A DNA stretch of 64,000 bases, from the NCBI RefSeq assembly GCF_017916365.1, contig NZ_JAFMSU010000001.1, positions 1 through 64,000 on the forward strand. Reading direction: 5' to 3'. The position numbers were made by a program, and so were the translations under genes. How positions within the stretch are numbered: the stretch's first letter is position 1; each line of letters opens with the position of its first letter. Below, piece after piece: positions 1 through 64,000 of the stretch. Source of the stretch: Rufibacter roseolus (GTDB lineage Bacteria; Bacteroidota; Bacteroidia; Cytophagales; Hymenobacteraceae). The notes beneath the pieces are model-generated. The model did no database searches. It was not told the origin of the DNA and was given only the letters and a program-made list of their open reading frames with translations.

Positions 1-35
1 GTTTCGAGGCCCGCAGGCTTCGTCCCGAAGCGGGG

Positions 36-67
36 TGCAAAGGTAAGAAGATCCTTCCGCTTTGCAA
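36..67 (-). promoter_or_regulatory. Tandem promoter P1 (Bacteroidota type)
   Basis: On the minus strand a TTG box (65-67) is followed by exactly 19 nt and TACCTTTGCA (36-45), matching the Bacteroidota housekeeping consensus TTG-N19/20-TAnnTTTG. An A-rich run lies upstream of the -33 box. The predicted transcript begins with a GC-rich CCCGCT hairpin leader, as seen before Bacteroidota 16S rRNA genes. The target lies outside the window, so the rRNA assignment is inferred. Confidence 0.65.
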
Positions 68-139
68 GCACTCAGTAAAAGTTTTTTTTCTTTTCCCGCT
101 CACCCTGTCGGCAGTGCGGGCCTCCTTTTCGGAAGGGAG

Positions 140-171
140 TGCAAAGGTAAGGAGAAGTTTCTAATCCGCAA
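140..171 (-). promoter_or_regulatory. Tandem promoter P2 (Bacteroidota type)
   Basis: TTG at 169-171, 19-nt spacer, TACCTTTGCA at 140-149, all on the minus strand. It has the same architecture as P1 and sits 104 bp upstream of it, with a similar A-rich upstream flank. Confidence 0.65.
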
Positions 172-241
172 TAGATGCGGAAAACTTTTTCTTTCCTTTT
201 GCGTCTACCCTAAGTTCTGTGTCCCCTCCGGTTGAGCGGGC

Positions 242-273
242 TGCAAAGGTAGGAAACCTTTTTGGAGTTTCAA
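242..273 (-). promoter_or_regulatory. Tandem promoter P3 (Bacteroidota type)
   Basis: TTG at 271-273, 19-nt spacer, TACCTTTGCA at 242-251, minus strand, 102 bp upstream of P2. The initial transcribed sequence again starts GCCCGCT. Three copies with identical spacing make chance unlikely. Confidence 0.65.
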
Positions 274-519
274 GGCCTTTTTTCGGAAGAAGGCTAAGTC
301 TGTAGCTTCTCCGCCGTAGCCTAAGAGGCAACCCAGCTCAGGGCCAGGGAGTTCCGGGGCGAAAGTTTTTTTCCTGCTTTGCCCTTCTCCGGGACAGGTC
401 CCGGTTGGCCCCTGGGCAAGAACCACGATGAGGTACCTGGAAGTTCCCGATGGGGGGGGGGGAATTTTTCTTCTTTTTGCCTTCGAAGAAGGGCTCCCAG
501 CTGAAACCTGGGGAAGAAC

Positions 520-554
520 TATTGCTGGAGGGTAGAAGTTCCGCTCCAGCAATA
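520..554 (-). terminator. Hairpin after DUF2480 gene
   Basis: Perfect 11-bp stem (520-530 with 544-554, TATTGCTGGAG) starting 3 bp beyond the stop codon of the minus-strand DUF2480 gene. The following T-run is weak (GTTCTTCC), so termination is likely but not certain. Confidence 0.5.
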
Positions 555-557
555 ATC

Positions 558-1082
558 TTATGCAGTGGCTACTTTGTCCTTTGGCTTCTTGTAGATAGGC
601 ACAGTAGAGCATGGTTCTCCGTACATAATGCTGCTTACTACTGGCAACAACTTCTGCATGATCTCTACATAGGCAAAGGTAGGTACCGGAATCTGCCCAC
701 AGCCTTTAATTACTACCTTGGCATCCTGGTAATCATCAGCGTTTATTTTGGCAATGGCATCCTGGAGCAAAGCCTGCTCCAGGGAATCCAAGTCACCGAA
801 CACATATCTGTTTACATAGGGCTGCAGCTTACTTGCCAGCAGCATATAAGCCCAGGTGGGAACAATGGCATCAGTGGAGCAGATGATGGCCACGCTCTTG
901 CCGGTGTACTGAGACCAGTCATTATCTTTCACAAAGGCACGAAAATCCTTTTCGCGTAGCATAAGCCCCATGAACAGGTTGTCCTTTATATCATAGACCA
1001 CGCGCTCACCAGGGTGCAGGTATTCTTCCAGGTTTAAAGTGACGAGGCCACTGTTGGCCACTCGGTTTACAAACTCTTCCAT
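558..1082 (-). CDS. DUF2480 family protein
   Basis: A 174-residue soluble protein without signal peptide or membrane segment. The sequence (start MEEFVNRVANSGLVTL, central LREKDFRAFVKD, C-terminal CSTVPIYKKPK) matches the DUF2480 family as I know it, a conserved Bacteroidota protein of unknown function often encoded beside housekeeping genes. Length is normal for the family. It starts 7 bp after the tsaB stop and is almost certainly co-transcribed with it. A hairpin follows directly after its stop. No catalytic motif is recognisable. The family assignment rests on recall of the sequence pattern. Confidence 0.85.
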   Translation of the reverse strand: MEEFVNRVANSGLVTLNLEEYLHPGERVVYDIKDNLFMGLMLREKDFRAFVKDNDWSQYTGKSVAIICSTDAIVPTWAYMLLASKLQPYVNRYVFGDLDSLEQALLQDAIAKINADDYQDAKVVIKGCGQIPVPTFAYVEIMQKLLPVVSSIMYGEPCSTVPIYKKPKDKVATA

Positions 1083-1089
1083 CTTTCCT

Positions 1090-1779
1090 TTATTTCCCTG
1101 AGGGTTTTGTGATATATACTTCTTTTAAATAGAATGGCTCATAATAGGCCACATCTTCAAATTGCGCTGCCCGCAGTTTGGCAAAGGCCAACTCACCAAT
1201 AGCTTTGGCTGTAGGTTTAACATTCTCCAGGTAAAAAGCGTTCGGGTGGGGTGCCAGAAGTTCTTTGGCTTTGGCCGCTCCACTTCCGAAGAAGATTATG
1301 GGCTGTTTTCCTAATTCTGCGGCAAAGCTCGATGCCTCTAAAATGAGGGGCTCTACCGGCAACTGCAATTCCAAGTCATGAGATAAGAGGCAAGTGTAGA
1401 CCTCAGCACGGCGGGCGTCAATCATGGGGCAGAACAGGTAACGCTCCGGAGCCGGTGTCACGGAGATGATCTGCTGGGCCATGGCCTCCAAGGTGCTCAC
1501 CGAGATTAAAGGCTTGTCCAGGGAAAAGCACAGACCTTTGGCCGTACCTGACCCGATGCGCAAGCCGGTATAGGAACCAGGCCCACCCGATACGGCCACT
1601 GCCGCCAACTGCTCCAGGCGCACTCCGACATATTCCAGCACTTGCTGCACCATCACGGTAATGTGAGAAGAATGGGATTTCTCCATCTGCAGTTCTGCGT
1701 AAGACAGTAGTTGCCGGTCTTGGTGCAGGGCCACAGAACAAACAGTGGTGGAGGTTTCTAAGGATAAGAGGTACGCCAT
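1090..1779 (-). CDS. tsaB: tRNA threonylcarbamoyladenosine biosynthesis protein TsaB
   Basis: A 229-residue member of the ASKHA fold. TsaB is the dimerisation partner of TsaD in the TsaBDE complex that transfers the threonylcarbamoyl group from TC-AMP to A37 of ANN-decoding tRNAs. Visible marks are the N-terminal phosphate-1-like LSLETSTTVCSVAL and the family signature SGGPGSYTGLRIG at residues 64-76. Length is typical (about 230). The gene lies 7 bp upstream of the DUF2480 gene, forming a two-gene unit behind its own -7 box. The TsaD and TsaE genes are not in the window. Start chosen at the ATG just before the conserved strand. Confidence 0.95.
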   Translation of the reverse strand: MAYLLSLETSTTVCSVALHQDRQLLSYAELQMEKSHSSHITVMVQQVLEYVGVRLEQLAAVAVSGGPGSYTGLRIGSGTAKGLCFSLDKPLISVSTLEAMAQQIISVTPAPERYLFCPMIDARRAEVYTCLLSHDLELQLPVEPLILEASSFAAELGKQPIIFFGSGAAKAKELLAPHPNAFYLENVKPTAKAIGELAFAKLRAAQFEDVAYYEPFYLKEVYITKPSGK

Positions 1780-1810
1780 GGATTGATAAAAGGCTTAACA
1801 GCAATTATTC

Positions 1811-1844
1811 TGCAAAGCTACGCTATTCTAAAACATAAGGGCAA
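1811..1844 (-). promoter_or_regulatory. Promoter for tsaB
   Basis: TAGCTTTGCA at 1811-1820 (minus strand) fits TAnnTTTG, 31 bp before the tsaB start. A TTG box at 1842-1844 is 21 nt upstream and lies inside the preceding gene's terminator hairpin, so termination and reinitiation overlap here. Confidence 0.45.
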
Positions 1845-1865
1845 CCGTGCTCCGGTTGCCCTTAT
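1835..1865 (-). terminator. Terminator after S41 protease gene
   Basis: 12-bp perfect stem (1835-1846 with 1854-1865, core GGGCAACC/GGTTGCCC) followed on the minus strand by GTTTTAG, 26 bp after the protease stop. The stem core resembles the R4 repeats at 17713, 40137 and 40183. Confidence 0.65.
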
Positions 1866-1890
1866 TATACTATATAATATAGTGTAATCT

Positions 1891-3552
1891 CTATTTCTTG
1901 GTGCTGGTAGAGAGTAAGCTCTGATACTTAGTCGGGTTGTTGAGCACCTCAACGGCGGCCACAATGTTTTTGTCGTCGTTAAAGGTGGCTTCTACCAAAC
2001 CTTTCTGCAGGTAATAGCGGGATACGATCTCCTGCTCCAGCAACTCTACAATTTCGGGCTTGAAGCGCATCAGGTCATTGCCTTTATTGGCGGCCACCTT
2101 TTTCCTGATCTGCTCAATATCGCCTTTCACTTCGTCATAGTGTTTGTCTTCCTTGGCTTTCTTGATCATGTCGTCCAGGGCTTTCTCCACATCGGTGGAA
2201 TAGGAGATGTCCTTTCCGTTCAGGAAGGTCACGAATTTCTGGTACTCAGCATCTGACAGCCGGAAGTCTTTAGCTGAGGCAATGGTTGGGTTAGCGGCTC
2301 TGAAGCGAGTAGCATAATCAAAGATGTAGTTTTTGGAAACTAGCTTACGGATGATATCCGGCACGGGCTGCTCTTTCACCTCCACATCTGGGCTGATGCC
2401 GCCACCGTCATACACTACGCGGCCACTGGCTGTTTTGAACGCCACCCGCAAGGAATCCGGGGTCTTGTGCAGCGAGCCATCGGCGGCGCGATGGGCGTAG
2501 TCAATGGCCTGGATACAGCGACCACTAGGGATGTAGTATTTGGCAGTGGTTACTTTCAATTGGGAGTTATAGGAAAGCGGACGCGTCATCTGCACCAACC
2601 CTTTCCCGAAGGTTCTTTCGCCTACCAACACTGCGCGGTCATAGTCCTGCAGGGCACCGGCCACAATCTCGGCGGCCGAGGCGCTGTTGCTGCTGGTCAG
2701 CACTACCAACGGCATCTGCACATCCAGCGGCTCATCCAGGGCTTTGTACATTTTGTTCCAGTCGGCCACTTTGCTTTTGGTGCTCACAATGTCTTTGCCG
2801 CGCGGCAGGAACAGGTTAGAGATGTTCACCGATTCGTTCAGCAAGCCGCCTGGGTTATCGCGCAGGTCCAGGATCACTTTCTTGGCGCCTTGCTCCTTCA
2901 GTTTCACAACGGCGTTGTGGACCTCGCGGCCCGCGTCTACGGTAAAGCCCGAAAGTTGCAGGTACCCGATCTCAGGAGTGACCATGCCGTAGTAAGGCAC
3001 GTTGTTGATCTGGATGTTGGCACGGGTAAGATCTACCAGCATGGGCTTCTCTACGCCAAAGCGTTTGATCTCCAGCTTCACAGTGGTGCCCGCCTGCCCT
3101 TTGAGCAGTTTGCTTACCTCGTTGTCGTTTTTCTTGGAAAGGTCAATGCCGTCAATCTTCAGGATCTCATCGCCAATGATGAGACCGGCTTTCTGGGCCG
3201 GAGATCCCTCGTGCGGCAGGGAGACAATAATGCGGCCGTCGCGCTTACCCACTAAGGCGCCTATGCCACCGTACTGCCCGGTGGTCATGGTACGAAAATC
3301 CTCTATATCGTCTTCCGGGATATAGTTGGTGTAAGGGTCCAGCGATTTGAGCATGGCATCAATGCCAGTACGCACCAGTTTGGAGGGCGCCACCTCGTCT
3401 ACGTAGTAGGTGTTCACCTCCTTGAAGAGCGTGGCAAAGATGTCCAGGTTTTTAGCGATATCGAAATAGCGTTCAGAACCTTCGCCCTTGAAGGCAAAAA
3501 GGCCATACGCAGCGCCCGCCACCAGAAGGCCGGCAAAAGTTTTCTTCAACAT
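1891..3552 (-). CDS. S41 family C-terminal processing peptidase (CtpA/Prc-like)
   Basis: A 553-residue periplasmic serine protease. An N-terminal membrane anchor or signal (residues about 4-21) is followed by a PDZ domain (about 90-170) and the S41 catalytic core (about 190-350). The nucleophile loop SNSASAAE (288-295) and the lysine in FGKGLVQ (K317) are 25 residues apart, S292 to K317, the spacing of E. coli Tsp. These enzymes use PDZ recognition of C-termini to process or degrade envelope proteins. The C-terminal 180 residues are a charged helical extension usual in Bacteroidota members. The gene follows rnpA by 33 bp and is probably read through from rpmH-rnpA, an arrangement I recall in other Bacteroidota. 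Confidence 0.93.
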   Translation of the reverse strand: MLKKTFAGLLVAGAAYGLFAFKGEGSERYFDIAKNLDIFATLFKEVNTYYVDEVAPSKLVRTGIDAMLKSLDPYTNYIPEDDIEDFRTMTTGQYGGIGALVGKRDGRIIVSLPHEGSPAQKAGLIIGDEILKIDGIDLSKKNDNEVSKLLKGQAGTTVKLEIKRFGVEKPMLVDLTRANIQINNVPYYGMVTPEIGYLQLSGFTVDAGREVHNAVVKLKEQGAKKVILDLRDNPGGLLNESVNISNLFLPRGKDIVSTKSKVADWNKMYKALDEPLDVQMPLVVLTSSNSASAAEIVAGALQDYDRAVLVGERTFGKGLVQMTRPLSYNSQLKVTTAKYYIPSGRCIQAIDYAHRAADGSLHKTPDSLRVAFKTASGRVVYDGGGISPDVEVKEQPVPDIIRKLVSKNYIFDYATRFRAANPTIASAKDFRLSDAEYQKFVTFLNGKDISYSTDVEKALDDMIKKAKEDKHYDEVKGDIEQIRKKVAANKGNDLMRFKPEIVELLEQEIVSRYYLQKGLVEATFNDDKNIVAAVEVLNNPTKYQSLLSTSTKK

Positions 3553-3585
3553 ATCAGCAGAGATGAAAACAGGAAAAAAGGAAGA

Positions 3586-4002
3586 CTATTTATTAAGCAA
3601 ACGTTCCAGTCCTGAATTTAGTTTTTTGCTGATAACATTGAAAGGACTTTTTTCTTTACCTATATAAAGGATGCCGATGCACCAGGTACCGCCCTCAGAT
3701 TTTGCGCTGGAAAAGACGTGTTTGTGCAGCCGGTAAGCTTCCCGCATTTGCCGCTTGATACGGTTACGGTCTACAGCTTTTTTGAAACTCCGCTTTGAAA
3801 CCGACACCAGCACCTGAACGGGAAGTTCAGTGGGTCCGGGCACCTGCAGCGCCACGAAACGGAGCGGGTAGGAATTAAAAGAAGAACCCTCACGGAAAAG
3901 CTGTTCAATCAGCTTTTTGCTCCGTAAACGTTCTTCTTTGGGAAATCTATAAGAAAGCGGTTGCTCTTCTGCAGAATGTTCAGTGAAGGTACCCATTCGC
4001 AA
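3586..4002 (-). CDS. rnpA: Ribonuclease P protein component
   Basis: A 138-residue basic protein, the protein subunit that assists RNase P RNA in removing 5' leaders of tRNA precursors. The core begins at SYRFPKEERLRSKKLIEQLF and carries the RNA-binding RNR signature in KKAVDRNRIKRQMREAYR. The first 15 or so residues (MRMGTFTEHSAEEQPL) are unlike other family members, so translation may start at the second methionine. It sits 29 bp after rpmH, the near-universal rpmH-rnpA order, and 33 bp before the S41 protease gene. Confidence 0.93.
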   Translation of the reverse strand: MRMGTFTEHSAEEQPLSYRFPKEERLRSKKLIEQLFREGSSFNSYPLRFVALQVPGPTELPVQVLVSVSKRSFKKAVDRNRIKRQMREAYRLHKHVFSSAKSEGGTWCIGILYIGKEKSPFNVISKKLNSGLERLLNK

Positions 4003-4031
4003 GGCGCCTTGCAGCGAGCTACTCAGAAAAA

Positions 4032-4190
4032 TTAGGCTTTATGTCTTCTTTCGTCAGAAACGGTCAGTTTATGACGGCCTTTAGCTCTTCTGCTAGCCAA
4101 TACTCTTCTACCATTTGCAGTCTCCATTCTAGAGCGGAAACCATGCTTATTTCTTCTTTTGCGTTGCGAAGGTTGGAATGTTCTTTTCAT
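4032..4190 (-). CDS. rpmH: 50S ribosomal protein L34
   Basis: A 52-residue, highly basic protein missed by usual ORF length cut-offs. Translating the minus strand from the ATG at 4188-4190 gives [17 protein letters not shown], then [21 protein letters not shown] and a short tail ending RRHKA before TAA at 4032-4034. This is the L34 signature almost residue for residue; L34 is a structural protein of the large subunit. It lies immediately upstream of rnpA as in most bacteria and has a good Bacteroidota promoter 28 bp before the start. A 66-codon plus-strand ORF over the same DNA is a shadow. Confidence 0.97.
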
Positions 4191-4217
4191 CTTACACTAA
4201 ACATTTTATTAAGGGAT

Positions 4218-4250
4218 GCAAAATTAGGAAACCAATTCTGATAAATCAAC
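4218..4250 (-). promoter_or_regulatory. Promoter for rpmH-rnpA
   Basis: Minus strand TTG (4248-4250), 20-nt spacer, TAATTTTGCA (4218-4227). It fits TTG-N20-TAnnTTTG exactly and leaves a leader of about 20-25 nt before the rpmH ATG. Confidence 0.65.
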
Positions 4251-4332
4251 CCCTTTGCCCATTTTAATTTGATTAATTGTACGTTACCCGCCTCTTCTGA
4301 AAGCCTTGCTGCACCAACAAACCCCAGAAAAG

Positions 4333-4370
4333 CCGTTTTTAGGCCTATTTTCAGAAATCAGCCTTAAAGC
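4333..4370. repeat. PAL palindrome copy
   Basis: Arms CCGTTTTTAGGCC and GGC-rich GCCTTAAAGC around the centre ATTTTCAGAAAT. Intergenic, between divergent promoters. Confidence 0.6.
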
Positions 4371-4516
4371 CCACAAGCCAGGTAAACCCGTAAACGCCAG
4401 CTCCAAATAGCACCAGCCGGCGCTCTGGACCACAAAGATAGCCGAACCGTTCCTCCCCGCAAACAATTCCCTCCATCACAGCAAGCTGCTTTTGCGTACA
4501 TCCTTTTTGGCTTGTT

Positions 4517-4550
4517 TTGCTGAAATGAGGCCGAAAACGCTCTACCTTCG
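4517..4550 (+). promoter_or_regulatory. Possible promoter for M61 peptidase gene
   Basis: TTTTG (TTG at 4517-4519), 23-nt spacer and TACCTTCG (4543-4550), one mismatch from TAnnTTTG, 36 bp before the GTG start. Confidence 0.35.
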
Positions 4551-4585
4551 TTACCAAGAAGAAATCAACATAAGAACCATACGCA

Positions 4586-6337
4586 GTGCCGCACTACCAC
4601 CTCTCCTCCCAGAACCCGCTCTCCGGTTTTCTGCAGATCCGGACGTCTATTGAGAACATCGCCACGCCAGAAGTTTACCTGCAGCTGCCCGCCTGGCGGC
4701 CCGGCCGGTATGAACTGCAGAATTTCGCGCAGAAGCTGCAGGCCTTTGAAGTTCTGGCCCCAGATGGTTCCCCCCTGCCCTTCCGAAAGGAGACCAAAGA
4801 CCGCTGGCGGGTAGAAACGCAAGGACACCAGACCCTGGAAGTGCGCTACAATTTCTTCGCCCGCCAGATGGACGCCGGGGGCTCCTGGCTTGCGCAAGAT
4901 TTCCTGTACGTGAACCCCGTCAACTGCCTGCTCACCGCCCTGGGTCAGGAACAAGAACCCTGCACTTTAACCCTAGAGATCCCCGATGATTGGCAGATTG
5001 CCTGCGGACTCTCGGTTTCAGCCCCCCGCACGCTACAGGCCCAGAACTTTGATCATTTGGTAGATTCTCCGTTCATCTCCAGCGCCACGCTGCAGCACCA
5101 GGTCTATGAAGAAGGTGGTATTCTGTTCCACGTGTGGTTCCAGGGCGATTGCACACCAGAATGGAAACAAATTCTGCCGCACTTTCAGGCGTTTACCAAA
5201 GAGCAACTGGACCTTTTCGGGAGTTTCCCGGTCAAGGATTACCACTTCCTCAACATTATTCTGCCTTTCCAGCATTACCATGGGGTGGAGCACCTCAATT
5301 CCACGGTGATCACGCTGGGGCCATCGGAGCAGCTGATGACACCGGCACTCTATAAAGAACTCTTGGGCGTGAGCTGCCACGAGCTTTTCCACACGTGGAA
5401 CATCAAGCAAATCCGGCCCAAGGAGATGCTGCCCTATGATTTCACCCGCGAAAACTACTTCCGGACGGGCTACGTGGCCGAGGGCGTCACCACTTATTAC
5501 GGCGATTACCTGCTGGCCCGAAGCGGCGTGTTTACCTCAGAGCAGTACTTCCAGGAACTGAACACCGTACTCAAGCGCCACACCGTGGACCAGGGCGAAC
5601 AGAACCTCTCCGTTGCTGATTCCTCTTTTGACACCTGGCTGGACGGCTACAAACCCGGCATCCCCGACCGCAAGGTGAGCATCTACCACAAAGGCTGCAT
5701 TGCGGCACTGGTCTTGGACCTAGAAATAAGAAAAGCCACCCAAAACGCCCGTTCCCTGGATGAGGTCATGCGCCGGATGTGGCTGGAGTTTGGCAAGCAA
5801 GGCATCGGCTACGCCGAAGAAGATTACCAGCGCCTGGCTGAGGAAGTAGCAGGCGTTTCTTTGGAGCAATACTTTCGGGAAATGGTTTTCGGGACGACGG
5901 CTTTTGAAACCTGGCTGGCACCGGCGCTGGAATACGTGGGTTGTCTGCTGGAAAAAGAACCGGCTGCACTGGCTTACGAAAGCACGTATGGTTTCCGGTT
6001 GAACGCTGCCTTGCCCTCTGCCTCAGTCATTGGCTACGTGGTTCCTAACTCGCCGGCGGCCCAGGTGCTTTCCGTAGACGATGAGTTGATTGCAATCAAT
6101 GGTCGCAAAGTGGAGAACAGCAACTTGGCTAATCTGGTCAAAGGTCAAGCTGAGCTGGAAATTACCTTGTTCCGGCAAAAGAGGCTGAAAACGGTAAAGC
6201 TCAAACCTGACGGAACGGTGTACCTGCCGCAGTACTGCGTGAAAAAGAACCCATCGGCTACGGCCCAGCAACAGGCCAACTTCAAAGCCTGGCTTAATCA
6301 GGACTTCAGGGATACAGCAAAGGCAACCAAGGCATAA
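4586..6337 (+). CDS. M61 family metallopeptidase with PDZ domain
   Basis: A 583-residue protein of the glycyl-aminopeptidase family M61. An N-terminal beta domain (about 1-170) precedes the thermolysin-like zinc domain with HELFHTWN, the zinc histidines being H265 and H269, and the downstream glutamate in GYVAEGVTTYYGD. A C-terminal PDZ domain (about 480-550, SVIGYVVPNSPAAQVLSVDDELIAINGRKV, given here in parts as SVIGYVVPNSPAAQ and DELIAINGRKV) completes the usual layout. Family members remove N-terminal glycine or alanine. No signal peptide is visible, so a cytoplasmic site is likely. The start is GTG: an in-frame TAA lies 15 bp upstream with no ATG in between. It is monocistronic in appearance and ends just before a PAL element. 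Confidence 0.9.
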   Translation: MPHYHLSSQNPLSGFLQIRTSIENIATPEVYLQLPAWRPGRYELQNFAQKLQAFEVLAPDGSPLPFRKETKDRWRVETQGHQTLEVRYNFFARQMDAGGSWLAQDFLYVNPVNCLLTALGQEQEPCTLTLEIPDDWQIACGLSVSAPRTLQAQNFDHLVDSPFISSATLQHQVYEEGGILFHVWFQGDCTPEWKQILPHFQAFTKEQLDLFGSFPVKDYHFLNIILPFQHYHGVEHLNSTVITLGPSEQLMTPALYKELLGVSCHELFHTWNIKQIRPKEMLPYDFTRENYFRTGYVAEGVTTYYGDYLLARSGVFTSEQYFQELNTVLKRHTVDQGEQNLSVADSSFDTWLDGYKPGIPDRKVSIYHKGCIAALVLDLEIRKATQNARSLDEVMRRMWLEFGKQGIGYAEEDYQRLAEEVAGVSLEQYFREMVFGTTAFETWLAPALEYVGCLLEKEPAALAYESTYGFRLNAALPSASVIGYVVPNSPAAQVLSVDDELIAINGRKVENSNLANLVKGQAELEITLFRQKRLKTVKLKPDGTVYLPQYCVKKNPSATAQQQANFKAWLNQDFRDTAKATKA

Positions 6338-6341
6338 ATTT

Positions 6342-6380
6342 CGTTTCTGAGGCTCTTTTGAAGAAACAGGCTCTAAACGC
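6342..6380. repeat. PAL palindrome copy
   Basis: CGTTTCTGAGGCTC and its near-complement ending TCTAAACGC, centre TTTTGAAGAAA. It lies 4 bp after the M61 stop. Confidence 0.6.
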
Positions 6381-6445
6381 TTAAGGAAGATCTCCGGGAA
6401 AATTGGAGGCGCTTTCTTACCTTGAAGAGACAAAACAAGAAGACC

Positions 6446-7339
6446 ATGCGCATTTCCCTTTCCCTGCTGACTCTGGCGTTCCTGGCGCTGGGCTGCACGG
6501 CTATGAAACAGAAAAAGAATATGCTGCGATTAAGAGAAGAAGTTCTGGCGGAACTGGGTAAGCAGAAAGGCACCTTCGCGGTGGCGTTCAAAGACCTGAA
6601 AACCGGCGAGGAGCTCCTGATCAACGAGCACGAGAGTTTCCACGCGGCCAGCACCATGAAAACGCCGGTGCTCATTGAAGCTTACAAGCAAGCCGCCGAG
6701 GGCAGATTCGCCATTACAGATTCTATTCTGGTGAAGAACGAGTTCAAGAGCATTGTAGACGGCAGCCCCTTTAGCATTGCGCCGGAAGATGACAGCGAGC
6801 AGGAACTCTACACCCAACTGGGGCAGAAGCGGCCATTGTCTGAGTTGCTGTACAAAATGATTATCCAGAGCAGCAACCTGGCTACCAACATCGTCATAGA
6901 GCAACTGGATGCGAAGAAGGTAACCCAAACCATGCGTGAGCTGGGCGCCAAAGACCTGCAGGTGCTGCGCGGCGTGGAAGACACCAAAGCCTACCGTCAG
7001 GGCCTGAACAACACCACTACTGCCTATGACCTCATGGTGCTCTTCCAGCTGATGGCGCAGGGGAAAACTGTAAGCCCATCGGCTTCACAGGAGATGATCA
7101 AGGTGCTGCTGGACCAGAAATTCAAAGACGTGATTCCGGCCAAACTGCCCCAGGACGTGAAAGTAGCCCACAAAACCGGCTGGATTACTGGCGTGCGCCA
7201 TGACTCCGGCATTGTGTTCCTACCCGATGGCCGCCAGTATGTGCTGGTGCTGCTCTCCAAGGGTCTGGTAGATGAGAAAGCGGGCATCCAGGCCATGGCC
7301 AACGTCTCGGAGATGATTTACCGGCACATGGTGAGATAG
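6446..7339 (+). CDS. Class A beta-lactamase-fold serine hydrolase, lipoprotein
   Basis: A 297-residue protein when started at the ATG that opens a lipoprotein signal (MRISLSLLTLAFLALGC, lipobox LALGC); the upstream in-frame TTG would add 8 polar residues and spoil the signal. The class A motifs are present in order: nucleophile S69-T-M-K72, a second-motif SSN at 142-144 instead of SDN, and KTG at 243-245. An omega-loop stretch with RGVEDTKAYRQGLNN is the likely counterpart of RxExxLN but does not align cleanly. The fold covers beta-lactamases and related serine hydrolases; the altered motifs and lipid anchor mean that beta-lactam hydrolysis is not established. A bidirectional terminator follows. 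Confidence 0.85.
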   Translation: MRISLSLLTLAFLALGCTAMKQKKNMLRLREEVLAELGKQKGTFAVAFKDLKTGEELLINEHESFHAASTMKTPVLIEAYKQAAEGRFAITDSILVKNEFKSIVDGSPFSIAPEDDSEQELYTQLGQKRPLSELLYKMIIQSSNLATNIVIEQLDAKKVTQTMRELGAKDLQVLRGVEDTKAYRQGLNNTTTAYDLMVLFQLMAQGKTVSPSASQEMIKVLLDQKFKDVIPAKLPQDVKVAHKTGWITGVRHDSGIVFLPDGRQYVLVLLSKGLVDEKAGIQAMANVSEMIYRHMVR

Positions 7340-7404
7340 TTCTGAGTCTGGAGTTCTGAGTTTGGGAAACTTGATCCAACATCAGCCTTGAATCAGAGGC
7401 ATAA

Positions 7405-7442
7405 AAAAGGGAGGCTGCTCTTTGAAGAACGGCCTCCCTTTT
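7405..7442. terminator. Bidirectional terminator
   Basis: Stem AAAAGGGAGGC (7405-7415) with GCCTCCCTTTT (7432-7442); T-runs occur on both strands. It separates the convergent hydrolase (+) and small hypothetical gene (-). Confidence 0.8.
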
Positions 7443-7462
7443 TGCTTTATCTGCGGTGTATC

Positions 7463-7744
7463 TTATTTACCGCGGTCTACCTGGTTGTCGCTTGGGTTAC
7501 TGCGCGGACGGTCACCGCCATCGCCGTAAGAGGCATTTACCCCTTCGCGGTTGTTGTTACCGGTTCTGGACACCGCACGCTCATCCTGAATGGTAGTGCC
7601 ACCGCTCTTGGAGCTCATATAGCTACTCTCAGGGGTCTGGGGCGTTTGATCATCCGGGGTCAGGTGATTTTTGTCAGTGTTATCAATAAACCCGCCCTTC
7701 TTGTTATCCTTTTCTCCACTGTGATTTTTCTTATTGCTGCTCAT
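7463..7744 (-). CDS. Small disordered hypothetical protein
   Basis: A 93-residue hydrophilic protein starting MSSNKKNHSGEKDNKKGG. It is almost entirely polar (Asn, Asp, Gly, Ser, Lys), has no hydrophobic core and is predicted disordered. I do not recognise a family. The start was moved 63 bp in from the longest ORF because that extension is hydrophobic and unlike the rest; a TACTTTTG -7 box at 7794-7801 on the minus strand lies 50 bp upstream of this ATG and would fall inside the longer version. An overlapping plus-strand ORF (7388-7768) is hydrophobic shadow. Confidence 0.6.
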   Translation of the reverse strand: MSSNKKNHSGEKDNKKGGFIDNTDKNHLTPDDQTPQTPESSYMSSKSGGTTIQDERAVSRTGNNNREGVNASYGDGGDRPRSNPSDNQVDRGK

Positions 7745-7811
7745 AAAATCCTCCGTTTGGTTAAGTAATACCTTCCTATACGAGCGGCTTGGGCAAAAGT
7801 ATATCACTTTA

Positions 7812-8126
7812 TCAGCTAAAAGCTAGGACCAGGAGCACTAATAAGGTGGGCAAGGACAGATAAAACCAGAAGAGCACGTGACGGCGGTAATGGCGGGGCA
7901 CCTGCGAACTGGCCAACAGCAGCGCTCCCACCACTATGCCCATGTAGAGGAGAATAAAGGTCATAACCTTATTCCAGTTGCGCACAATAGAGCCGCCCTG
8001 CTCCTCTACCTCGGGGTCTGTGGGCACCAACCAGGTAACCAGTCCATAATAAACCATCACCTCTAAGGCCAGGAACACCACCGCCCCCACAAAAACAGCT
8101 AGCGCGGCACTCTCTTTTTTCTGCAT
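7812..8126 (-). CDS. Small membrane protein, three predicted TM segments
   Basis: 104 residues with hydrophobic spans at about 8-32, 53-71 and 84-103, and an acidic loop (PTDPEVEEQGG) between the first two. No family is recognised. It reads in the same direction as the disordered protein gene downstream (67 bp apart), and could share its transcript. Length, composition and a clean ATG support a real gene, while its function stays unknown. Confidence 0.65.
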   Translation of the reverse strand: MQKKESAALAVFVGAVVFLALEVMVYYGLVTWLVPTDPEVEEQGGSIVRNWNKVMTFILLYMGIVVGALLLASSQVPRHYRRHVLFWFYLSLPTLLVLLVLAFS

Positions 8127-8184
8127 ATTTGTTCAGCTAAGAGCCACTCCAATGGAGTTTGGGCAGGAATTTCGGAGTTTTTCT

Positions 8185-8222
8185 CCGGTTTTAAGCCTAT
8201 TTTCGCAAAATCTACCCTAAAC
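8185..8222. repeat. PAL palindrome copy
   Basis: CCGGTTTTAAGCCTATTTTC then GCAAAATCTACCCTAAACA; the right arm is degenerate. It lies in the divergent gap between two small genes. Confidence 0.5.
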
Positions 8223-8290
8223 AGCAGCAAGAATTAGACAGCGTTGCACGTTCTACCCTTGACGTTATTTTGAGGGCTTTGAGACTAGAG

Positions 8291-8674
8291 ATGAACACAA
8301 ATCAAGTAGACACTAGCTTGCAGGCAGTGGTGGCGACCTATAACGGATTTCTGAAACACCCGGAGTTCAAGGAGATTGCCGAGGGCAGCCTCCAGTTGAT
8401 CAAGGAGAGCGGTTTCTCCAAGATTCTGGTAGACACGCGCCAGACCAGGGTTATTCAGAAGGAGAGCCAGGAGTGGATAGACCGCGATTGGTTTCCCCGG
8501 GCCATACGGGCAGGCGTAAAGCAAATGGCGTTTCTCACCCCAGATGATTTCTTCGGGAAGATGAGCGTGGAAGCCACAAACAAGCAAGCCGTGCTAGTGG
8601 GCGAGATAGACATCCAATATTTTACTTCTATTAACGCTGCCAAAAGATGGCTTCTGTCAAAGAACGGGCATTAA
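8291..8674 (+). CDS. SpoIIAA/STAS-like small protein (paralogue of 51880-52314)
   Basis: A 127-residue soluble protein started at the ATG giving MNTNQVDTSLQAVVATYNGF rather than at an upstream TTG. I do not know a named family, but it aligns with the protein at 51880-52314: SKILVDTRQTR / YWLFDVRSRG, then EWIDRDWFPRAI / EWLRETYFPALH, then QMAFLTPDD / HVAYLVSPA and a final AAKRWLL / ALLWLKK. The alternating strand-helix pattern ending in a W-L helix is like SpoIIAA/STAS-fold proteins. A weak promoter (TTG 8244-8246, N19, TATTTTG 8266-8272) precedes it and a strong bidirectional terminator follows. Confidence 0.65.
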   Translation: MNTNQVDTSLQAVVATYNGFLKHPEFKEIAEGSLQLIKESGFSKILVDTRQTRVIQKESQEWIDRDWFPRAIRAGVKQMAFLTPDDFFGKMSVEATNKQAVLVGEIDIQYFTSINAAKRWLLSKNGH

Positions 8675-8691
8675 GCATCTTCTGTAGAAAC

Positions 8692-8739
8692 AAAAAAGCG
8701 AGGGGCTATTGACACAGATCAAGAGCCCCTCGCTTTTTT
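8692..8739. terminator. Bidirectional terminator
   Basis: 16-bp perfect stem AAAAAAGCGAGGGGCT with AGCCCCTCGCTTTTTT (to 8739), T-runs on both strands, between the convergent 8291-8674 gene and the PfkB kinase gene. Confidence 0.85.
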
Positions 8740-8743
8740 GTTT

Positions 8744-8782
8744 CTGTTTAAGGCCTGTTTTCAGTAAACCAGCCCTAAACGG
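8744..8782. repeat. PAL palindrome copy
   Basis: CTGTTTAAGGCCTG, centre TTTTCAGTAAA, right arm CCAGCCCTAAACGG. It ends 1 bp from the PfkB stop codon. Confidence 0.65.
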
Positions 8783-8783
8783 T

Positions 8784-9704
8784 TTAGGCCTGTGGCTGGA
8801 AATTCACCAGTTTCACAAACTCCAGTACGCGCTGCACCACTTCATCGGGTTGCAGGTCCACCAGGCGCTCGGTCCCGAACTGCTCTACGCAGAAAGAGGC
8901 CATCGCCGAGCCGTGGATAACGGCGCGTTTCATGTTCTCAAAGCTGATATCATCTGTAGAAGCCAGGTAACCTATGAACCCGCCCGCAAACGTATCGCCG
9001 GCACCGGTTGGGTCAAACACTTCCTCCAGCGGCAGGGCCGGCGCAAAGAAAACCTCTTCCCCGTGGAACAACAGCGCACCGTGCTCGCCTTTTTTGATGA
9101 TAAGGTATTTAGGCCCCATGCCCATGATCTTCTTGGCGGCTTTCACCAGAGAGTACTCACCGCTCAACTGACGGGCTTCCTCGTCATTAATGCTGAGCAC
9201 GTCTACCATGCCAATGGTCTGAACGAGGTCATCTAGGGCAATGTCCATCCAGAAGTTCATGGTGTCCATCACAATCAGTTTGGGACGGTTGTTCAGACGC
9301 TCAATTACCTGGCGCTGTACCTGCGGGGCCAGATTGCCCAGCATGAGGTATTTGCAGTCCTGATAGCTCTCGGGGATTACCGGATCAAAATCGCCCAGCA
9401 CGTTCAGCTCGGTCACCAGCGTCTCACGACTGTTCATATCATTGAAGTACCGGCCCGACCAGAAAAACGATTTCTCATTCTCTTTGATCTGCAGACCATC
9501 CACGTTGATGCCTTTGCTCTGCATCATCTCGATGTCTGATTTCAGGAAATCGCCCCCTACCACAGACACCAGGTTCACCGGCTGCACAAAGTTGGCCGCT
9601 GACAATGAAATGAAGGTTCCGGCTCCGCCGATGATCTTGTCCCGTTTCCCGAACGGAGTTTCCAGCGCATCAAACGCCACCGATCCAATGACTAATAGAC
9701 TCAT
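8784..9704 (-). CDS. PfkB family sugar/nucleoside kinase
   Basis: A 306-residue ribokinase-fold kinase. The start MSLLVIGSVAFDALETPFG opens the first Rossmann strand; the longest ORF would add 43 implausible residues that cross the promoter. The PfkB signature with the anion hole and catalytic aspartate, DPTGAGDTFAGGF, lies near residue 230. An N-terminal IGGAGTFISLSAANF replaces the usual GGxxxN sugar-binding loop. The substrate cannot be read from sequence; members phosphorylate fructose, ribose, adenosine or related alcohols. Monocistronic, with a strong promoter 127 bp upstream and a bidirectional terminator just beyond the stop. Confidence 0.88.
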   Translation of the reverse strand: MSLLVIGSVAFDALETPFGKRDKIIGGAGTFISLSAANFVQPVNLVSVVGGDFLKSDIEMMQSKGINVDGLQIKENEKSFFWSGRYFNDMNSRETLVTELNVLGDFDPVIPESYQDCKYLMLGNLAPQVQRQVIERLNNRPKLIVMDTMNFWMDIALDDLVQTIGMVDVLSINDEEARQLSGEYSLVKAAKKIMGMGPKYLIIKKGEHGALLFHGEEVFFAPALPLEEVFDPTGAGDTFAGGFIGYLASTDDISFENMKRAVIHGSAMASFCVEQFGTERLVDLQPDEVVQRVLEFVKLVNFQPQA

Positions 9705-9830
9705 GTGTTTTTCTCTTTTATGTGTGACCTGCTTCAAGTAGCAGGTATCAGGTATCAAGTAGCACGAATAACTAAACAACCCTTCCCTTCTGTCATCCTG
9801 AAAGGATCTTGCGTACCAGCTAGAAAGGCG

Positions 9831-9861
9831 CAAACTTACCTTTATTACGGTTTGCCGCCAA
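9831..9861 (-). promoter_or_regulatory. Promoter for PfkB kinase gene
   Basis: Minus strand TTG (9859-9861), 20-nt spacer, TAAGTTTG (9831-9838). The resulting leader of about 120 nt contains tandem GGTATCA / AAGTAGC words (9738-9763). Confidence 0.65.
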
Positions 9862-9880
9862 GATTCTTTCCAGACCTCTC

Positions 9881-9920
9881 TTGTTTTGCAACTGCTTTCT
9901 GGAAAACAGCCTTAAAACGA
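9881..9920. repeat. PAL palindrome copy
   Basis: TTGTTTTGCAACTGCTTTC, then TGGAAAACAGCCTTAAAACG. It lies between the kinase promoter and the tRNA-His terminator. Confidence 0.55.
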
Positions 9921-9950
9921 AAAAAGCCCCTGACGAATCAGGAGCTTTTT
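9921..9950 (-). terminator. Terminator of tRNA-His
   Basis: Stem 9921-9933 with 9938-9950 (13 bp, one mismatch), loop of 4, followed on the minus strand by five T. It starts 2 bp after the tRNA 3' end. Confidence 0.8.
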
Positions 9951-9951
9951 G

Positions 9952-10026
9952 GGTGGCCGATGGGGTTCGAACCCACGACTTCCAGAATCACAATCTGGTG
10001 CTCTAACCAGCTGAACTACGGCCACC
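9952..10026 (-). tRNA. tRNA-His (GTG anticodon)
   Basis: On the minus strand a full cloverleaf folds: acceptor GTGGCCG/CGGCCAC, D arm GTTCAGCTGGTTAGAGC, anticodon stem CCAGA/TCTGG around the loop TTGTGAT (anticodon GTG), and T arm GTGGGTTCGAACCCCAT. The extra G at the 5' end (10026) opposite discriminator C (9952) is the G-1 identity element of histidine tRNAs. CCA is not encoded. It has its own promoter and terminator. Confidence 0.97.
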
Positions 10027-10040
10027 GTGTAATTGGAGAG

Positions 10041-10071
10041 CAAAAGTAGGGGCTTTCTCTATTCAACGCAA
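10041..10071 (-). promoter_or_regulatory. Promoter for tRNA-His
   Basis: Minus strand TTG (10069-10071), 20-nt spacer, TACTTTTG (10041-10048), 15 bp before the mature tRNA 5' end. Confidence 0.65.
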
Positions 10072-10106
10072 GCTTTGGCGGCAAATTTTCTTTAAAAATT
10101 TACTTC

Positions 10107-11447
10107 CTAGCGGCTAAACAGCACTCTTTCACCACGTTTACTTTCGTCAAACTGTCCGTTCTGGTAAGCCAGATGACCAGACACGATGGTATGCGTCACC
10201 ACGCCTGGCAGGGTCTGTCCTTCCAACGGCGACCAGCCGCACTTATAAAAGGTATTCTCTTTGCTTACTGTCTGGCTTTGCTCCAGGTCTACCAGCACCA
10301 GATCGGCCCAATAACCTTCCCGGATGAACCCACGCTTCTCCACCTGGAAACAGATGGCCGGAGCGTGGCACATTTTCTCCACCACCCGCTCTAGCGAGAT
10401 CTTGCCTTGTTTGTAGAACGCCAGCATCACCAGCAGAGAATGTTGTACCAGCGGCAAGCCCGAGGGTGCTCCTTTATAGGTAGGTGCCTGCTTTTCTTCC
10501 CAGGTATGCGGCGCGTGGTCCGTCGCGATGATATCCAGCCTATTATCCAGCAATCCCTGGAACAAGGCCTCTTTGTGGCCGGCTTCTTTGATAGCGGGGT
10601 TGCATTTAATCTGGGTACCCAGGGTTTCGTACTGGGCGGCGTCAAACCAAAGATGGTGCACGCAGACCTCGGCGGTGATGCGCTTCTGCTCCAACGGCAC
10701 GTCATTAGCGAACAAGGCCAGTTCTTCTTCGGTGGAAATGTGCAGGATGTGCAGCCGCGTATTGTGCTTCTTGGCTAGTTCCACCGCCATGCTGGAGGAT
10801 TTATAGCAGGCCTCTACGCTCCTGATCACCGGGTGCGCACTCATGGGGATGTTCTCCTCTCCGTACTGCTCTACAGCCTGCTGCATATTGGCCCTGATGG
10901 TGGCCTCGTCCTCGCAGTGCGTGGCAATAAGCATGGGCGACTGCTTAAAGATTTCCTCCAGCGTGTGCACGTTATCCACCAACATATTGCCGGTGCTGGA
11001 GCCCATGAACAGCTTGATGCCGCAAACGCTCCGCGGATCGGTCTTCAGGATTTCCTCCAGGTTATCATTGGTGCCGCCCATGAAGAAAGAGTAGTTGCCT
11101 AAAGATTTCTGCGCTGCGGTGTCATACTTCTGCTGGAGCAGCTCCTGCGTCGTGGCGTTGGGTACCGTGTTGGGCATCTCCATGAAGGTAGTCACGCCAC
11201 CGGCTACCGCCGCTCTGGGCTCAGAGTACAGATCGGCTTTGTAGGTGAGGCCGGGGTCCCGGAAATGGACCTGGTCGTCAATGATGCCGGGCAGCAGGTA
11301 CTGGCCACGGGCGTCTATTACGGTATCGGCGGAGGCGCTCAGGTTCTGCCTGATGGTATGGATGTAACCGTCTTTTACCAGCACATCGGCGGCCTGGATG
11401 CGGCCTTCATTCACCAGCTGGGCGTTTTTGATCAGGATGCTCTTCAT
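10107..11447 (-). CDS. pyrC: Dihydroorotase
   Basis: A 446-residue amidohydrolase-fold enzyme of pyrimidine synthesis (carbamoyl-aspartate to dihydroorotate). It shows the N-terminal strand GQYLLPGIIDDQVHFRDPG, the lysine stretch GIKLFMGSSTGN expected to carry the bridging carbamate, and the C-terminal metal aspartate in IIATDHAPHTWEEK. The first histidine of the usual HxH metal pair reads Gln (DQVH), which I recall as the Bacteroidota form of this enzyme rather than a damaged site. No other pyr gene is adjacent. Upp, the uracil salvage enzyme, lies 3 kb away but not in an operon with it. Confidence 0.93.
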   Translation of the reverse strand: MKSILIKNAQLVNEGRIQAADVLVKDGYIHTIRQNLSASADTVIDARGQYLLPGIIDDQVHFRDPGLTYKADLYSEPRAAVAGGVTTFMEMPNTVPNATTQELLQQKYDTAAQKSLGNYSFFMGGTNDNLEEILKTDPRSVCGIKLFMGSSTGNMLVDNVHTLEEIFKQSPMLIATHCEDEATIRANMQQAVEQYGEENIPMSAHPVIRSVEACYKSSSMAVELAKKHNTRLHILHISTEEELALFANDVPLEQKRITAEVCVHHLWFDAAQYETLGTQIKCNPAIKEAGHKEALFQGLLDNRLDIIATDHAPHTWEEKQAPTYKGAPSGLPLVQHSLLVMLAFYKQGKISLERVVEKMCHAPAICFQVEKRGFIREGYWADLVLVDLEQSQTVSKENTFYKCGWSPLEGQTLPGVVTHTIVSGHLAYQNGQFDESKRGERVLFSR

Positions 11448-11480
11448 GGCGCTAAGATAAAGGCACCTTTTCTAAGTCAG

Positions 11481-11520
11481 GTATTTTTAGGCTGATTTTC
11501 TAAAAACAAGGCGAAAACGG
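11481..11520. repeat. PAL palindrome copy
   Basis: GTATTTTTAGGCTGATTTTC, then TAAAAACAAGGCGAAAACGG. Confidence 0.55.
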
Positions 11521-11527
11521 CAAAGTA

Positions 11528-11640
11528 TAGACGCTCGCAGGTCCTTCCGGACGTTATGAGGTCAAGTAATTAGTCTTAAGTTCTGAGTCCTGAGTGGGGA
11601 ATGTGTTTTTAGGTCTTCTGAAGAAAGAGGTCAGAAACGC
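11528..11640 (+). repeat. Composite R2-R5-PAL unit, copy 1
   Basis: R2 (11528-11565, GACGCTCGCAGGTCC, CCGGACG, TTATGAGGTCAA), then R5 (GTTCTGAGTCCTGAGT), then GGGAATGTG and a PAL copy (11602-11640). The same module order recurs at 44261-44387 (reversed) and 50064-50191. Confidence 0.65.
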
Positions 11641-11682
11641 AGTTGAACCTGCCCCTCCCAAGAGGGGAATCCTGTTTTACCA

Positions 11683-11791
11683 TCGCTGGCGCGGGCCTCT
11701 GGCTCGTGTCCGCACGCGTTCCTGGTCCCTACGTTTGAGAATCAGCGCTCATCAGCAAAAGAAGGCATGAGCCGGAGGCTCGCGCCAGCGA
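11683..11791. repeat. Inverted repeat, 26-bp arms
   Basis: 11683-11708 (TCGCTGGCGCGGGCCTC, TGGCTCGTG) is nearly the reverse complement of 11766-11791 (CATGAGCC, GGAGGCTCGCGCCAGCGA), with a 57-bp loop. It nests inside the R2-bounded element. Confidence 0.65.
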
Positions 11792-11795
11792 GAGG

Positions 11796-11845
11796 TTCGC
11801 AGGTCCTCCAGACCTCGTAGCGTCCGGAGGACCTGCGAGCGTCTC
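11796..11845. repeat. R2 repeat, head-to-head pair
   Basis: CGCAGGTCCTCC at 11798-11809 faces GGAGGACCTGCG at 11826-11837, followed by AGCGTCTC; a complete R2 in reverse orientation preceded by a half copy. Confidence 0.6.
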
Positions 11846-11855
11846 ACCACCATTT

Positions 11856-11893
11856 CGTTCCCTGCCTGTTTCCCCAAAATCGGCTTGAAAACG
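11856..11893. repeat. PAL palindrome copy
   Basis: CGTTCCCTGCCTGTTTCCCC, then AAAATCGGCTTGAAAACG; it ends 20 bp before the helicase -7 box. Confidence 0.55.
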
Positions 11894-11912
11894 TAATCTA
11901 AAACAGAACCCG

Positions 11913-11920
11913 TACCTTTG
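11913..11920 (+). promoter_or_regulatory. -7 box of the helicase gene, adjacent to the ATG
   Basis: TACCTTTG with only 5 nt between its last base and the helicase ATG (11926). If transcription starts the usual few bases downstream, the mRNA is leaderless or nearly so. The nearest TTG (11885-11887) is 25 nt upstream, longer than ideal. Confidence 0.5.
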
Positions 11921-11925
11921 CACCG

Positions 11926-13368
11926 ATGATAGAAGAAGAAAACGATAATCTTGCCCCCGAGCAGGACGAGCCTATAGCCCCAGAAGAGACCCCAGATAAC
12001 GCACAGGAAGAAGAGGAGCAACCTAGTTTTGAGGATTTCAAGCTGAACAAACAGTTGCTCAACGCCATAGCGGAGCTGGGCTTCCAGAAACCTACGCCGG
12101 TGCAGGTGAAGACCATTCCCCTGGCCATGGCGGGGCATGACGTGATGGGCATTGCGCAGACGGGTACGGGCAAAACGGCCGCTTACGTGCTGCCGCTGCT
12201 CATGAAAGTGAAATACGCCCAGGGCAAACATCCGCGCGCGCTTATCCTGGCCCCCACCCGCGAACTGGTGATGCAGATAGAGGAGAACATTCAGAAATTC
12301 AGCGCTTACCTGGACGTGCGCACTGTGGGCATCTACGGCGGCGTGGGCCCTAAAACCCAGATTGAGCGCATCCAGGCTGGCTTGGATATTTTGGTGGCCA
12401 CACCCGGCCGCCTCATGGACATCTACCGGAAAGGCGAACTGCACCTGAAAGAACTCAAAACGCTGGTGCTGGATGAGGCCGACAAGATGATGGACATGGG
12501 CTTTATGCCGCAGATCAGGCAGATTCTGGAAATAATACCCCGGAAACGGCAGAACCTGCTGTTCTCCGCTACCATGCACGAACGGGTACACACGCTTTCA
12601 GAGGAGTTCCTGGAATTCCCGATGGTAATAGAAGTGACGCCACAGGCCACGCCGGTAGAGACCGTGAGCCAGAAACTGTACCGCGTACCCAACCTCCGCA
12701 CCAAGATTGCGCTGCTGGAACATCTCTTTGAAGACAAGGAAACGTTCAACCGCGTCATGATCTTCACCCGCAGCAAAACCAACGCCGATAACGTGAGCTC
12801 CTTCCTGGACCGCAAAGGCGAAGGCGGTGTGCGCGTGGTACACGGCAATAAAGGCCAGAACACCCGTATCAACGCCGTGGAAGCATTCAGGGAAGGCGAA
12901 GTGCGCTACCTGGTAGCTACTGACGTGGCCGCCCGCGGCATTGACATCAACGACGTGAGCCACGTGATCAACTTCGATGTGCCCATTATCTATGAGGACT
13001 ACGTGCACCGCATCGGGCGCACCGGACGGGCCGAGCAGACCGGGGCTTCCATCATTTTCGCCAACGAGGCCGAGATGCACCACATTGACCGTATTGAGAA
13101 GCTGATCAAAATGAAGATCCCCGAAGCACCCATCCCTGCGGAAGTGCGGGTGTACGAGACGCCGTTTGAGGAGCAGCAGGTCATTAACCGAGAACTGGAC
13201 AACCAGCGCCGGCGCGATGACCCTGATTTCAAAGGCGCGTTCCACGAGAAAAAAGCCCGACCAAAGGAGAACATTGGCAAAGGCGAGAAAGTGAGAGACC
13301 TGAAGAAAGCTGGTTGGAAAAAAACTAAATCTGGCGGGGCCAGCAAACGGAAGAGCGGCCGGCGGTAA
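11926..13368 (+). CDS. DEAD-box ATP-dependent RNA helicase
   Basis: A 480-residue RNA helicase. An acidic 35-residue N-terminus precedes two RecA-like domains: Q motif at about 52-60, AQTGTGKT (77-84), PTREL, TPGR, DEAD (183-186), SAT (214-216), then ATDVAARGID and HRIGRTGR in domain 2. The C-terminus is a Lys/Arg-rich tail (GGASKRKSGRR), typical of RhlE/CsdA-type helicases in this phylum that unwind structured RNA during ribosome assembly or cold growth. Monocistronic; the -7 box is practically at the start codon and a bidirectional terminator lies 80 bp beyond the stop. Confidence 0.95.
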   Translation: MIEEENDNLAPEQDEPIAPEETPDNAQEEEEQPSFEDFKLNKQLLNAIAELGFQKPTPVQVKTIPLAMAGHDVMGIAQTGTGKTAAYVLPLLMKVKYAQGKHPRALILAPTRELVMQIEENIQKFSAYLDVRTVGIYGGVGPKTQIERIQAGLDILVATPGRLMDIYRKGELHLKELKTLVLDEADKMMDMGFMPQIRQILEIIPRKRQNLLFSATMHERVHTLSEEFLEFPMVIEVTPQATPVETVSQKLYRVPNLRTKIALLEHLFEDKETFNRVMIFTRSKTNADNVSSFLDRKGEGGVRVVHGNKGQNTRINAVEAFREGEVRYLVATDVAARGIDINDVSHVINFDVPIIYEDYVHRIGRTGRAEQTGASIIFANEAEMHHIDRIEKLIKMKIPEAPIPAEVRVYETPFEEQQVINRELDNQRRRDDPDFKGAFHEKKARPKENIGKGEKVRDLKKAGWKKTKSGGASKRKSGRR

Positions 13369-13419
13369 TTGATTGCTGATTGCTAGTTGCTATTTCTGCT
13401 ATTTTAAAGAGGGCATCTC

Positions 13420-13457
13420 TTTTTGAGGCCAATTTTGAAATAGCACCTAAAAACAGA
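13420..13457. repeat. PAL palindrome copy
   Basis: TTTTTGAGGCCAATTTTGAA, then ATAGCACCTAAAAACAGA; flanks the left arm of the terminator. Confidence 0.5.
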
Positions 13458-13492
13458 AGAGCCGCATGGTTATCCACGCGGCTCTTCTGTTT
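13451..13492. terminator. Bidirectional terminator
   Basis: 15-bp stem AAACAGAAGAGCCGC (13451-13465) with GCGGCTCTTCTGTTT (13478-13492), between convergent helicase (+) and membrane protein (-) genes. PAL copies overlap both feet of the stem. Confidence 0.8.
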
Positions 13493-13526
13493 TATACCTG
13501 TTTTAAGAAAAATCACTTCAAATCGC
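13487..13526. repeat. PAL palindrome copy (degenerate)
   Basis: CTGTTTTATACCTGTTTTAA, then GAAAAATCACTTCAAATCG. Confidence 0.45.
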
Positions 13527-13570
13527 CTACACTCGGTCTATTTTCCTTTTTACCAATCAGCAATCAACAA

Positions 13571-14029
13571 TTACTTAAGGAACTGCAGAAAAGGAAGGTG
13601 GCTCAGTTCAAACAAGGTCAAGGTGACGGTAAAACCCCAGAAAACGGCGCTCCAGAGCATGTGCAGCATGATGCGGCTTTTAGAGACCCCCAGAACAGTT
13701 GCCAGCACGGTGCCCACAATGGGCGTAAACAGAATTGGGGTCAGAAAGGCGATGCCAGACATCCCAAACTTCTGCCATACAGAGACAATCCGGCGGTTCT
13801 TTTTGCTGAATTTGGGCTTGTTCTTGGTTCGTTGCCGGGCCACATAGCGGTCATGCACCGCAGACCCGATGAGTGAGAACAGACAAACGCTGGTCATCAT
13901 GCCGGCGATGGTTAGCCCCAGGGTAGCCCAGAAAGACACTCCCATGGTAAAACCTACCAAAGGGCCTCCAAAGAACTTCACAGAACTTAGAAGATAGACA
14001 GAAATATATTTTAGAACTGCAGAAACCAT
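13571..14029 (-). CDS. Integral membrane protein, possibly small-multidrug-export-like
   Basis: 152 residues with predicted membrane spans at about 14-30, 33-55, 92-115 and 122-147, and a basic cytoplasmic loop (RQRTKNKPKFSKKNRR). The second half (WQKFGMSGIAFLTPILFTPIVGTVLA, seen as GMSGIAFLTPILFTPIVG) resembles the GxxGxxxxxP(x)5P pattern of the small multidrug export (YqaA/DedA-related) proteins, though I cannot confirm it. It stands alone between a shared terminator and the 160-bp gap before upp. Confidence 0.6.
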   Translation of the reverse strand: MVSAVLKYISVYLLSSVKFFGGPLVGFTMGVSFWATLGLTIAGMMTSVCLFSLIGSAVHDRYVARQRTKNKPKFSKKNRRIVSVWQKFGMSGIAFLTPILFTPIVGTVLATVLGVSKSRIMLHMLWSAVFWGFTVTLTLFELSHLPFLQFLK

Positions 14030-14188
14030 ACAGTCTTACCTTGAAACATTGAACCCAACAATATTATTTACCTAATCCGCAGAAACATAGACCTAAGAAG
14101 AACAAAGGTCAGGGGGATTTAAAGATACAACTATAGTTAAGCAACACAGTTATAAATCTTTAGTTTAAAAATTATTTTTTTCAGGCTA

Positions 14189-14842
14189 TCAGCTCTTGGA
14201 GCCGAAGGCCAGGTCACCGGCATCGCCCAGACCCGGTACTATATACGATTGCTCGTTCAGGCGCTCATCCACCGCTCCTACCCATAATTCTGCCTCTGGT
14301 ATTTGTTCCTGCACGTGCGCCACGCCCTCGGGGCTGGCGATGATGGCAGAAATAATGATCCGCTTGGGCGTACCGAAACGCAGCATGTCCTTATACGTGA
14401 GCACCAGAGATTTTCCGGTGGCCAGCATAGGGTCTACCAGAATCAGGATCTTGTCTTCCAGGTGCGGCGTGGCCATGTAATCTAAGTGTACAGACAGCTG
14501 ACGCCCCCCTTCTACCCTATAGGCACCCACAAAAGCACTGGTAGAATGGTCAAAATAGTTGAGAAAACCCTGGTGGAACGGCAAACCGGCACGTAGCACC
14601 GTGGCCAGCACGGGAAACTCAGTGAGCAGCGTCTGCTGCGTCTGGGCCAGCGGTGTCTGGATGGTCCGCTCCGTGTAGCCCAAGGTCTCGGAGATTTTGT
14701 AGGCCATCACCTCGCCCAGGCGCTCCAGATTCCGGCGGAACCGCAGACTGTCTTTCTGCACCGTCACGTCGCGCAACTCAGAGATAAAATGATTGGCTAA
14801 CGAAGGTGTCTGGCTAAGAATCTGAAGACGTTTGGGGTCCAT
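14189..14842 (-). CDS. upp: Uracil phosphoribosyltransferase
   Basis: A 217-residue type I PRTase that makes UMP from uracil and PRPP in pyrimidine salvage. The PRPP loop VDPMLATGKS is at 136-145, and the uracil-binding C-terminal GLGDAGDLAFG is intact. Residues SLANHFISELRDV and DSLRFRRNLERLGEVMAYKI match the family N-terminus, so the start at 14842 is supported even though it lies 46 bp inside the preceding acetyltransferase gene. The overlap suggests translational coupling. Confidence 0.93.
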   Translation of the reverse strand: MDPKRLQILSQTPSLANHFISELRDVTVQKDSLRFRRNLERLGEVMAYKISETLGYTERTIQTPLAQTQQTLLTEFPVLATVLRAGLPFHQGFLNYFDHSTSAFVGAYRVEGGRQLSVHLDYMATPHLEDKILILVDPMLATGKSLVLTYKDMLRFGTPKRIIISAIIASPEGVAHVQEQIPEAELWVGAVDERLNEQSYIVPGLGDAGDLAFGSKS

Positions 14843-15759
14843 GATAAGGCGGCTGGGTTAGGTTTTAGGCTTAAAGATACGTACGTGGCGGGTTGAGCGC
14901 CAAAACCGGCGTAAAATTTAGCAACCCCCGGCACCTCGCTGCCTTCAAAGTCAAAGGTCTTCCCAGAACCGGCTTCCCGCTGAATAAGTTGGTCCAGCAG
15001 AAAGGCCATGGCGTTGTGGGTCCTACCTTCCGCGGAACTGGCTCCGAACAGGAAGGTGGTTCTCTGTTCAGTACTCAGGATGAACGCCGCCGCCAGCAAC
15101 TTATTTTGCCGATGAACCTCCCACACCTGGCCCACGCCTTGCTGTTTGGCTTGTGCGTAGAGATCAGCCAGCCTTTGGTAGTGCCGGGGCCGCAGTTCAG
15201 GCAACTCCTTGCCTTTGGTGCTTTGGAACAGTTCTATCAAGGATTGTATAGCGTCAGCAGGTTGCAATATCAGTTCTTCCTGCCCTGCTTTCTTCAGGTT
15301 CCGGCGGAGGTTATTGGCGTAGTTTTGCCCTAATTCTGTGTATTCGGCCCCTAAACTCAGTTCAAAGTTGGGTCTCCGCCGCCAGGTCCAGGCCTCCGGC
15401 AGGTTCACCGCCGCTTCCTGAGGCCATGGCAGTTGGTACTGCACCTGTCCATACAAATCGGCCGCCAAGGCCAGGTATTCTTCTGGCGCGGTATGCCGGC
15501 TAGCCGATGTTACTACCAAGCCCAATTGTTGCGTGAACAGCGGCTGGTACACTTTCTTCTTTCCTAAGAACCTTCTAACGGGCAGCGGAAACACAGATAC
15601 GTAGGCACCGGCTTGTATTTCTACCAGGGCGTCCCACTCACCGACGCACACCACCTCCAGGTACCAGGCCTGCCGGTACACCAAAGACTCCCGGGCGTTC
15701 TGGAGGCAGGTCTCCCAACGGGCAAAATCAATCTCATGGTGGCGCAGCAGCTGGATCAT
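14797..15759 (-). CDS. FemAB/GNAT-type acyltransferase
   Basis: A 320-residue protein with two tandem GNAT-like halves, as in the FemAB/peptidoglycan aminoacyltransferase-like and BioF2-like group. The second half shows the typical QNKLLAAAFILSTEQRTTFLFG and SAEGRTHNAMAFLLDQLI region. A basic helix (NNLRRNLKKAGQ) lies between the halves. The substrate is unknown; members of the fold attach amino acids or acyl groups to cell-wall or polysaccharide precursors. Its last 46 bp overlap the start of upp in another frame. Confidence 0.75.
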   Translation of the reverse strand: MIQLLRHHEIDFARWETCLQNARESLVYRQAWYLEVVCVGEWDALVEIQAGAYVSVFPLPVRRFLGKKKVYQPLFTQQLGLVVTSASRHTAPEEYLALAADLYGQVQYQLPWPQEAAVNLPEAWTWRRRPNFELSLGAEYTELGQNYANNLRRNLKKAGQEELILQPADAIQSLIELFQSTKGKELPELRPRHYQRLADLYAQAKQQGVGQVWEVHRQNKLLAAAFILSTEQRTTFLFGASSAEGRTHNAMAFLLDQLIQREAGSGKTFDFEGSEVPGVAKFYAGFGAQPATYVSLSLKPNPAALSWTPNVFRFLARHLR

Positions 15760-15830
15760 GTGAGCGGCAAGATACTGTTTTCAGCGCACTCCGTAGAGCC
15801 CCATGGAAGATTGGAATAGTTGCATAGAGG

Positions 15831-15870
15831 TGTTTTGAGACTGTTTTGGCAGAACCGGCCTCAAAACACG
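15831..15870. repeat. PAL palindrome copy
   Basis: TGTTTTGAGACTGTTTTGGC, then AGAACCGGCCTCAAAACACG; complementary outer arms TGTTTTGAG/CTCAAAACA. In the divergent gap between the acyltransferase and barrel genes. Confidence 0.6.
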
Positions 15871-15973
15871 TGCTTGTGCGTTCTTCCCCAAGACTCGCAC
15901 AGGCAACCTGAGGGGGCTCGGAAGAGTACACGCTCAAAATTCCCTTATCTTTAGGGATCCACAATTCCATTAT

Positions 15974-17671
15974 ATGAGAAAAACATACCGTCTGCTATTG
16001 GGTTTCCTCTTTTTGGCAGGTTCAGCCACGGCGCAGGATGCCACTGTGCCGCTAAACCCGGATGTATACCGGGTAATTGACCGCTACCATATCAAGCAAA
16101 ACACCGAGAACCTGCATACTTCCTTTAAACCTTACGGCCGTGCCCGGGTAGCCGAGTTGGGCGAGGCAGCCCGTCAGGAGACCAACAACTCCGGTTCCCG
16201 CACCGATGAGTACAACGTCAATTACCTCCTCAACGATAACTGGAACTATACCCGCTTTGCCCGCGAAAACGAAAGCCAGCGCTCTTTAGGCCCGTTTTTC
16301 AGAAACAAGACTGATCTCTACCACTACGAAAGTCCAGAGTTCTCCCTGCGCGTGAACCCGGTGATCGGGCTGCAGGTCGGCAAAGACACCGATTCCGATG
16401 GTTTGCGCTACATCAACACCCGTGGCTTGCAGATAGAAGGCTCCATTGATCAGAAACTGGGCTTCTACACTTTCCTGGCGGACAACCAGGTAAAGCTGCC
16501 TGATTACGTGAATGAGCGTGTGAACCGCGACAACATCGTACCGCACGAAGCCTACTGGAAACCCTTCGGGAGAAGCGGTGGCTATGACTTTTTCTCGGCC
16601 CGTGGCTACATCAATTACGCGGCCACCAAGCACATCAGCGTGATGCTGGGCCACGACCGCAATTTCATCGGCAACGGCTACCGCTCCATGATCCTGTCTG
16701 ATTACGCCGCGCCTTACTTCTTTCTGAAACTGCAGACCCAGGTCTGGAAACTGCAGTACACCAACCTCTACGCCGAGCTCACCCAGGACTTCAAGTTCGC
16801 AGATCAGCTGTATGACAAAAAGTACATGACCCTGCACCACCTCAGCATGAACATCCTGCCTAACCTTAACGTGGGCGTGTTTGAGTCAGTGATCTTTGGC
16901 CGTGACCACGGCCGGTTTGAGTTGCAGTACCTCAACCCTATCATTTTCTACCGCAGCGTGGAGCAGGGCCTGGGCTCAGAAGACAATGCTTTACTGGGAT
17001 TTGATTTTAAATGGAACATCTACAACCGGGTGCAGCTCTACGGCCAGGCCGTGCTGGATGAATTCCTGATCAGTGAGCTGCGCGCAGGCAACGGCTGGTG
17101 GGGAAACAAATTCGCGCTGCAGGGCGGGGCTAAATACATTGATGCCTTCGGGGTGCCTAACCTGGATTTGCAGGGCGAGCTGAACCTGGCCCGGCCATTC
17201 ACCTATCAGCACGAAGACCCTTCCAAGAACTACCAGCACTATCTTCAGCCTTTGGCGCACCCCATGGGCGCGAACCTGGCCGAGGCCGTGGCCATTGTGC
17301 GCTATCAGCCGGTGCCTAAGTTAACGCTCACCGCCAAAGCCATCGCCACGCGCTACGGACAGGACCCGGAGCCAACCGTTGATCCGTTAAACCCCGAGGG
17401 CGGCACCACTGTGTACAACTACGGCGGCAACGTGCTTAAATCCTACAACCTGCGCCAGGGCGATTACGGCTACCAGATTGGCAGCGGCATTACCACAGAC
17501 CAGGTTTACGGCGAGGTCACGGCTTCCTTCCAACTGCGCTACAACATGTTCCTGGATCTAACCCAGGTAGTGCGCCGCGCCGATGCTGAGGATAACCGCT
17601 ATGACCGCAACAACGCTTTCTCCGCCGTCTCTTTCCGGTGGAACATCCCGCAACGCACGCATGAGTTTTAG
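15974..17671 (+). CDS. Outer-membrane beta-barrel, Wzi/RemB-like
   Basis: A 565-residue exported protein with a clean signal peptide (cut after GSATAQ, about residue 21). The body is rich in alternating aromatic beta-strands and contains LGHDRNFIGNGYRSMILSD-like sequence, which I associate with the capsule-assembly Wzi family and the flavobacterial gliding protein RemB. Wzi anchors surface polysaccharide at the outer membrane; RemB is a cell-surface protein. Which role applies here cannot be settled, and no gliding or capsule genes are adjacent. TATCTTTA at 15947-15954 may be its -7 box, but no -33 box is visible. Confidence 0.7.
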   Translation: MRKTYRLLLGFLFLAGSATAQDATVPLNPDVYRVIDRYHIKQNTENLHTSFKPYGRARVAELGEAARQETNNSGSRTDEYNVNYLLNDNWNYTRFARENESQRSLGPFFRNKTDLYHYESPEFSLRVNPVIGLQVGKDTDSDGLRYINTRGLQIEGSIDQKLGFYTFLADNQVKLPDYVNERVNRDNIVPHEAYWKPFGRSGGYDFFSARGYINYAATKHISVMLGHDRNFIGNGYRSMILSDYAAPYFFLKLQTQVWKLQYTNLYAELTQDFKFADQLYDKKYMTLHHLSMNILPNLNVGVFESVIFGRDHGRFELQYLNPIIFYRSVEQGLGSEDNALLGFDFKWNIYNRVQLYGQAVLDEFLISELRAGNGWWGNKFALQGGAKYIDAFGVPNLDLQGELNLARPFTYQHEDPSKNYQHYLQPLAHPMGANLAEAVAIVRYQPVPKLTLTAKAIATRYGQDPEPTVDPLNPEGGTTVYNYGGNVLKSYNLRQGDYGYQIGSGITTDQVYGEVTASFQLRYNMFLDLTQVVRRADAEDNRYDRNNAFSAVSFRWNIPQRTHEF

Positions 17672-17712
17672 GAGTATTTGATTTGCGCCTCGGACATTCA
17701 CCTTGGCCCTAA

Positions 17713-17747
17713 ATGTAGGGGCAATCCCTTGTGGTTGCCCTTTCGCC
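17713..17747 (+). repeat. R4 repeat (GGGGCAATCCC type)
   Basis: ATGTAGGGGCAATCCC, TTGTGGTTGCCC, TTTCGCC. Related copies at 40137 and 40183; GGGCAACC/GGTTGCCC also forms the terminator at 1835. Confidence 0.6.
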
Positions 17748-17857
17748 AGCCACCGCAGCCTGGGTTGTTGGTGAGAACACATAACAACGACGTGGGTAAA
17801 GAGCTAAGTTAACACCCAAGGTACCCTCCGGATTTTCCTTATATGAGATTCAAAAGG

Positions 17858-17890
17858 ATGGGCCGCTATTCTTCAGGAGTAGTGGCCCAT
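17858..17890 (+). terminator. Hairpin, possible terminator of the barrel gene
   Basis: ATGGGCCGCTA (17858-17868) pairs with TAGTGGCCCAT (17880-17890) with one G-T wobble; no strong T-run follows. It is 187 bp beyond the barrel stop. Confidence 0.35.
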
Positions 17891-17930
17891 GCCGTTTTCT
17901 GCCTCTTTTACAGAAAACAAGCCCGAAAGG
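17891..17930. repeat. PAL palindrome copy
   Basis: GCCGTTTTCTGCCTCTTTTA, then CAGAAAACAAGCCCGAAAGG. Confidence 0.55.
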
Positions 17931-17969
17931 CATAATGGAACCGGGTGCGGTTTCATTCCGGCAAAGCCG

Positions 17970-17977
17970 TACCTTTG
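17970..17977 (+). promoter_or_regulatory. -7 box of the ABC exporter gene, adjacent to the ATG
   Basis: TACCTTTG whose first base is 13 nt before the ATG at 17983, the same distance as at the helicase gene. No convincing TTG -33 box is seen. A leaderless or near-leaderless transcript is predicted. Confidence 0.5.
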
Positions 17978-17982
17978 CAGGA

Positions 17983-19815
17983 ATGAAAACTTATTTCCGC
18001 ATTTTAAAATTTGCGCGGCCGTTTAGCCAATACGTTCCGTGGTACGCCATGGCCACCTTATTGGCCACCATCTTCGGGGTTCTGAACTTCGGGTTGCTGG
18101 CTCCCTTGCTGAAGGTATTGTTCGGGCAAGCCAAAAACATGAATGACATTCCGGCGGCGGTGCCGGCGTTTGAATTCAATATCAGCTGGTTTACCAAGTT
18201 CTTCTACTACCATGTGGGTCAGATCATCCAGACCGAGGGGAATATTGGGGCCTTGCGCTTCATCTGTCTTATGCTGGTGATCTCGGTACTGCTAGCCAAC
18301 CTGTTCCGCTACATCGGCCTCCGGATTGAGGGCGTGGTGCGGGCCCGGGTGGTGAAAAACCTCAGGATGCAGGTGTTTGAGCGTCTTACGCAGCTGCAAC
18401 TAGGTTTTTTCTCCAACCAGCGCAAGGGCAACATCATGTCAACGCTCACCAACGATGTGCAGGAAGTGGAGAACTCGGTGGTAAGTACCTTGAACGTGCT
18501 GTTCAGAGAGCCTTTTCTTTTGATCGGGTATTTTGTGGTGCTGTTCTACATCTCGCCACAGCTCACGTTTTTCAGTTTGCTCGTGCTTCCGGTCTCGGGA
18601 TTGATCATCTCCAGCATCTCCAAGAAACTAAAGCGGCAGTCGTCGCAGGGCCAGGATGCGCTGGGTTCTATCCTGGGCATTATTGACGAGACGCTGAGCG
18701 GTCTGCGCGTAATCAAAGGGTTTAACGCCCAACCGTACGTGCTGGACAAGTTCCGGCAGAGCAACAGCCTGTACGCGCGCATCATCACTTCCATGAACAA
18801 CAAACGCAGCCTGGCCTCGCCTTTCTCAGAGTTCATGGGCGTTTCGGCGGTGGCAGGCATTCTGTTCTACGGCGGATCTTTGGTCTTGCGCGGCGAGTCT
18901 GACCTGGGCGGCGAAGACCTCATTGCCTACCTGGCTTTGTTCTCGCAGGTATTGGTGCCGGTGAAAGCCATTTCCAACGCCTTCAGCAACATCCAGCGTG
19001 GCCTGGTTTCCGGCGAGCGCGTGCTAGCCCTCATCGATACTGAGCCTCTGATCCGGGACCGGCCAGACTCCAAAACGCTGCCTGAGTTCACCAGCGCCAT
19101 CGAGTTCAGGAATGTAGGTTTCCGGTACGCCAACGATCCCATTCTGCAGAACATCAACCTGACTATTCCTAAAGGCAAGACCATCGCGCTGGTAGGTCCG
19201 TCCGGTGGCGGAAAATCAACGCTGGCCGATTTGTTGCCCCGTTTCTATGACCCTACCGAGGGCGCCATCACCATTGACGGTCTGGATCTGCGCGATTGCT
19301 CCTTGTTCTCTATCCGGGAGCAAATGGGCATTGTGACGCAGGAATCCATCCTCTTCAACGACACCATCTTTAACAACATCGCCTTCAACAAAACCGATGC
19401 CACGGAGGCAGAGGTCATAGCCGCCGCCAAGATCGCGAACGCCCATGAGTTTATCATGCAGAGCCCGGATGGTTACCAAACCGTGATTGGCGACCGGGGC
19501 AGCAAACTCTCGGGTGGGCAGCGCCAACGTCTGAGCATTGCCCGCGCCATCCTCAAGAACCCGCCAATTTTGATCATGGACGAGGCCACCTCGGCGCTGG
19601 ACACCGAGTCTGAGAAACTGGTGCAGGAAGCCCTGACCAACCTCATGAAGAACCGCACCTCGCTGGTGATCGCGCACCGCCTCAGCACCATCCAGCACGC
19701 TGACGAGATCATTGTTCTGCAAGGCGGCCGTATTGTGGAGCGCGGAAACCATGCTCAACTGGTGCAGCACGGCGGCGTCTACCATAAACTCACCCAAATG
19801 CAGCACACCTCATAA
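17983..19815 (+). CDS. ABC transporter, MsbA-like permease/ATPase fusion
   Basis: A 610-residue half-transporter: an exporter-type membrane domain with six spans (about 1-330) and a nucleotide-binding domain with Walker A GPSGGGKST (405-413), signature LSGGQRQR (from 509) and Walker B ILIMDE (D533, E534) plus the D-loop SALD. This layout is that of lipid A or lipid flippases such as MsbA and multidrug exporters. The start was moved from an upstream ATG (17935) to 17983 because the latter opens MKTYFRILKFARPFSQYVPW, the usual elbow helix, and because a -7 promoter box lies between the two ATGs. A PAL-cored terminator follows. Confidence 0.92.
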   Translation: MKTYFRILKFARPFSQYVPWYAMATLLATIFGVLNFGLLAPLLKVLFGQAKNMNDIPAAVPAFEFNISWFTKFFYYHVGQIIQTEGNIGALRFICLMLVISVLLANLFRYIGLRIEGVVRARVVKNLRMQVFERLTQLQLGFFSNQRKGNIMSTLTNDVQEVENSVVSTLNVLFREPFLLIGYFVVLFYISPQLTFFSLLVLPVSGLIISSISKKLKRQSSQGQDALGSILGIIDETLSGLRVIKGFNAQPYVLDKFRQSNSLYARIITSMNNKRSLASPFSEFMGVSAVAGILFYGGSLVLRGESDLGGEDLIAYLALFSQVLVPVKAISNAFSNIQRGLVSGERVLALIDTEPLIRDRPDSKTLPEFTSAIEFRNVGFRYANDPILQNINLTIPKGKTIALVGPSGGGKSTLADLLPRFYDPTEGAITIDGLDLRDCSLFSIREQMGIVTQESILFNDTIFNNIAFNKTDATEAEVIAAAKIANAHEFIMQSPDGYQTVIGDRGSKLSGGQRQRLSIARAILKNPPILIMDEATSALDTESEKLVQEALTNLMKNRTSLVIAHRLSTIQHADEIIVLQGGRIVERGNHAQLVQHGGVYHKLTQMQHTS

Positions 19816-19833
19816 CTGGTTCCGTCTGCTATA

Positions 19834-19890
19834 CAGAAGCCGTTTCGGGCATGTTTTCTTACAAACAAGCTTGAAACGGCTTCTGCTTTT
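19834..19890 (+). terminator. PAL-cored terminator of the ABC exporter
   Basis: Outer arms CAGAAGCCGTTTC (19834-19846) and GAAACGGCTTCTG (19873-19885) pair perfectly over 13 bp; the PAL centre GGGCATGTTTTC / AAACAAGC lies inside; CTTTTTC follows. This copy shows PAL acting as the body of a terminator. Confidence 0.7.
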
Positions 19891-20036
19891 TCTGCATCGT
19901 GCGTTTTGCGTAGAGTTAGCGTAGCGCTCTACGCAAGAGCCGTACAGCCAATCTCCTGATTGGCATTAATTATCAGAAGCAGGATTCTCAGGATGGATCT
20001 GATTTTCTGGATTTAGGAAGGAGAGGCAGTTGGCAC

Positions 20037-20071
20037 AGGCGCTCGCAGGCCTTTCAGATGCTACGTGGTCT
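20037..20071 (+). repeat. R2 repeat, diverged copy
   Basis: AGGCGCTCGCAGGCC, TTTCAGATGCTACG, TGGTCT. Clearly related to the R2 copies at 11528 and 50064 but with several substitutions. Confidence 0.5.
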
Positions 20072-20180
20072 TTGGAGCTGACGGTTTAGTGTTAGCAGCC
20101 AGAAACTCCCCTCCTAATTTAGAAAGGGTGGCAGGAAACAATGCCAAGACAAGCCAGTAAAAACCGGCATTCTACAGGTT

Positions 20181-20218
20181 GTTTCAGGCTTGTTTTTTGG
20201 AAATCAGGCCTGAGACAC
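20181..20218. repeat. PAL palindrome copy
   Basis: GTTTCAGGCTTGTTTTTTGG, then AAATCAGGCCTGAGACAC; arms GTTTCAGGC/GCCTGAGAC. Confidence 0.6.
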
Positions 20219-20310
20219 AGCACTTTCATTTTCTTCTACAGCTATTTCCCAGCTTTTGCGTACAGGTATATATTCATTATTCTTAATGTTTACCCGCAAT
20301 CTGTACGGTT

Positions 20311-20808
20311 ATGGAATCTCTGAAGAAGTTTATAAATATCGCGGTGATGACGTATTTGCTCATTGCCTTTCTGTTTCTGCTGCGCATACTAAGCGTATCT
20401 AAGTTCGTGATGCTATTTGACTTAGCCCATGACGCCGAGTTCTTCAACTACCTGCTTTGGATTGGGGCCGTGTTGCTGCTGGCAGAACTCTTGGTAGAAA
20501 ACGTGTATATTGCCACGCTAAAACGGAGCCTTGAGCGCGAGCGCCGCCAACACACGGAACTGAAGGCGAAACACACCGAGTGGAAAGCGAAACACTATGA
20601 CCAGCAGCTGAAAACCTCGGCCGCGCCGCTTATCCCGGAGCCTGCCCCTACCAGAACTGAGCACGTGCCGCCGCAAACTAGCCGCAACCCGGATACTTCG
20701 GCGGAGGATGAGCAGACTTTGATTATCACGCCGGCTCCTATTCCGCCAACCGTAAATCCGGACGAAAACCCCAACCTGCCGCCGGCAGAACACCGGCCTT
20801 TTGTATAG
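20311..20808 (+). CDS. Hypothetical membrane protein with proline-rich tail
   Basis: 165 residues: two hydrophobic spans (about 8-27 and 46-66), a highly charged helical stretch with a repeated word (TELKAKHTEWKAKHYDQQ), then a Pro/Thr-rich tail (LIPEPAPTRTEHVPPQ and later PAPIPPTVNPDENPNLPP). No family recognised. It ends 3 bp before gmhA, so the two genes share a transcript; whether they share a function is unknown. Confidence 0.65.
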   Translation: MESLKKFINIAVMTYLLIAFLFLLRILSVSKFVMLFDLAHDAEFFNYLLWIGAVLLLAELLVENVYIATLKRSLERERRQHTELKAKHTEWKAKHYDQQLKTSAAPLIPEPAPTRTEHVPPQTSRNPDTSAEDEQTLIITPAPIPPTVNPDENPNLPPAEHRPFV

Positions 20809-20811
20809 TAC

Positions 20812-21396
20812 ATGAATACCTCTCCTTCTGCCCTCATTCTGCAGGAACTGCAACAAGCCCAACAAGTCCTCACCGATTTTCTGGCCCAGCCCGCCACCGT
20901 TTCCTCTATTGAAGCGGCGGCGCAGCTCATGGCCAACAGCCTGAAGAACGGAGGCAAGATTCTTTCCTGCGGTAACGGAGGTTCCATGTGTGACGCCATG
21001 CACTTCGCCGAGGAACTCACCGGCCGCTACCGCGATGACCGGGCACCCATGGCCGCCATCTCCATTTCAGACCCCAGCCACATGAGCTGCGTGTCTAACG
21101 ACTACGGCTATGACCACATTTTCTCCCGCTACGTGCAGGCCCTGGTAAGACCCGGCGATGTGTTGCTGGGCATCAGCACCAGCGGCAACTCAGCCAACGT
21201 GCTCAAAGCCGCCGAGGCCGCCAAAGCCCAAGGTGCCCTTGTGGTTACGCTCACTGGCAAAGATGGCGGCAAACTGGCTCCGTTGAGCGATGTAGAGATC
21301 AGAGTGCCCCATTTCGGCTACGCCGATAGAATCCAGGAAATCCACATCAAAGTCATCCACATCCTGATTCTGCTGCTGGAGAAACACATGGCCTGA
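20812..21396 (+). CDS. gmhA: Phosphoheptose isomerase (sedoheptulose 7-phosphate isomerase)
   Basis: A 194-residue SIS-domain enzyme that turns sedoheptulose 7-phosphate into D-glycero-manno-heptose 7-phosphate, the first step of heptose synthesis for lipopolysaccharide core. [38 protein letters not shown] and the C-terminal [19 protein letters not shown] are present; E68 and H183 sit where E. coli GmhA has catalytic E65 and H180. Similarity to the E. coli protein as I recall it is strikingly high. No hldE, gmhB or hldD lies nearby. Preceded at 3 bp by a membrane protein gene and followed by a PAL copy. Confidence 0.9.
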
Positions 21397-21425
21397 TAAA
21401 GTCGGTCCTTTACTTACAGGTACGC

Positions 21426-21460
21426 TTTGCGCCTGCTTTTCTAAAGACAGGCCTAAAAAA
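21426..21460. repeat. PAL palindrome copy
   Basis: TTTGCGCCTGCTTTTC, then TAAAGACAGGCCTAAAAAA; 30 bp after gmhA. Confidence 0.55.
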
Positions 21461-21612
21461 TTCCTTTTACATGTACACTCGGCTCCTCTTAGCTTTTAGG
21501 TTTGAAGGGGGATCTGGTCAGTGCTTTGCTTCTAGTTATCTGTCACGGAATTTATTGCAGCCGCTTGCTGTTGGGCTTCAAAATAATATCCAAAATTGTA
21601 TTAGAATCATCT

Positions 21613-23151
21613 ATGCTTGTAAAGACCTTCGGAAGCGCCGTACAGGGCGTGAATGCCTTCACCATCACCATTGAAGTTAACGTTTCACCAGGCACCAAGT
21701 ATTTTCTGGTAGGCTTGCCAGACAATGCCATCAAAGAAAGCGAACAGCGGATTGAGTCGGCGCTCAAGCACCATGGCTACCGGATGCCCCGCCAGAAAGT
21801 AGTCATCAACATGGCTCCCGCTAACGTGCGCAAAGAAGGCTCGGCCTACGATCTGCCCATAGCCCTGGGTATTCTGGCCGCCTCTGAACAACTCCTCACC
21901 GATCATCTGGAAGAGTACGTGATCATGGGCGAACTGGCGCTGGACGGGGAGCTCCGGCCCATCAAAGGCGTGCTGCCCATTGCCATCCAGGCCCGCAAAG
22001 AAGGATTCAAAGGATTTATCCTGCCCAAGCAGAACGCCCAGGAAGCTGCCATTGTGAACAACCTGGACGTGATTGGCGTGTCTAACTTAAAAGAAGCCAT
22101 TGATTTCCTGCGTGGCGATCTGGCCATTGAGCCACTTAAAGTAGATACCCGCGACGTCTTCCAGATGACCATGCACCAGTACACCGCCGATTTCGCCGAT
22201 GTACAGGGCCAGGAAAACATAAAGCGGGCATTGGAGATTGCCGCGGCTGGCGGCCATAACGTGATTATGATTGGTCCACCCGGTGCCGGTAAAACCATGC
22301 TGGCCAAGCGTCTGCCATCCATCCTGCCGCCACTTACCCTACATGAGGCGCTGGAGACTACAAAAATCCATTCGGTAGCCGGTAAACTGGGCGCACAGGG
22401 TTCTCTCCTGGCGCAACGGCCGTTCAGGGCTCCGCACCATACCATCTCAGATGTGGCACTGGTAGGCGGAGGTGGAAATCCACAGCCCGGCGAAATCTCC
22501 CTGTCGCATAACGGGGTTCTGTTCCTGGATGAGTTACCCGAGTTCAAACGCACGGTGTTAGAAGTCATGCGCCAGCCCCTGGAAGAACGGCGGGTAAGTA
22601 TCTCGCGGGCTCGCCTTACCATTGATTTCCCGGCCAATTTTATGCTGGTGGCCAGTATGAACCCGTGCCCCTGTGGCTTCTACAATGATCCCAGCAAAGA
22701 CTGTGTCTGCGGACCGGGCGTGGTGCAGCGTTATCTGAACAAAGTAAGTGGCCCCTTGCTGGACCGCATTGACCTGCACGTGGAGGTCACCCCAGTTTCT
22801 TTTGATCAGATGACGGAGACCCGCAAAACCGAGACCAGTGCCGACATACGCGAGCGGGTAGAACGGGCGCGCCAATGGCAGGCCAAACGTTTCCAGGATT
22901 TCCCCGACATTCACTCCAACGCCATGATGCCTCCGCAGATGGTAAAAGATCTGTGCCGCATCAACGAGGCCGGCCGCTTGCTCCTGAAAGCTGCCATGGA
23001 GAAACTGGGGCTCTCGGCCCGCGCTTATGACCGAATTTTAAAAGTAAGCCGCACTATTGCCGATTTGGCCGGTTCTGAAGACATCAAGATAGAGCACCTG
23101 GCTGAAGCCATCCAGTACCGCAGCCTGGACCGCGAAGGCTGGGCTGGCTAA
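21613..23151 (+). CDS. YifB/ComM-type Mg-chelatase-like AAA ATPase
   Basis: 512 residues from the ATG giving MLVKTFGSAVQGVNAFTITI, the standard YifB opening; the longer reading adds 37 unrelated residues. An N-terminal Lon-like S16 fold domain (about 20-170), a Mg-chelatase ATPase domain with GPPGAGKTMLAKRL and the Walker B FLDELPEF, a cysteine cluster NPCPCGFYNDPSKDCVCGPG, and a C-terminal Mg-chelatase helical domain (RAYDRILKVSRTIADLAG) are visible. ComM of this family is a branch-migration helicase in natural transformation; in non-competent bacteria the role is less clear. Confidence 0.92.
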   Translation: MLVKTFGSAVQGVNAFTITIEVNVSPGTKYFLVGLPDNAIKESEQRIESALKHHGYRMPRQKVVINMAPANVRKEGSAYDLPIALGILAASEQLLTDHLEEYVIMGELALDGELRPIKGVLPIAIQARKEGFKGFILPKQNAQEAAIVNNLDVIGVSNLKEAIDFLRGDLAIEPLKVDTRDVFQMTMHQYTADFADVQGQENIKRALEIAAAGGHNVIMIGPPGAGKTMLAKRLPSILPPLTLHEALETTKIHSVAGKLGAQGSLLAQRPFRAPHHTISDVALVGGGGNPQPGEISLSHNGVLFLDELPEFKRTVLEVMRQPLEERRVSISRARLTIDFPANFMLVASMNPCPCGFYNDPSKDCVCGPGVVQRYLNKVSGPLLDRIDLHVEVTPVSFDQMTETRKTETSADIRERVERARQWQAKRFQDFPDIHSNAMMPPQMVKDLCRINEAGRLLLKAAMEKLGLSARAYDRILKVSRTIADLAGSEDIKIEHLAEAIQYRSLDREGWAG

Positions 23152-23525
23152 TACTCCTTCAAAGACTCACATTTTCTCTTTCCTCCTGATAGACTATGCT
23201 TTCCCAAAGCAGTTTGTCAGAAGGATTTTTATTTCCGCTTAGGATAGGGGTTATCTAATATAAGGCTGTCTAGTAGAGGAAGCATGGCAACGCAAAAGCC
23301 CCTTGCTCTCCCAAATGCATGAATGTGGGGTAGTGCGTGACAAAAAAAGTAAGAACCTTAACCTCTTAAAATTCACCCATATGTTCACTACCCTCAAAGA
23401 TTCTTTAGCAGCTCAGGCCAGAGACTTTATACTTACTTTTTGGTATATACAAAAACCAATATTTATTCTAAATAGCATTACCCATTACTAAACCTCAAAA
23501 ACATCTAAACCCTTATTATCCACTC
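23152..23525. other. Intergenic region before the barrel array
   Basis: AT-rich spacer with no credible gene, PAL copy or clear terminator. The last 150 bp are strongly AT-rich and presumably hold the promoter of the first barrel gene, but I cannot pick a -33/-7 pair. Confidence 0.5.
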
Positions 23526-24131
23526 ATGAAAAAAGTAGTTTTTTTGATTGCCGCATTATTCACTACCTATTTTGCCCAGGCCCAGGACGGCATCAAATTA
23601 GGTTTGAAAGCAGGTGTTAATGTGAGCAGTGTTGTTGGCAAGGACACAGAGAATCTAGGTAACCTCCTTGGTCTTCATGCGGGCGGTTTCTTAGACTATG
23701 GTCTTACAGATCAGTTTTCTATCAGACCTGAGCTCCTTTACTCTTTAAAAGGCTTCTATGCCGAAGCCGAGGAAGAAGACTTTGAGTATAAATCATACCT
23801 CACCTCCCACTACATTGACCTTCCGGTACTAGGCAGATTTAAAGCTGGTAATTTCTTTATTGAGGCTGGCCCAACCTTCTCCTTTCTGTTAAGTGCAAAA
23901 TCAAGAGACGAAGGCGAGATCATGGGCGAGGAGTATGAAGAAACCGAAACCGTGACCGATGAATTCAACAAATTTGACCTTGGCATTGCGGCCGGAGTTG
24001 GCTACCAGTTCCAGAGCGGTCTTGGCCTGGGCTTACGCTATAACCGTGGTTTGAGCAAGTTAGATAAGTCAGGAGAAGCCAAAGCCTTCAATTCTTCCTT
24101 CCAATTGGGCGTGAGTTACACACTGAGATAA
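23526..24131 (+). CDS. Outer-membrane beta-barrel protein, array member 1
   Basis: 201 residues. Signal peptide MKKVVFLIAALFTTYFAQAQ, then an eight-stranded-type small barrel (OMP_b-brl_2 / porin-family style) with GLKAGVNVSSVVG, FSIRPELLYSLKGF, YIDLPVLGRFKAG and a C-terminal FQLGVSYTLR strand. Such proteins are abundant in Bacteroidota and mostly uncharacterised. There is no terminator in the 81 bp before array member 2, so the two are probably co-transcribed. Confidence 0.85.
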   Translation: MKKVVFLIAALFTTYFAQAQDGIKLGLKAGVNVSSVVGKDTENLGNLLGLHAGGFLDYGLTDQFSIRPELLYSLKGFYAEAEEEDFEYKSYLTSHYIDLPVLGRFKAGNFFIEAGPTFSFLLSAKSRDEGEIMGEEYEETETVTDEFNKFDLGIAAGVGYQFQSGLGLGLRYNRGLSKLDKSGEAKAFNSSFQLGVSYTLR

Positions 24132-24212
24132 TCGCAGAAAGTATCTTTTCCTGCATACCTCCCTTGCCGGACGTTTCCCTTCATCAATTACCTAACCTAA
24201 ATCATAAACTTC

Positions 24213-24818
24213 ATGAAAAAGCTATTATTCTTTATTGCTGCATTGTTCACCACTTACTTTGCCCAGGCCCAGGAGGGCATTAAATTGGGTATCAAAGCAG
24301 GCGGGAACTTTACCAACGTTATGGGTGATGACCTGGATGACGCTGAGTATATCTTTGGTTTCCATGGTGGTCTCTTCGCAGACTACGGCATCTCTGAAAT
24401 GGTCTCTATCCGGCCAGAATTACTGTACTCTTTGAAAGGCTTCAAGTTTGAAGGTGAAGAAGACGGCGAAGAAGTCACGCTGAAATCAAGACTTAGCTAC
24501 ATTGATGTTCCAATCCTGGCCCACATTAATGCCGGCGGCCTGTTTTTTGAGTTAGGACCTACCTTGGGTTTCATGGTAAACGATAAAAACACGCTGGAAA
24601 TTGATGGCGAAGAGATTGACCTGGATACAGAAGAAGGAGAAGGCTACAAAAAATTTGAATTCGGGTACGCTGCTGGTATAGGTTACCAGATGCCTGCTGG
24701 CCTTGGCATTGGGCTGCGCTACCAGGGTGGTATCACCAGCATCAATGAAGATGATGATATCAAAGTTCGTAACTCTGTCTTCCAGTTGTCTTTAAGCTAC
24801 ATGTTTGGAGGTAGATAA
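24213..24818 (+). CDS. Outer-membrane beta-barrel protein, array member 2
   Basis: 201 residues, closest to member 1. Signal peptide MKKLLFFIAALFTTYFAQAQ, barrel repeats GIKAGGNFTNVMG, VSIRPELLYSLKGF, YIDVPILAHINAGG, GLRYQGGITS, and final strand FQLSLSYMFGGR. Acidic loops (LEIDGEEIDLDTEEGEG) face the outside. A terminator follows 20 bp after the stop. Confidence 0.85.
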   Translation: MKKLLFFIAALFTTYFAQAQEGIKLGIKAGGNFTNVMGDDLDDAEYIFGFHGGLFADYGISEMVSIRPELLYSLKGFKFEGEEDGEEVTLKSRLSYIDVPILAHINAGGLFFELGPTLGFMVNDKNTLEIDGEEIDLDTEEGEGYKKFEFGYAAGIGYQMPAGLGIGLRYQGGITSINEDDDIKVRNSVFQLSLSYMFGGR

Positions 24819-24838
24819 TCCTCTCTTCAAATGATTTT

Positions 24839-24868
24839 AAAAGGGGCCTCACATGAGGTCCCTTTTTT
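24839..24868 (+). terminator. Terminator after array member 2
   Basis: AAAAGGGGCCTCA / TGAGGTCCCTTTTTT hairpin followed by AT-rich sequence; ends the member 1-2 transcript. Confidence 0.75.
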
Positions 24869-25101
24869 ATTTGCCCCTTGTTGGGGTTATATAGGCTCTA
24901 CTACGTTATTCCCAAGTTCTACCCTCATGACCAAGCAGAACCTCTTCGTGTACTTTGCACTATTCTTCAATAACTTACCCTCATTGCACTCCAAAACAGC
25001 AGGCTGATCTAGCATCTAACATAGGAAAAAGAACTAAATCTTAGTATTTAGCGCCGCATTCTTCCCTCTAAATACAAATTTTAAGATCAAACCCTCATTC
25101 C

Positions 25102-25689
25102 ATGAGAAAACTACTACCATTCATAGCGGCACTATTTACTACTTACTTTGCTCAAGCCCAGGAAAGCACCAACTTTGGGGTAGTAGGCGGAGCCAACTTC
25201 AGCAACTGGACCGGGGCGAACGTAGGCGGAACCAAAAGCAAAGCAGGCTACCACGTAGGTGCCTTTTTAGATTATAAGTTTTCTGCCTTTGCCTCATTCC
25301 GCCCGGAGATTCAGTTGTCTAATAAAGGCTTTAAAACGGAAGGCGAAGGTGATGCCATACTGAGGGCTCAGGTAAACTACATTGATATTCCGGTCCTATT
25401 CCGGGTGAACGCTATTGGTTTGTTCTTTGAAGGCGGACCCACTATAAGCTATAAAATCTCCTCCAGGCTCAAGATAACGGAGGGTGACAGTAAAATCTCT
25501 ACGCCACTGAACGGACTCAAAAGGGTAGACATTGGGTATGCGGCTGGTCTTGGCTATGAACTGCCCGCTGGCATCGGAATTGGCTTACGGTACAATGGCG
25601 GCCTCTCAAAACTTCCTAGAAAAAGTGAAGCAAAAGTCTATAACTCAAACGTTCAGCTATCATTGAGCTACATACTTATAAGAAAGTAA
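25102..25689 (+). CDS. Outer-membrane beta-barrel protein, array member 3
   Basis: 195 residues. The signal region LLPFIAALFTTYFAQAQE repeats members 1 and 2 at protein level although its codons differ. The mature barrel is more diverged (FRPEIQLSNKGFKTEG, YIDIPVLFRVNAIGLFFEGG, GIGLRYNGGLSK). It stands alone, 283 bp after member 2 and with its own terminator, so it is likely monocistronic. Confidence 0.85.
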   Translation: MRKLLPFIAALFTTYFAQAQESTNFGVVGGANFSNWTGANVGGTKSKAGYHVGAFLDYKFSAFASFRPEIQLSNKGFKTEGEGDAILRAQVNYIDIPVLFRVNAIGLFFEGGPTISYKISSRLKITEGDSKISTPLNGLKRVDIGYAAGLGYELPAGIGIGLRYNGGLSKLPRKSEAKVYNSNVQLSLSYILIRK

Positions 25690-25706
25690 CCAGTTCTCGC
25701 AAAGCT

Positions 25707-25730
25707 AAAGGGCCTCAGATGAGGCCCTTT
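25707..25730 (+). terminator. Terminator after array member 3
   Basis: AAAGGGCCTC (25707-25716) with GAGGCCCTTT (25721-25730), 10-bp stem, loop AGAT, followed by AATTTT. Confidence 0.75.
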
Positions 25731-25813
25731 AATTTTACCCATGCAGTCCCCGCACCTATTCTACCTACTTACTCCCTGAATCAGAAACTTACAATCCATT
25801 TTCTTGCCATGAG

Positions 25814-25847
25814 CTTAATGGCCATTTTCCTGAAAACAGCCCTTAAG
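25814..25847. repeat. PAL palindrome copy
   Basis: CTTAATGGCCATTTTC, then CTGAAAACAGCCCTTAAG; outer arms CTTAA/TTAAG replace the usual GTTTT/AAAAC and still pair. Confidence 0.6.
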
Positions 25848-26102
25848 AAGAAATACTTATTTTTTATTTCCGGCATAGACGTGTATTGCTTAGAACCTGG
25901 GTCAAAAAGGGCTAATACGTTGAAAAACAAAGCTTCTAAACTGCATTTTTATCTTTTTCTAAGTTGTTTAAAATGAAGTTTTCCTTCCTGTTCAGAAACT
26001 TAATCTGTAAAAAAACAACATTTTGCTACGATACCGTATAATGGGGTGAGTTTTAAAAGGGTATGTCAGACAAACAACCCATAACCTAATTCTATTACCT
26101 CT

Positions 26103-26759
26103 ATGAAAAAGATTGTATTATTTGTAGCAGCCGTGCTTTCATTTGGTATTGCACAAGCGCAAACTGGCCCAAAATTCGGAATCAAAGCTGGAGTAAACTA
26201 CTCTAACATTTCAGGAAAAGAGTTGGCCAACGAAGATATCTACCAGAACAAACTAGGCTTTGTGGGTGGTATCACCTCTAACTTTGACCTGAGCGGCGAT
26301 GGCTTCCTGTCTATCCAGCCAGAACTTCTTTTCTCGCAGCGCGGCTACCAGTACCGTGATGAAAAGTACACCATTGGCAACAATGAATACAAGAGCAAAG
26401 GTGACATGAACTATAACTACCTGGACTTACCGGTTCTATTAAGAATCAACGCCGGTGGTTTGTTCTTTGAAGGAGGACCTCAAGCCTCTTACCTGTTAGG
26501 GATCAAAGACAATACAGAAACAATCGTCAACGGAAGAGACACTGATACTTCCAGAAAGGTAGAGAAAGACCAATTAGCTGAATTAGAGATTGGCTACGCC
26601 GCTGGTTTAGGATACCAGGCCCAAAATGGCCTTAGCTTAGGTCTGCGGTATACCGGCGGCATCAACGCCCTCGCCAAAGATAATGACAACGATGAGTTGG
26701 CCAATGCCCGCAACTCTGCCTTCCAACTTACCCTTGGGTATGTGTTTGGTGGCAGATAA
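26103..26759 (+). CDS. Outer-membrane beta-barrel protein, array member 4
   Basis: 218 residues, closest to member 5. Signal peptide MKKIVLFVAAVLSFGIAQAQ; barrel words FGIKAGVNYSNISG, NKLGFVGGITSNF, LSIQPELLFSQRGY, YLDLPVLLRINAGGLFFEGG, SLGLRYTGGINA; final strand FQLTLGYVFGGR. Followed by a strong terminator. Confidence 0.85.
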   Translation: MKKIVLFVAAVLSFGIAQAQTGPKFGIKAGVNYSNISGKELANEDIYQNKLGFVGGITSNFDLSGDGFLSIQPELLFSQRGYQYRDEKYTIGNNEYKSKGDMNYNYLDLPVLLRINAGGLFFEGGPQASYLLGIKDNTETIVNGRDTDTSRKVEKDQLAELEIGYAAGLGYQAQNGLSLGLRYTGGINALAKDNDNDELANARNSAFQLTLGYVFGGR

Positions 26760-26776
26760 TCAAAAGTAAATTCTTG

Positions 26777-26813
26777 AAATAGGAGGAACGGCCGCTGGCA
26801 GTTCCTCCTATTT
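26777..26813 (+). terminator. Terminator after array member 4
   Basis: 13-bp stem AAATAGGAGGAAC (26777-26789) with GTTCCTCCTATTT (26801-26813), then TTT. Confidence 0.8.
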
Positions 26814-26947
26814 TTTACCCTTATCATTCAGGCACTTAGCTTTCGCAAACCCTAAATCCCAGTTTGACATGGCCATTACCTGAATTTAGGCACAGTGTTT
26901 GATAAAATATCTTCAAACAAGGGAACTAAAATCAACTTTTTAAAATC

Positions 26948-27598
26948 ATGAAAAAATTCGTCTTCTTATTTGTAGCGGTTGTAGCCTCATATGCAGCACA
27001 GGCACAGGCAACCTTCGGGATCAAAGGAGGTCTTAACTATTCTAACCTCTCCGGCGATCTTCAGAACGAGGAAAGATTCAACAACAAAATAGGTTTCAAC
27101 GCCGGGGTTTATTTCAACGCACCCGTTGTAGGTGATTTCTTCTCTATCCAGCCAGAGGTGCTGTACTCCAACAAAGGGTATAAGTATGATGACAAAGTAG
27201 AGACCAACCTGCTGGGCACTGAGTACCGCTACGAAGGAACTGCCAACTTCAACTACATTGACGTTCCGGTTTTGGCCCGCGTAAAAGCCAGCAGCTTCTT
27301 CTTTGAGGCCGGTCCGCAGGTTTCTTACCTGGTGAGCGTGAACGACAAAACCAAAGAGTACCGCAACGGCGAGTTGGTAGACCGCAACGTGAGCGAGAAA
27401 AGCAAATCTGGCTACTCAGACTTTGAGGTAGGCTACGCTGCCGGTCTTGGATTCGCGGCCGGAAACGGCATCAGCTTGGGTCTGCGTTACAACGGCGCTT
27501 TCACAGAACTGACCGATGATTCTCCAGCCCGCGGCGAGTTCAAAAACGCCCGTCACTCTTCAATCCAGTTATCTTTAGGCTTCCCGCTGAGCAGATAA
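26948..27598 (+). CDS. Outer-membrane beta-barrel protein, array member 5
   Basis: 216 residues. Signal peptide MKKFVFLFVAVVASYAAQAQ; barrel words FGIKGGLNYSNLSG, NKIGFNAGVYFNAP, FSIQPEVLYSNKGY, YIDVPVLARVKASSFFFEAG, SLGLRYNGAFTE; final strand IQLSLGFPLSR. It has slightly higher G+C in third positions than members 1-4. It is the last member before the convergent M20 peptidase gene. Confidence 0.85.
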   Translation: MKKFVFLFVAVVASYAAQAQATFGIKGGLNYSNLSGDLQNEERFNNKIGFNAGVYFNAPVVGDFFSIQPEVLYSNKGYKYDDKVETNLLGTEYRYEGTANFNYIDVPVLARVKASSFFFEAGPQVSYLVSVNDKTKEYRNGELVDRNVSEKSKSGYSDFEVGYAAGLGFAAGNGISLGLRYNGAFTELTDDSPARGEFKNARHSSIQLSLGFPLSR

Positions 27599-27633
27599 TA
27601 TAAAGGAAGAAAACATAAGACTTTGCAGAAGTA

Positions 27634-27668
27634 AAAAGCCCTGCCCTCATCAAGAGGGCAGGGCTTTT
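27634..27668. terminator. Bidirectional terminator
   Basis: 15-bp perfect stem AAAAGCCCTGCCCTC with GAGGGCAGGGCTTTT, 5-nt loop, between the convergent array member 5 and the M20 peptidase gene. Confidence 0.85.
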
Positions 27669-27670
27669 CT

Positions 27671-27708
27671 GTTTAGAGGCCATTTTCAGCAAATCGGCTT
27701 GAGAACGG
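27671..27708. repeat. PAL palindrome copy
   Basis: GTTTAGAGGCCATTTTC, then AGCAAATCGGCTTGAGAACGG; abuts the bidirectional terminator. Confidence 0.6.
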
Positions 27709-27722
27709 CGGCGTTTAAGTTT

Positions 27723-29090
27723 TTAGTTCTTGCCGTGCAATTGGGCAAAATGCTGGTAGAACAGCGGAATGGTTTCAATGCCTTTCATGAAGTTGAACAC
27801 CCCAAAATGCTCATTAGGCGAGTGGATGGCATCTGAATCCAGCCCGAAGCCCATGAGTACGGTATCGGTCTCCAGCACAGACTTGAACATAGCCACAATT
27901 GGAATAGAGCCGCCGCTGCGTACCGGCACCGGCTTCTTCCCGAAGGTGTCTTCCATGGCCTTGGCCGCTGCCTGGTAACCCGCCGAGGTGGTAGGCGTGA
28001 CTACCGGCTCACCTCCGTGGTGCGGCTTCACCACCACTTTCACGCTGGGTGGGGCAATAGACTCAAAATGTTTCTGGAACAACTCGCTGATTTCCTCTGA
28101 GGTCTGGTGCGGCACCAGGCGCATAGAGATTTTGGCAAACGCCTTGGACGGAATCACCGTTTTGGCGCCCTCTCCGGTGTAGCCACCCCAGATGCCGTTC
28201 ACATCCAGGGTAGGCCTGATAGAGTTGCGCTCCATGGTGCTATAGCCAGCCTCTCCGTGTACATCAGACAGGTCAAGGGCTTCTTTGTAGGCATCCAGGC
28301 TGAAAGGGGCACGGGCCATCTCGGCGCGTTCTTCCTGGCTCAGTTCCTCCACGTTGTCATAGAACCCGGGAATGGTGATGTGGTTGTTCTCATCGTGCAA
28401 GGAGGCAATCATCTTACACAGAATGTTGATGGGGTTGGCCACCGCCCCGCCGTATAAACCGGAGTGCAGGTCACGGTTAGGTCCGGTCACTTCTACCTCG
28501 TGGTAGCTGAGGCCGCGCAAACCGGTGGTTACCGATGGCACATCGTTGGCCAGCATACCGGTGTCTGAGATGACAATGATATCGGCGCTCAGCCTTTCTT
28601 TATTTTCTTTCACGAAGGTGGCCAGGTTCACGGAGCCTACTTCTTCTTCGCCCTCAATCATGAACTTCACGTTGCAGGGCAGTGTCTGCTGCTGCATCAT
28701 GGTCTCAAAAGCTTTCACGTGCATGTAGGTCTGGCCTTTGTCATCGCAGGCACCGCGGGCGTAGATTTTCTCGTCTTTGATCACGGGCTCAAACGGCGGC
28801 GAGTTCCACAGTTCATAAGGATCTGCGGGTTGCACGTCATAGTGTCCGTACACCAATACCGTTGGCAAAGCCGGGTCAATGATTTTATCGGCGTAGACAA
28901 TGGGGTTACCCGCCGTCTGGAACAGCTGCGCGTTGTCTGCCCCGGCAGCCTCTAACTTCTCTCTCAGGAATTCAGCCGCCCGCATCACGTCTCCTTTAAA
29001 AGACAAGTCTGCGCTCACCGATGGAATACGTAACAACTCCAGCAACTCTTGCAGAAACCGGTCTTTGTTCTCTTCAATATAGGCTTTCAT
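27723..29090 (-). CDS. M20 family dipeptidase
   Basis: A 455-residue zinc exopeptidase. Metal ligands are visible in VYGHYDVQPADP (H, D), GACDDKGQ, the catalytic glutamates in EGEEEVGS, and the C-terminal histidine in SDAIHSPNEHFG. A dimerisation domain (about 185-340, with DLHSGLYGGAVANP) is inserted as usual. The subgroup hydrolyses dipeptides such as Xaa-Gly or Xaa-His (CNDP/PepV-like). No signal peptide, so cytoplasmic. Monocistronic. Confidence 0.92.
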   Translation of the reverse strand: MKAYIEENKDRFLQELLELLRIPSVSADLSFKGDVMRAAEFLREKLEAAGADNAQLFQTAGNPIVYADKIIDPALPTVLVYGHYDVQPADPYELWNSPPFEPVIKDEKIYARGACDDKGQTYMHVKAFETMMQQQTLPCNVKFMIEGEEEVGSVNLATFVKENKERLSADIIVISDTGMLANDVPSVTTGLRGLSYHEVEVTGPNRDLHSGLYGGAVANPINILCKMIASLHDENNHITIPGFYDNVEELSQEERAEMARAPFSLDAYKEALDLSDVHGEAGYSTMERNSIRPTLDVNGIWGGYTGEGAKTVIPSKAFAKISMRLVPHQTSEEISELFQKHFESIAPPSVKVVVKPHHGGEPVVTPTTSAGYQAAAKAMEDTFGKKPVPVRSGGSIPIVAMFKSVLETDTVLMGFGLDSDAIHSPNEHFGVFNFMKGIETIPLFYQHFAQLHGKN

Positions 29091-29222
29091 AGTATGGGAT
29101 TGATGATGGGTGAAGTTAAAAACAAAAAGCGTCCTTCTATGGGAGGAAAGCCGCCTTAATCATGAATTCGCTTTTAATAGGCTCCTGCCGGATTCGCAGA
29201 TGCGCTATGCAAAATAGTATTT

Positions 29223-29262
29223 CCGGTTTCAGCCCGGTTTTCTGAAAATGGCCTGAAAACGG
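29223..29262. repeat. PAL palindrome copy
   Basis: CCGGTTTCAGCCCGGTTTTC, then TGAAAATGGCCTGAAAACGG; 32 bp beyond the plsY stop. Confidence 0.65.
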
Positions 29263-29293
29263 AGAAGCGGCAACTGGCTAGGTTCGGAGCAGG

Positions 29294-29938
29294 TTACTTT
29301 TTGCCGAAAGGATTGATGTTGGCTTTGCTTTCCACGCCCTGCAACAACCGGTTGATGTTCTTCTTATGGGTCAGGACCACCATCACGGCAATGAAGATCC
29401 CGAAGATAGGCAGCAGCAGGTTATCTGGCCGGAACATAGGCAGCATCAGGAGCAAAGGGAAAGAAATGGCCGCCAGCATGGAACTGAGCGACACGTATTT
29501 GGTTAAAAGCAGCACCACCACAAAAATACCTAGGCAGATCAGGGCCACCGGCAGATGCACGGCCAGCACCATGCCCATCACCGTGGCCACGCCTTTGCCT
29601 CCTTTAAAGCCCACGTACACCGGAAAAATATGACCAACCACGGCTACCACGCCCAGAATGAGTTTGAACATGATCAGTTGCTGCGGTTCAATCGCCTCCC
29701 AGTTCACCAGCAGGTTGGCCAGCGACGTGGCGGCCCAGCCTTTGAAGATATCCACGGCCATGACAATAGACCCGGGCTTTTTGCCCAGCACTCTGAAGGT
29801 ATTGGTAGCGCCGGCGTTGCCGCTGCCGTGCTGCCGCACGTCAATGCCATAAAACTTTTTGCCCACCCACACCGCCGTAGGGATAGAACCAATCAGATAA
29901 GCCAACAAAATGATTCCGCCAATAATGACTATCTCCAT
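29294..29938 (-). CDS. plsY: Glycerol-3-phosphate acyltransferase PlsY
   Basis: A 214-residue inner-membrane enzyme that acylates position 1 of glycerol 3-phosphate from acyl-phosphate, the first step of phospholipid synthesis. All three conserved PlsY motifs are present: GSIPTAVWVGK with GSGNAGATNTFR, VYVGFKGGKGVATVMG, and LTHKKNINRLLQG near the C-terminus. About five membrane spans are visible. It has its own TTG-N20-TATATTTG promoter and stands alone. Confidence 0.95.
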   Translation of the reverse strand: MEIVIIGGIILLAYLIGSIPTAVWVGKKFYGIDVRQHGSGNAGATNTFRVLGKKPGSIVMAVDIFKGWAATSLANLLVNWEAIEPQQLIMFKLILGVVAVVGHIFPVYVGFKGGKGVATVMGMVLAVHLPVALICLGIFVVVLLLTKYVSLSSMLAAISFPLLLMLPMFRPDNLLLPIFGIFIAVMVVLTHKKNINRLLQGVESKANINPFGKK

Positions 29939-30013
29939 GCTATTCTGGTGTTAGATGCGTGCGTTTTCTCCTATCTGGCAACTGTTCTTGCGTTTTAGCT
30001 GCCTTTTATCCTT

Positions 30014-30044
30014 CAAATATAGGCAAACCCGCAGCATGGCCCAA
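30014..30044 (-). promoter_or_regulatory. Promoter for plsY
   Basis: Minus strand TTG (30042-30044), 20-nt spacer, TATATTTG (30014-30021), giving a leader of about 70 nt. Confidence 0.65.
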
Positions 30045-30067
30045 CACCCCGGCCGCCGGACACGAAA

Positions 30068-30115
30068 CATCCCGTTTCCGGGCTGTTTATGTAAAATCAG
30101 CCGGAAAACGGGATG
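30068..30115. repeat. PAL palindrome copy with extended arms
   Basis: CATCCCGTTTCCGGGCTG, centre TTTATGTAAAA, then CAGCCGGAAAACGGGATG. The outer 7 bp (CATCCCG/CGGGATG) are unique to this copy and still pair, evidence for selection on the stem. Confidence 0.7.
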
Positions 30116-30149
30116 TTCAAAAAGGTAATGAAGGTAAGCTGCCTCTCAG

Positions 30150-33100
30150 TTAGTTGCCGGTAGGCGGAATGTCGGGCGGGGTCTCCCCTGCTTTCTTCTT
30201 CTTGTCTTTTTTCTTTTTGTCAGAAGTCTCTTCCTGGCCGTTGGTTACCGGGGTTTCAAAGCCTGAAGGAACATCAACTTCTGCCTCCTTCTTTTTCTTC
30301 TTGTCTTTGCCTTTGGCTTCTTCTACCGGAGCTACCGGGGTTTCAAAGCCAGCGGGAACGGCATCAGTGGCCTCTTCTTTCTTTTTCTTCTTGGATTTAG
30401 GTTCCTCTGGCTGGGTAACTGGGGTATCAAAGCCCGGCGGGGTGGCGCCAGTGTCCACCATTTCTTCGCCTTTCTTTTTCTTCTTGCTCTTCTTGCCAGA
30501 GTCTTCCTCAGTGGCGGTGTCAAAGGTATTGTACACCGGTTGCGGCGCCGCTTTCAGAGGCTCTTTGCCCAGGTACGTCTTCCGGAAGTAATTCACAAAC
30601 TCCATTCTGTCTATGTCCTCCAGCGGGTAGAAGGTGTAATCCCCCCCGGCCACGGTTCTTCCTTTTGACTTGGAAGCCACCGCTCCGTTGAACTGCGGAT
30701 CTGAAGAAGTCATTCCCAGGCCTCCTTCAAAGAAGTTGAAGTAATACCACAGATAAGGATTCACCTCCAGGTACATCGCAACGGCATCGCCGGTGGCACC
30801 TGCTTTTATCTCAATGTAGCCGGTGATCTTGGCGTTTACATCCGTTTTGTCAATACCCGCTATACTGATTGGGCCTACGCTGTACCAGGCATTTTTCTTT
30901 GGCGACCATTTAAGGTTCACCTGGTTCAGTACCAGCGTATGGATGAGCTTCTCAGAGATCTTTGAGAAAGGCACGTATCCTTTGGCCGTTGCAGCCGTGA
31001 AAGCGGGCACGCCTTTGTCGCCAATGAAGGCCGCCAGTTTAAACGGAAGCGTAGGGTTGTTTAAATCTATCCCTTCCGGAAGTCCGGCTACCTCTTTCGC
31101 CACTTTGGCGCCCATGCTTTCTATGGCCTGTTCCGGTGCGTCAAAGTCAAAGGCCATAAAGGTGTCTAACTCATACTGGCTGCTATCAGTGCGCCCGGTA
31201 CCGCTGCCCACGGTCGTCATTTTGAAACCTTTCACGCGTCTGATAAGGTTGAACTGTCCGTCGTACTTGGCCTCTTTGGTAACATCATTGTACTGGAGCA
31301 TGTTACCGGTGTAGGAGTTTCCGTAGGCCCGGCCTTCATCTCCTATCTTGTACATCTTTTCTTCCTTGTTGAAAGAAAGTACTCCCTGCACGTCAAACAC
31401 GTCTATGTCATCGTCAAACTGCTTCTTGGAGACAAACGTGTTGTAGATCTTACCTGAGGTGGCGTTGATGTGGACCCCGGTTTTGAGCGGCGTTCCATCT
31501 GCCAGGGCCGGGTCCTTGATTTCTATGCGCACATCCTCCGGGTCCACGCCGTCGCGCTTGTACGGGAACCAGTCGGCGCTCTCCTTGCCCCCGAAGAGCA
31601 TCTTGGCATGTCCGTCAAAGTTCAGGGTCTTCTTGTTGGAGGCAATGGCCACGTTACCGTAGTAGCGCACTTTAGGGATGATAAACAGAGTGTCTTTCTC
31701 CGGCACCGTTCCTTCGGCCAGGAAGAAGGCCGGGGCTTTGGGCTCGTCTTTCTTCCCGCCTTCTGGTCTCTGCCAGGCAAACTTATCAAACTTGATCTTG
31801 TAGGCGTCTCCGCCGGCATTGGCGAAGGTATAGATAGCGTTACCCGTGATACCAAACCGGTTATCCACGTGCAGTTCCCCTTTCACCATCTGGTGGTGTT
31901 TCTGCACAGAGTCCATGGCCAGACTGGCTCTCTGGAAGGTTCTCAGGTCGGCATCCTTCATAAACTGCACCCGGTTGCTGTCTGGGACAATGTAGCTGTC
32001 TCCAACAGGAATGTACGGCACCCCGGTAGCCACCAGCGTATAGTTGCTGAAATCATAGGTGGCTCCTTTGGCTTTGAAGGCCAGCGAGTCGTCACCTGTT
32101 TTCATAGAGTAGAAGTAAGACTCGCCCCCGTCTGTATTGCCGCTGGTGAGGGTGAGTTTCCTGGTTTTGAAATCCCACTTACCGGCAGACAGAGAAGATT
32201 TGTACTTGGCAAACGGAAACTCAGTCGTAGCGCTACCTATTCTTTCGGCTTTGTACTCTGCGTAGCCTTCATCCATGTGGAAATCCAGAACTACATCATA
32301 GGTTGTGAGCGCGGGCGTTTTCTTATCAGAGGAAGCCACTTCCATACCGGCCTGGTTTCCGTGGATGAGGCCTTTCTTGAACACGAAATGCGGTGACTTC
32401 ATGGCCACTTCTTTGTTCTCCACCACGCCATTCCCAAACAAGGAAGACGGCGTAAAGCCCAGCATGCCTTTGTAAGTAAACCGGTCGTTGAAGATGCTCA
32501 TGAGCTCGCGGTTCACGGTATGGATCTGCAGAGTATCTTTATAAGGTTTCCAGTTCATCTTGAAGGCTTTGAAGGTTCCGCTAGGGTAAGAACCCTGCGC
32601 CACAGTGCCTTCTTTGAAGCTTCCTTTCTTTCCTACCTCGGTAATAGCGGAGTCCACGAAGAACACAAAGCCCGGTGAGTACATGGTAGCGGTCTGGTAG
32701 CTCAAAACACCTTTCCCACGCAAACCTTTGGTATCCATGGTAAGCGTATCGGTGAAGCGCCCTTTGCCGCCGTACACCGCGAAACCTGCCTTAGGCACCG
32801 GATACTGGAAGCCCAGCGCCCCGTCTGGCTGAATGGCCAGTTTGGTCTCAAAAGGCGGGAAAATGCCCCCCGAGTTGAACGTTCCCTTGAACCCGATGAC
32901 GTTGTGCTTGGTACTGGCCATGCTGTCTATCTTGAACGGCGGAATGTTGAAGTACACAGTTGTGTCATACACCCCACCCAGGATCTCGGGTTTGTTGAAG
33001 TATACCGTAGCCCCGGAGATAGCATCCAGCGCCGGGTAACCCTGTGATTTCTTACTGCCAGATTTATTGTCTGGGCGGTTAAGGTACAGTTTGGCCTGGC

Positions 33101-35414
33101 CTTTTCCGCCGCGGTTTACCAAGGTGAAAGGCGTTTCCTTTTCTTTACCGTCCTTGGCCTTGGTTCTGGTGGTGAGTACCGTAGAGTCTATTTTGGCCAG
33201 GTCAATAAAGAAGCCGTCATAGTCAAAAAGGAATTCCTTGCCTCTGAAGCTAAAGTCAGTAGATTTGACTTTACCGTTGAAGAGCATGTTACGGTTCTTC
33301 TTGATGCGTACGATCTGGCTGTCTGGCTCCACTACTACTGAGGAGTCTTTGTTAAAGGCGAAGGATTCCACCCCCCGCAGAATCAGGTCACCGCTGGCCA
33401 GGTCCAGCGTAGCATTGCGGCCCGCCGGAGACAATGCGTTCAGGTTGATGTAGTCGTAGTCTTTCTTGTTACGGGAGGCGTCCACATAGTGGTAGGCTTT
33501 CTCGCGCAGGTGCACCAATCCCGTGGTTGCGTCATAATCCAGGAAATTTTCCTGGGCCAGGGTAGTGAGCGCCTGGTGCAGCACCTCCTTCTTGATCTTT
33601 GTGTCTTCAGACATCTGCGCCAGATAGAACGTCTGGCTGCCCACCTTCGCCCCGTAACCTACGGTGGTGTACAGCGGGTGGAAGTTGGAGATGGTCTTGA
33701 TCTGCTGAAAACGCGTCTCGGTGAAGTATTCCTTGGAGTTCACCTGCACCGGCACCTGGTTTTTCGCCGTCAGGATGGAGAACTCAATGTTAGGCTCCGT
33801 GATGTTCCAGGCGGCCATGTCAGTGGTGAGCTCCACCTGGTGGTAAGAATGGTAATAAGGCGTGAGTTTGTACAGGCCCTCGGGGTTGATGAGCACCAGC
33901 CGTTTGCCGGCCTTGTTGTACTTGAACTTCACGCCCGGGTGGGTGATGGAGTCTTTCCCCTGGAACAGGGCTATACCCGCTTCGGGGGCGGTGATCAAGG
34001 AATCGTTGATGGTGTAGTTACGCGAGGTAGCCCTGAATTTGCGCTCTCCTTTGTCTGACACCCAGATAGTGGAAGGGCTGGCATCCAGCGCGGCACTCAT
34101 GAGTGTACCGCCAGCCAACGAAAGCCCACCCAGGTACTTGATATCTTCCCCGAAGCGCTTGATTTTGGCGTTATTAGTGTGCGAGATGAACTTAGGATAG
34201 CCGTTATCTCCGTTTGCTTTAGCCTTGGTAAGCCGATATTCCAGATTCCCCCGGATGCTGTTTTCCAATACCGCCGGATAAGTTAGCGTTACATCCTCGG
34301 CCTTGAAAGCCGGTTTGGCTATCTCAAAAGTAAGGCCTTTGAATTCGGCGGTAGCATCTCCGCCCAATTGGTTCCAGACCAGTTTTCCGCCGTTACCGGC
34401 ATAGATTCCGTTGGCCAATGAAATAGCCCCGGTAGCTTCCTTGATGGTCACTGAGTCAGATGCGGAGGTAAACACCATGTTAGATTTCTCCAACACCACC
34501 ACCGGACCAGCCAGCACCGGCAACGGAGCCGCAAAGTATTCTGCCTCCACTGGTTTCACCGGCTCTGCCTTCTCTGGTACCGGTTCTTTTTTAGCCACTG
34601 CAGATTTAGTACCTGTTGACTTCTTAGCGCTGCTTGATTTCTTGGCGGTTTTAGGAGCGGGCTTGCTCGCTTTCTTAGGCGTGTCCCAGGCGGCCCAAGG
34701 GTCTTCCTCTACCGGCTTGGATGCTTTTTTGGGAGCAGCCCAGGGATCATCTTCCACCGGTTTGGCTACCTTCTTGGCAGCGGGCTTGGGGGCCGCCGCC
34801 GTGGCTTTGGCGTCTGGGGTTTGCTTGGAGGTTGTTTTACCGGCAGTAGCAGGAGTAGCGGCAGGCGTTTCCTGTGCTCCCCAGCCAGAATCAGCGGCGG
34901 GAGCCGCGGTGCCCTCGCGGTACTCAAACGTAAAGGCGCCGCCTTGCGCCTGCAGGCTGTTGGTAGGTCCTTTGTAGAGTGTTTTGCTCAGCAAGAACTG
35001 CTGGGTGTTGGCCAGGAATTTCTCATATACCTTGATATCCTGCTTCTGGAGGGTCTGCTCCATCACTTTAAGCAGTTGGTCCAGGTTAGCGCCGGTGTAC
35101 TGGTGCAGGTTCACGCTGGAGCCCACCGTACCCAGGAAATTATCAAAGTGCGGCCGTGACTTGAGCTTTTTCTTGAGCATTTCCTGCGCCAGGTCCATCA
35201 CCTTTTTCTTCTGGGAGGAATTCAGGCGGCCGCTGGCCCAGGCCTCTTCAAAACCGGTGCCCACCTGCACGGCGGCGGCGTTCTTGGTGCCGGCCATCAT
35301 GGCGCGCATGTCCAGCACAAACTGCTCAGGATCCTCGGCGGAGACCTTATAGCTTTGGGCATGGCTGACTAGGCCACTCAATAAAAGAATCAGAAAGAGG
35401 TAACAATGCTTCAT
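30150..35414 (-). CDS. Very large secreted protein of unknown function
   Basis: 1754 residues from the ATG that opens a signal peptide (MKHCYLFLILLLSGLVSHAQ); the longest ORF adds 33 residues that read through prmA. A short helical N-domain is followed by a low-complexity segment with repeated DDPWAAPKKASKP / EEDPWAAWDTPKKASKP, then some 1300 residues of beta-rich sequence without a recognised domain, in places resembling stacked strands as in OstA or AsmA-type proteins (unproven). The C-terminus has three GF(D/E)TPV words separated by lysine blocks (KSKKKKKEEA, KGKDKKKKKEAE, SDKKKKDKKKKAG). It follows prmA by 22 bp and is likely co-transcribed. I do not assign a function. Confidence 0.8.
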   Translation of the reverse strand: MKHCYLFLILLLSGLVSHAQSYKVSAEDPEQFVLDMRAMMAGTKNAAAVQVGTGFEEAWASGRLNSSQKKKVMDLAQEMLKKKLKSRPHFDNFLGTVGSSVNLHQYTGANLDQLLKVMEQTLQKQDIKVYEKFLANTQQFLLSKTLYKGPTNSLQAQGGAFTFEYREGTAAPAADSGWGAQETPAATPATAGKTTSKQTPDAKATAAAPKPAAKKVAKPVEDDPWAAPKKASKPVEEDPWAAWDTPKKASKPAPKTAKKSSSAKKSTGTKSAVAKKEPVPEKAEPVKPVEAEYFAAPLPVLAGPVVVLEKSNMVFTSASDSVTIKEATGAISLANGIYAGNGGKLVWNQLGGDATAEFKGLTFEIAKPAFKAEDVTLTYPAVLENSIRGNLEYRLTKAKANGDNGYPKFISHTNNAKIKRFGEDIKYLGGLSLAGGTLMSAALDASPSTIWVSDKGERKFRATSRNYTINDSLITAPEAGIALFQGKDSITHPGVKFKYNKAGKRLVLINPEGLYKLTPYYHSYHQVELTTDMAAWNITEPNIEFSILTAKNQVPVQVNSKEYFTETRFQQIKTISNFHPLYTTVGYGAKVGSQTFYLAQMSEDTKIKKEVLHQALTTLAQENFLDYDATTGLVHLREKAYHYVDASRNKKDYDYINLNALSPAGRNATLDLASGDLILRGVESFAFNKDSSVVVEPDSQIVRIKKNRNMLFNGKVKSTDFSFRGKEFLFDYDGFFIDLAKIDSTVLTTRTKAKDGKEKETPFTLVNRGGKGQAKLYLNRPDNKSGSKKSQGYPALDAISGATVYFNKPEILGGVYDTTVYFNIPPFKIDSMASTKHNVIGFKGTFNSGGIFPPFETKLAIQPDGALGFQYPVPKAGFAVYGGKGRFTDTLTMDTKGLRGKGVLSYQTATMYSPGFVFFVDSAITEVGKKGSFKEGTVAQGSYPSGTFKAFKMNWKPYKDTLQIHTVNRELMSIFNDRFTYKGMLGFTPSSLFGNGVVENKEVAMKSPHFVFKKGLIHGNQAGMEVASSDKKTPALTTYDVVLDFHMDEGYAEYKAERIGSATTEFPFAKYKSSLSAGKWDFKTRKLTLTSGNTDGGESYFYSMKTGDDSLAFKAKGATYDFSNYTLVATGVPYIPVGDSYIVPDSNRVQFMKDADLRTFQRASLAMDSVQKHHQMVKGELHVDNRFGITGNAIYTFANAGGDAYKIKFDKFAWQRPEGGKKDEPKAPAFFLAEGTVPEKDTLFIIPKVRYYGNVAIASNKKTLNFDGHAKMLFGGKESADWFPYKRDGVDPEDVRIEIKDPALADGTPLKTGVHINATSGKIYNTFVSKKQFDDDIDVFDVQGVLSFNKEEKMYKIGDEGRAYGNSYTGNMLQYNDVTKEAKYDGQFNLIRRVKGFKMTTVGSGTGRTDSSQYELDTFMAFDFDAPEQAIESMGAKVAKEVAGLPEGIDLNNPTLPFKLAAFIGDKGVPAFTAATAKGYVPFSKISEKLIHTLVLNQVNLKWSPKKNAWYSVGPISIAGIDKTDVNAKITGYIEIKAGATGDAVAMYLEVNPYLWYYFNFFEGGLGMTSSDPQFNGAVASKSKGRTVAGGDYTFYPLEDIDRMEFVNYFRKTYLGKEPLKAAPQPVYNTFDTATEEDSGKKSKKKKKGEEMVDTGATPPGFDTPVTQPEEPKSKKKKKEEATDAVPAGFETPVAPVEEAKGKDKKKKKEAEVDVPSGFETPVTNGQEETSDKKKKDKKKKAGETPPDIPPTGN

Positions 35415-35436
35415 AATCAATAGGCTGATTAACGGA

Positions 35437-36276
35437 CTATTTTGTGGCTGTTTTCCGGAAAATGGCCGAAACCCAGTTGTTCTTGTTTCTGGACGACTCA
35501 AAAATAAGGCCAAGCTCCGTGGCCCTTTCCTGCAGTATGGGAAGGTCTTCGGTGTAGAAGCCGCTCAGCACCAAGGGATCGCCTTCCTGCAGCAATTGGC
35601 TGTAGACGGGCATGTCCTCCAAAAGCACGTTGCGATTGATGTTGGCCAGGATGAGGTCAAAGGGCGCTTCGCCCTGCAGCACGGAGGCATTGCCCAGGCG
35701 TACTTCCAGCGTTTGGCAGTTGTTGCGCTCAGCGTTCTCGCGGGCGTTCTCCACAGTCCAGTCCTCAATGTCCACGCCCAGCACCTCGCGGGCGCCCAGC
35801 TGCTCGGCCATGATGGCCAGGATGCCGGTGCCGCAGCCCATGTCCAGAACGCGCTTACCAACGTGGTCAAGGGTCAATTGGTTTTCAATCATGAGCGTGG
35901 TGGTCTCGTGGTGGCCCGTCCCGAAGGACATTTTAGGCGTGATCACGATGTCGTATTGAACTCCCTCGGGCTTGGGATGGAAATCGGCGCGCACTGATAC
36001 TTTATCGGCGATGAGCAGCGGCTCAAAGTTCTTTTCCCACTCCTCGTTCCAATTCTGCCTGGCGATGCTGCGGGTCTCGTAAGGAAACTCGCCGGCGAAG
36101 CTGTAGCGCTCCAGAACTTCCTGCAGGTCTTCTTCAGAAAAACGGTCATCTTCAATATAGGCCTGGAAACCTTCCTCGGTGTCCTGGAAGGTGTCAAAGC
36201 CAAGTTCGCCCAGCTCCGCGATCAGGATTTCTGAGTATTCTGGCGATGCGGTGATGGTTACTTCAATAAAACTCAT
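35437..36276 (-). CDS. prmA: Ribosomal protein L11 methyltransferase
   Basis: A 279-residue SAM-dependent enzyme that trimethylates ribosomal protein L11. Start MSFIEVTITASPEYSEILIA; 39 upstream in-frame codons are hydrophobic junk. The N-terminal L11-recognition domain is followed by the Rossmann fold with VLDMGCGTGILAI (SAM loop) and the catalytic-site LILANINRNVL; the PKMSFGTGHHETT linker is family-typical. The last ten codons (SAIFRKTATK) coincide with a PAL palindrome, so the C-terminus appears to have been written by the repeat. Confidence 0.93.
   Translation of the reverse strand: MSFIEVTITASPEYSEILIAELGELGFDTFQDTEEGFQAYIEDDRFSEEDLQEVLERYSFAGEFPYETRSIARQNWNEEWEKNFEPLLIADKVSVRADFHPKPEGVQYDIVITPKMSFGTGHHETTTLMIENQLTLDHVGKRVLDMGCGTGILAIMAEQLGAREVLGVDIEDWTVENARENAERNNCQTLEVRLGNASVLQGEAPFDLILANINRNVLLEDMPVYSQLLQEGDPLVLSGFYTEDLPILQERATELGLIFESSRNKNNWVSAIFRKTATK
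35439..35472. repeat. PAL palindrome copy inside the 3' end of prmA
   Basis: ATTTTGTGGCTGTTTTCC, then GGAAAATGGCCGAAACC. It includes the prmA stop codon. It is the only copy seen inside a coding region. Confidence 0.6.
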
Positions 36277-36449
36277 AAGCGTGTTTATACAAATTCTGCC
36301 ATTTGACAGAAGAGGTGGTAAATATTTCAACGAAAATAAGAGTAAAATCTTGCGTTTTAGACTTATTTCTAGAAAAGGAAGCGAAAAGCACAAAATAAAA
36401 TATCGGCCTCAGGCCACGCCAGATGCGATAGTAAGTTGGCTTAAAAGCA

Positions 36450-36483
36450 TTTTGGGCCTGTTTTCTGCAAAACAGGCCCAAAA
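36450..36483. repeat. PAL palindrome copy, perfect stem
   Basis: TTTTGGGCCTGTTTT (36450-36464) and AAAACAGGCCCAAAA (36469-36483) pair over 15 bp around CTGC. It lies between tpiA (stop at 36544) and prmA, and is the most regular copy in the window. Confidence 0.75.
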
Positions 36484-36543
36484 TATAAAGATTATACTAT
36501 ATAAATATTCGGGCTCCCTGTAAGGCTGCCCACCCAACAGAGA

Positions 36544-37308
36544 CTAGAAGGATTTAATGATATCGGTGAAGTCTCTTGACTTGAGCGAGGCGCCGCCGAT
36601 GAGGCCGCCGTCTACGTCTGGCTGCGCAAACAACTCTTTGGCATTACCGGGATTGGCGCTACCGCCATACAGAATGGTTTTGTTGTAGGCCGCCTCGGCA
36701 TCAAACAAACGGGAAAGCTCTTCCCTGATGTAGGCGTGCATCTCCTGCGCTTGCTGGCTGCTGGCGGTACGGCCCGTCCCGATGGCCCAGATGGGCTCAT
36801 AGGCGATCACGATCTGGTCAAACTCCTCGTTGCTCAGGTGCGCCACGGTGTCCCGCAGTTGCTGGCCTACGTACTCAAAATGGTTTTCGGCCTCCCGTAC
36901 TTCCAGCGGCTCGCCGCAGCAGAAAATAGGCTTGATGCCTTGTCCCAAAGCGGCTTTCATTTTCTTGAACAGCAGGTCTGCGTCCTCATGATGGTACTGC
37001 CGGCGCTCTGAGTGGCCCACCAACACGTACTCCACGCCCACAGACTTGAGCATAGCCGCCGATACCTCGCCGGTGTAGGCGCCGCTCTCGTGGGCGCTCA
37101 CATCCTGGGCCGCCAAATGCATGCGCTGGTTTCCCTGGATAAGCTTGCTGATGGAGTGCAGGAACGGGAACGGCGGCGTTACGATCACCTCCACGTTGTC
37201 TGCGGTGACCTCGTCTTTCACCATGTTGTCAATCTCACTTACCAGCGCCTGGGCATCCTGGTAGGTTTTGTTCATTTTCCAGTTGCCGGCAACAATGTTC
37301 TTTCTCAT
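36544..37308 (-). CDS. tpiA: Triosephosphate isomerase
   Basis: A 254-residue glycolytic TIM barrel interconverting DHAP and glyceraldehyde 3-phosphate. Start MRKNIVAGNWKMNKTYQDA with the substrate-binding N-x-K; catalytic histidine in VLVGHSERRQY; catalytic glutamate in VIAYEPIWAIGTG; phosphate loop ILYGGSANPGNAKEL and GLIGGASL. Length is standard. 37 upstream in-frame codons are not part of the family. A PAL copy on each side (36450 and 37358). Confidence 0.97.
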   Translation of the reverse strand: MRKNIVAGNWKMNKTYQDAQALVSEIDNMVKDEVTADNVEVIVTPPFPFLHSISKLIQGNQRMHLAAQDVSAHESGAYTGEVSAAMLKSVGVEYVLVGHSERRQYHHEDADLLFKKMKAALGQGIKPIFCCGEPLEVREAENHFEYVGQQLRDTVAHLSNEEFDQIVIAYEPIWAIGTGRTASSQQAQEMHAYIREELSRLFDAEAAYNKTILYGGSANPGNAKELFAQPDVDGGLIGGASLKSRDFTDIIKSF

Positions 37309-37357
37309 AGCCACTAATGATTGAAATAGATGGAAACGGCCACTTCTGGCGCAGCCG

Positions 37358-37396
37358 CCTTTTAGGTTCATTTTTCTGAAAACAGTTCTGAAACGG
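37358..37396. repeat. PAL palindrome copy
   Basis: CCTTTTAGGTTCATTTTTC, then TGAAAACAGTTCTGAAACGG; lies in the 5' region of tpiA. Confidence 0.5.
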
Positions 37397-37489
37397 CACA
37401 GACCGTTGAGGGCTTGCACCGTTGGGCCGCTAAGTTAAGGATTTTGCCGTATGTGCGTGGCTTTGTTCCGGCTACAGGCCGATGGCGGC

Positions 37490-38641
37490 TTATTTGCCGG
37501 AGGCCTGTTTGACGGCGGCGGCCAGGAAAACCTGCTGGTCCATGGCGTGCATGATGCGCAGGTCTTCCCACAGCGAGGTCTCCTCGTTGAGGAATTTGAG
37601 GATGAGGCTGGCCGGAAGCTTACTGAACATACTGTGGAAAACCTCCCAGGGCGCTAGCTTCTTCTCCAGCAGTACCCGTAGGAACACACTGTCATAGAAG
37701 GCGTACTTGTCAAGGATTTTATCGGCTCCCGCCAGCGGTTTCTTACCCTGCGCCAAATTCCGGGCGATAGCCGCACACTGCCGCTGGATAAAGCTGAAGG
37801 TGTAGCCCGTAGATGCCTTGGTAGCGCCGCCCGCCGTGCCGATGTTGATCACCCGCTCGCTTATACGCTTGGAGAAAGGCGCATCGGTCATCGGAATAAT
37901 CCCGAACTCCTCATGCATGATTTCATAATCCGTGATACGGAGATAGTCTTGCAGATATTGCTTTATCTCGCAGTCATAGGCTTCCTGCGGCAAGGCAGCT
38001 TCTGAGAAACCGGTGTATTCCACCAGCGCCTCGTGGGCATTGACCGGCAACACGTACATGAATCGGCAGTCCTGGTGCTGCGCCACCCGAAAATCCATGA
38101 GCGTGGGTTCCTCGGGCTTGAACGTAGGTTGGGCAGTTTTGATGAAAATGCCCTTGAAATGCTGCACCAGGTAATGCTTGCCCGCTAGTTTGGGAATCTG
38201 GAAGAGAACGCTATTGAAGACGTACTGCGCCTCGTATACCGCCTTTTTACCGGTAATCACGCCTTCGGGGCTCAGAGACACAATCTCATCCTGCCGGAAC
38301 TCCACGTTGGGAAAGTCCTTCATCAGGCTGAAGCAATGCTGGTAAAAAGACAGGCTGTCCAGCATTTTGTATCGATAGGGGCTAATGTCCAGCAGCGCCG
38401 AGAACTTGGGCGAGTGGAAATAAAGCTGGCTCCATTGACTTTTCAGGCAGCTTTCAAAGGGGCTTTCGCCGGTTTGCCAGAAGCACCAGGTGCGGTCGTT
38501 CTTTTGCTTGGCATCGCGGTCCAGCAGTAGAATCCGTTTGGACTGTAGTTCCGGGTGACCCAGGAGGTGGCACATCAGGCTCAGGCCCGCCGCTCCAGCT
38601 CCCGCAATGATGTAATCATACGTGAGGGACTTATCTGGCAT
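37490..38641 (-). CDS. crtY: Lycopene cyclase (CrtY-type)
   Basis: A 383-residue FAD/NAD(P)-binding protein. The dinucleotide fold starts at YDYIIAGAGAAGLSLMCHLL, followed by LLLDRDAKQKNDRTWCFW, the typical lycopene cyclase opening, and a later GTAGGATKASTGYTFSFIQR signature. The family cyclises the ends of lycopene to beta-carotene at the membrane. It starts inside the last 11 bp of the CruF-like gene, so the two are translationally coupled. Other crt genes are not in the window. Confidence 0.92.
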   Translation of the reverse strand: MPDKSLTYDYIIAGAGAAGLSLMCHLLGHPELQSKRILLLDRDAKQKNDRTWCFWQTGESPFESCLKSQWSQLYFHSPKFSALLDISPYRYKMLDSLSFYQHCFSLMKDFPNVEFRQDEIVSLSPEGVITGKKAVYEAQYVFNSVLFQIPKLAGKHYLVQHFKGIFIKTAQPTFKPEEPTLMDFRVAQHQDCRFMYVLPVNAHEALVEYTGFSEAALPQEAYDCEIKQYLQDYLRITDYEIMHEEFGIIPMTDAPFSKRISERVINIGTAGGATKASTGYTFSFIQRQCAAIARNLAQGKKPLAGADKILDKYAFYDSVFLRVLLEKKLAPWEVFHSMFSKLPASLILKFLNEETSLWEDLRIMHAMDQQVFLAAAVKQASGK

Positions 38642-39296
38642 AAAAGAATTCCACTACGTTGAGCAACAGGAAAAACACGAACTGCACCAGCAGGAAGTAG
38701 GGCGCAAAAGGGTTTCGGGAGTTTTTAAGCAGTGGAATAAGCACCAGCGCGAACAAATAACTGAAACCGTACCAGGCCAGGTAGTTCTGCAACGGAGGCG
38801 CGTGGTGGTCCCAATACCAGAAATCGAACTTCTCGCAGACCTGCTCAATCAAAAAATCTATGCTCACCGGAATAGCCGCCGCCAGGGCAGCTTTGATCCA
38901 AACAGGCCGTTGCCATACGTTCACCACCGCTACCGAGGCAAAACACAAAGCCGCCCAGTTCATGCCAATCACCAGCGGTACATCCATGAACTTATGCCCG
39001 AACGCCTCGCCGTAATGGTAGCCACCAAACACCTGTCCCGTCCGCACGCCAATGATCTCGGCAGTTAAGCCTACCAGAAACACGCCTACGGCTCCCAGCA
39101 CCATCTTCACAGTAAGCCCCTGATGGTTCCAGAGCAAAAGTCCGGTGGCCAGCACCAGGTTCAAAGGCGTGTTGCTCAGAAACCACTCCCTGAAAGGCGT
39201 ATAGAACCCAATAAGCCCGCACACGTGGAACAGGCAGATAATACCCACGGCCAGGTGCAGTTTTTGGACAGGAAGCGGAGCGGTGAGTTCCTTCAT
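38631..39296 (-). CDS. Carotenoid biosynthesis membrane protein (CruF-like)
   Basis: 221 residues with about seven membrane spans, started at the ATG of MKELTAPLPVQKLHLAVGI. Conserved blocks EIIGVRTGQVFGGYHYGEAFG and WYWDHHAPPLQNYLAWYG are those of the DUF422/CruF family, which hydrates carotenoid 1',2' bonds in some organisms and is simply annotated carotenoid biosynthesis protein in Bacteroidota. The 11-bp overlap with crtY supports a shared pathway, perhaps to hydroxylated red or pink carotenoids. The exact reaction here is inferred. Confidence 0.85.
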   Translation of the reverse strand: MKELTAPLPVQKLHLAVGIICLFHVCGLIGFYTPFREWFLSNTPLNLVLATGLLLWNHQGLTVKMVLGAVGVFLVGLTAEIIGVRTGQVFGGYHYGEAFGHKFMDVPLVIGMNWAALCFASVAVVNVWQRPVWIKAALAAAIPVSIDFLIEQVCEKFDFWYWDHHAPPLQNYLAWYGFSYLFALVLIPLLKNSRNPFAPYFLLVQFVFFLLLNVVEFFYAR

Positions 39297-39396
39297 TCTT
39301 AGTTGAGCTTGATAAGGATAATAAAGCAAAGGCAGCTATACGATGCAGGGGCAATATAGTGAACCGCCGACAGGAAGAATTGTTCTGGCCCGAGGC

Positions 39397-40092
39397 TTAC
39401 TTCTCCACCACCGTCACCAACAGATCTGAAGAGAACATGCTGGCCGGTGAGATAACTTTCTCCTCGTACGGAATTTGGCGCCCGTAGCGTTCGCGCATTT
39501 TAGCCTGCACCGGTTTGGCGCTCAGGTCAAAGTCTCTGAGCTTTTCCAGCTTCCCTATCTCCAGACCCGTAGCCCGCTGGTAGACTTTCCAGATGAGCTC
39601 TGAGCAATAGATTTTCTCATCAGACCACTCAAAGGTGAGGTCATAGTCTTTGCCAGCCAGTTTCTGTCCTTCTTCCTTCATCTTAGCCAACGCCGATTTG
39701 CTCAGTACTTGATCTGCGTTTTTGAGGCGTTTCACCACAAAGTGACCACCCTCGCCCCGGGCAATCCATTTAGCCAAAGGCGTGGTAGAGACCGGTTGCA
39801 CGGCCTCAAAGACAAAATAGTCATTCCCGTTTTTATACACGATGCCGCAGTGGCTGTACTTAGATTTGGTGGCTAGCTGAATGGCCTGACTCTGAGCCGA
39901 GCGCGAGGTATGGAAAATAAGATCTCCGTTCTGCAATTCATTGGAAGCAGATAGTTCCTTCACCCGGTCCGCCGCTACCTCCTCGTACTCATCTGGACTG
40001 GGTTTCCCATAGCGTTTTTCCAGAAAGTAGCCAGCTGCCACTAGGGGAAGTAGTACCCATAAAGCCAGCAGAATTTTTGAGCGGAGTTTCAT
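39397..40092 (-). CDS. YiiX/YebB-like NlpC/P60-superfamily cysteine hydrolase
   Basis: 231 residues with an N-terminal membrane anchor or signal (about 6-24). The permuted papain-like catalytic pattern is visible: histidine H81 in SKYSHCGIVY and cysteine C163 in EKIYCSELIWKVY, with NGDLIFHTS starting the domain. The group includes YiiX-type amidases of uncertain substrate (lipids or peptides). Located in the envelope by its anchor. Monocistronic; downstream is the carotenoid pair, upstream a block of inverted repeats. Confidence 0.82.
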   Translation of the reverse strand: MKLRSKILLALWVLLPLVAAGYFLEKRYGKPSPDEYEEVAADRVKELSASNELQNGDLIFHTSRSAQSQAIQLATKSKYSHCGIVYKNGNDYFVFEAVQPVSTTPLAKWIARGEGGHFVVKRLKNADQVLSKSALAKMKEEGQKLAGKDYDLTFEWSDEKIYCSELIWKVYQRATGLEIGKLEKLRDFDLSAKPVQAKMRERYGRQIPYEEKVISPASMFSSDLLVTVVEK

Positions 40093-40136
40093 ACCACAAG
40101 GTAATAGAATTATCTCTTTTTCTTAACAGCTAACCT

Positions 40137-40210
40137 ATAGGGGCAATCCCTTTTGGTTGCCCAAAGGCAGTTGCGAACTTAAAGGGCAACCACCAGGGAT
40201 TGCCCCTACA
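40137..40210. repeat. R4 inverted pair forming a long hairpin
   Basis: TATAGGGGCAATCCC, TTTTGGTTGCCC (40137-40163) faces GGGCAACCACC, AGGGATTGCCCCTACA (40183-40210), a roughly 27-bp imperfect stem with a 19-nt loop. Confidence 0.7.
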
Positions 40211-40217
40211 AACAAAA

Positions 40218-40250
40218 AGACCTGTGAGGTTTTGAAAACCTCACAGGTCT
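40218..40250. repeat. R3 palindrome (CCTGTGAGG type)
   Basis: AGACCTGTGAGGTTTT, G, AAAACCTCACAGGTCT: 16-bp perfect arms. Related palindromes lie at 50194 and 55190, the latter with the inner arm inverted. Confidence 0.75.
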
Positions 40251-40263
40251 GAATCGTCTGATT

Positions 40264-40303
40264 CCGTTTAGCGCCTATTTTCTCAAAAACAGCCGCAGAA
40301 CAG
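40264..40303. repeat. PAL palindrome copy
   Basis: CCGTTTAGCGCCTATTTTC, then TCAAAAACAGCCGCAGAACAG; 3 bp beyond the uvrA stop. Confidence 0.5.
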
Positions 40304-40305
40304 CT

Positions 40306-43122
40306 TTATAACTTTGGCTTCAGGTATTTGGCGGTATGGTTGTCTTCTTGCTTCACCAAGTCTTCCGGGGTGCCTTCAAACAGCAGGTGGCCGCCGTTAG
40401 TACCGCCTTCAGGGCCGAGGTCAATGATCCAGTCGGCGCATTTGATGATGTCCATGTTGTGCTCGATGACCAGTACGGTGTTGCCGTTTTCCACCAGGGC
40501 ATTCAGGGCCGTTAAAAGCTTGCTGATGTCGTGGAAGTGGAGGCCGGTGCTGGGCTCATCAAAGATGAACAGGATGTTGCCGTTGTGCGGCGTGGCGCCT
40601 TTGGTTAGGAACGAGGCCAGCTTCACGCGCTGCGCCTCGCCACCAGACAAGGTGTTGCTACTCTGCCCCAAGCGGATGTAACCCAAGCCCACATCTTGCA
40701 GCGGCTTTAGTTTCTCCAGAATTTTGGGCTGGTCTTTGAAGAAAATCAAGCTATCGTCAATGGTCATGTCCAGCACTTCGGAGATGTTTTTCTCGTGGTA
40801 CTGAATATCCAGGATGTCCTGCTTGAACTTCTGTCCGCCGCAGGCCTCGCAGGTGAGGTAGATATCAGCCATAAACTGCATCTCAATTTTCACCTGGCCC
40901 TCACCCTGGCATACTTCGCAACGGCCGCCTTCAATGTTGAACGAGAAGTGCGATGGCTTGAACCCGCGGGCTTTCGCCAGCGGCTGATCGGCGTACATGG
41001 TTCTGATGGCATCGTAGGCTTTCACGTAGGTCACCGGGTTGGAGCGCGACGATTTTCCGATGGGGTTTTGGTCCACGAACTCCACGTGCGCCACCTTGTT
41101 AATGTCGCCGGTGAGTTTGTCGAATTTACCCGTAGCATCAGCGTGGCCGCCCAAAGCTTTGATCAGCGATGGCGCCAAAATCTTCTTCACTAAGGTAGAT
41201 TTACCGGAGCCACTCACGCCCGTCACTACTGTCATCACGTCCAGCGGGAACTTAGCCGACACGTTTTTAAGGTTGTTCTCGCGGGCGCCGTGTACTTCCA
41301 CGCAGTTTCGCCACGGGCGGCGGGTGGCAGGAACCGGCACTTCCATTCGGCCGCTCAGGTAACGCCCGGTATAGGTATCGCTCTTCAGGAGTTCATCGAA
41401 AGTACCCTGGAACATGAGGTTTCCACCGCCGGAACCAGCTTCCGGACCGATATCCAGCACCTGGTCGGCGACTTCCATCATGCCTTCCTCGTGCTCTACC
41501 ACAATTACGGTGTTGCCCATCTCCTGCAAGCTGCGCAATACTCCAATCAATTGATCCGCGTCTTTCGGGTGCAAACCAATACTGGGTTCATCCAGGATGT
41601 ACATGGAGCCCACCAGCGCGCTACCCAAAGAGGTGGCCAGGTTGATGCGTTGACTTTCGCCTCCGGAAAGCGTATTAGAAAGACGGTTCAAGGTTAGGTA
41701 TCCCAGACCCACACGAGTGAGATAGCTCAGGCGGTTGGTTACTTCGGTTACCAAACGGTCGGCCACGGCCATGTCATGCTCGCTCAGGTTCAGGTTCTGG
41801 AAGAAGTCCAGCGTTTTGGTCACAGGCATGAGCACCAAATCAGTGATACTTTTTCCGTCTACTTTCACGTAACTGGCGTCTTTCCGCAGGCGCGAGCCTT
41901 TGCAGTCAGGGCAGGCGGTACGTCCGCGATAGCGCGACAGCAACACGCGATATTGAATTTTATGCGTCTGCGCCGAGATGTGCTTGAAGAAATCGGTGAG
42001 GCCCCCGAAGTACTTGTTACCGGTCCAGAGCAATTCCTGCTCGTCCTCGGTGAGTTCGTTGTACGGGCGGTGGATAGGGAAATCGAAGCGCACGCCGTTC
42101 TTGAGCAAGGGCTGCAGCCACTCGTTCTGTTTCTCGGTGCGCCACGGCGCGATGGCTCCCTCGTACACCGTCAGGCTTTTGTCTGGGATGACCAGGTCAG
42201 GATCGATGCCCAACACGCTACCCCAGCCTTCGCAGGTCTGGCAGGCGCCGTATGGGTTGTTGAAGGAGAAGAAGTTCACGTTAGGCTCCTCGAACACCAT
42301 GCCGTCCAGCTCAAAGCGGTTGGAGAACACGCGGGTCTCGTCACCGATCTGGATGTGGCATTCGTCGTGGCCTTCGTAGAAGGCGGTCTGCACCGAGTCT
42401 GCCAAGCGCATCTGCAGGCTTTCGTCTTCCTCGCCCTGCTTGATCACGGCGCGGTCAATCAGGATGGAAACCGTGCCTTTGGGCTCTTTCTGGCCCTCGG
42501 CGATGAGTTCCTCAATGAAAGAAACCTCGCCGTTGTAGAGCACACGGGAATAGCCTTTCTGCAGAAGCAGGTCCAGTTCTTTGCTGAGTTTCCGGTCTTT
42601 GCTCTGTTGCAGCGGCGCCAGGATCATGATGCGGGTACCGTCTTCCAGGGTCATCAGGAAATCGACCACGCTGGAAACGGTGTCCTTTTTCACTTCCTGC
42701 CCCGAAATAGGGGAAATGGTCTTGCCTATGCGGGCGTACAGCAGCTTGAGGTAATCGTAAATCTCGGTGCTGGTGCCCACGGTAGAGCGGTTGTTCCGGA
42801 TGCTGACCTTCTGCTCAATGGCAATGGCCGGACTGATGCCCCTGATGTAATCCACATCGGGTTTGTCCATGCGGCCAAGGAACTGGCGGGCGTAAGAGCT
42901 CAGGCTCTCCACGTACATGCGCTGCCCCTCGGCGTAGAGCGTGTCAAAGGCCAGGGACGATTTACCGGAACCGGAAAGGCCGGTCACCACAATGAACTGG
43001 TTACGCGGCAGGGCCACGCTCAGGTTCTTTAAGTTATGGACGCGGGCCCGCTTGATGATGATGTGCTCGCGGGCGTCCAGCGCGTCCAGTTCGGTATCTT
43101 GTTGAATGAGATCTTCTGTCAT
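40306..43122 (-). CDS. uvrA: Excinuclease ABC subunit A
   Basis: 938 residues, the damage-recognition ATPase of nucleotide excision repair. Two ABC modules: Walker A GLSGSGKSSLAFD near the N-terminus and GVSGSGKSTLVKKI past the middle, each with an LSGGE(S/A)QR signature. Zinc-binding cysteines are seen in CQTCEGWGSVLG, CPDCKGSRL and CEVCQGEGQVKIEM with CEACGGQKF. Length is standard. A -7 box TACCTTTG (43207-43214, minus strand) lies 84 bp upstream without a clear TTG partner. Monocistronic. Confidence 0.97.
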   Translation of the reverse strand: MTEDLIQQDTELDALDAREHIIIKRARVHNLKNLSVALPRNQFIVVTGLSGSGKSSLAFDTLYAEGQRMYVESLSSYARQFLGRMDKPDVDYIRGISPAIAIEQKVSIRNNRSTVGTSTEIYDYLKLLYARIGKTISPISGQEVKKDTVSSVVDFLMTLEDGTRIMILAPLQQSKDRKLSKELDLLLQKGYSRVLYNGEVSFIEELIAEGQKEPKGTVSILIDRAVIKQGEEDESLQMRLADSVQTAFYEGHDECHIQIGDETRVFSNRFELDGMVFEEPNVNFFSFNNPYGACQTCEGWGSVLGIDPDLVIPDKSLTVYEGAIAPWRTEKQNEWLQPLLKNGVRFDFPIHRPYNELTEDEQELLWTGNKYFGGLTDFFKHISAQTHKIQYRVLLSRYRGRTACPDCKGSRLRKDASYVKVDGKSITDLVLMPVTKTLDFFQNLNLSEHDMAVADRLVTEVTNRLSYLTRVGLGYLTLNRLSNTLSGGESQRINLATSLGSALVGSMYILDEPSIGLHPKDADQLIGVLRSLQEMGNTVIVVEHEEGMMEVADQVLDIGPEAGSGGGNLMFQGTFDELLKSDTYTGRYLSGRMEVPVPATRRPWRNCVEVHGARENNLKNVSAKFPLDVMTVVTGVSGSGKSTLVKKILAPSLIKALGGHADATGKFDKLTGDINKVAHVEFVDQNPIGKSSRSNPVTYVKAYDAIRTMYADQPLAKARGFKPSHFSFNIEGGRCEVCQGEGQVKIEMQFMADIYLTCEACGGQKFKQDILDIQYHEKNISEVLDMTIDDSLIFFKDQPKILEKLKPLQDVGLGYIRLGQSSNTLSGGEAQRVKLASFLTKGATPHNGNILFIFDEPSTGLHFHDISKLLTALNALVENGNTVLVIEHNMDIIKCADWIIDLGPEGGTNGGHLLFEGTPEDLVKQEDNHTAKYLKPKL

Positions 43123-43252
43123 ATGGAATTATAGCCTCTCTAGAACAACAACCGCGGAAGAATAATTCTGTTCAGGCGGGTTTAAAACAAGCGCGAGGCC
43201 AAACCGCAAAGGTAGGCATACGCATCGGGATTTAGAAAGGGAAGCGTGGATT

Positions 43253-43292
43253 CCGTTTTAAGGTTACTTTCTGAAAACCAAGCCACAAACGG
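43253..43292. repeat. PAL palindrome copy
   Basis: CCGTTTTAAGGTTACTTTC, then TGAAAACCAAGCCACAAACGG, in the divergent gap uvrA/THX, just upstream of the THX -33 box. Confidence 0.6.
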
Positions 43293-43302
43293 TTTTAGAA
43301 AC

Positions 43303-43333
43303 TTGCGCTTTTTAGCGTGGCTTTGTAACTTTC
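43303..43333 (+). promoter_or_regulatory. Promoter for the THX gene
   Basis: TTG (43303-43305), 20-nt spacer, TAACTTTC (43326-43333), one base from TAnnTTTG, 66 bp before the ATG. Confidence 0.5.
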
Positions 43334-43399
43334 TTTCCGTGACTCTCGCATGAGATAACTTGTCACCACATGTTTCATTTATAACCAATTACTATCACC

Positions 43400-43528
43400 A
43401 TGGGAAAAGGAGATAAAAAAAGCAAAAAAGGCAAGATCAGTAAAGGTTCTTACGGCAACAGCCGCCCCCAGAAACCGAAGAACGAGGCCACTAAAGCCGC
43501 TAAACTGACCATCGCCGGCAAAGCATAA
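43400..43528 (+). CDS. 30S ribosomal protein THX
   Basis: A 42-residue basic protein below normal ORF cut-offs: MGKGDKKSKKGKISKGSYG, then NSRPQKPKNEATKAAKL and TIAGKA before TAA. The GKGDxKS.KGKI.KGSYG.SRP core is the ribosomal THX signature (a small peptide in the head of the 30S subunit, first known from Thermus and present in Bacteroidota). The C-terminal 15 residues are longer than in the Thermus protein. Own promoter upstream and a 19-bp-stem terminator directly after the stop. Confidence 0.9.
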   Translation: MGKGDKKSKKGKISKGSYGNSRPQKPKNEATKAAKLTIAGKA

Positions 43529-43540
43529 ACCTTTTACGGC

Positions 43541-43583
43541 AACAGCGAGGCCCGCCAGAGAAATTCTGGCGGGCCTCGCTGTT
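43541..43583 (+). terminator. Terminator of the THX gene
   Basis: 19-bp perfect stem (43541-43559 with 43565-43583, GAGGCCCGCCAGA core), 5-nt loop, then TTAAG. It starts 13 bp after the stop. Confidence 0.8.
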
Positions 43584-43619
43584 TTAAGATTGATTCCAGA
43601 AATCGGGGCTAAAAACGAA
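43580..43619. repeat. PAL palindrome copy
   Basis: CTGTTTTAAGATTGATTCC, then AGAAATCGGGGCTAAAAACGA, joined to the right foot of the THX terminator. Confidence 0.5.
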
Positions 43620-43719
43620 AACAGAAGGTTCTCTGTGCAAGAAGCCTGGCCCTAGCCTAATCAGAAGGCACTCAGCGATGAAAGAAACTTTTTGTTTCCC
43701 CACCTTCCGGCATTCTTTT

Positions 43720-43727
43720 TATATTTG
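43720..43727 (+). promoter_or_regulatory. -7 box before the metal-efflux locus
   Basis: TATATTTG, 24 bp before the GTG start at 43751. A TTTTG lies 25 nt upstream, a longer spacer than usual. Confidence 0.45.
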
Positions 43728-43750
43728 CCCGCAGAACCTCCTCCCCTGTT

Positions 43751-44134
43751 GTGAAAGTCAGAGTTATCTTTTTTGCGGTTTACCTCTTGCTGGGCTCCCT
43801 GCTGCCCAACTCTGATTTGCACGAGCTGTCCAAAATCTCTGACCTGCTGCAGCATTACCAGACGCACATCGCCCTGAATGGCCAGCTGAGCTTCACAGAG
43901 TTTCTGGACATGCACTACCAGGGATCCGAGAACACCCCTTCAGAAAACCACGACCGGCTCCCGCTCAAACAGATGGGCAACTCGGCGTACGACTATTTTG
44001 TGGCCATGCCGCTGCTGCAACCTTTTTTCCAGGTGCAGGAAGCGCAGGAGCCACAGCAATTCACTTCTCATCCCCAATCCCGGGTTCCTGAGGCCTTCAC
44101 CGGCAGTATCTGGCAACCTCCGCAAGTGGCGTAA
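43751..44134 (+). CDS. Small exported protein of the metal-efflux locus
   Basis: 127 residues with a GTG start and an N-terminal signal or anchor (VKVRVIFFAVYLLLGSLLPNS). The mature part has HELSKISDLLQHYQTHIALN, FTEFLDMHYQG and ENHDRLPLKQ, a pattern I recall from small His-rich proteins encoded at the head of Bacteroidota CusA/CzcA efflux loci; histidines here could touch a metal. No named family. It precedes the pump gene by 369 bp that include a repeat unit, so co-transcription is possible but not certain. Confidence 0.7.
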   Translation: MKVRVIFFAVYLLLGSLLPNSDLHELSKISDLLQHYQTHIALNGQLSFTEFLDMHYQGSENTPSENHDRLPLKQMGNSAYDYFVAMPLLQPFFQVQEAQEPQQFTSHPQSRVPEAFTGSIWQPPQVA

Positions 44135-44503
44135 AACTCCTCCTTTTCTGGCTACATAAGCAGTTTGGCTAATTTAAAAAGGCCGGATCTTCTCTCTTTT
44201 GTCATCTTGGAAGGATGACAAAAAGGTCTGGTTACTTCAATCCTGTACGCAAAACGTAAAATGCGTTTCTGATCTATTTTCTGATAAACAGGCCAAAAAC
44301 GCATCCTCGACTCAGGAATCAGGACTTAGAACTCAGGACTCATTGTTTGACCTCATAGCGTCCGGAGGACCTGCGAGCGTCTCCGCCAATAGCCTCAACC
44401 TCATCCTCCCAGAAACCTCTGCGCTACCACAAGCCGGAAGGTTCTCTCATCCTGCTGCTAACTGCCAAACCCGGCGAATGCAGCTTCATTCCAACGCAAG
44501 AAC
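44135..44503. other. Intergenic region before the efflux pump gene
   Basis: No gene. A 10-bp hairpin TTTTGTCATC/GATGACAAAA (44197-44206 with 44214-44223) and a reversed composite repeat unit (44261-44387) occupy it. Confidence 0.6.
44261..44387 (-). repeat. Composite R2-R5-PAL unit, copy 2 (reversed)
   Basis: PAL with paired outer arms ATGCGTTT/AAACGCAT (44261-44304), then R5 (ACTCAGGAATCAGGACTTAG and on), then R2 (TTGACCTCATAGCGTCC, GGAGGACCTGCGAGCGTC, to 44387). Confidence 0.65.
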
Positions 44504-47500
44504 ATGTTACAGAAGATTATAGAGTTTTCCATCAAGAACAAGCTGGTGATCGGCTTGCTTACGGTGGCTTTGGTGGCGTGGGGCGTGTACAACGTGCAGC
44601 GCCTGCCCATTGATGCCGTGCCAGACATCACCAACAACCAGGTCCAGGTCATCACGGTGTCGCCGTCTTTGGGCGCGCAGGAAGTGGAGCGCCTTATCTC
44701 TTTTCCCGTGGAATTGTCGGTGGCCAGCGTGCCGGGCATTACGGAGATAAGGTCGTTCTCCCGCTTCGGGCTGTCTTTGGTGACGGTGGTCTTTGACGAG
44801 GACCGCGACATTTACTGGGCCCGCCAGCAGATCACCGAGAAGCTGAAAGAAGCCGAGGAGCAGATCCCCGAGGGCATGGGTTCGCCCACCCTAGCCCCCG
44901 TTTCCACCGGTCTAGGCGAGATTTACCAGTACGAACTGCACCCCGCACCCGGCTTTGAGCACAAGTACAACGCCACTGAGCTGCGTTCCATCCAGGACTG
45001 GATTGTGCGGCGGCAACTGTTGGGCACCCCCGGCGTAGCCGAGGTCAGCAGTTTCGGGGGGAACCTGAAGCAATACGAAGTGGCCATCAACCCCGAGAAG
45101 CTGCGCAGTTTCAACCTCACCATCACCCAGGTGTTCGATGCGCTGGAGAAAAACAACGCCAACGCAGGCGGCGCTTACATTGAGAAAGACCCTAACGCCT
45201 ACTTCATCCGGACCGAAGGCTTGGTGAAAACCAAGGAAGACATCGGGCGCGTGGTAGTCACCAACACGCCCGGTGGTGCTCCGGTGCTTATCAGAGATTT
45301 GGCCGAGGTGCGCGAAGGCTCGGCCATCCGCTACGGTGCCATGGTGAACGAGCACGGCGAGGTGGCCGGTGGCATCGTGATGATGCTCAAAGGCGAAAAC
45401 TCCTCCCAAGTCATCCAGCGGGTGAAAGACAAAGTAGCCGAGATCCGGAAAACCCTGCCCGAGGGCGTGGTGCTGGAGCCGTTCCTGGACCGCACCAAAC
45501 TGGTGAACCGCGCCATCAGCACGGTAGAAAAAAACCTCGCCGAGGGTGCTTTGATTGTGGTCTTCGTGTTGGTGCTGCTCCTGGGCAACCTGCGGGCGGG
45601 GCTGTTGGTGGCCTCGGTGATCCCGCTGGCTATGCTGTTTGCCATCTCGCTTATGAACGTGTTCGGCGTATCGGGGAACCTCATGAGTTTGGGTGCGCTG
45701 GATTTCGGGTTGATTGTGGATGGGGCCGTGATCATTGTGGAGAGCGTGATCCATAACATCCAGACCAGCGAGTATTCTCAGCAGGGTGTGTTCAAACTCT
45801 CGCGCAAGCAGATGGACGATGAGGTGCAGGGCTCGGCGAGCAAAATGATGGGCTTTGCGTCGTTCGGACAGATCATCATCTTGATAGTGTACCTGCCTAT
45901 TCTGGCGCTGGTGGGCATTGAAGGCAAGATGTTCAAACCCATGGCGCAGACCGTTTCCTTCGCTATTCTGGGGGCGTTCCTGCTGTCGCTCACCTATGTG
46001 CCCATGATGTCATCGCTGGTGTTGAGCCGCAAAACCCAGCACAAAGAGAACATCTCAGACAAGATCATGAACGCCATTAACCGGGCGTACCAGCCGCTGC
46101 TCAACTTCGCGCTACGGGCTAAAATGCTGGTGCTGGGCATCGCCCTGGGGCTGTTCGCGTTGAGTCTGGTGCTGTTCACACAAATGGGCGGGGAGTTTAT
46201 TCCGTCTCTGGACGAGGGCGATTTCGCCATTGAAACCCGCGTGCTTACCGGCAGCTCTCTCAACGAGACCATCAAAGTGGTGCAGAAAGCTTCCGAAGTC
46301 CTGAAAAAGACCTTCCCCGAGGTAGAGAAAGTGGTCACCAAAATCGGCTCTGCCGAAGTGCCTACTGAGCCCAACCCCGTGGAATTGGGCGACATGATTG
46401 TGGTCCTGAAGGAACGCTCTGAGTGGACCAGCGCCAGCTCCCGCGTAGAACTAGCCAACAAAATGTCTGAGGTACTGCACCAGAACCTGCCGCAGGCTTC
46501 CTTCGGGGTGCAGCAGCCCATCCAGATGCGCTTCAACGAGCTCATGACCGGCGCCCGGCAAGACGTGGTGCTCAAAATCTATGGCGAAGACATGGACCAA
46601 CTGGCCCGCGCCGCGGAGAAAATCGGCAAGCTCATCCAACCCATTGAAGGCGCGCAGGACCTGTATATTGAGGAAATGAGCGGACTGCCGCAGGTGGTGG
46701 TGGAATACGACCGCGAGAGCATGGCGCGCTACGGCCTCACCATTGAAGACGTGAACCGCACCGTCACCGCTGGGTTCGCGGGCGAGGTTGCCGGTCAGGT
46801 CTACGAGGGCGAGAAACGCTTTGACCTGGTGGTGCGCCTGAACCAGCAGAACCGACGCGATATCTCTGACGTGCAGCGCCTCTACGTGAGCAACGCCAAC
46901 GGCCTGCAGATTCCGCTGGAGCACATTGCCAAAGTGGAGATGAAGGAAGGCCCCAACCAGATCCAACGAGACGGAACCCGCCGGCGCATCACCATCGGGT
47001 TCAACGTGCGTAACCGCGATGTGCAGAGCATTGTCACCGAGATCCAGCAGAAAATAGAGGGTAAGATCAAGCTGCCGCCGGGCTACACCATCACCTACGG
47101 CGGCGAGTTCCAGAACCTGATCGAAGCAAAAAAACGCCTTTTGGTGGCCGTACCGCTGGCCCTGGCGCTCATCTTCGTGCTGCTGTTTTTCGCCTTCAAA
47201 TCCATCAAGCAGTCCATTCTCATCTTCACGGCCATTCCGCTCTCGGCCATTGGGGGCATCTTCGCCTTGCTCCTGCGCGATATGCCGTTCAGTATCTCGG
47301 CGGGCGTGGGCTTTATTGCGCTGTTTGGCGTGGCCGTACTCAACGGAATCGTGATGATCGGGTACTTTAACCAGCTCAAAGCTGGCGGCATGACCAATCT
47401 GGAACAGATCATCCGGGAAGGAACGGCGGCTCGTCTGCGGCCCATCGTGATGACGGCCACGGTGGCCTCGCTCGGGTTCCTGCCCATGGCCTTGTCTTCC

Positions 47501-48898
47501 TCGGCGGGCGCCGAAGTCCAGAAACCGCTGGCTACCGTGGTGATCGGCGGATTGCTTTCGGCCACGCTGCTCACGCTGGTGGTGCTGCCCATCATCTACT
47601 ATTTCTCCGAGAAAGGTTTGGGCGGATTGAAAAACTCGGGCACAGGCCTGAAAAAACTAAAAAAAGAAGCCGCCCTGGGCTTGGTACTGTTCTGCCTGGC
47701 TTTACCGAAGGTAGGTCAGGCCCAAACGCCGCAAACCCTTTCTTTGGCGCAGGTCCTGGAGTTGGCGCAACAGAACAACAAACAGCTACGCAGCGCAGCG
47801 CTGGAAGTGGAAATGCGCGGTGCTCTGCAGAAAACGGCGGTGGATATCCCTAAAACCGAGGTGACCTACAGCCAGGGTGAGATCAATAGCCCCGTCACCG
47901 ATGACCGCATTGGCGTGAGCCAGACCATTCCGTTCCCTACCACGTGGAATGCGCAAGGCAAACTGTTGCAGGAGCAGAAAAACCTGAGCCAACAGCAACT
48001 GAACCTGCAGCAGCACGAGTTAGCTTACCAAGTGAAACAGGCGTATGCGCGCCTGGCGTTTCTGCACGGCACCGCCCAGCTGTTACAGCGGCAAGACAGC
48101 ATCTTCCAGGTGTTGGAACGGGCGGCCGACGTACGGTTCAGAACCGGCGAGACCGGTCTGCTGGAGAAAACAACTGCCACCACCCAACGCCTGGAACTCA
48201 CCGACCGGATACGGCAGAACCAAACGGCCTTGTCCGTAGCCCAGGCGCAACTGAACGCCTTGATCCAGGCACCCGAGCCCCTGGTAATCACCCCGGAGCC
48301 GTTGCGAGCAGACAGCACCACTATCGGCGCTGCCGCCCTTGAAAGTCACCCGCTGCTTTCTGTGTACCAGCAGCAGATCACCGTGGCCGACCGCGAGCAA
48401 CAGGCCGAGAAAAGCAAACTGGCGCCGGATATTACCTTGGGCTACTTCAACCAATCGTTGATTGGCACCTATGACATCAACAGCCGCGTGGAAACGGCAG
48501 TAGACCGGGGCCGACGGTTCCAGGGCGTGGAAGCAGGATTGGCGGTGCCGCTGTGGCAGGGACCGCAGCGGGCGCGGGTGAAAGCCGCCGCGCTGGGCAA
48601 GCAGGCCGCCGAGGCCACGCTGCAAAACCAACAGTACCTGCTGCAGAACGAATGGCAGGCTGCCCAGGCCACGCATCAGCAACTGCGCCTGAGCCTGCAG
48701 TTCTACCAGCGACAAGTGCTGGGGAACGCCCGCCTGGCCCTCACACAAGCTGATAAGGCTTACCGTAGTGGCGAGGCCAGTTACCTGAGCTACCTGCAAG
48801 CCGCCGACCAACAGCTGCGTACCCAACAGAACTACCTTCAGCTCCTGCTGGATTATCAATTAAACGTCTTTCAACTCCAACACTTAGGAGGCAACTAA
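44504..48898 (+). CDS. CusA/CzcA-type metal-efflux RND pump fused to a TolC-like channel
   Basis: 1464 residues. Residues 1 to about 1040 are a full heavy-metal RND transporter: N-terminal span, two periplasmic loops, and the proton-relay segment GALDFGLIVDGAVIIVESV with D400 and D406. From about 1049 a lysine-rich stretch (KKLKKEAA) leads into a second hydrophobic segment and a signal-peptidase-like site (LALPKVGQAQ), then a 390-residue TolC/OEP domain with two helical-barrel repeats (LSLAQVLELAQQNNKQLRSA onwards; AYRSGEASYLSYLQAADQ). The fusion recurs in Bacteroidota pumps as I recall. The frame is open throughout, so it is no sequencing artefact. The adaptor gene follows after 2 bp. Confidence 0.9.
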   Translation: MLQKIIEFSIKNKLVIGLLTVALVAWGVYNVQRLPIDAVPDITNNQVQVITVSPSLGAQEVERLISFPVELSVASVPGITEIRSFSRFGLSLVTVVFDEDRDIYWARQQITEKLKEAEEQIPEGMGSPTLAPVSTGLGEIYQYELHPAPGFEHKYNATELRSIQDWIVRRQLLGTPGVAEVSSFGGNLKQYEVAINPEKLRSFNLTITQVFDALEKNNANAGGAYIEKDPNAYFIRTEGLVKTKEDIGRVVVTNTPGGAPVLIRDLAEVREGSAIRYGAMVNEHGEVAGGIVMMLKGENSSQVIQRVKDKVAEIRKTLPEGVVLEPFLDRTKLVNRAISTVEKNLAEGALIVVFVLVLLLGNLRAGLLVASVIPLAMLFAISLMNVFGVSGNLMSLGALDFGLIVDGAVIIVESVIHNIQTSEYSQQGVFKLSRKQMDDEVQGSASKMMGFASFGQIIILIVYLPILALVGIEGKMFKPMAQTVSFAILGAFLLSLTYVPMMSSLVLSRKTQHKENISDKIMNAINRAYQPLLNFALRAKMLVLGIALGLFALSLVLFTQMGGEFIPSLDEGDFAIETRVLTGSSLNETIKVVQKASEVLKKTFPEVEKVVTKIGSAEVPTEPNPVELGDMIVVLKERSEWTSASSRVELANKMSEVLHQNLPQASFGVQQPIQMRFNELMTGARQDVVLKIYGEDMDQLARAAEKIGKLIQPIEGAQDLYIEEMSGLPQVVVEYDRESMARYGLTIEDVNRTVTAGFAGEVAGQVYEGEKRFDLVVRLNQQNRRDISDVQRLYVSNANGLQIPLEHIAKVEMKEGPNQIQRDGTRRRITIGFNVRNRDVQSIVTEIQQKIEGKIKLPPGYTITYGGEFQNLIEAKKRLLVAVPLALALIFVLLFFAFKSIKQSILIFTAIPLSAIGGIFALLLRDMPFSISAGVGFIALFGVAVLNGIVMIGYFNQLKAGGMTNLEQIIREGTAARLRPIVMTATVASLGFLPMALSSSAGAEVQKPLATVVIGGLLSATLLTLVVLPIIYYFSEKGLGGLKNSGTGLKKLKKEAALGLVLFCLALPKVGQAQTPQTLSLAQVLELAQQNNKQLRSAALEVEMRGALQKTAVDIPKTEVTYSQGEINSPVTDDRIGVSQTIPFPTTWNAQGKLLQEQKNLSQQQLNLQQHELAYQVKQAYARLAFLHGTAQLLQRQDSIFQVLERAADVRFRTGETGLLEKTTATTQRLELTDRIRQNQTALSVAQAQLNALIQAPEPLVITPEPLRADSTTIGAAALESHPLLSVYQQQITVADREQQAEKSKLAPDITLGYFNQSLIGTYDINSRVETAVDRGRRFQGVEAGLAVPLWQGPQRARVKAAALGKQAAEATLQNQQYLLQNEWQAAQATHQQLRLSLQFYQRQVLGNARLALTQADKAYRSGEASYLSYLQAADQQLRTQQNYLQLLLDYQLNVFQLQHLGGN

Positions 48899-48900
48899 CC

Positions 48901-50058
48901 ATGAGAACATCTTTTTTCACGTATAGCCTGGCCGGGCTTCTGCTGTTCTCGGCCTGTTCTGAGAAAAACACCCCTGAAACGCCTACAGCTGAAACTGCTG
49001 CTGCGCCAGTAGAAACGCCTGAGCTCATCACCCTCACCCAGCAGCAGATGCAGAACGCCGGCGTGGAACTGGGCTCGCCCACGCAACAGAAACTGGGCAA
49101 CACACTGCAGCTTTCCGGTGAAATAGACGTGCCACCCACCAGTTTGATCAGCGTCTCGGTGCCGTACGGCGGATTTGTGAAATCCATGAACCTGCTGCCG
49201 GGCCAGCACATCAACAAAGGCCAGGTTCTGGCCACCCTCCAGCACCCCGATTACGTGCAGCTGCAGCAGGATTACCTGGACACCCGCGCCCGCCTGCAGT
49301 TGGCCAACCTGGAGTACCAGCGTCAGCAGGAACTCACCCAGGAGAAAGTAAGTGCTCTCAAGAACCTGCAGCAAATCAAAACCGAGCGCGAGGTACTGCA
49401 GAACAGCCTGGCCGCCCTGCGCGAGAAACTGCTCATGATCAACATCAACCCGGCGCGCCTGCAGAACGGCAAAATCAGCCGGAGCATCAACATCACCTCG
49501 CCTATCAACGGCTTCGTGAAAAACACACTGGTGAACGTGGGCAAAATGGTGAACGCCTCTGATGTGCTTTTTGAACTGGTGAACACCGATGACCTGCACC
49601 TCAAACTCAACGCCTTCGAGAAAGACGTGCCTTACCTGAGCCCGGGCCAGCGCCTCACCTACACCCTGCCCAACGATCCCGCGCCCCGCACCGCCGAAAT
49701 CATCCTGGTAGGCCACAGCGTGGAAGGCGACAAAACCGTTCCTATCCACGCCCACCTGGACCACCACGACGAACATAAACTGCTTCCCGGCATGTACGTG
49801 ACCGCCACCGTCCAAACCACTGACCGTACCGTTACCGCCCTCCCGGAAAGCGCCGTGGTTCAGTTCGATGGCACGCCCTACGTGTACGCCAGCCCCGGCA
49901 ACCGCCAGTTCAAACGGGTAGAGGTAAAAACCGGCCTCAAAGGCAACGGCTATGTGGAAGTGCAGCTTCCGGCAGAACTACAATCCACCAGCAGCATTGC
50001 CGTGAAAGGCGCGCACAACCTGCTGGCCATGCAGGAGAACAAGGAGGAGGAAGAATAG
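48901..50058 (+). CDS. Efflux RND periplasmic adaptor (CusB/CzcB-type), lipoprotein
   Basis: 385 residues. A lipoprotein signal (MRTSFFTYSLAGLLLFSACS, lipobox FSAC) precedes a barrel-sandwich hybrid domain (SVSVPYGGFVKSMNLLPGQ, INKGQVLATLQHPDY), a long helical hairpin (about 120-190, QLQQDYLDTRARLQLANLE) and a beta-barrel domain. It links the inner-membrane pump and outer-membrane channel of the tripartite system. Its start is 2 bp after the pump stop, so translation is coupled. The acidic tail ENKEEEE is unusual but harmless. No metal-binding His/Met cluster is obvious. Confidence 0.92.
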   Translation: MRTSFFTYSLAGLLLFSACSEKNTPETPTAETAAAPVETPELITLTQQQMQNAGVELGSPTQQKLGNTLQLSGEIDVPPTSLISVSVPYGGFVKSMNLLPGQHINKGQVLATLQHPDYVQLQQDYLDTRARLQLANLEYQRQQELTQEKVSALKNLQQIKTEREVLQNSLAALREKLLMININPARLQNGKISRSINITSPINGFVKNTLVNVGKMVNASDVLFELVNTDDLHLKLNAFEKDVPYLSPGQRLTYTLPNDPAPRTAEIILVGHSVEGDKTVPIHAHLDHHDEHKLLPGMYVTATVQTTDRTVTALPESAVVQFDGTPYVYASPGNRQFKRVEVKTGLKGNGYVEVQLPAELQSTSSIAVKGAHNLLAMQENKEEEE

Positions 50059-50063
50059 GTGGT

Positions 50064-50191
50064 ATAGACGCTCGCAGGTCTCCGGACGCTACGATGTCAA
50101 CCAATGAGTTATGAGTTATGAGTCTTGAGTGCTGAGTTCTGAGTCGGGAATGTGTTTTGGCGTTGGCCTGAGGAAAAGAGGCCGTAAATGC
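50064..50191 (+). repeat. Composite R2-R5-PAL unit, copy 3
   Basis: R2 (50064-50100: GACGCTCGCAGGTC, TCCGGACGCTACG), then four R5-type words (GAGTTATGAGTCTTGAG, TGCTGAGTTCTGAGT), GGGAATGTG and PAL (50151-50191, right arm GAGGCCGTAAATGC). Confidence 0.65.
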
Positions 50192-50193
50192 AA

Positions 50194-50224
50194 AAACCTG
50201 TGAGGTTCTCAAAACCTCACAGGT
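50194..50224. repeat. R3 palindrome (CCTGTGAGG type)
   Basis: AAACCTGTGAGGTT, CTC, AAAACCTCACAGGT; directly follows composite unit copy 3. Confidence 0.65.
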
Positions 50225-50256
50225 GTAGTCACCCACGCAGCAAATGCCTGCTCAAA

Positions 50257-50296
50257 AGACCTCGTAGCGTCCAAAGGACCTGCGAGCGTCTCCGCC
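50257..50296 (-). repeat. R2 repeat, reversed
   Basis: AGACCTCGTAGCGTCC, AAAGGACCTGCGAGCGTC, TCCGCC. It mirrors the R2 at 50064. Confidence 0.65.
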
Positions 50297-50363
50297 AACT
50301 GCCTTGATTATCGCACATTATCTAGGGAGCAAATAGAGCCCTTCCGCAACTTCATCCCATAAC

Positions 50364-50417
50364 AAAGCCCCTGCTTTTGACCTGCTTTTCAGAAATCAGG
50401 GCAAAAGCAGGGGCTTT
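50364..50417. terminator. PAL-cored bidirectional terminator
   Basis: Outer arms AAAGCCCCTGCTTTTG (50364-50379) and CAAAAGCAGGGGCTTT (50402-50417) pair over 16 bp; the PAL centre ACCTGCTTTTCAGAAATCAG lies inside. It is 16 bp from the stop of the MFS gene. Confidence 0.75.
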
Positions 50418-50433
50418 GCTTCTTATAAACCTA

Positions 50434-51693
50434 CTACAAACTCAGCTTCCGCAGTTTATCCGCTTTCCAGGCAGTGAAGGCCACAATCAAAATCGTCATA
50501 GTGCCGCCGAACACCACCGAGGGCACTACGCCCAGCAGCTTCGCGGCTAGGCCTGATTCAAAAGACCCGATCTCGTTGCTGGAGCCCACAAAGATGTTGT
50601 TCACGCTGGAGACGCGGCCTTTCATGTGCTCCGGAGTGAGCGTATGGATCAAGGTGGACCGGATGATCACCGAGACGCTGTCCAGCACGCCGCTCAGCAA
50701 CAGCATCCCAAACGATAGCCAGAAGATCTCTGATAAGCCAAACACGATGATGCACGCCCCAAAACCCGCAACCGCCCACAGCATTTTCTTCCCGGCGTTG
50801 AAGGTAATCGGCCGGTAGGCCATGAACAAGGCCATAGTTACGGAGCCGATAGCCGGCGCGGAGCGCAGCAAGCCCAGGCCCTGCGGCCCGATCTCGAGGA
50901 TATCCGAGGCGAACACCGGCAACAGAATCACGGCGCCGCCGAAAAGTACCGCAAACATATCTAGGGCCAGCGCGCTCAGGATGATCTGGTTCCCGAACAC
51001 GAACCTCAGTCCGGTCTGCAGGCTTTCCTTGATCTTGAGTTTAGGACCCTCGCTCACTGGCAGCGGCCGGGCGGCGATAAACGTGTACAGCAGCAGCGAC
51101 AGCAGCACCAGTGAGGCATCTACCCCGAATGCCGCCGTTACCCCACCAAAGGCATACACCAAACCACCGATGGCCGGGCCCGCCACGGAGCCCGCCTGCC
51201 AGGTGGTGCTGCTCCAGGTGATGGCGTTGGCGTACAGTTTACGGTCTGGCAAGAGTTGCGGCATAAACGCAAAGACGGCCGGCCCCATGAACCCACGGGC
51301 AATCCCGCTCAGGAAAATCACCGAGTAGATGGGCAGCGTCCCGAAAGCGTGCAGGATTTTACCAACATCCAAGGTGTAGAACAAAAGCGCCAACGAGCAG
51401 AAAAGCAGCACGCTCAGAACCGTGATAATGATCCGCTTGCGCGGGATGATATCGGCTACGTGGCCCGCGTACAGTGCCACTGTGATGGACGGAATGGCCT
51501 CTACTAAGCCTATCAAACCTAGGGAGAAAGGGTCTTTGGTGATGTCATAAATCTGCCAACCTACTACTACGGCCTGTATTTGCATGGCCAGCGTGATGCA
51601 GAAACGGGCAGAAACAAACAATCTAAACTCGGGGATACGGAGGACGGCGTACGGATCATGCCGCTCCTCCTGATTGGGGGTGGTTGTGGTCAC
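50434..51693 (-). CDS. MFS transporter (DHA3/EntS-like exporter)
   Basis: 419 residues with twelve predicted membrane spans and a GTG start (VTTTTPNQEERHDPYAVLRI). The loop between spans 2 and 3, AGHVADIIPRKRII, is the MFS signature; the overall pattern (FRLFVSARFCITLAMQIQAVVVGWQIYD at the first span, read in pieces as FRLFVSARF and VVVGWQIYD) is that of the DHA3 exporters related to enterobactin exporter EntS. Substrate unknown. It converges with the metal-efflux genes and shares the PAL-cored terminator, but need not be functionally linked. Confidence 0.87.
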   Translation of the reverse strand: MTTTTPNQEERHDPYAVLRIPEFRLFVSARFCITLAMQIQAVVVGWQIYDITKDPFSLGLIGLVEAIPSITVALYAGHVADIIPRKRIIITVLSVLLFCSLALLFYTLDVGKILHAFGTLPIYSVIFLSGIARGFMGPAVFAFMPQLLPDRKLYANAITWSSTTWQAGSVAGPAIGGLVYAFGGVTAAFGVDASLVLLSLLLYTFIAARPLPVSEGPKLKIKESLQTGLRFVFGNQIILSALALDMFAVLFGGAVILLPVFASDILEIGPQGLGLLRSAPAIGSVTMALFMAYRPITFNAGKKMLWAVAGFGACIIVFGLSEIFWLSFGMLLLSGVLDSVSVIIRSTLIHTLTPEHMKGRVSSVNNIFVGSSNEIGSFESGLAAKLLGVVPSVVFGGTMTILIVAFTAWKADKLRKLSL

Positions 51694-51831
51694 AGGTTAG
51701 GAAATCAAGAAGGCAAAGGTATTGCATTTTTCAATGGAATACGGTTATTCTGCCTCGGGAGTGAACGCCTCGGAGAATATAGATGTTCCCTATATTCTGA
51801 GTCTACCTATAATTTAACAAGGCAAATAGAC

Positions 51832-51859
51832 TTGGTTGTGCGTATTGTTTGTAAGTTTA
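51832..51859 (+). promoter_or_regulatory. Promoter for the SpoIIAA-like gene at 51880
   Basis: TTG (51832-51834), 17-nt spacer, TAAGTTTA (51852-51859), 20 bp before the ATG. Confidence 0.4.
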
Positions 51860-51879
51860 CCTCACTAAACGTCCCCCCT

Positions 51880-52314
51880 ATGTCTCCATTATTTCTAGAT
51901 GCCATTGCGTTGACCTACCGTCCAGACCTGGATGTGTTGATTCTTCGCTGGCCACAACCTGTGTACGCCTTCACAGCCAGGGAAGTGTACCAGCAAGTTT
52001 TGGAGTTGGCCAAGGACACCCATGCCCGCTACTGGCTGTTTGATGTCAGAAGCCGAGGCCCACTCTCCCAAGTAGATGTTGAGTGGCTTCGTGAAACCTA
52101 TTTCCCCGCTTTACACGGTCAATTAGGGCATATCACCCATGTAGCTTACCTGGTGTCACCTGCACACGCCAATGATTTAGAAACAAAGTCCTCAGCAGCG
52201 CAGATGAGAAGCCTGCCCTGGTACGGACAAGGTGCAGATTTTGAAGGCTTCACCTCAGAAACCCAGGCGTTGCTTTGGTTAAAGAAATGTCAGTTAGTGG
52301 AAGTAGAGAACTAA
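51880..52314 (+). CDS. SpoIIAA/STAS-like small protein (paralogue of 8291-8674)
   Basis: 144 residues from the ATG at MSPLFLDAIALTYRPDLDVL, which follows a promoter; the longer ORF would run back through the divergent MFS gene. Alternating strands and helices (LILRWPQPVYAFTAREVYQQ, ARYWLFDVRSRGPLS, HVAYLVSPAHAND, TSETQALLWLKK) suggest an alpha/beta fold like SpoIIAA/STAS proteins. It shares a collinear pattern with the 8291-8674 product. Function unknown; in this fold, phospho-regulated partner-switching is known but no serine of that kind is identified here. A strong terminator follows. Confidence 0.65.
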   Translation: MSPLFLDAIALTYRPDLDVLILRWPQPVYAFTAREVYQQVLELAKDTHARYWLFDVRSRGPLSQVDVEWLRETYFPALHGQLGHITHVAYLVSPAHANDLETKSSAAQMRSLPWYGQGADFEGFTSETQALLWLKKCQLVEVEN

Positions 52315-52336
52315 GCTTTTGCCATAGATTTCAAAT

Positions 52337-52373
52337 AACGGCCCCGAAAGGAAGAATTCTTTTCGGGGCCGTT
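52337..52373 (+). terminator. Terminator after the 51880 gene
   Basis: 13-bp stem AACGGCCCCGAAA with TTTCGGGGCCGTT, then TCATTTT; 23 bp after the stop. Confidence 0.8.
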
Positions 52374-52395
52374 TCATTTTGCCTCTCACTGTAAA

Positions 52396-52436
52396 GCCGT
52401 TTTGCAGGCATTTTCAGAAAATCGGCTTAAAAACAG
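52396..52436. repeat. PAL palindrome copy
   Basis: GCCGTTTTGCAGGCATTTTC, then AGAAAATCGGCTTAAAAACAG; in the convergent gap before the cydB stop. Confidence 0.65.
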
Positions 52437-52471
52437 GTGGTGCATTTTTAAGCGTGGGCTAACTGGCATGT

Positions 52472-53488
52472 CTATACTTCAAAGTCATGGATAGGCTTTT
52501 TCTGGAAGCTGTAGAACAGGTAGAAGAGCGCCGGCAAAATAAACACGCTGCCCAGCACCAGGGCCCAACCCAAGGCATTAATGGTAGCCGCCGGCGCCTG
52601 GGTCTCCAGCAAAGACAGGTGGTCACCGCTGCGCAGCAGGATAAAATCGGGAAAATGGGCCCACCCGATGGCCAGCAGAATCATGGTCACCTGGAACCCC
52701 GCCAGCACCCGCAGCACCTTTCCCTGACCCCGCCCCAGCAAGAACCACAGCAGCGCCAGTGACAATGTGGCCAGCACAATAGCGGTAAAAGAGATCGCAT
52801 TCCCGAAAAGCCACTCCAGCAGCGGCACGCCTTCTACCTGGGCGGCCACAAACACCAGGGCTCCGCAAACCACCGCCACTATGTTCAAAATCAGGGCTTT
52901 CTCCACAAATCGGCGCCGGTCCTGCTCCTCGGCTTCGCCGATGAGATAGATAGCCGCCAAAAATCCGCAGAGCGCCACCGTAAAGAGCCCCACCGCCACC
53001 GAGAACCAATGCAGCCAGCTGAACACGTACGCATCCAGGAAATTATCGGCCTGCACATCTATATGCCCCGACACCGCACTACCTGCGATGATGCCCAGGA
53101 ACAGCGGCGTCAAAAAGCTGGAGTACACGAAGATGTTGTTATAGACCACCTGCATCTCATCCACTACAGCGTCATAGTGCCGGAACACGAAGGCCGTACC
53201 GCGCGCGATAATGCCAATGAGCAGCAGCACCAGCGGAATATGCATGTACACCGACATGGTAGAATAGATCCTGGGGAAACCCACAAACAGAATTACGATG
53301 GCGATGATAAGCCACATGTGGTTCGCCTCCCAGATGGGCCCGATGGCGTGGTACATGGTGGTGCGGGTTTTCCTGATGTTGCGGCGGTGGGTGAACAGTT
53401 CTATGATTCCGGCCCCAAAATCGGCGCCGCCCAGCAGAAAGTACAGGAGAATACCCAGGCAGAGAAAAGCGATGACAACGTATAGCAT
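52472..53488 (-). CDS. cydB: Cytochrome bd ubiquinol oxidase subunit II
   Basis: 338 residues, about eight membrane spans, structural partner of CydA. N-terminal LLYFLLGGADFGAGIIELFTH and GPIWEANHMWLIIAIVILFVGFPR (read as IGPIWEANHMWLI) are the CydB signatures. Lies 10 bp after cydA. No CydX-like peptide could be found after it. Confidence 0.95.
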   Translation of the reverse strand: MLYVVIAFLCLGILLYFLLGGADFGAGIIELFTHRRNIRKTRTTMYHAIGPIWEANHMWLIIAIVILFVGFPRIYSTMSVYMHIPLVLLLIGIIARGTAFVFRHYDAVVDEMQVVYNNIFVYSSFLTPLFLGIIAGSAVSGHIDVQADNFLDAYVFSWLHWFSVAVGLFTVALCGFLAAIYLIGEAEEQDRRRFVEKALILNIVAVVCGALVFVAAQVEGVPLLEWLFGNAISFTAIVLATLSLALLWFLLGRGQGKVLRVLAGFQVTMILLAIGWAHFPDFILLRSGDHLSLLETQAPAATINALGWALVLGSVFILPALFYLFYSFQKKPIHDFEV

Positions 53489-53498
53489 GGCCTAAGGA

Positions 53499-54833
53499 TT
53501 AGTGGGCAACGGGCGTTGGTTCCGGGGTGACGTCATACAGCGTGGGCACGGCCTTGATCTGACGGTACAGCAGATAGGCCACAACCAGACTCAGAGAAAA
53601 ATAAATGCCCGCGAACAGGTAAAAAGAATAGACGATACCCGGCATCGGCGTCACCGCGTCGGCGGTGCGCATGATCCCGTACAGAATCCAGGGCTGACGG
53701 CCTACCTCGGTCACGGTCCAACCGGCTTCAATGGCGATGAACCCCAGCGGAATGGCCAGCACAAACAACCGCAGCAACCAGGTACTATAGAGCCATTTCT
53801 TTTTCTTCCAGAGCGCCAGCAAGTACAGCAGTGACACCAGCATCAGAAACGAGCCCAGCCCCACCATAATTTGAAACGCGATGTGCGTTACCAGCACCGG
53901 CGGTTGGTCTTCTTTCGGGAATTTGTCCAGTCCGGTGACTTCCTGCTCAAAATTACCATGGGCCAGGAAACTAAGCATGCCGGGGATCTTGATAGCGTAA
54001 TTCACCTGTTTTTTGCCTTCATCGGGCAGGCCGCCCAACACCAGTGGCGCCGATTTCTCAGTGTGAAAGTGCGCCTCCATGGCAGCCAGCTTGGCCGGTT
54101 GTCGTTGGGCCACGTCCTTTGCCGAGAGATCGCCAGAGATGGGCTGCAGAATGGCCGCTACCGCCCCGAAGATGGCGGCAATCTTAAAGGCCTTGGCGTG
54201 GAATACCACGTTGTGCTTTTTCAGGATCATGAGCGCGTGCAAACCAGCCACGGCAAAACCTGTAGCCGTGAAAGCCGCCAAGGTCATGTGCAGAGCCTGC
54301 GTGAACCAGGCATTGTTGAACATGGCTTTGATCGGGTCTATGTTCAGGTATTGGCCGTTCACGTAGTCAAACCCGGCGGGGCTGTTCATCCAGGCGTTGG
54401 CGGCCACCACCAGAATGCCCGAGGCTAGTCCGCTCACACCTACCACTACGCCGGTAAACCAATGGAACCATGGGTTGAACCGTCCCCACCCGTACAGGAA
54501 GAAACCCAGCGCAATGGCCTCAATAAAGAAAGCCGTCCCCTCCAATGAGAAAGGCATCCCGAAGATAGGTCCAGCGTGCTCCATGAACCTAGGCCAAAGC
54601 AACCCCAACTCAAACGACAGCATGGTACCGGAGACCGCACCCGTAGCGAAAAAGATAGCCACGCCCTTGCTCCACGCTTTGGTGAGCCGTTTGTAGACAT
54701 CTTGGTGGGTGGTTAAGTAGCGATAATGGGAAACGGCCATGAAGAAGGGCATGACCATGCCAATGCAGGCATAAATGATGTGAAAACCCAGCGACAGCGC
54801 CATCTGTGACCGGGCGGCAAAAAGGTCATCCAT
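53499..54833 (-). CDS. cydA: Cytochrome bd ubiquinol oxidase subunit I
   Basis: 444 residues, the haem-carrying subunit that oxidises quinol and reduces oxygen with high affinity. Haem-ligand histidine H18 in SLGFHIIYACIGMVMPFF, the GRQPW block (WTVTEVGRQPWILYGIMRT) and a methionine-containing late span are present. The periplasmic quinol loop is short compared with the E. coli subunit, as in the short-Q-loop class. Expected in microaerobic and NO-stress respiration; the truncated haemoglobin gene starts 724 bp away, divergent. Confidence 0.95.
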   Translation of the reverse strand: MDDLFAARSQMALSLGFHIIYACIGMVMPFFMAVSHYRYLTTHQDVYKRLTKAWSKGVAIFFATGAVSGTMLSFELGLLWPRFMEHAGPIFGMPFSLEGTAFFIEAIALGFFLYGWGRFNPWFHWFTGVVVGVSGLASGILVVAANAWMNSPAGFDYVNGQYLNIDPIKAMFNNAWFTQALHMTLAAFTATGFAVAGLHALMILKKHNVVFHAKAFKIAAIFGAVAAILQPISGDLSAKDVAQRQPAKLAAMEAHFHTEKSAPLVLGGLPDEGKKQVNYAIKIPGMLSFLAHGNFEQEVTGLDKFPKEDQPPVLVTHIAFQIMVGLGSFLMLVSLLYLLALWKKKKWLYSTWLLRLFVLAIPLGFIAIEAGWTVTEVGRQPWILYGIMRTADAVTPMPGIVYSFYLFAGIYFSLSLVVAYLLYRQIKAVPTLYDVTPEPTPVAH

Positions 54834-55189
54834 AGCAAAAGGGATAAGTGGGTACTCTGCCTAAAGCGGTGGAAAGGTAAGACAGGAAGTAATAGCAGGA
54901 CAGGAAAAAGAGATATTTCTTACAGAGTGGTTTTAAATGTTTTGGGTGTTGGAGGAGGTGCACTCGTAGTCCGCTTTTGCTGGCGTGGCGCCGCAGCTTG
55001 CGTAGGTGCATAAACATTATTGTTTCATTGCTACTCTCCGTGCGCTCACGGCCGCGGGGCCCCGCCTTCCGGCCTCGCGCTGCGCCAGCTTCCTTTGCTC
55101 CCTTCGGTCGCAATGCCTAGCGGCAACGGAACCTGACAAGGCGCTCAACCGAAAGGCTGGAAAAGGAAATATGATTATAGGAGCGCCTC

Positions 55190-55222
55190 AGACCTCACAG
55201 GTTTTGAAAACCTGTGAGGTCT
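55190..55222. repeat. R3 palindrome, inner arm inverted
   Basis: AGACCTCACAGGTTTT, G, AAAACCTGTGAGGTCT. Compared with 40218 the outer AGACCT and the centre are equal but the CACAGG/GTGAGG halves are exchanged. Confidence 0.75.
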
Positions 55223-55445
55223 TCTGTATTTGCTATGGTTCAAGTCTGTGACTTGGACCTACTATGACCGGCAGTTCGCAAAGCCGTGAGGCACTAGCCT
55301 CAGAACCACTTATTGGGTCAGTTGGCCGGCTGCTTCACGGTCTCTAACTCCACTTTTATCAATAGAAGATTTTCCCTAGAAGGAGCGCAGGGGAATGTTT
55401 CTATCAACTGGCCATGGCTTTTCTATTATCATTTCCCACATTTCA

Positions 55446-55476
55446 CCCCTGTTTTCAGAAAAACGGCCCTAAAATG
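55446..55476. repeat. PAL palindrome copy
   Basis: CCCCTGTTTTCAG, then AAAAACGGCCCTAAAATG; left outer arm lost. Confidence 0.5.
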
Positions 55477-55557
55477 ACCACGGGCATTTCGCCGGAGGGC
55501 ACTATTGCGTAACCTTGCCTTGTTAAAAAATGGGAGCTATCTGCTTCCGCGAAGGAC

Positions 55558-55929
55558 ATGAACAGAGAATTGAAATCTGATATAACCACTGAGGAAGACA
55601 TCAGGATACTGGTGGATACTTTCTATGACCATGTGAACCAGGATGAATTGCTGGGGCCCGTGTTCAACGAGTTTGCCAAGGTAGACTGGGACCACCACTT
55701 GCCCATGATGTATGCTTTCTGGAGCACAGTACTGTTTGGCTCCATGGCGTACAAAGGCCAACCTTTTCCCAAGCATTTCGCACTGCCTATTGACCGCACG
55801 CATTTTACCCGCTGGATTGCGCTTTTCACCCAAACCGTGGAAGAACTGTTTGCCGGCGATATGGCTGAACAAGCAAAACAGAAGGCTGCCAGCATTGCCA
55901 ATATCTTCCAGATGAAGATGGGCTTGTAG
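55558..55929 (+). CDS. Group III truncated haemoglobin
   Basis: A 123-residue 2-on-2 globin. VDTFYDHVNQDELLGPVF (B/C region), AFWSTVLFGSMAYKGQPFPKHFALPI with the probable proximal histidine in PKHF, and HFTRWIALFTQTVEELF are the trHb3 blocks. These proteins bind O2 and NO; roles in NO detoxification or microaerobic growth are known or proposed in other bacteria. Its divergent neighbour is cydAB and an H-NOX gene lies 5 kb downstream, so an oxygen/NO-related neighbourhood is plausible. A 22-bp hairpin lies 113 bp beyond. Confidence 0.9.
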   Translation: MNRELKSDITTEEDIRILVDTFYDHVNQDELLGPVFNEFAKVDWDHHLPMMYAFWSTVLFGSMAYKGQPFPKHFALPIDRTHFTRWIALFTQTVEELFAGDMAEQAKQKAASIANIFQMKMGL

Positions 55930-55954
55930 GCTACTCCGCTGGTCAAGCCCTGAA

Positions 55955-55994
55955 GCGTTTGAGGTCTGATTTTACAGAATCAGGTCTGAAACAC
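55955..55994. repeat. PAL palindrome copy
   Basis: GCGTTTGAGGTCTGATTTTA, then CAGAATCAGGTCTGAAACAC; 26 bp after the globin stop. Confidence 0.55.
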
Positions 55995-56041
55995 CTACGC
56001 ATGTATACAACAGAGATGCCCCTGGCTTAAGAAAGAAATAC

Positions 56042-56092
56042 CTATAAAGCAGCAATGGAAGCCTTTGAGAGGCTTCCATTGCTGCTTTATAG
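56042..56092. terminator. 22-bp perfect hairpin, probable bidirectional terminator
   Basis: 56042-56063 pairs completely with 56071-56092 (outer CTATAAAGC/GCTTTATAG, inner GGAAGCC/GGCTTCC), 7-nt loop TTTGAGA. It lies between convergent globin (+) and DUF202 (-) genes. The T-run is interrupted. Confidence 0.6.
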
Positions 56093-56259
56093 AGGGTATA
56101 TTGCTAGATGACATGGGTAACGTTTACCTAAAAACGTGGCCCGCCATTCGGGAAGAGAAAAGAAAAAGAAAGTGGGCGATTTTGCATTCCAACAACACTT
56201 CTTCGTACATCGCCGCACTTCCTTATTTCATTTAAGTACAATTTTCATACCAACATCAA

Positions 56260-56655
56260 TCACTGCTGGCCCATATTCATCTGCACAGATTTTTCGGCTT
56301 TCAATAAAGCCAGCATCTGTTTTGCCGGAACGTAGGCATCGCGTTTGTGCTGGATCAGGGCACGCTTTATCGCAAATTTCCGGTATCCTATGCCACCTAT
56401 CACTATCCCTAACGGAATTAGAAAAGCGGCAATCCACATGGAAACCGTGGAATTAAAAAACTGGTGCAAGGAAACTCCCGCAATAATGAGTGAAAGCGAT
56501 GTTCTCAGGTAAGCCAGGAACGTCCGCTCGTTAGCGAAAGAGGTACGCTCAATGGCCAACGTATCCTTGATTTCGGCATTGGCTTTCTCCTTCACTTTAA
56601 GGTCCTTCTTTACCTCCTCCCTAAACTCCGGCGTCATGCTAAATTCATATTCCAT
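56260..56655 (-). CDS. DUF202 membrane protein
   Basis: 131 residues. The family signature ANERTFLAYLRTSLSLI begins the first of two clear membrane spans (about 46-64 and 72-92), preceded by a charged N-terminus. DUF202 (YidH-like) proteins are small inner-membrane proteins of unknown function. A possible promoter on the minus strand (TTG 56711-56713, N23, TATCTTGA 56680-56687) lies just before the start. Monocistronic. Confidence 0.88.
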   Translation of the reverse strand: MEYEFSMTPEFREEVKKDLKVKEKANAEIKDTLAIERTSFANERTFLAYLRTSLSLIIAGVSLHQFFNSTVSMWIAAFLIPLGIVIGGIGYRKFAIKRALIQHKRDAYVPAKQMLALLKAEKSVQMNMGQQ

Positions 56656-56829
56656 ACACAGGTTTATACGACCTCATTTTCAAGATAGATGCGCTATATT
56701 TTTAACTTTTCAAAGAACCTTTCTGCATCTTTTATTTAACCCACCTGCAACAATGGAATTTCGGCAGGCCTCTACCCCATCATCTAGATAGCAAATCCCG
56801 TATATAGAACCTGATTCAAACACACACCT

Positions 56830-57462
56830 ATGAAAAGAACCGTTCTATACCGCTTATTCTTCTTTTTGGCTTTTACCGGCATTTCCCAACTGGCCTGGGC
56901 GCAGCAGACTTCAGATTCGCTCATCACGCGGTCCAACATCAAAGACAACACCATCTTCTGGCAACAGGGGAAACTGGTGCAGCACCGGGGCGGCAAACTC
57001 TATGAAGTACAGGAACCCGTACAGTACAGCAACGGAACCGTGGTATCGCCATCTGGCCAGGTGAACCTGTCCGGCGGTAAAACCTACACGCTCAAACAAA
57101 AGAACGCTGTGAACCCGCAGGGCAAAGTGGTATTGGTGGCTGATGACATTTTCACCCACAACACTATTATAGAACACGAGAAGAAAGTAGTAGGCGATAC
57201 CGAGGTGCGCATTCTAACGGTAGACGGCCAGATAGTATCGGCGGGAAACCAAAAGCAGAAGGTCACCTACACCCTGGCGCAGGAGAAAAGGATACAGTTT
57301 CTGGAGCAGATTGTGAAACTGCAGGAACAGCGCAACGCCTTGCTGGAAGCCAACCTTACCGCCCAGGAGCGGAAAAGCATTGAAGCTTACTACAATGGCC
57401 TGAACAAGCAACTCACCTCTGTAAACCAGCAGCTACAGGCAATTTCTCCCCCAGTCAAGTAA
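56830..57462 (+). CDS. Secreted protein, possible DUF6799 repeats
   Basis: 210 residues with a signal peptide (cut after LAWAQ). The middle has DNTIFWQQGKLVQHRGGK, VQYSNGTVVSPSGQVNLSGG and NPQGKVVLVADD, short beta repeats like the DUF6799 pattern seen in secreted proteins of this order (uncertain). The last 55 residues are a coiled coil (RIQFLEQIVKLQEQRNALLE). Function unknown. It ends 25 bp before the YitT gene and may be co-transcribed with it. Confidence 0.65.
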   Translation: MKRTVLYRLFFFLAFTGISQLAWAQQTSDSLITRSNIKDNTIFWQQGKLVQHRGGKLYEVQEPVQYSNGTVVSPSGQVNLSGGKTYTLKQKNAVNPQGKVVLVADDIFTHNTIIEHEKKVVGDTEVRILTVDGQIVSAGNQKQKVTYTLAQEKRIQFLEQIVKLQEQRNALLEANLTAQERKSIEAYYNGLNKQLTSVNQQLQAISPPVK

Positions 57463-57487
57463 TTCTTACCTATAAGCTCCCGTTTCC

Positions 57488-58375
57488 TTGAATCCGCCTT
57501 TACCTCCTAAGCTCGCCGCCCTGAAAGTCAAGCGCCCCTGGGGAAGGTTTCGTGATATCCTGCTCATCTGTTTTGGGATCTGCTCCGCGGGCGTAGGCCT
57601 CAAAGGCTTCCTGATTCCCAACCATTTCATCGACGGTGGGGTAACTGGCCTTTCCATGCTTGTGTCCAAAAGCTCGGGGCTTCCGTTGCCGCTCTTGATT
57701 CTCTTTATTAATGCCCCGTTCCTGATTGCCGGCTACACGCAGGTGGCCCGCTCCTTCGCGCTCAAAAGCCTGCTTGCGGTAATGGGCTTGTCGGTTCTTC
57801 TGCTTACCATAGAATTTCCTATCATTACCCATGACAAACTGCTCACGGCGGTGTTTGGCGGGTTCTTTCTGGGGGCGGGCATTGGCCTGTCTATCAGGGG
57901 TGGTTGCGTGCTGGATGGCACCGAGATCATGGCGCTGCTTTTGAGCAAACGCACCAGCCTCACTATTGGCGACGTGATCTTGATCATCAACCTCTTCCTT
58001 TTCCTAGGCGCGGCTTTTCTGTTGGGCGCGGAGCCGGCCATGTACTCGGTGCTTACTTATCTCACCGCCTCCAAAACCATTGACTTTATCATCAACGGGA
58101 TTGAGGAATACACCGGCGTCACCATTGTATCGGTGCACAGTGATACCATGCGGCAAGCCATCCTGACCCAGCTGGGCCGGGCGGTGACCATCTATAAAGG
58201 TCAGCGTGGTTTCACCGGCGAGGAGATTGACATCCTCTACTGCGTGGTGACCCGCCTGGAGGTACAAAGGCTGAAAACCCTTATCAATGAACTAGATGCC
58301 GGGGCCTTTATTATCATGCACAGCATTAATGATACCTCGGGCGGCATGATCAAGAAAAGACCGCTGTCGCACTAG
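57488..58375 (+). CDS. YitT family membrane protein (DUF161/DUF2179)
   Basis: 295 residues. Five membrane spans between about 22 and 205, with the family-typical IPNHFIDGGVTGLSML and GGFFLGAGIGLSIRGGCVLDGTEIMALLL (quoted in part: GIGLSIRGGCVLDGTE), then a cytoplasmic DUF2179 domain ending with IDELDAGAFIIMHS-like sequence. No ATG exists for the N-terminal 58 residues, so a TTG start at 57488 is used; it gives the normal family N-terminus. Function of YitT proteins is unknown. Confidence 0.88.
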   Translation: MNPPLPPKLAALKVKRPWGRFRDILLICFGICSAGVGLKGFLIPNHFIDGGVTGLSMLVSKSSGLPLPLLILFINAPFLIAGYTQVARSFALKSLLAVMGLSVLLLTIEFPIITHDKLLTAVFGGFFLGAGIGLSIRGGCVLDGTEIMALLLSKRTSLTIGDVILIINLFLFLGAAFLLGAEPAMYSVLTYLTASKTIDFIINGIEEYTGVTIVSVHSDTMRQAILTQLGRAVTIYKGQRGFTGEEIDILYCVVTRLEVQRLKTLINELDAGAFIIMHSINDTSGGMIKKRPLSH

Positions 58376-58642
58376 CCCAGCCCGGACAAAGTCAATTTAT
58401 CTCATTTTTATTGGGGCGGGAAACCTGAGATTGTTACTTTTGTTTTTCGGCCCAGGATCTTTGAAGAAGAATCTGGCCTTTGTGCTTCCTTTTTCAAAAA
58501 GCAGGCAAAAAACTTTTCAGGAGTTTTATAGCGTCAAACCCTAGTATTTTTTGGTGGTTTGAGGCCTTAAAAACCGCCAGAATGGGCGCCTGCTGCCTTT
58601 TACTGGTGTGATATTTGAGGCGGTTCCATTTTCTGCGTTTAA

Positions 58643-58681
58643 CTGTTTTAAAGCGGGTTTATGGAAAAGGGCTCTAAAACG
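58643..58681. repeat. PAL palindrome copy
   Basis: CTGTTTTAAAGCGGGTTTAT, then GGAAAAGGGCTCTAAAACG, 30 bp upstream of the sigma-gene promoter. Confidence 0.55.
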
Positions 58682-58712
58682 AAAAAAAAGTTTTTCAGAA
58701 TATTTTTCGGCG

Positions 58713-58743
58713 TTGCATTTCAATGCCCTATTTTCTATATTTG
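58713..58743 (+). promoter_or_regulatory. Promoter for the ECF sigma-factor gene
   Basis: TTG (58713-58715), 20-nt spacer, TATATTTG (58736-58743): a full consensus match to the housekeeping promoter, so basal expression probably does not depend on the ECF factor itself. Confidence 0.7.
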
Positions 58744-58823
58744 GTAATCACATAAAACCAATCTTAATAACCTAACCTCACAATATGGCATAAACCTCTA
58801 CGTTACCTTATTTGTAGATTTAG

Positions 58824-59423
58824 ATGAATACAGTACAGCTAAATGATTCGGCGTTAGTAACGTCGTATATCGCTGGTAACGAGAGCGCCTTTGAGGAATT
58901 GGTTAACCGCCACAAGAGCAAGGTTTACACCACTATTCTGCTTATAGTAAAAGATACCTACACAGCCGAAGACCTGCTACAGGAGACTTTTGTGAAGGCT
59001 ATCCATACCATGAAGAGCGGTCGTTACAACGAAGAGGGCAAATTTTCATCCTGGATCTGCCGTATCGCCCATAACTTGGCTATTGATTACTTCCGTCGGG
59101 AGAAACGGAGCCCAATGATTACTTTGGAAGACGGCAGCAATGTGTTCAACACTTTGAGCTTCTCTGAAGAATCAGTGGAATCCATCCGGATCAAAGAGGA
59201 AACGCATGCCCGTTTGCGGGAACTGATTCAACAGTTGCCGGCTGCGCAGAAAGAGGTGCTGATCATGCGCCACTACGCTGACATGAGTTTCCAGGAGATT
59301 GCAGAGGCTACCGGTGTAAGCATTAACACGGCTTTGGGCAGAATGAGATACGCATTAATTAACCTGCGGAAAAAAATGTCCAATGATAAAACAGCCTATG
59401 ACCAAAACCTTTACTCATCATGA
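58824..59423 (+). CDS. ECF RNA polymerase sigma factor
   Basis: 199 residues. Region 2 (LVNRHKSKVYTTILLIVKD, AEDLLQETFVKA, SSWICRIAHNLAIDYFRREK) binds the -10-type element and melts DNA; region 4 (LPAAQKEVLIMRHYADMSFQ, EIAEATGVSINTALGRMRYA) is a helix-turn-helix for the upstream element. There is no extra domain. The last 41 bp overlap the downstream gene, whose small product is the likely regulator. No FecR-like or zinc-finger anti-sigma gene is present. Confidence 0.93.
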   Translation: MNTVQLNDSALVTSYIAGNESAFEELVNRHKSKVYTTILLIVKDTYTAEDLLQETFVKAIHTMKSGRYNEEGKFSSWICRIAHNLAIDYFRREKRSPMITLEDGSNVFNTLSFSEESVESIRIKEETHARLRELIQQLPAAQKEVLIMRHYADMSFQEIAEATGVSINTALGRMRYALINLRKKMSNDKTAYDQNLYSS

Positions 59424-59628
59424 TCTAGTACAGTACCTTTATAACGAACTGCCTAAAAAGCAACGTCTGGCCCTGGAAGAAGCCTTAATGGTGGACCAGG
59501 TACTAGCCGAAGCCTGTGCTGATCTGCTCCTCACCCAGCTTAGCTTGGAGGAAGCGCTCACCGTACCAAGCGAGCGGGTCACCGACGCTATCATCAGTTA
59601 CTCCAAAACTGTAAGCCTGCATCCGTAA
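59383..59628 (+). CDS. Small protein overlapping the sigma-factor gene, putative regulator
   Basis: 81 residues (or 76 from the second ATG at 59398). MTKTFTHHDLVQYLYNELPKK and QRLALEEALMVDQVLAEACA resemble the first helices of cytoplasmic anti-sigma factors that read the number of bound partners, but the zinc-binding His-Cys-Cys set is missing (a single Cys is present) and there is no membrane span. It overlaps the sigma gene by 41 bp, a strong hint of coupled translation. The role as anti-sigma is inferred from position. Confidence 0.7.
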   Translation: MIKQPMTKTFTHHDLVQYLYNELPKKQRLALEEALMVDQVLAEACADLLLTQLSLEEALTVPSERVTDAIISYSKTVSLHP

Positions 59629-59643
59629 AAATCAAGATTAAGT

Positions 59644-59690
59644 AAAACAAGAAGCCCTGGCTACTACCAATAGTCAGGGCTTCTTGTTTT
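59644..59690 (+). terminator. Terminator of the sigma-factor operon
   Basis: 16-bp stem AAAACAAGAAGCCCTG (59644-59659) with CAGGGCTTCTTGTTTT (59675-59690). A PAL copy begins on its right foot. Confidence 0.8.
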
Positions 59691-59721
59691 AAGCCTGTTT
59701 TTAAAAAAAGAGCATTTTTAT
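59684..59721. repeat. PAL palindrome copy (degenerate right arm)
   Basis: TTGTTTTAAGCCTGTTTTT, then AAAAAAAGAGCATTTTTAT. Confidence 0.4.
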
Positions 59722-59844
59722 AGATACTGGCCAATATTATCACGGCTACGCTTAATCATTCAGCTGATTCTTGCGCCTTGCAATTGAATATATTGCATTT
59801 GGAATGTAAAGGAGAAAACAATGTTAACCCGAACGGTTAGATTA

Positions 59845-59876
59845 TTGAGCGCAAGTGGTTTTAAGCATTATCTTTG
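59845..59876 (+). promoter_or_regulatory. Promoter for the GAF gene
   Basis: TTG (59845-59847), 21-nt spacer, TATCTTTG (59869-59876), 55 bp before the first ATG. Confidence 0.6.
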
Positions 59877-59931
59877 AAGGTTATTTAAGACCAACTTCGG
59901 CAACCGAAGGGTAAAAGACAAGACCCTGAGA

Positions 59932-60468
59932 ATGCCTTATCCACTCCATACCAAACCAATGAAGAACACGTTCGGCTTGCCGATTATACCAGAGAATGAA
60001 GAAGAGAGACTGGACAAATTGCGGAGCCTGTACATTCTGAACACCCACCGTGAGGAAGGCACTTTCAAGCACATCGCCAGCATGGCCGCCCATATGTTTT
60101 CTGTACCCATTGCCCTGGTAAACCTGGTAGACAGTGAGTTTGTGTACACCAAAGCCAGCGCGGGAATGGAAGTCACCCCTCCGGTACCCAGGGGCACCAG
60201 CCTTTGCTCACTTGCCGTACTCAAAGATGGGGCCACTGTTTTTGAGAACGCACTGGGAGAACCCTGCCTTCTGGCCAATCCTATGGTGACGGGCGAGTTT
60301 GGGCTACGCTTCTACGCCGCAGCCCCTCTAAGAACCAACGATGGCTTTAATATTGGCGCGCTCTGCATTGTAGACAAGGAACCAAGAGGATTCTCAGAGG
60401 CCGACCAGCGGGTGCTGGAGAGCCTAGCCTCCGTAGTAATGGAGAACATAGAGCGGGGCACTACCTAA
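59932..60468 (+). CDS. Stand-alone GAF domain protein
   Basis: 178 residues (169 if started at 59959, MKNTFGLPIIPENEEERLDK). After a short helix the GAF fold follows: REEGTFKHIASMAAHMFSVP, IALVNLVDSEFVYTKAS, RGTSLCSLAVLKDG and YAAAPLRTNDGFNIGALCIVD. This is the type often fused to histidine kinases or GGDEF domains but here free-standing. The ligand is unknown; the H-NOX gene next door makes a redox or NO context conceivable. Confidence 0.88.
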   Translation: MPYPLHTKPMKNTFGLPIIPENEEERLDKLRSLYILNTHREEGTFKHIASMAAHMFSVPIALVNLVDSEFVYTKASAGMEVTPPVPRGTSLCSLAVLKDGATVFENALGEPCLLANPMVTGEFGLRFYAAAPLRTNDGFNIGALCIVDKEPRGFSEADQRVLESLASVVMENIERGTT

Positions 60469-60779
60469 AAACAAAGCCATTGAATTCTGAATGAATGAAG
60501 CCATTCTCTACCACTTTCCAGAGCAGGCAGGTGGCCAGAAGAATGGCTCATGTCTTTGTTAACCCGCTGAGAACCTTTTCTAGCCAATTCTTTGCCTTTG
60601 ACTTGCTTTCAAAAGAAACTTCTTACAACTTACCCCAATGTGGGGCAAAATACCATATCACAGTATCTCAGCAGCTTACGTTGTTGAAGCAATGAAGTGA
60701 TACCCTGGTTACCCACAATTGGTAACCAAGAAACCTTCAGTCGCCAATCCGTATATATTCTTGACAAAAATACTGACAA
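60469..60779. other. Intergenic region between GAF and H-NOX genes
   Basis: No credible gene. AGCCATTCT and AGAATGGCT form an inverted pair about 40 bp apart with outer AACAAAG/CTTTGTT words, perhaps the GAF-gene terminator. The last 60 bp are AT-rich with TATTCTTG, one base off a -7 box. Confidence 0.5.
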
Positions 60780-61352
60780 ATGACAACTGAAACGGGTCTC
60801 CAAGACATGATGCACGGCTCCATCTTCGTGCTGCTGAAGCGTTTTGTGGAAGGCACCTACGATTACAGCACCTGGGTGCGGCTGCTGGAGAAAGTGGGCG
60901 TGGAGCACGCTTCCTACCAGATGCAGGGAATGTACCCCACAGATGAGCTTTTCGCCATCGTACACCAGGCCTCTGAAGACACGGGCATTCCGGCCTATGA
61001 ACTGATGGAGCAATACGGAGAGTTCTTAGTGCCCGACCTGCTGCTTGTCTACAAGAAATACATCAAGCCTGAGTGGCGCACCTATGAGATGCTGCTCAAT
61101 ACTGAGAAGTCTATGCACGGAGCAGTCAAAAAAGAAGACAGCAGAACTTCTCCCCCAAAGCTTCTGGTGACGCAGCAGGGAGAAAACCGCCTGGTTATTG
61201 ATTATTATTCCAAGCGGCGCATGTGTGGGGTGGCCGTAGGTATCATCAAAGGCATTGCCAAGTACTACGGCGAGTCAGATATGGTAACGGTTACCCGCAT
61301 GAGTGATCCTTACGCAGAAAGGGTGCAGATTCTGGTTGACTTTAAAAAGTGA
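60780..61352 (+). CDS. H-NOX (haem nitric oxide/oxygen-binding) domain protein
   Basis: 190 residues, a single H-NOX (HNOB) domain. It opens MMHGSIFVLLKRFVE and closes VAVGIIKGIAKYYGE. Using Thermoanaerobacter (Tt) H-NOX numbering from memory, the proximal haem histidine H102, P115 and the Y131-S133-R135 propionate clamp correspond to H113, P126 and Y142-S144-R146 here, all at the same spacing. At the place of the distal tyrosine (Y140) there are V151/A152, so the protein should bind NO but not O2 stably. No fused output domain. H-NOX genes usually neighbour kinases or cyclases; here the neighbour is a GAF protein. Confidence 0.88.
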   Translation: MTTETGLQDMMHGSIFVLLKRFVEGTYDYSTWVRLLEKVGVEHASYQMQGMYPTDELFAIVHQASEDTGIPAYELMEQYGEFLVPDLLLVYKKYIKPEWRTYEMLLNTEKSMHGAVKKEDSRTSPPKLLVTQQGENRLVIDYYSKRRMCGVAVGIIKGIAKYYGESDMVTVTRMSDPYAERVQILVDFKK

Positions 61353-61648
61353 GCCCATCCCTTTTAGTTTGGTTTAACCTGTCCGCACCTGAACGTGATG
61401 AATAGTTCTAAATATTGAAGCCTTGGTTATGCAAAGTAATCAAGGCTTCAATTTTTAGGGCCGATAGGTTTGACCTTCCTGGCCGTTGCGTTTTGTGCGA
61501 ATCAAAAAACTTTTCCTCTTCGGCAAAGCCACATCTTCTTTCAGATTTAGGCTCTAATTTTTACAAAGAGTACCTTTTCTGGAAAGCCAGTATGTTCTGG
61601 CAAAGAGCCTCCTTTTGCCTAAGTTTGTATTCTAAACCTTCTACCCCG
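61353..61648. other. Intergenic region H-NOX / nth
   Basis: About 296 bp, no gene. The word CTTGGTTATGCAAAGTAATCAAGG forms a small palindrome (CCTTGATTAC-like arms, 61420-61447) that may end the H-NOX transcript. The nth -7 box is at its right end. Confidence 0.45.
61620..61627 (+). promoter_or_regulatory. -7 box of nth
   Basis: TAAGTTTG, 21 bp before the ATG. No clear TTG at the right distance. Confidence 0.45.
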
Positions 61649-62326
61649 ATGCGCAAACCAGAGCGGTACCGCCATTTAATATCTTATTTCACCCAGAACT
61701 TCCCCGAAGCGGAGACCGAACTGGATTACCGCAATCCGTATGAGCTGCTGGTAGCTGTGGTATTAAGCGCCCAGTGCACCGATAAGCGCGTGAACCTGGT
61801 CACCCCGGCTTTGTTTGAGGCTTTTCCCTCGCCAGACATCCTGGCTACCGCAACCTCAGATGACATTTTCCCTTACATCAAGAGCATCTCTTACCCCAAC
61901 AACAAAGCAAAGCACCTGGCCGGATTGGGCAAAATGCTGACGGAGCGTTTCGGGGGTGAGGTACCTTCTTCTATTGAGGAGCTACAGCTACTTCCAGGCG
62001 TAGGGCGCAAAACTGCCAATGTCATTGCCTCCGTGATTTTCAACATGCCCGCCATGGCGGTGGATACGCACGTGTTCAGGGTTTCCAAACGGTTGGGGTT
62101 GGTAAGTTCCAAAGCCAAAACCCCGCTGGAGGTAGAGAAAGAGCTGTTGAAGCACATTCCGGTAGACCTGGTACCCAAAGCCCACCACTGGCTTATTTTG
62201 CACGGCCGCTACATCTGCCTGGCCCGTACCCCGCAGTGCGAACGCTGCCCCCTCACTCATTTCTGCGCCTATTACCAAAAGAACTGGCCCAACAAACCTG
62301 ATGACCCGCAGAACAAGCTCGGCTAA
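61649..62326 (+). CDS. nth: Endonuclease III
   Basis: 225 residues from the ATG at MRKPERYRHLISYF; the longer ORF includes 78 unrelated residues and the promoter. A HhH-GPD DNA glycosylase/AP lyase that removes oxidised pyrimidines. Helix-hairpin-helix LPGVGRKTANV with catalytic K121, catalytic D139 in AVDTHVFRV, and the [4Fe-4S] loop with cysteines 190, 197, 200 and 206 (C-x6-C-x2-C-x5-C) are all intact. Apparently monocistronic. Confidence 0.96.
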   Translation: MRKPERYRHLISYFTQNFPEAETELDYRNPYELLVAVVLSAQCTDKRVNLVTPALFEAFPSPDILATATSDDIFPYIKSISYPNNKAKHLAGLGKMLTERFGGEVPSSIEELQLLPGVGRKTANVIASVIFNMPAMAVDTHVFRVSKRLGLVSSKAKTPLEVEKELLKHIPVDLVPKAHHWLILHGRYICLARTPQCERCPLTHFCAYYQKNWPNKPDDPQNKLG

Positions 62327-62334
62327 CCAGGCCG

Positions 62335-62376
62335 CTTTTGTTTTGGGGCTGTTTTGCTAAAAATGTACCTAAAACC
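62335..62376. repeat. PAL palindrome copy
   Basis: CTTTTGTTTTGGGGCTGTTTT, given as GTTTTGGGGCTGTTTT, then GCTAAAAATGTACCTAAAACC; 9 bp after nth. Confidence 0.5.
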
Positions 62377-62509
62377 ATTTGCCCTTTCTTTCCTATCGCA
62401 AGACATAGTATATTAAAGATATTATTGGGGCATTGGGTTAATCTGTTCCTTTCAACGGGTAAGCTCCCAATGCCGGGTCTGGCCATTAGGTAAAAACCAT
62501 TAAGAGAAA

Positions 62510-63058
62510 ATGGATAAGATAGAAATCTACACCAGTAAGAAGAAGTCAGTATTTATGCTACTTGGCGCCTTGGTGTTCGTGGTTTTAGGGATATGGCTGT
62601 TCCTGGATGCAGAGCACCTCACCGGCTGGCCCGCACGAAATCCGCTCATCACGCAGGGAGTGGGAATAGCCTCGGTTTTGTTCTTTGGGTGCTGCGCCCT
62701 GGTGGCAGTCAAAAGAGTGATCAAAACAAAGCTGGCCTTAACACTTGACCCTAAGGGCCTGGGGTTTTACGCCAATAAACCTGCTCCTCTTCTGCTGGAA
62801 TGGAAAGACATCCTCGGCTTTGACGAGGTAAGAATCCAAAGCCAGAAATTTTTAGTCATTATGGTGACAGAGCCCAACTTCTGGATTGAGAAAGAAACAA
62901 GTTTCTTCCGCCGGAAATTGATGCAGCTCAACCTGAAGAACTATGGCTCGCCCTTTAATACCGCGGCCGCCGGGCTCGACATCAGTCATGAAGAACTGAC
63001 CGGAAAATTGAATAGCTATTTAGAAGAATATGGCTCTGGGGCCCATCAACCTGTATAG
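62510..63058 (+). CDS. STM3941-like membrane protein
   Basis: 182 residues. Two N-terminal membrane spans (about 13-31 and 46-66) and a soluble C-terminal PH-like half ending AAAGLDISHEELTGKLNSYL. The opening IEIYTSKKKSVFMLLGALVF and the terminal LDIS motif match the STM3941 family as I remember it. Function unknown. Confidence 0.72.
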   Translation: MDKIEIYTSKKKSVFMLLGALVFVVLGIWLFLDAEHLTGWPARNPLITQGVGIASVLFFGCCALVAVKRVIKTKLALTLDPKGLGFYANKPAPLLLEWKDILGFDEVRIQSQKFLVIMVTEPNFWIEKETSFFRRKLMQLNLKNYGSPFNTAAAGLDISHEELTGKLNSYLEEYGSGAHQPV

Positions 63059-63159
63059 CACCTGCTTTAGGTGTTACTTTCTATCAATTACAAACAATTG
63101 GCTGACCATTAACTAAACTGAGAGAATATACCGCAACTTCCTTCGAGTGATATTAAAGT

Positions 63160-63537
63160 ATGACCAATAGAGAAGAAATAATCCGGAACTACATAGACAG
63201 CTATAATCAGTTTGATGTGGACAGAATGGTACACGACTTTGATGAGACCATTGTATTTGAAAACATCTCTAATGGCGAAACTAACCTGTCCCTGACTGGC
63301 TTACAGGCCTTCAAAGAGCAGGCCGAGCAAGCTAAAAACTATTTTTCTTCCAGGAGGCAGACCATCACCTCCTTCAATCATCAAGGAAACCAAACCGAGA
63401 TCGAGATTGCTTACAGCGCCACCTTGGCGACAGACTTGCCCAATGGCTTGAAAAAAGGAGAGGAACTGAATCTCCAAGGCAAATCAATCTTCACTTTCTC
63501 AGGAGATAAGATCATTAAGCTGACGGACATCAGTTAA
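63160..63537 (+). CDS. NTF2-like / SnoaL-type protein
   Basis: 125 residues, start MTNREEIIRNYIDSYNQFDV. The cone-shaped alpha+beta pattern (helical N-terminus, DETIVFENIS strand, LTGLQAFKEQAEQ helix, then four strands ending SIFTFSGDKIIKLTDIS) is that of SnoaL-like/nuclear transport factor 2 proteins, which act as small-molecule enzymes or binding proteins. No signal peptide. Substrate not predictable. It is followed 225 bp on by another NTF2-like gene (exported). Confidence 0.78.
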   Translation: MTNREEIIRNYIDSYNQFDVDRMVHDFDETIVFENISNGETNLSLTGLQAFKEQAEQAKNYFSSRRQTITSFNHQGNQTEIEIAYSATLATDLPNGLKKGEELNLQGKSIFTFSGDKIIKLTDIS

Positions 63538-63617
63538 GAAGTAGTCTCCAGAACAATTTTCAATAACGATAGGGCAAAATAGCCTTGCCGCAGGATTTCC
63601 TTGGTTTTACCTGTTGC

Positions 63618-63657
63618 CTGTTTTAGGCACTAATCTTCAAAAACATACCTAAAACAT
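63618..63657. repeat. PAL palindrome copy
   Basis: CTGTTTTAGGCACTAATCTTC, seen as GTTTTAGGCACTAATCTTC, then AAAAACATACCTAAAACAT. Confidence 0.5.
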
Positions 63658-63762
63658 ACCGGAAATTAATTTACTCTTTGCACAGAGGGTAAACGTCATC
63701 TTGACTGTCTCTTCTTGTAGTACTTTGGTTGTGAATCCCTTCCTCAATAAAGAACTACACTG

Positions 63763-64000
63763 ATGACTCCTTCCACTAAACACAGGATACTGGTCCTGCT
63801 CCTCGGTTTTCTTTCTGCGCCCTTCATAGGCCAGGCGCAGGAAGCGCCCAACTCAAAGCTGTACAAAGCAATTATGGCGCAGGACAGCCTCCTCTTCAAT
63901 GTGGGGTTCAACACCTGTAACATTGCCCAGTTTGAAAGCGTGGTCAGCAACAATTTTGAGTTCTACCATGACAAGGGTGGCATCACACCCTCTAAGGAGG
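63763..64000 (+). CDS. Exported DUF4440/NTF2-like protein (partial, cut by window end)
   Basis: The first 79 codons are present. A signal peptide (MTPSTKHRILVLLLGFLSAP, FIGQAQ) is followed by LYKAIMAQDSLLFNVGFNTC and QFESVVSNNFEFYHDKGGIT, the typical opening of DUF4440-type NTF2-fold domains in secreted Bacteroidota proteins. The C-terminus lies outside the window. Confidence 0.75.
   Translation, partial: MTPSTKHRILVLLLGFLSAPFIGQAQEAPNSKLYKAIMAQDSLLFNVGFNTCNIAQFESVVSNNFEFYHDKGGITPSKE

Follow-up and report, generated by a model that had tools for sequence, protein, structure and literature searches.

REP/BIME palindromes, which are accompanied by RAYT transposases, are short, high-copy and located mostly 3' of genes or between convergent genes, and parS sites are present in few copies per genome and are shorter than the element described here. 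This element (PAL) is an imperfect palindrome family of Rufibacter roseolus, analysed in positions 1-64,000 of NZ_JAFMSU010000001.1 (the whole stretch of 64,000 nucleotides, hereafter the window). According to PMC1852404, uptake sequences exceed 1,000 copies and occur in terminators; in Neisseria meningitidis, paired uptake signals form 94 hairpins in 268 tail-to-tail regions as against 10 in 270 head-to-head ones, the majority of the signals being unpaired and many of them lying within genes. Dialects of uptake sequences are described in PMC3630211, and PMC12366685 describes eukaryotic Pol I terminators composed of a hairpin, a T-rich stretch and a roadblock protein.

PAL resembles REP/BIME elements in being a short, high-copy, extragenic imperfect palindrome found on the 3' sides of genes and in convergent gaps, but it has a fixed length, mostly stable orthologous positions and dialects, and neither mobility nor a link to a transposase has been demonstrated. 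Like the uptake sequences of Neisseria and Pasteurellaceae, it has more than 1,000 copies, occurs in terminators, prefers the tail-to-tail arrangement that uptake signals show when paired, and has dialects; unlike them, it is 38 bp long, nearly always a full dyad and rare in genes. Some copies of the genome G014 resemble the Pol I terminators, with a hairpin followed by a T tract and then by a putative protein site; PAL, however, is bacterial, genome-wide and dyad-symmetric, many copies have no extra hairpin, and its protein is putative. Intrinsic terminators share the location of PAL, a minority of whose copies are embedded in or abut a terminator hairpin, but PAL ends in AAAAC rather than in a T tract and is fixed in sequence and length. 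Like parS-type sites, it is a symmetric dyad whose arms are T-rich and A-rich, but it is longer and far more abundant, and ParB_N, the one protein family searched as a candidate binder, is not expanded in Rufibacter, being single-copy in the 16 Rufibacter genomes and in the three other genomes of the same family that were searched.

PAL is a dyad in which a 2-bp centre separates arms of 18 bp each (consensus YGTTTTnGGSCTGTTTTC-nn-mirror), and every arm carries a pair of T tracts spaced by about 11 bp (YGTTTT ... TGTTTTC-nn-GAAAACA ... AAAACR). The length of 34-44 bp given in the first-pass annotation is in fact 38 bp, the copies it listed at 11602 and 13420 measuring 36 and 37 bp, respectively. 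The family itself is real: the window contains 45 sites at score 12, whereas 10 dinucleotide shuffles average 0.3; in 464 kb of the R. roseolus genome (G000), 253 copies were retrieved at score 14 versus 2 in one shuffle. The 2-bp centre is found in 241 of these 253 copies (after removal of a pseudo-count of 1) and, without any prior on the spacer, in 147 of 151 half-site pairs of G014. A looser count of half-sites in G000 gave spacers of 2, 1 and 3 bp in 204, 52 and 45 cases, the last two presumably being T runs aligned in a shifted register. Extrapolation from density yields about 2,900 copies per genome, roughly one every 2 kb; a 102-kb contig harbors just 2 in the 100 kb read, versus about 53 expected from density. 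Half-sites seldom occur alone: a scan of 400 kb of G014 at score 18 gave 305, of which 10 were solo, and among 12 solo half-sites listed at score 13 in G014, four are halves of degenerate PALs. All 164 G014 copies are distinct as written, 162 when strands are merged. In Rfam, no match to PAL was found in the window, where tRNA alone reaches the gathering score.

All 35 positions listed by the first-pass annotation hold PAL in a scan at score 11; the list overlooked 4502..4539 (score 36.0), which precedes the gene at 4586 by 46 bp, 36353..36390 (score 29.6) and the weak copy 58477..58514 (score 22.6). Coordinates are given without strand. Orthologues were found in congeners for 4334..4371 (score 34.1) and 6342..6379, the latter 4 bp past the stop at 6337, and were compared for 37358..37395, from the motif scan, and for 43254..43291, which lies in a divergent region, as do 11482..11519, 15831..15868 and 43580..43617. 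Two copies, 8745..8782 and 27670..27707, are downstream of a terminator hairpin in convergent regions; 55956..55993 and 62339..62376 lie 26 and 12 bp past a stop, 40265..40302 is 3 bp from the 3' end of a UvrA-like gene, 9882..9919 is close to tRNA-His, and 11856..11893 is 32 bp ahead of a helicase gene. The near-perfect palindrome 36448..36485 scores 40.3. The degenerate copies 11604..11639 (36 bp, score 17.0) and 50153..50190 (score 20.8) each adjoin another repeat (D6 in the case of the former). A terminator-like hairpin is flanked 5' by 13419..13455 (37 bp) and 3' by 13488..13525, whose T tract prolongs that of the hairpin. Paired outer arms characterize 19841..19878, located within a hairpin (AGAAGC/GCTTCT), 30073..30110 (CATCCC/GGGATG), whose orthologous site in 6 congeners likewise has paired outer arms, and 50372..50409, in the loop of a terminator-like hairpin (AAAGCCCC/GGGGCTTT). 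The PAL-like 35438..35475 overlaps the 3' end of an ORF and may be a coding coincidence. The motif scan also returned 8187..8224, 17893..17930, 20180..20217, 21423..21460, 25812..25849, 29224..29261, 44264..44301, 52398..52435, 55439..55476, 58644..58681, 59685..59722 and 63619..63656. Sites at 266, 6156, 15320, 16282, 26592, 48944 and 52314 were excluded as weak or coding; that at 48944 looks, by eye, like a lipoprotein signal sequence.

The density of PAL is maximal 25-100 bp downstream of stop codons. In G014 it reaches 8.2 per kb at distances of 25-50 bp from a 3' end and drops to 0 beyond 150 bp where a 3' end is the closest gene boundary, as against 0.35 per kb in the 25 bp next to a start; in G000 it falls off more slowly with distance from the 3' end than in G014. 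In intergenic regions of 80-300 bp of the two genomes, PAL is present in 38 of 43 convergent, 94 of 169 codirectional and 10 of 46 divergent regions (convergent versus divergent, p=1.4e-10), and codirectional regions shorter than 80 bp contain it in 3 of 48 cases in G000 and 4 of 69 in G014. Copies in divergent regions number 28/234 in G000 and 20/164 in G014. The statement that the palindromes lie between genes is true of most strong copies (7/149 at score 30 are inside genes called with a simple script), but not of 38/245 at score 16, nor of the copy listed at 35439.

Within the genomes searched, PAL is restricted to the genus: a covariance model found it in all 16 Rufibacter genomes and in none of 13 other relatives. 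When orthologous intergenic regions of nine congeners were compared, presence or absence was concordant in 180 of 197 comparisons, in which identical G000 regions are counted repeatedly (135 with PAL in both, 45 in neither, 13 in G000 only and 4 in the other only). At orthologous sites, identity is 89% over the 12 T/A-tract positions, 68% over the other 26 positions and 67% in the aligned intergenic flanks (108 copy-species pairs from 7 congeners, picked for their long alignments, whether or not the element was there). In the species sampled, the spelling of PAL is species-specific, forming dialects.

On the whole, PAL is best explained as a genus-specific DNA site and not as a mobile repeat. 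It displays the fixed spacing and the like preferences in both arms of a protein-bound dyad, and the conservation of gaps despite differing spelling suggests that a putative protein reads PAL and separates neighbouring genes. From such sequence features we infer that protein binding might affect termination or insulation. A sequence-specific protein would bind PAL as a symmetric dimer or tetramer at sites lying mostly within 100 bp past a stop and in most suitably spaced convergent pairs; once bound, it would mark and insulate the ends of transcription units, most likely as an orientation-independent roadblock, with RNA polymerase held at a terminator hairpin or T tract. We give this reading somewhat less than an even chance. 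Among the three options of the first-pass annotation (RNA hairpin, REP-like element, nucleoid or protein site), the last appears the best supported, in view of the rigid geometry, the conserved T/A tracts and the near-absent polarity with respect to transcription. In fact, the 5'- and 3'-side arms have equal base preferences in G014 (no position with p<0.05), and three positions differ when ten genomes are pooled (p 0.012, 0.032 and 0.0016, uncorrected).

Some observations stand against a roadblock. A terminator scan recognised no terminator upstream, around or downstream of most 3'-located copies (251/439), and copies exist between divergent genes, where nothing requires termination. The peak of hairpins directly abutting PAL is limited to G014 (8 of 26 stems at offset 0), the 27 stems near PAL in G000 being spread over offsets. 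RNA-like pairing signals also exist, as does the asymmetry of the three arm positions in the pooled genomes. Classical terminators are not rarer at PAL-bearing sites.

The alternative that survives best, which we nonetheless consider unlikely, is an RNA hairpin at mRNA 3' ends, where the transcribed PAL would fold and either aid intrinsic termination or block 3'-to-5' exonucleases. The location of PAL favors it, and some copies cap long hairpins with at least five contiguous outer pairs (11/234 in G000 versus 0.68 expected, 18/164 in G014 versus 0.56), all of them 16-98 nt past a stop and none belonging to the 48 copies in divergent regions or the 53 inside genes; the private paired outer arms noticed earlier are therefore genuine, but belong to a minority. 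At 50372, the outer arms differ among three species, yet they pair in each. The excess of pairing in ten pooled genomes is clear at pairs 7 and 8 (z of 5.9 and 3.7) and weaker at pairs 3 and 6 (2.5 and 2.7); the idea of a pairing kept in preference to sequence is right only in part, most pairs showing no excess. On average, just 10.6 of 18 pairs are formed in 234 G000 copies versus 10.3 with shuffled arms (in total 2490 versus 2420, sd 23, of 4212), and 14.20 versus 14.11 of 18 in G014 (sd 0.07); in the window, 71.5% of cells pair versus 69.2%, with a covariation score of 0.234 versus 0.193, matched by 1 of 500 shuffles. Mismatches of the G.U type exceed A.C ones in 3' copies (817:693) as against 249:277 in divergent and in-gene copies, and the flanks have no G/T bias; but arm-shuffled copies give an equal ratio, hence composition alone can yield the excess. 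Mean fold energies (-8.2 kcal/mol in G000 and -12.9 in G014) are more stable than those of dinucleotide-shuffled copies (-4.5 and -4.7) but scarcely different from those of arm-shuffled ones (-7.4 and -12.2), and the folds of 3' copies have nearly the same stability in sense and in antisense (-0.33 kcal/mol, t=-1.9, n=528). T tracts directly following codirectional copies are modestly enriched (13 versus 7.6 shuffled in G000, 13 versus 6.6 in G014; antisense, 8 and 10), with no excess in eight other genomes. The strict 38-bp length with its fixed centre, the fact that the conserved positions are A-T pairs, and the presence of PAL between divergent genes also argue against an RNA hairpin. The earlier proposal of a 3'-end or stability hairpin is thus consistent with the location and with the minority of copies in terminator hairpins, but not with the missing covariation of most pairs and the symmetric folds, and the low covariation of the arms suggests that PAL is read mainly as a DNA dyad rather than as an RNA hairpin or a mobile REP.

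It appears improbable that PAL is a DNA-uptake or other self-recognition signal multiplied by molecular drive, which would be tolerated chiefly at the ends of genes and recruited into terminators, like the uptake signals of Neisseria and Haemophilus. The copy number of about 2,900, the species dialects, the near absence from the 102-kb contig and a tail-to-tail preference like that of paired uptake signals in N. meningitidis would fit; yet PAL half-sites seldom occur solo, unlike the mostly unpaired uptake signals of that species, and strong copies are rare in genes. If PAL were an uptake signal, it would be, to our knowledge, the first obligate dyad among them. Quite improbable, too, is a nucleoid, gyrase or chromosome-organising site avoiding promoters and coding sequence and having no role in termination. 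The DNA-dyad features and the copies in long divergent regions agree with it, but avoidance of promoters would not by itself predict so tight a distribution as the drop of G014 density to zero and the near-full occupancy of convergent regions of 80-300 bp.

A mobile palindrome of REP or MITE type, perhaps propagated by a Y1/RAYT transposase and inserted near terminators, would most easily account, through an ancestral burst, for the high copy number and the genus restriction. Y1-family matches occur in 14 of 15 congeners and, as open frames of 141-201 aa, in the R. roseolus genome itself, and PAL lies within about 300 bp of an end of 7 of the 8 Y1 genes read in four genomes (no control set), one of which, L096 of G014, is the sole case with PAL on both sides; such proximity is, however, informally judged usual for any gene here, and G007 carries PAL with no Y1 match at E<=0.001. 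Species do differ at 13.42-13.53 kb, where the 13488..13525 copy is missing in several congeners and the alignment runs through the junction, but no precise 38-bp empty site was seen by eye in 26 junction-spanning alignments from 359 joined-flank queries. A MITE derived from an IS with half-site terminal repeats is not supported, as solo half-sites are few and none was seen to frame an IS in 400 kb of G014. Given also the stable orthologous occupancy, the lack of identical copies in G014 and the constraint on T/A tracts and length, the REP moved by a RAYT that was first proposed is very improbable.

As for the DNA site read by a putative protein, a palindrome every 2 kb or so that is kept in place in the Rufibacter species sampled while its spelling shifts from one to another points to a trans-acting reader with a general job at gene boundaries. 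It is possible, if doubtful, that one genus-specific protein bound to all these sites serves throughout the genome as a roadblock that terminates or insulates transcription, and that it has evolved together with its sites into dialects; this would be the bacterial equivalent of Pol I termination by hairpin and roadblock. If the reader is a termination roadblock, PAL would represent a new global way of separating bacterial transcription units, and Rufibacter would offer a natural experiment in which one protein co-evolves with thousands of sites.

PAL, the imperfect intergenic palindrome of Rufibacter roseolus, was searched for with a position model of its two arms, for which the window served as training set. 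The model recovered all the positions (35/35) listed in the first-pass annotation and, at score 12, returned 45 sites in the window, whereas 10 dinucleotide shuffles averaged 0.3. A frequency above that expected by chance was confirmed on 464 kb of the R. roseolus genome, which contains 253 PALs at score 14 vs. two in one shuffle. The palindrome itself was thus correctly described, while the length originally assigned to it (34–44 bp) does not hold, since 241 of these 253 copies share the same layout, i.e., an 18-bp arm, a 2-bp centre, and a second 18-bp arm, for a total of 38 bp. The 2-bp centre was also found in 147/151 half-site pairs of the congener G014, in a scan favouring no spacer. On the basis of density (245 copies at score 16 in 464 kb), the R. 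roseolus genome would harbor about 2,900 copies; all these counts derive from sampled sequence (464 kb of R. roseolus, 400–480 kb of G014, and about 70–80 kb of each of eight other species). When the window was compared with Rfam, only a tRNA matched.

Other repeats are present in the window. A second palindrome of 33 bp, of the type ACCTGTGAGGTTTT-AAAACCTCACAGGT, occurs in three copies (40216–40248, 50192–50224, and 55188–55220). A partly inverted GACGCTCGCAGGTCC / GGACCTGCGAGCGTC repeat surrounds degenerate PALs (11530–11857, 44349–44395, and 50258–50304), a GAGT-rich repeat ending in GGGAATGTGTTTT runs into the PALs starting at 11604 and 50153 (11565–11609 and 50100–50158), and a 25-bp repeat, TAGGGGCAATCCCTT.TGGTTGCCC, is located at 17716–17740 and 40138–40162. 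Lastly, the repeats D2/D3 at 23524–27315 point to a row of paralogous ORFs in tandem, each about 200 aa long.

A covariance model built from 37 window copies, with 150 candidates scored per genome, matched 16/16 genomes of the same genus and 0/13 other relatives. The exact consensus retrieved 14 stretches from the genome collection, all of them from Rufibacter, in a search from which sequences closely related to the R. roseolus genome may be missing. R. roseolus contains 523 occurrences of the bare T/A skeleton (control 0), vs. 0–15 in each of the other 117 genomes of the order sampled (controls 0–8). Among the skeleton matches, a genome of another family of the order (G128) seems to have its own interspersed repeat, GTTTTGGGC...GCCCAAAACG. 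In three sister genera (100–120 kb each), the model disclosed seven weak sites (14.8–18.9) and a single strong one, with a score of 27.1, in 100 kb of G017 (stretches L137–L141). Within R. roseolus, just two PALs were detected in the 100 kb read of the 102-kb contig C4 (L153, L157–L160), whose eight scanned proteins include type I restriction-modification subunits and a WD40-repeat protein; this scarcity suggests that PAL is a feature of the resident chromosome. No description of PAL was found among the open-access papers listed in searches aimed at such an element or its clade.

As regards gene calls made with a simple script rather than taken from annotation, of 234 regular PALs of R. roseolus 122 fall in codirectional, 47 in convergent, and 28 in divergent regions, and 37 lie in called genes. 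With respect to stop codons, the density in G014 reaches 8.2 per kb at 25–50 bp from the 3' end, is 6.5 and 6.0 per kb in the next two 25-bp bins, and falls to 0.9 per kb at 100–150 bp and to 0 farther out; it amounts to 0.35 per kb close to gene starts, peaking at 2.5 per kb 100–150 bp away. The 3' peak of R. roseolus (6.3 per kb) falls off more slowly. Considering the intergenic regions of 80–300 bp of the two genomes, PAL is present in 38/43 convergent, 94/169 codirectional, and 10/46 divergent ones. Codirectional regions shorter than 80 bp, which are probably internal to operons, contain it in 3/48 (R. roseolus) and 4/69 (G014) cases.

At least five contiguous outer pairs flank 11/234 copies in R. 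roseolus (about 0.7 expected) and 18/164 in G014 (about 0.6 expected); divergent regions and genes contain no such copy. A stem precedes PAL in 26/128 of the copies located 3' of genes in G014 (four when shuffled) and in 27/169 in R. roseolus (one when shuffled), with no peak at the PAL edge in the latter; in G014 the stems end most often exactly at PAL (8/26), which allows the CGTTTTT of PAL to act as the T tract. In 251 of 439 3' copies from ten genomes, no terminator was recognised upstream, around, or downstream. Classical terminators accompany 60/158 PAL-bearing vs. 31/132 PAL-free codirectional 3' ends (p = 0.011) and 56/121 vs. 22/49 convergent ones, region length being uncontrolled in both comparisons. 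The idea that PAL replaces terminators was therefore rejected, classical terminators being no rarer where PAL is present.

Presence or absence of PAL agrees in 180/197 comparisons of conserved adjacent gene pairs between R. roseolus and nine congeners, in which the same R. roseolus regions are reused. Long alignments of 35 of the 38 listed window copies with seven congeners (108 cases), in which the element was not demanded in the relative, revealed 89% identity at the twelve tract positions vs. 68% at the other PAL positions and 67% in the aligned intergenic flanks; only the T/A tracts are thus held. A separate alignment requiring the element inflates tract identity, and its figures are not those quoted; a set of 20 G014/G007 pairs, mostly non-syntenic (flank identity 0.16), was left out of the rates. 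The spelling differs among species, being CGTTTAGGGGCTGTTTTT in G005 and CGTTTTTGGCCTGTTTTC in G007 and G014, while the other sampled species have approximately YGTTTTnGGSCTGTTTT. The 164 copies of G014 are all different as written, and its dialect is hence not accounted for by recent copying. At 30073, paired outer arms enclose differently spelled PALs in six congeners. The PAL-like sequence at 48944–48981 lies in an ORF, is conserved in a coding-like manner, and appears by eye to be a lipoprotein signal (lipobox).

A protein-bound dyad marking the ends of transcription units fits these data best. A purely architectural site is one rival reading; another is an uptake-type signal spread by drive, since uptake signals resemble PAL in number, dialects, and tail-to-tail preference, according to PMC1852404, but have a single-copy habit that PAL lacks.

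PAL might also be an RNA hairpin. In the 3' copies, G.U exceeds A.C mismatches (817:693, p = 0.0015), and divergent plus in-gene copies have no such excess (249:277; difference p = 0.008), which hints at RNA-level tolerance; nevertheless, composition can cause it, since arm-shuffled copies give the same ratio, although the flanks have no G/T bias. The first-pass proposal that pairing rather than sequence is kept holds only in part, as arms pair hardly better than shuffled ones, against a hairpin. In 703 copies from ten genomes, excess pairing emerged at pairs 7 and 8 (facing positions of the arms) and more weakly at 3 and 6, the other pairs having none and pairs 13 and 17 leaning the opposite way. 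In G014 the base preference at each position is the same in both arms, with no polarity with respect to transcription; in the ten genomes pooled, three positions differ slightly between arms. Selection on total affinity might make the scores of the two arms inversely correlated; no such relation emerged (r = 0.12, p = 0.14). On the whole, a DNA dyad accords better than a hairpin with the strict geometry and the conserved A-T tracts.

REPs share the kind of location of PAL. PAL showed no such mobility as theirs, and the suggestion of a REP moved by a RAYT transposase seems less probable after a PF01797 search, the reading of eight Y1 loci, and a hunt for empty sites: 359 joined-flank queries gave 26 alignments spanning the junction, none with a precise 38-bp empty site as judged by eye. 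One of the two PALs at 13.42–13.53 kb is missing in several congeners. An IS/MITE terminal repeat was rejected, solo half-sites being few in 400 kb of G014 and none being seen to frame an IS, as were a ParB/Noc-type reader (ParB_N shows no expansion within the genus) and, with a strict pattern, a phage origin (no exact matches in viral contigs).

If PAL is a dyad bound by a putative protein, the bound site would mark transcription-unit ends and might act as a roadblock, aiding a hairpin and T tract in releasing polymerase; PMC12366685 reports a similar logic (hairpin/T tract plus roadblock) for Pol I. Resembling REPs and uptake signals, yet with no sign of the mobility of the former and without the single-copy habit of the latter, PAL can be filed among the intergenic palindromic sites.
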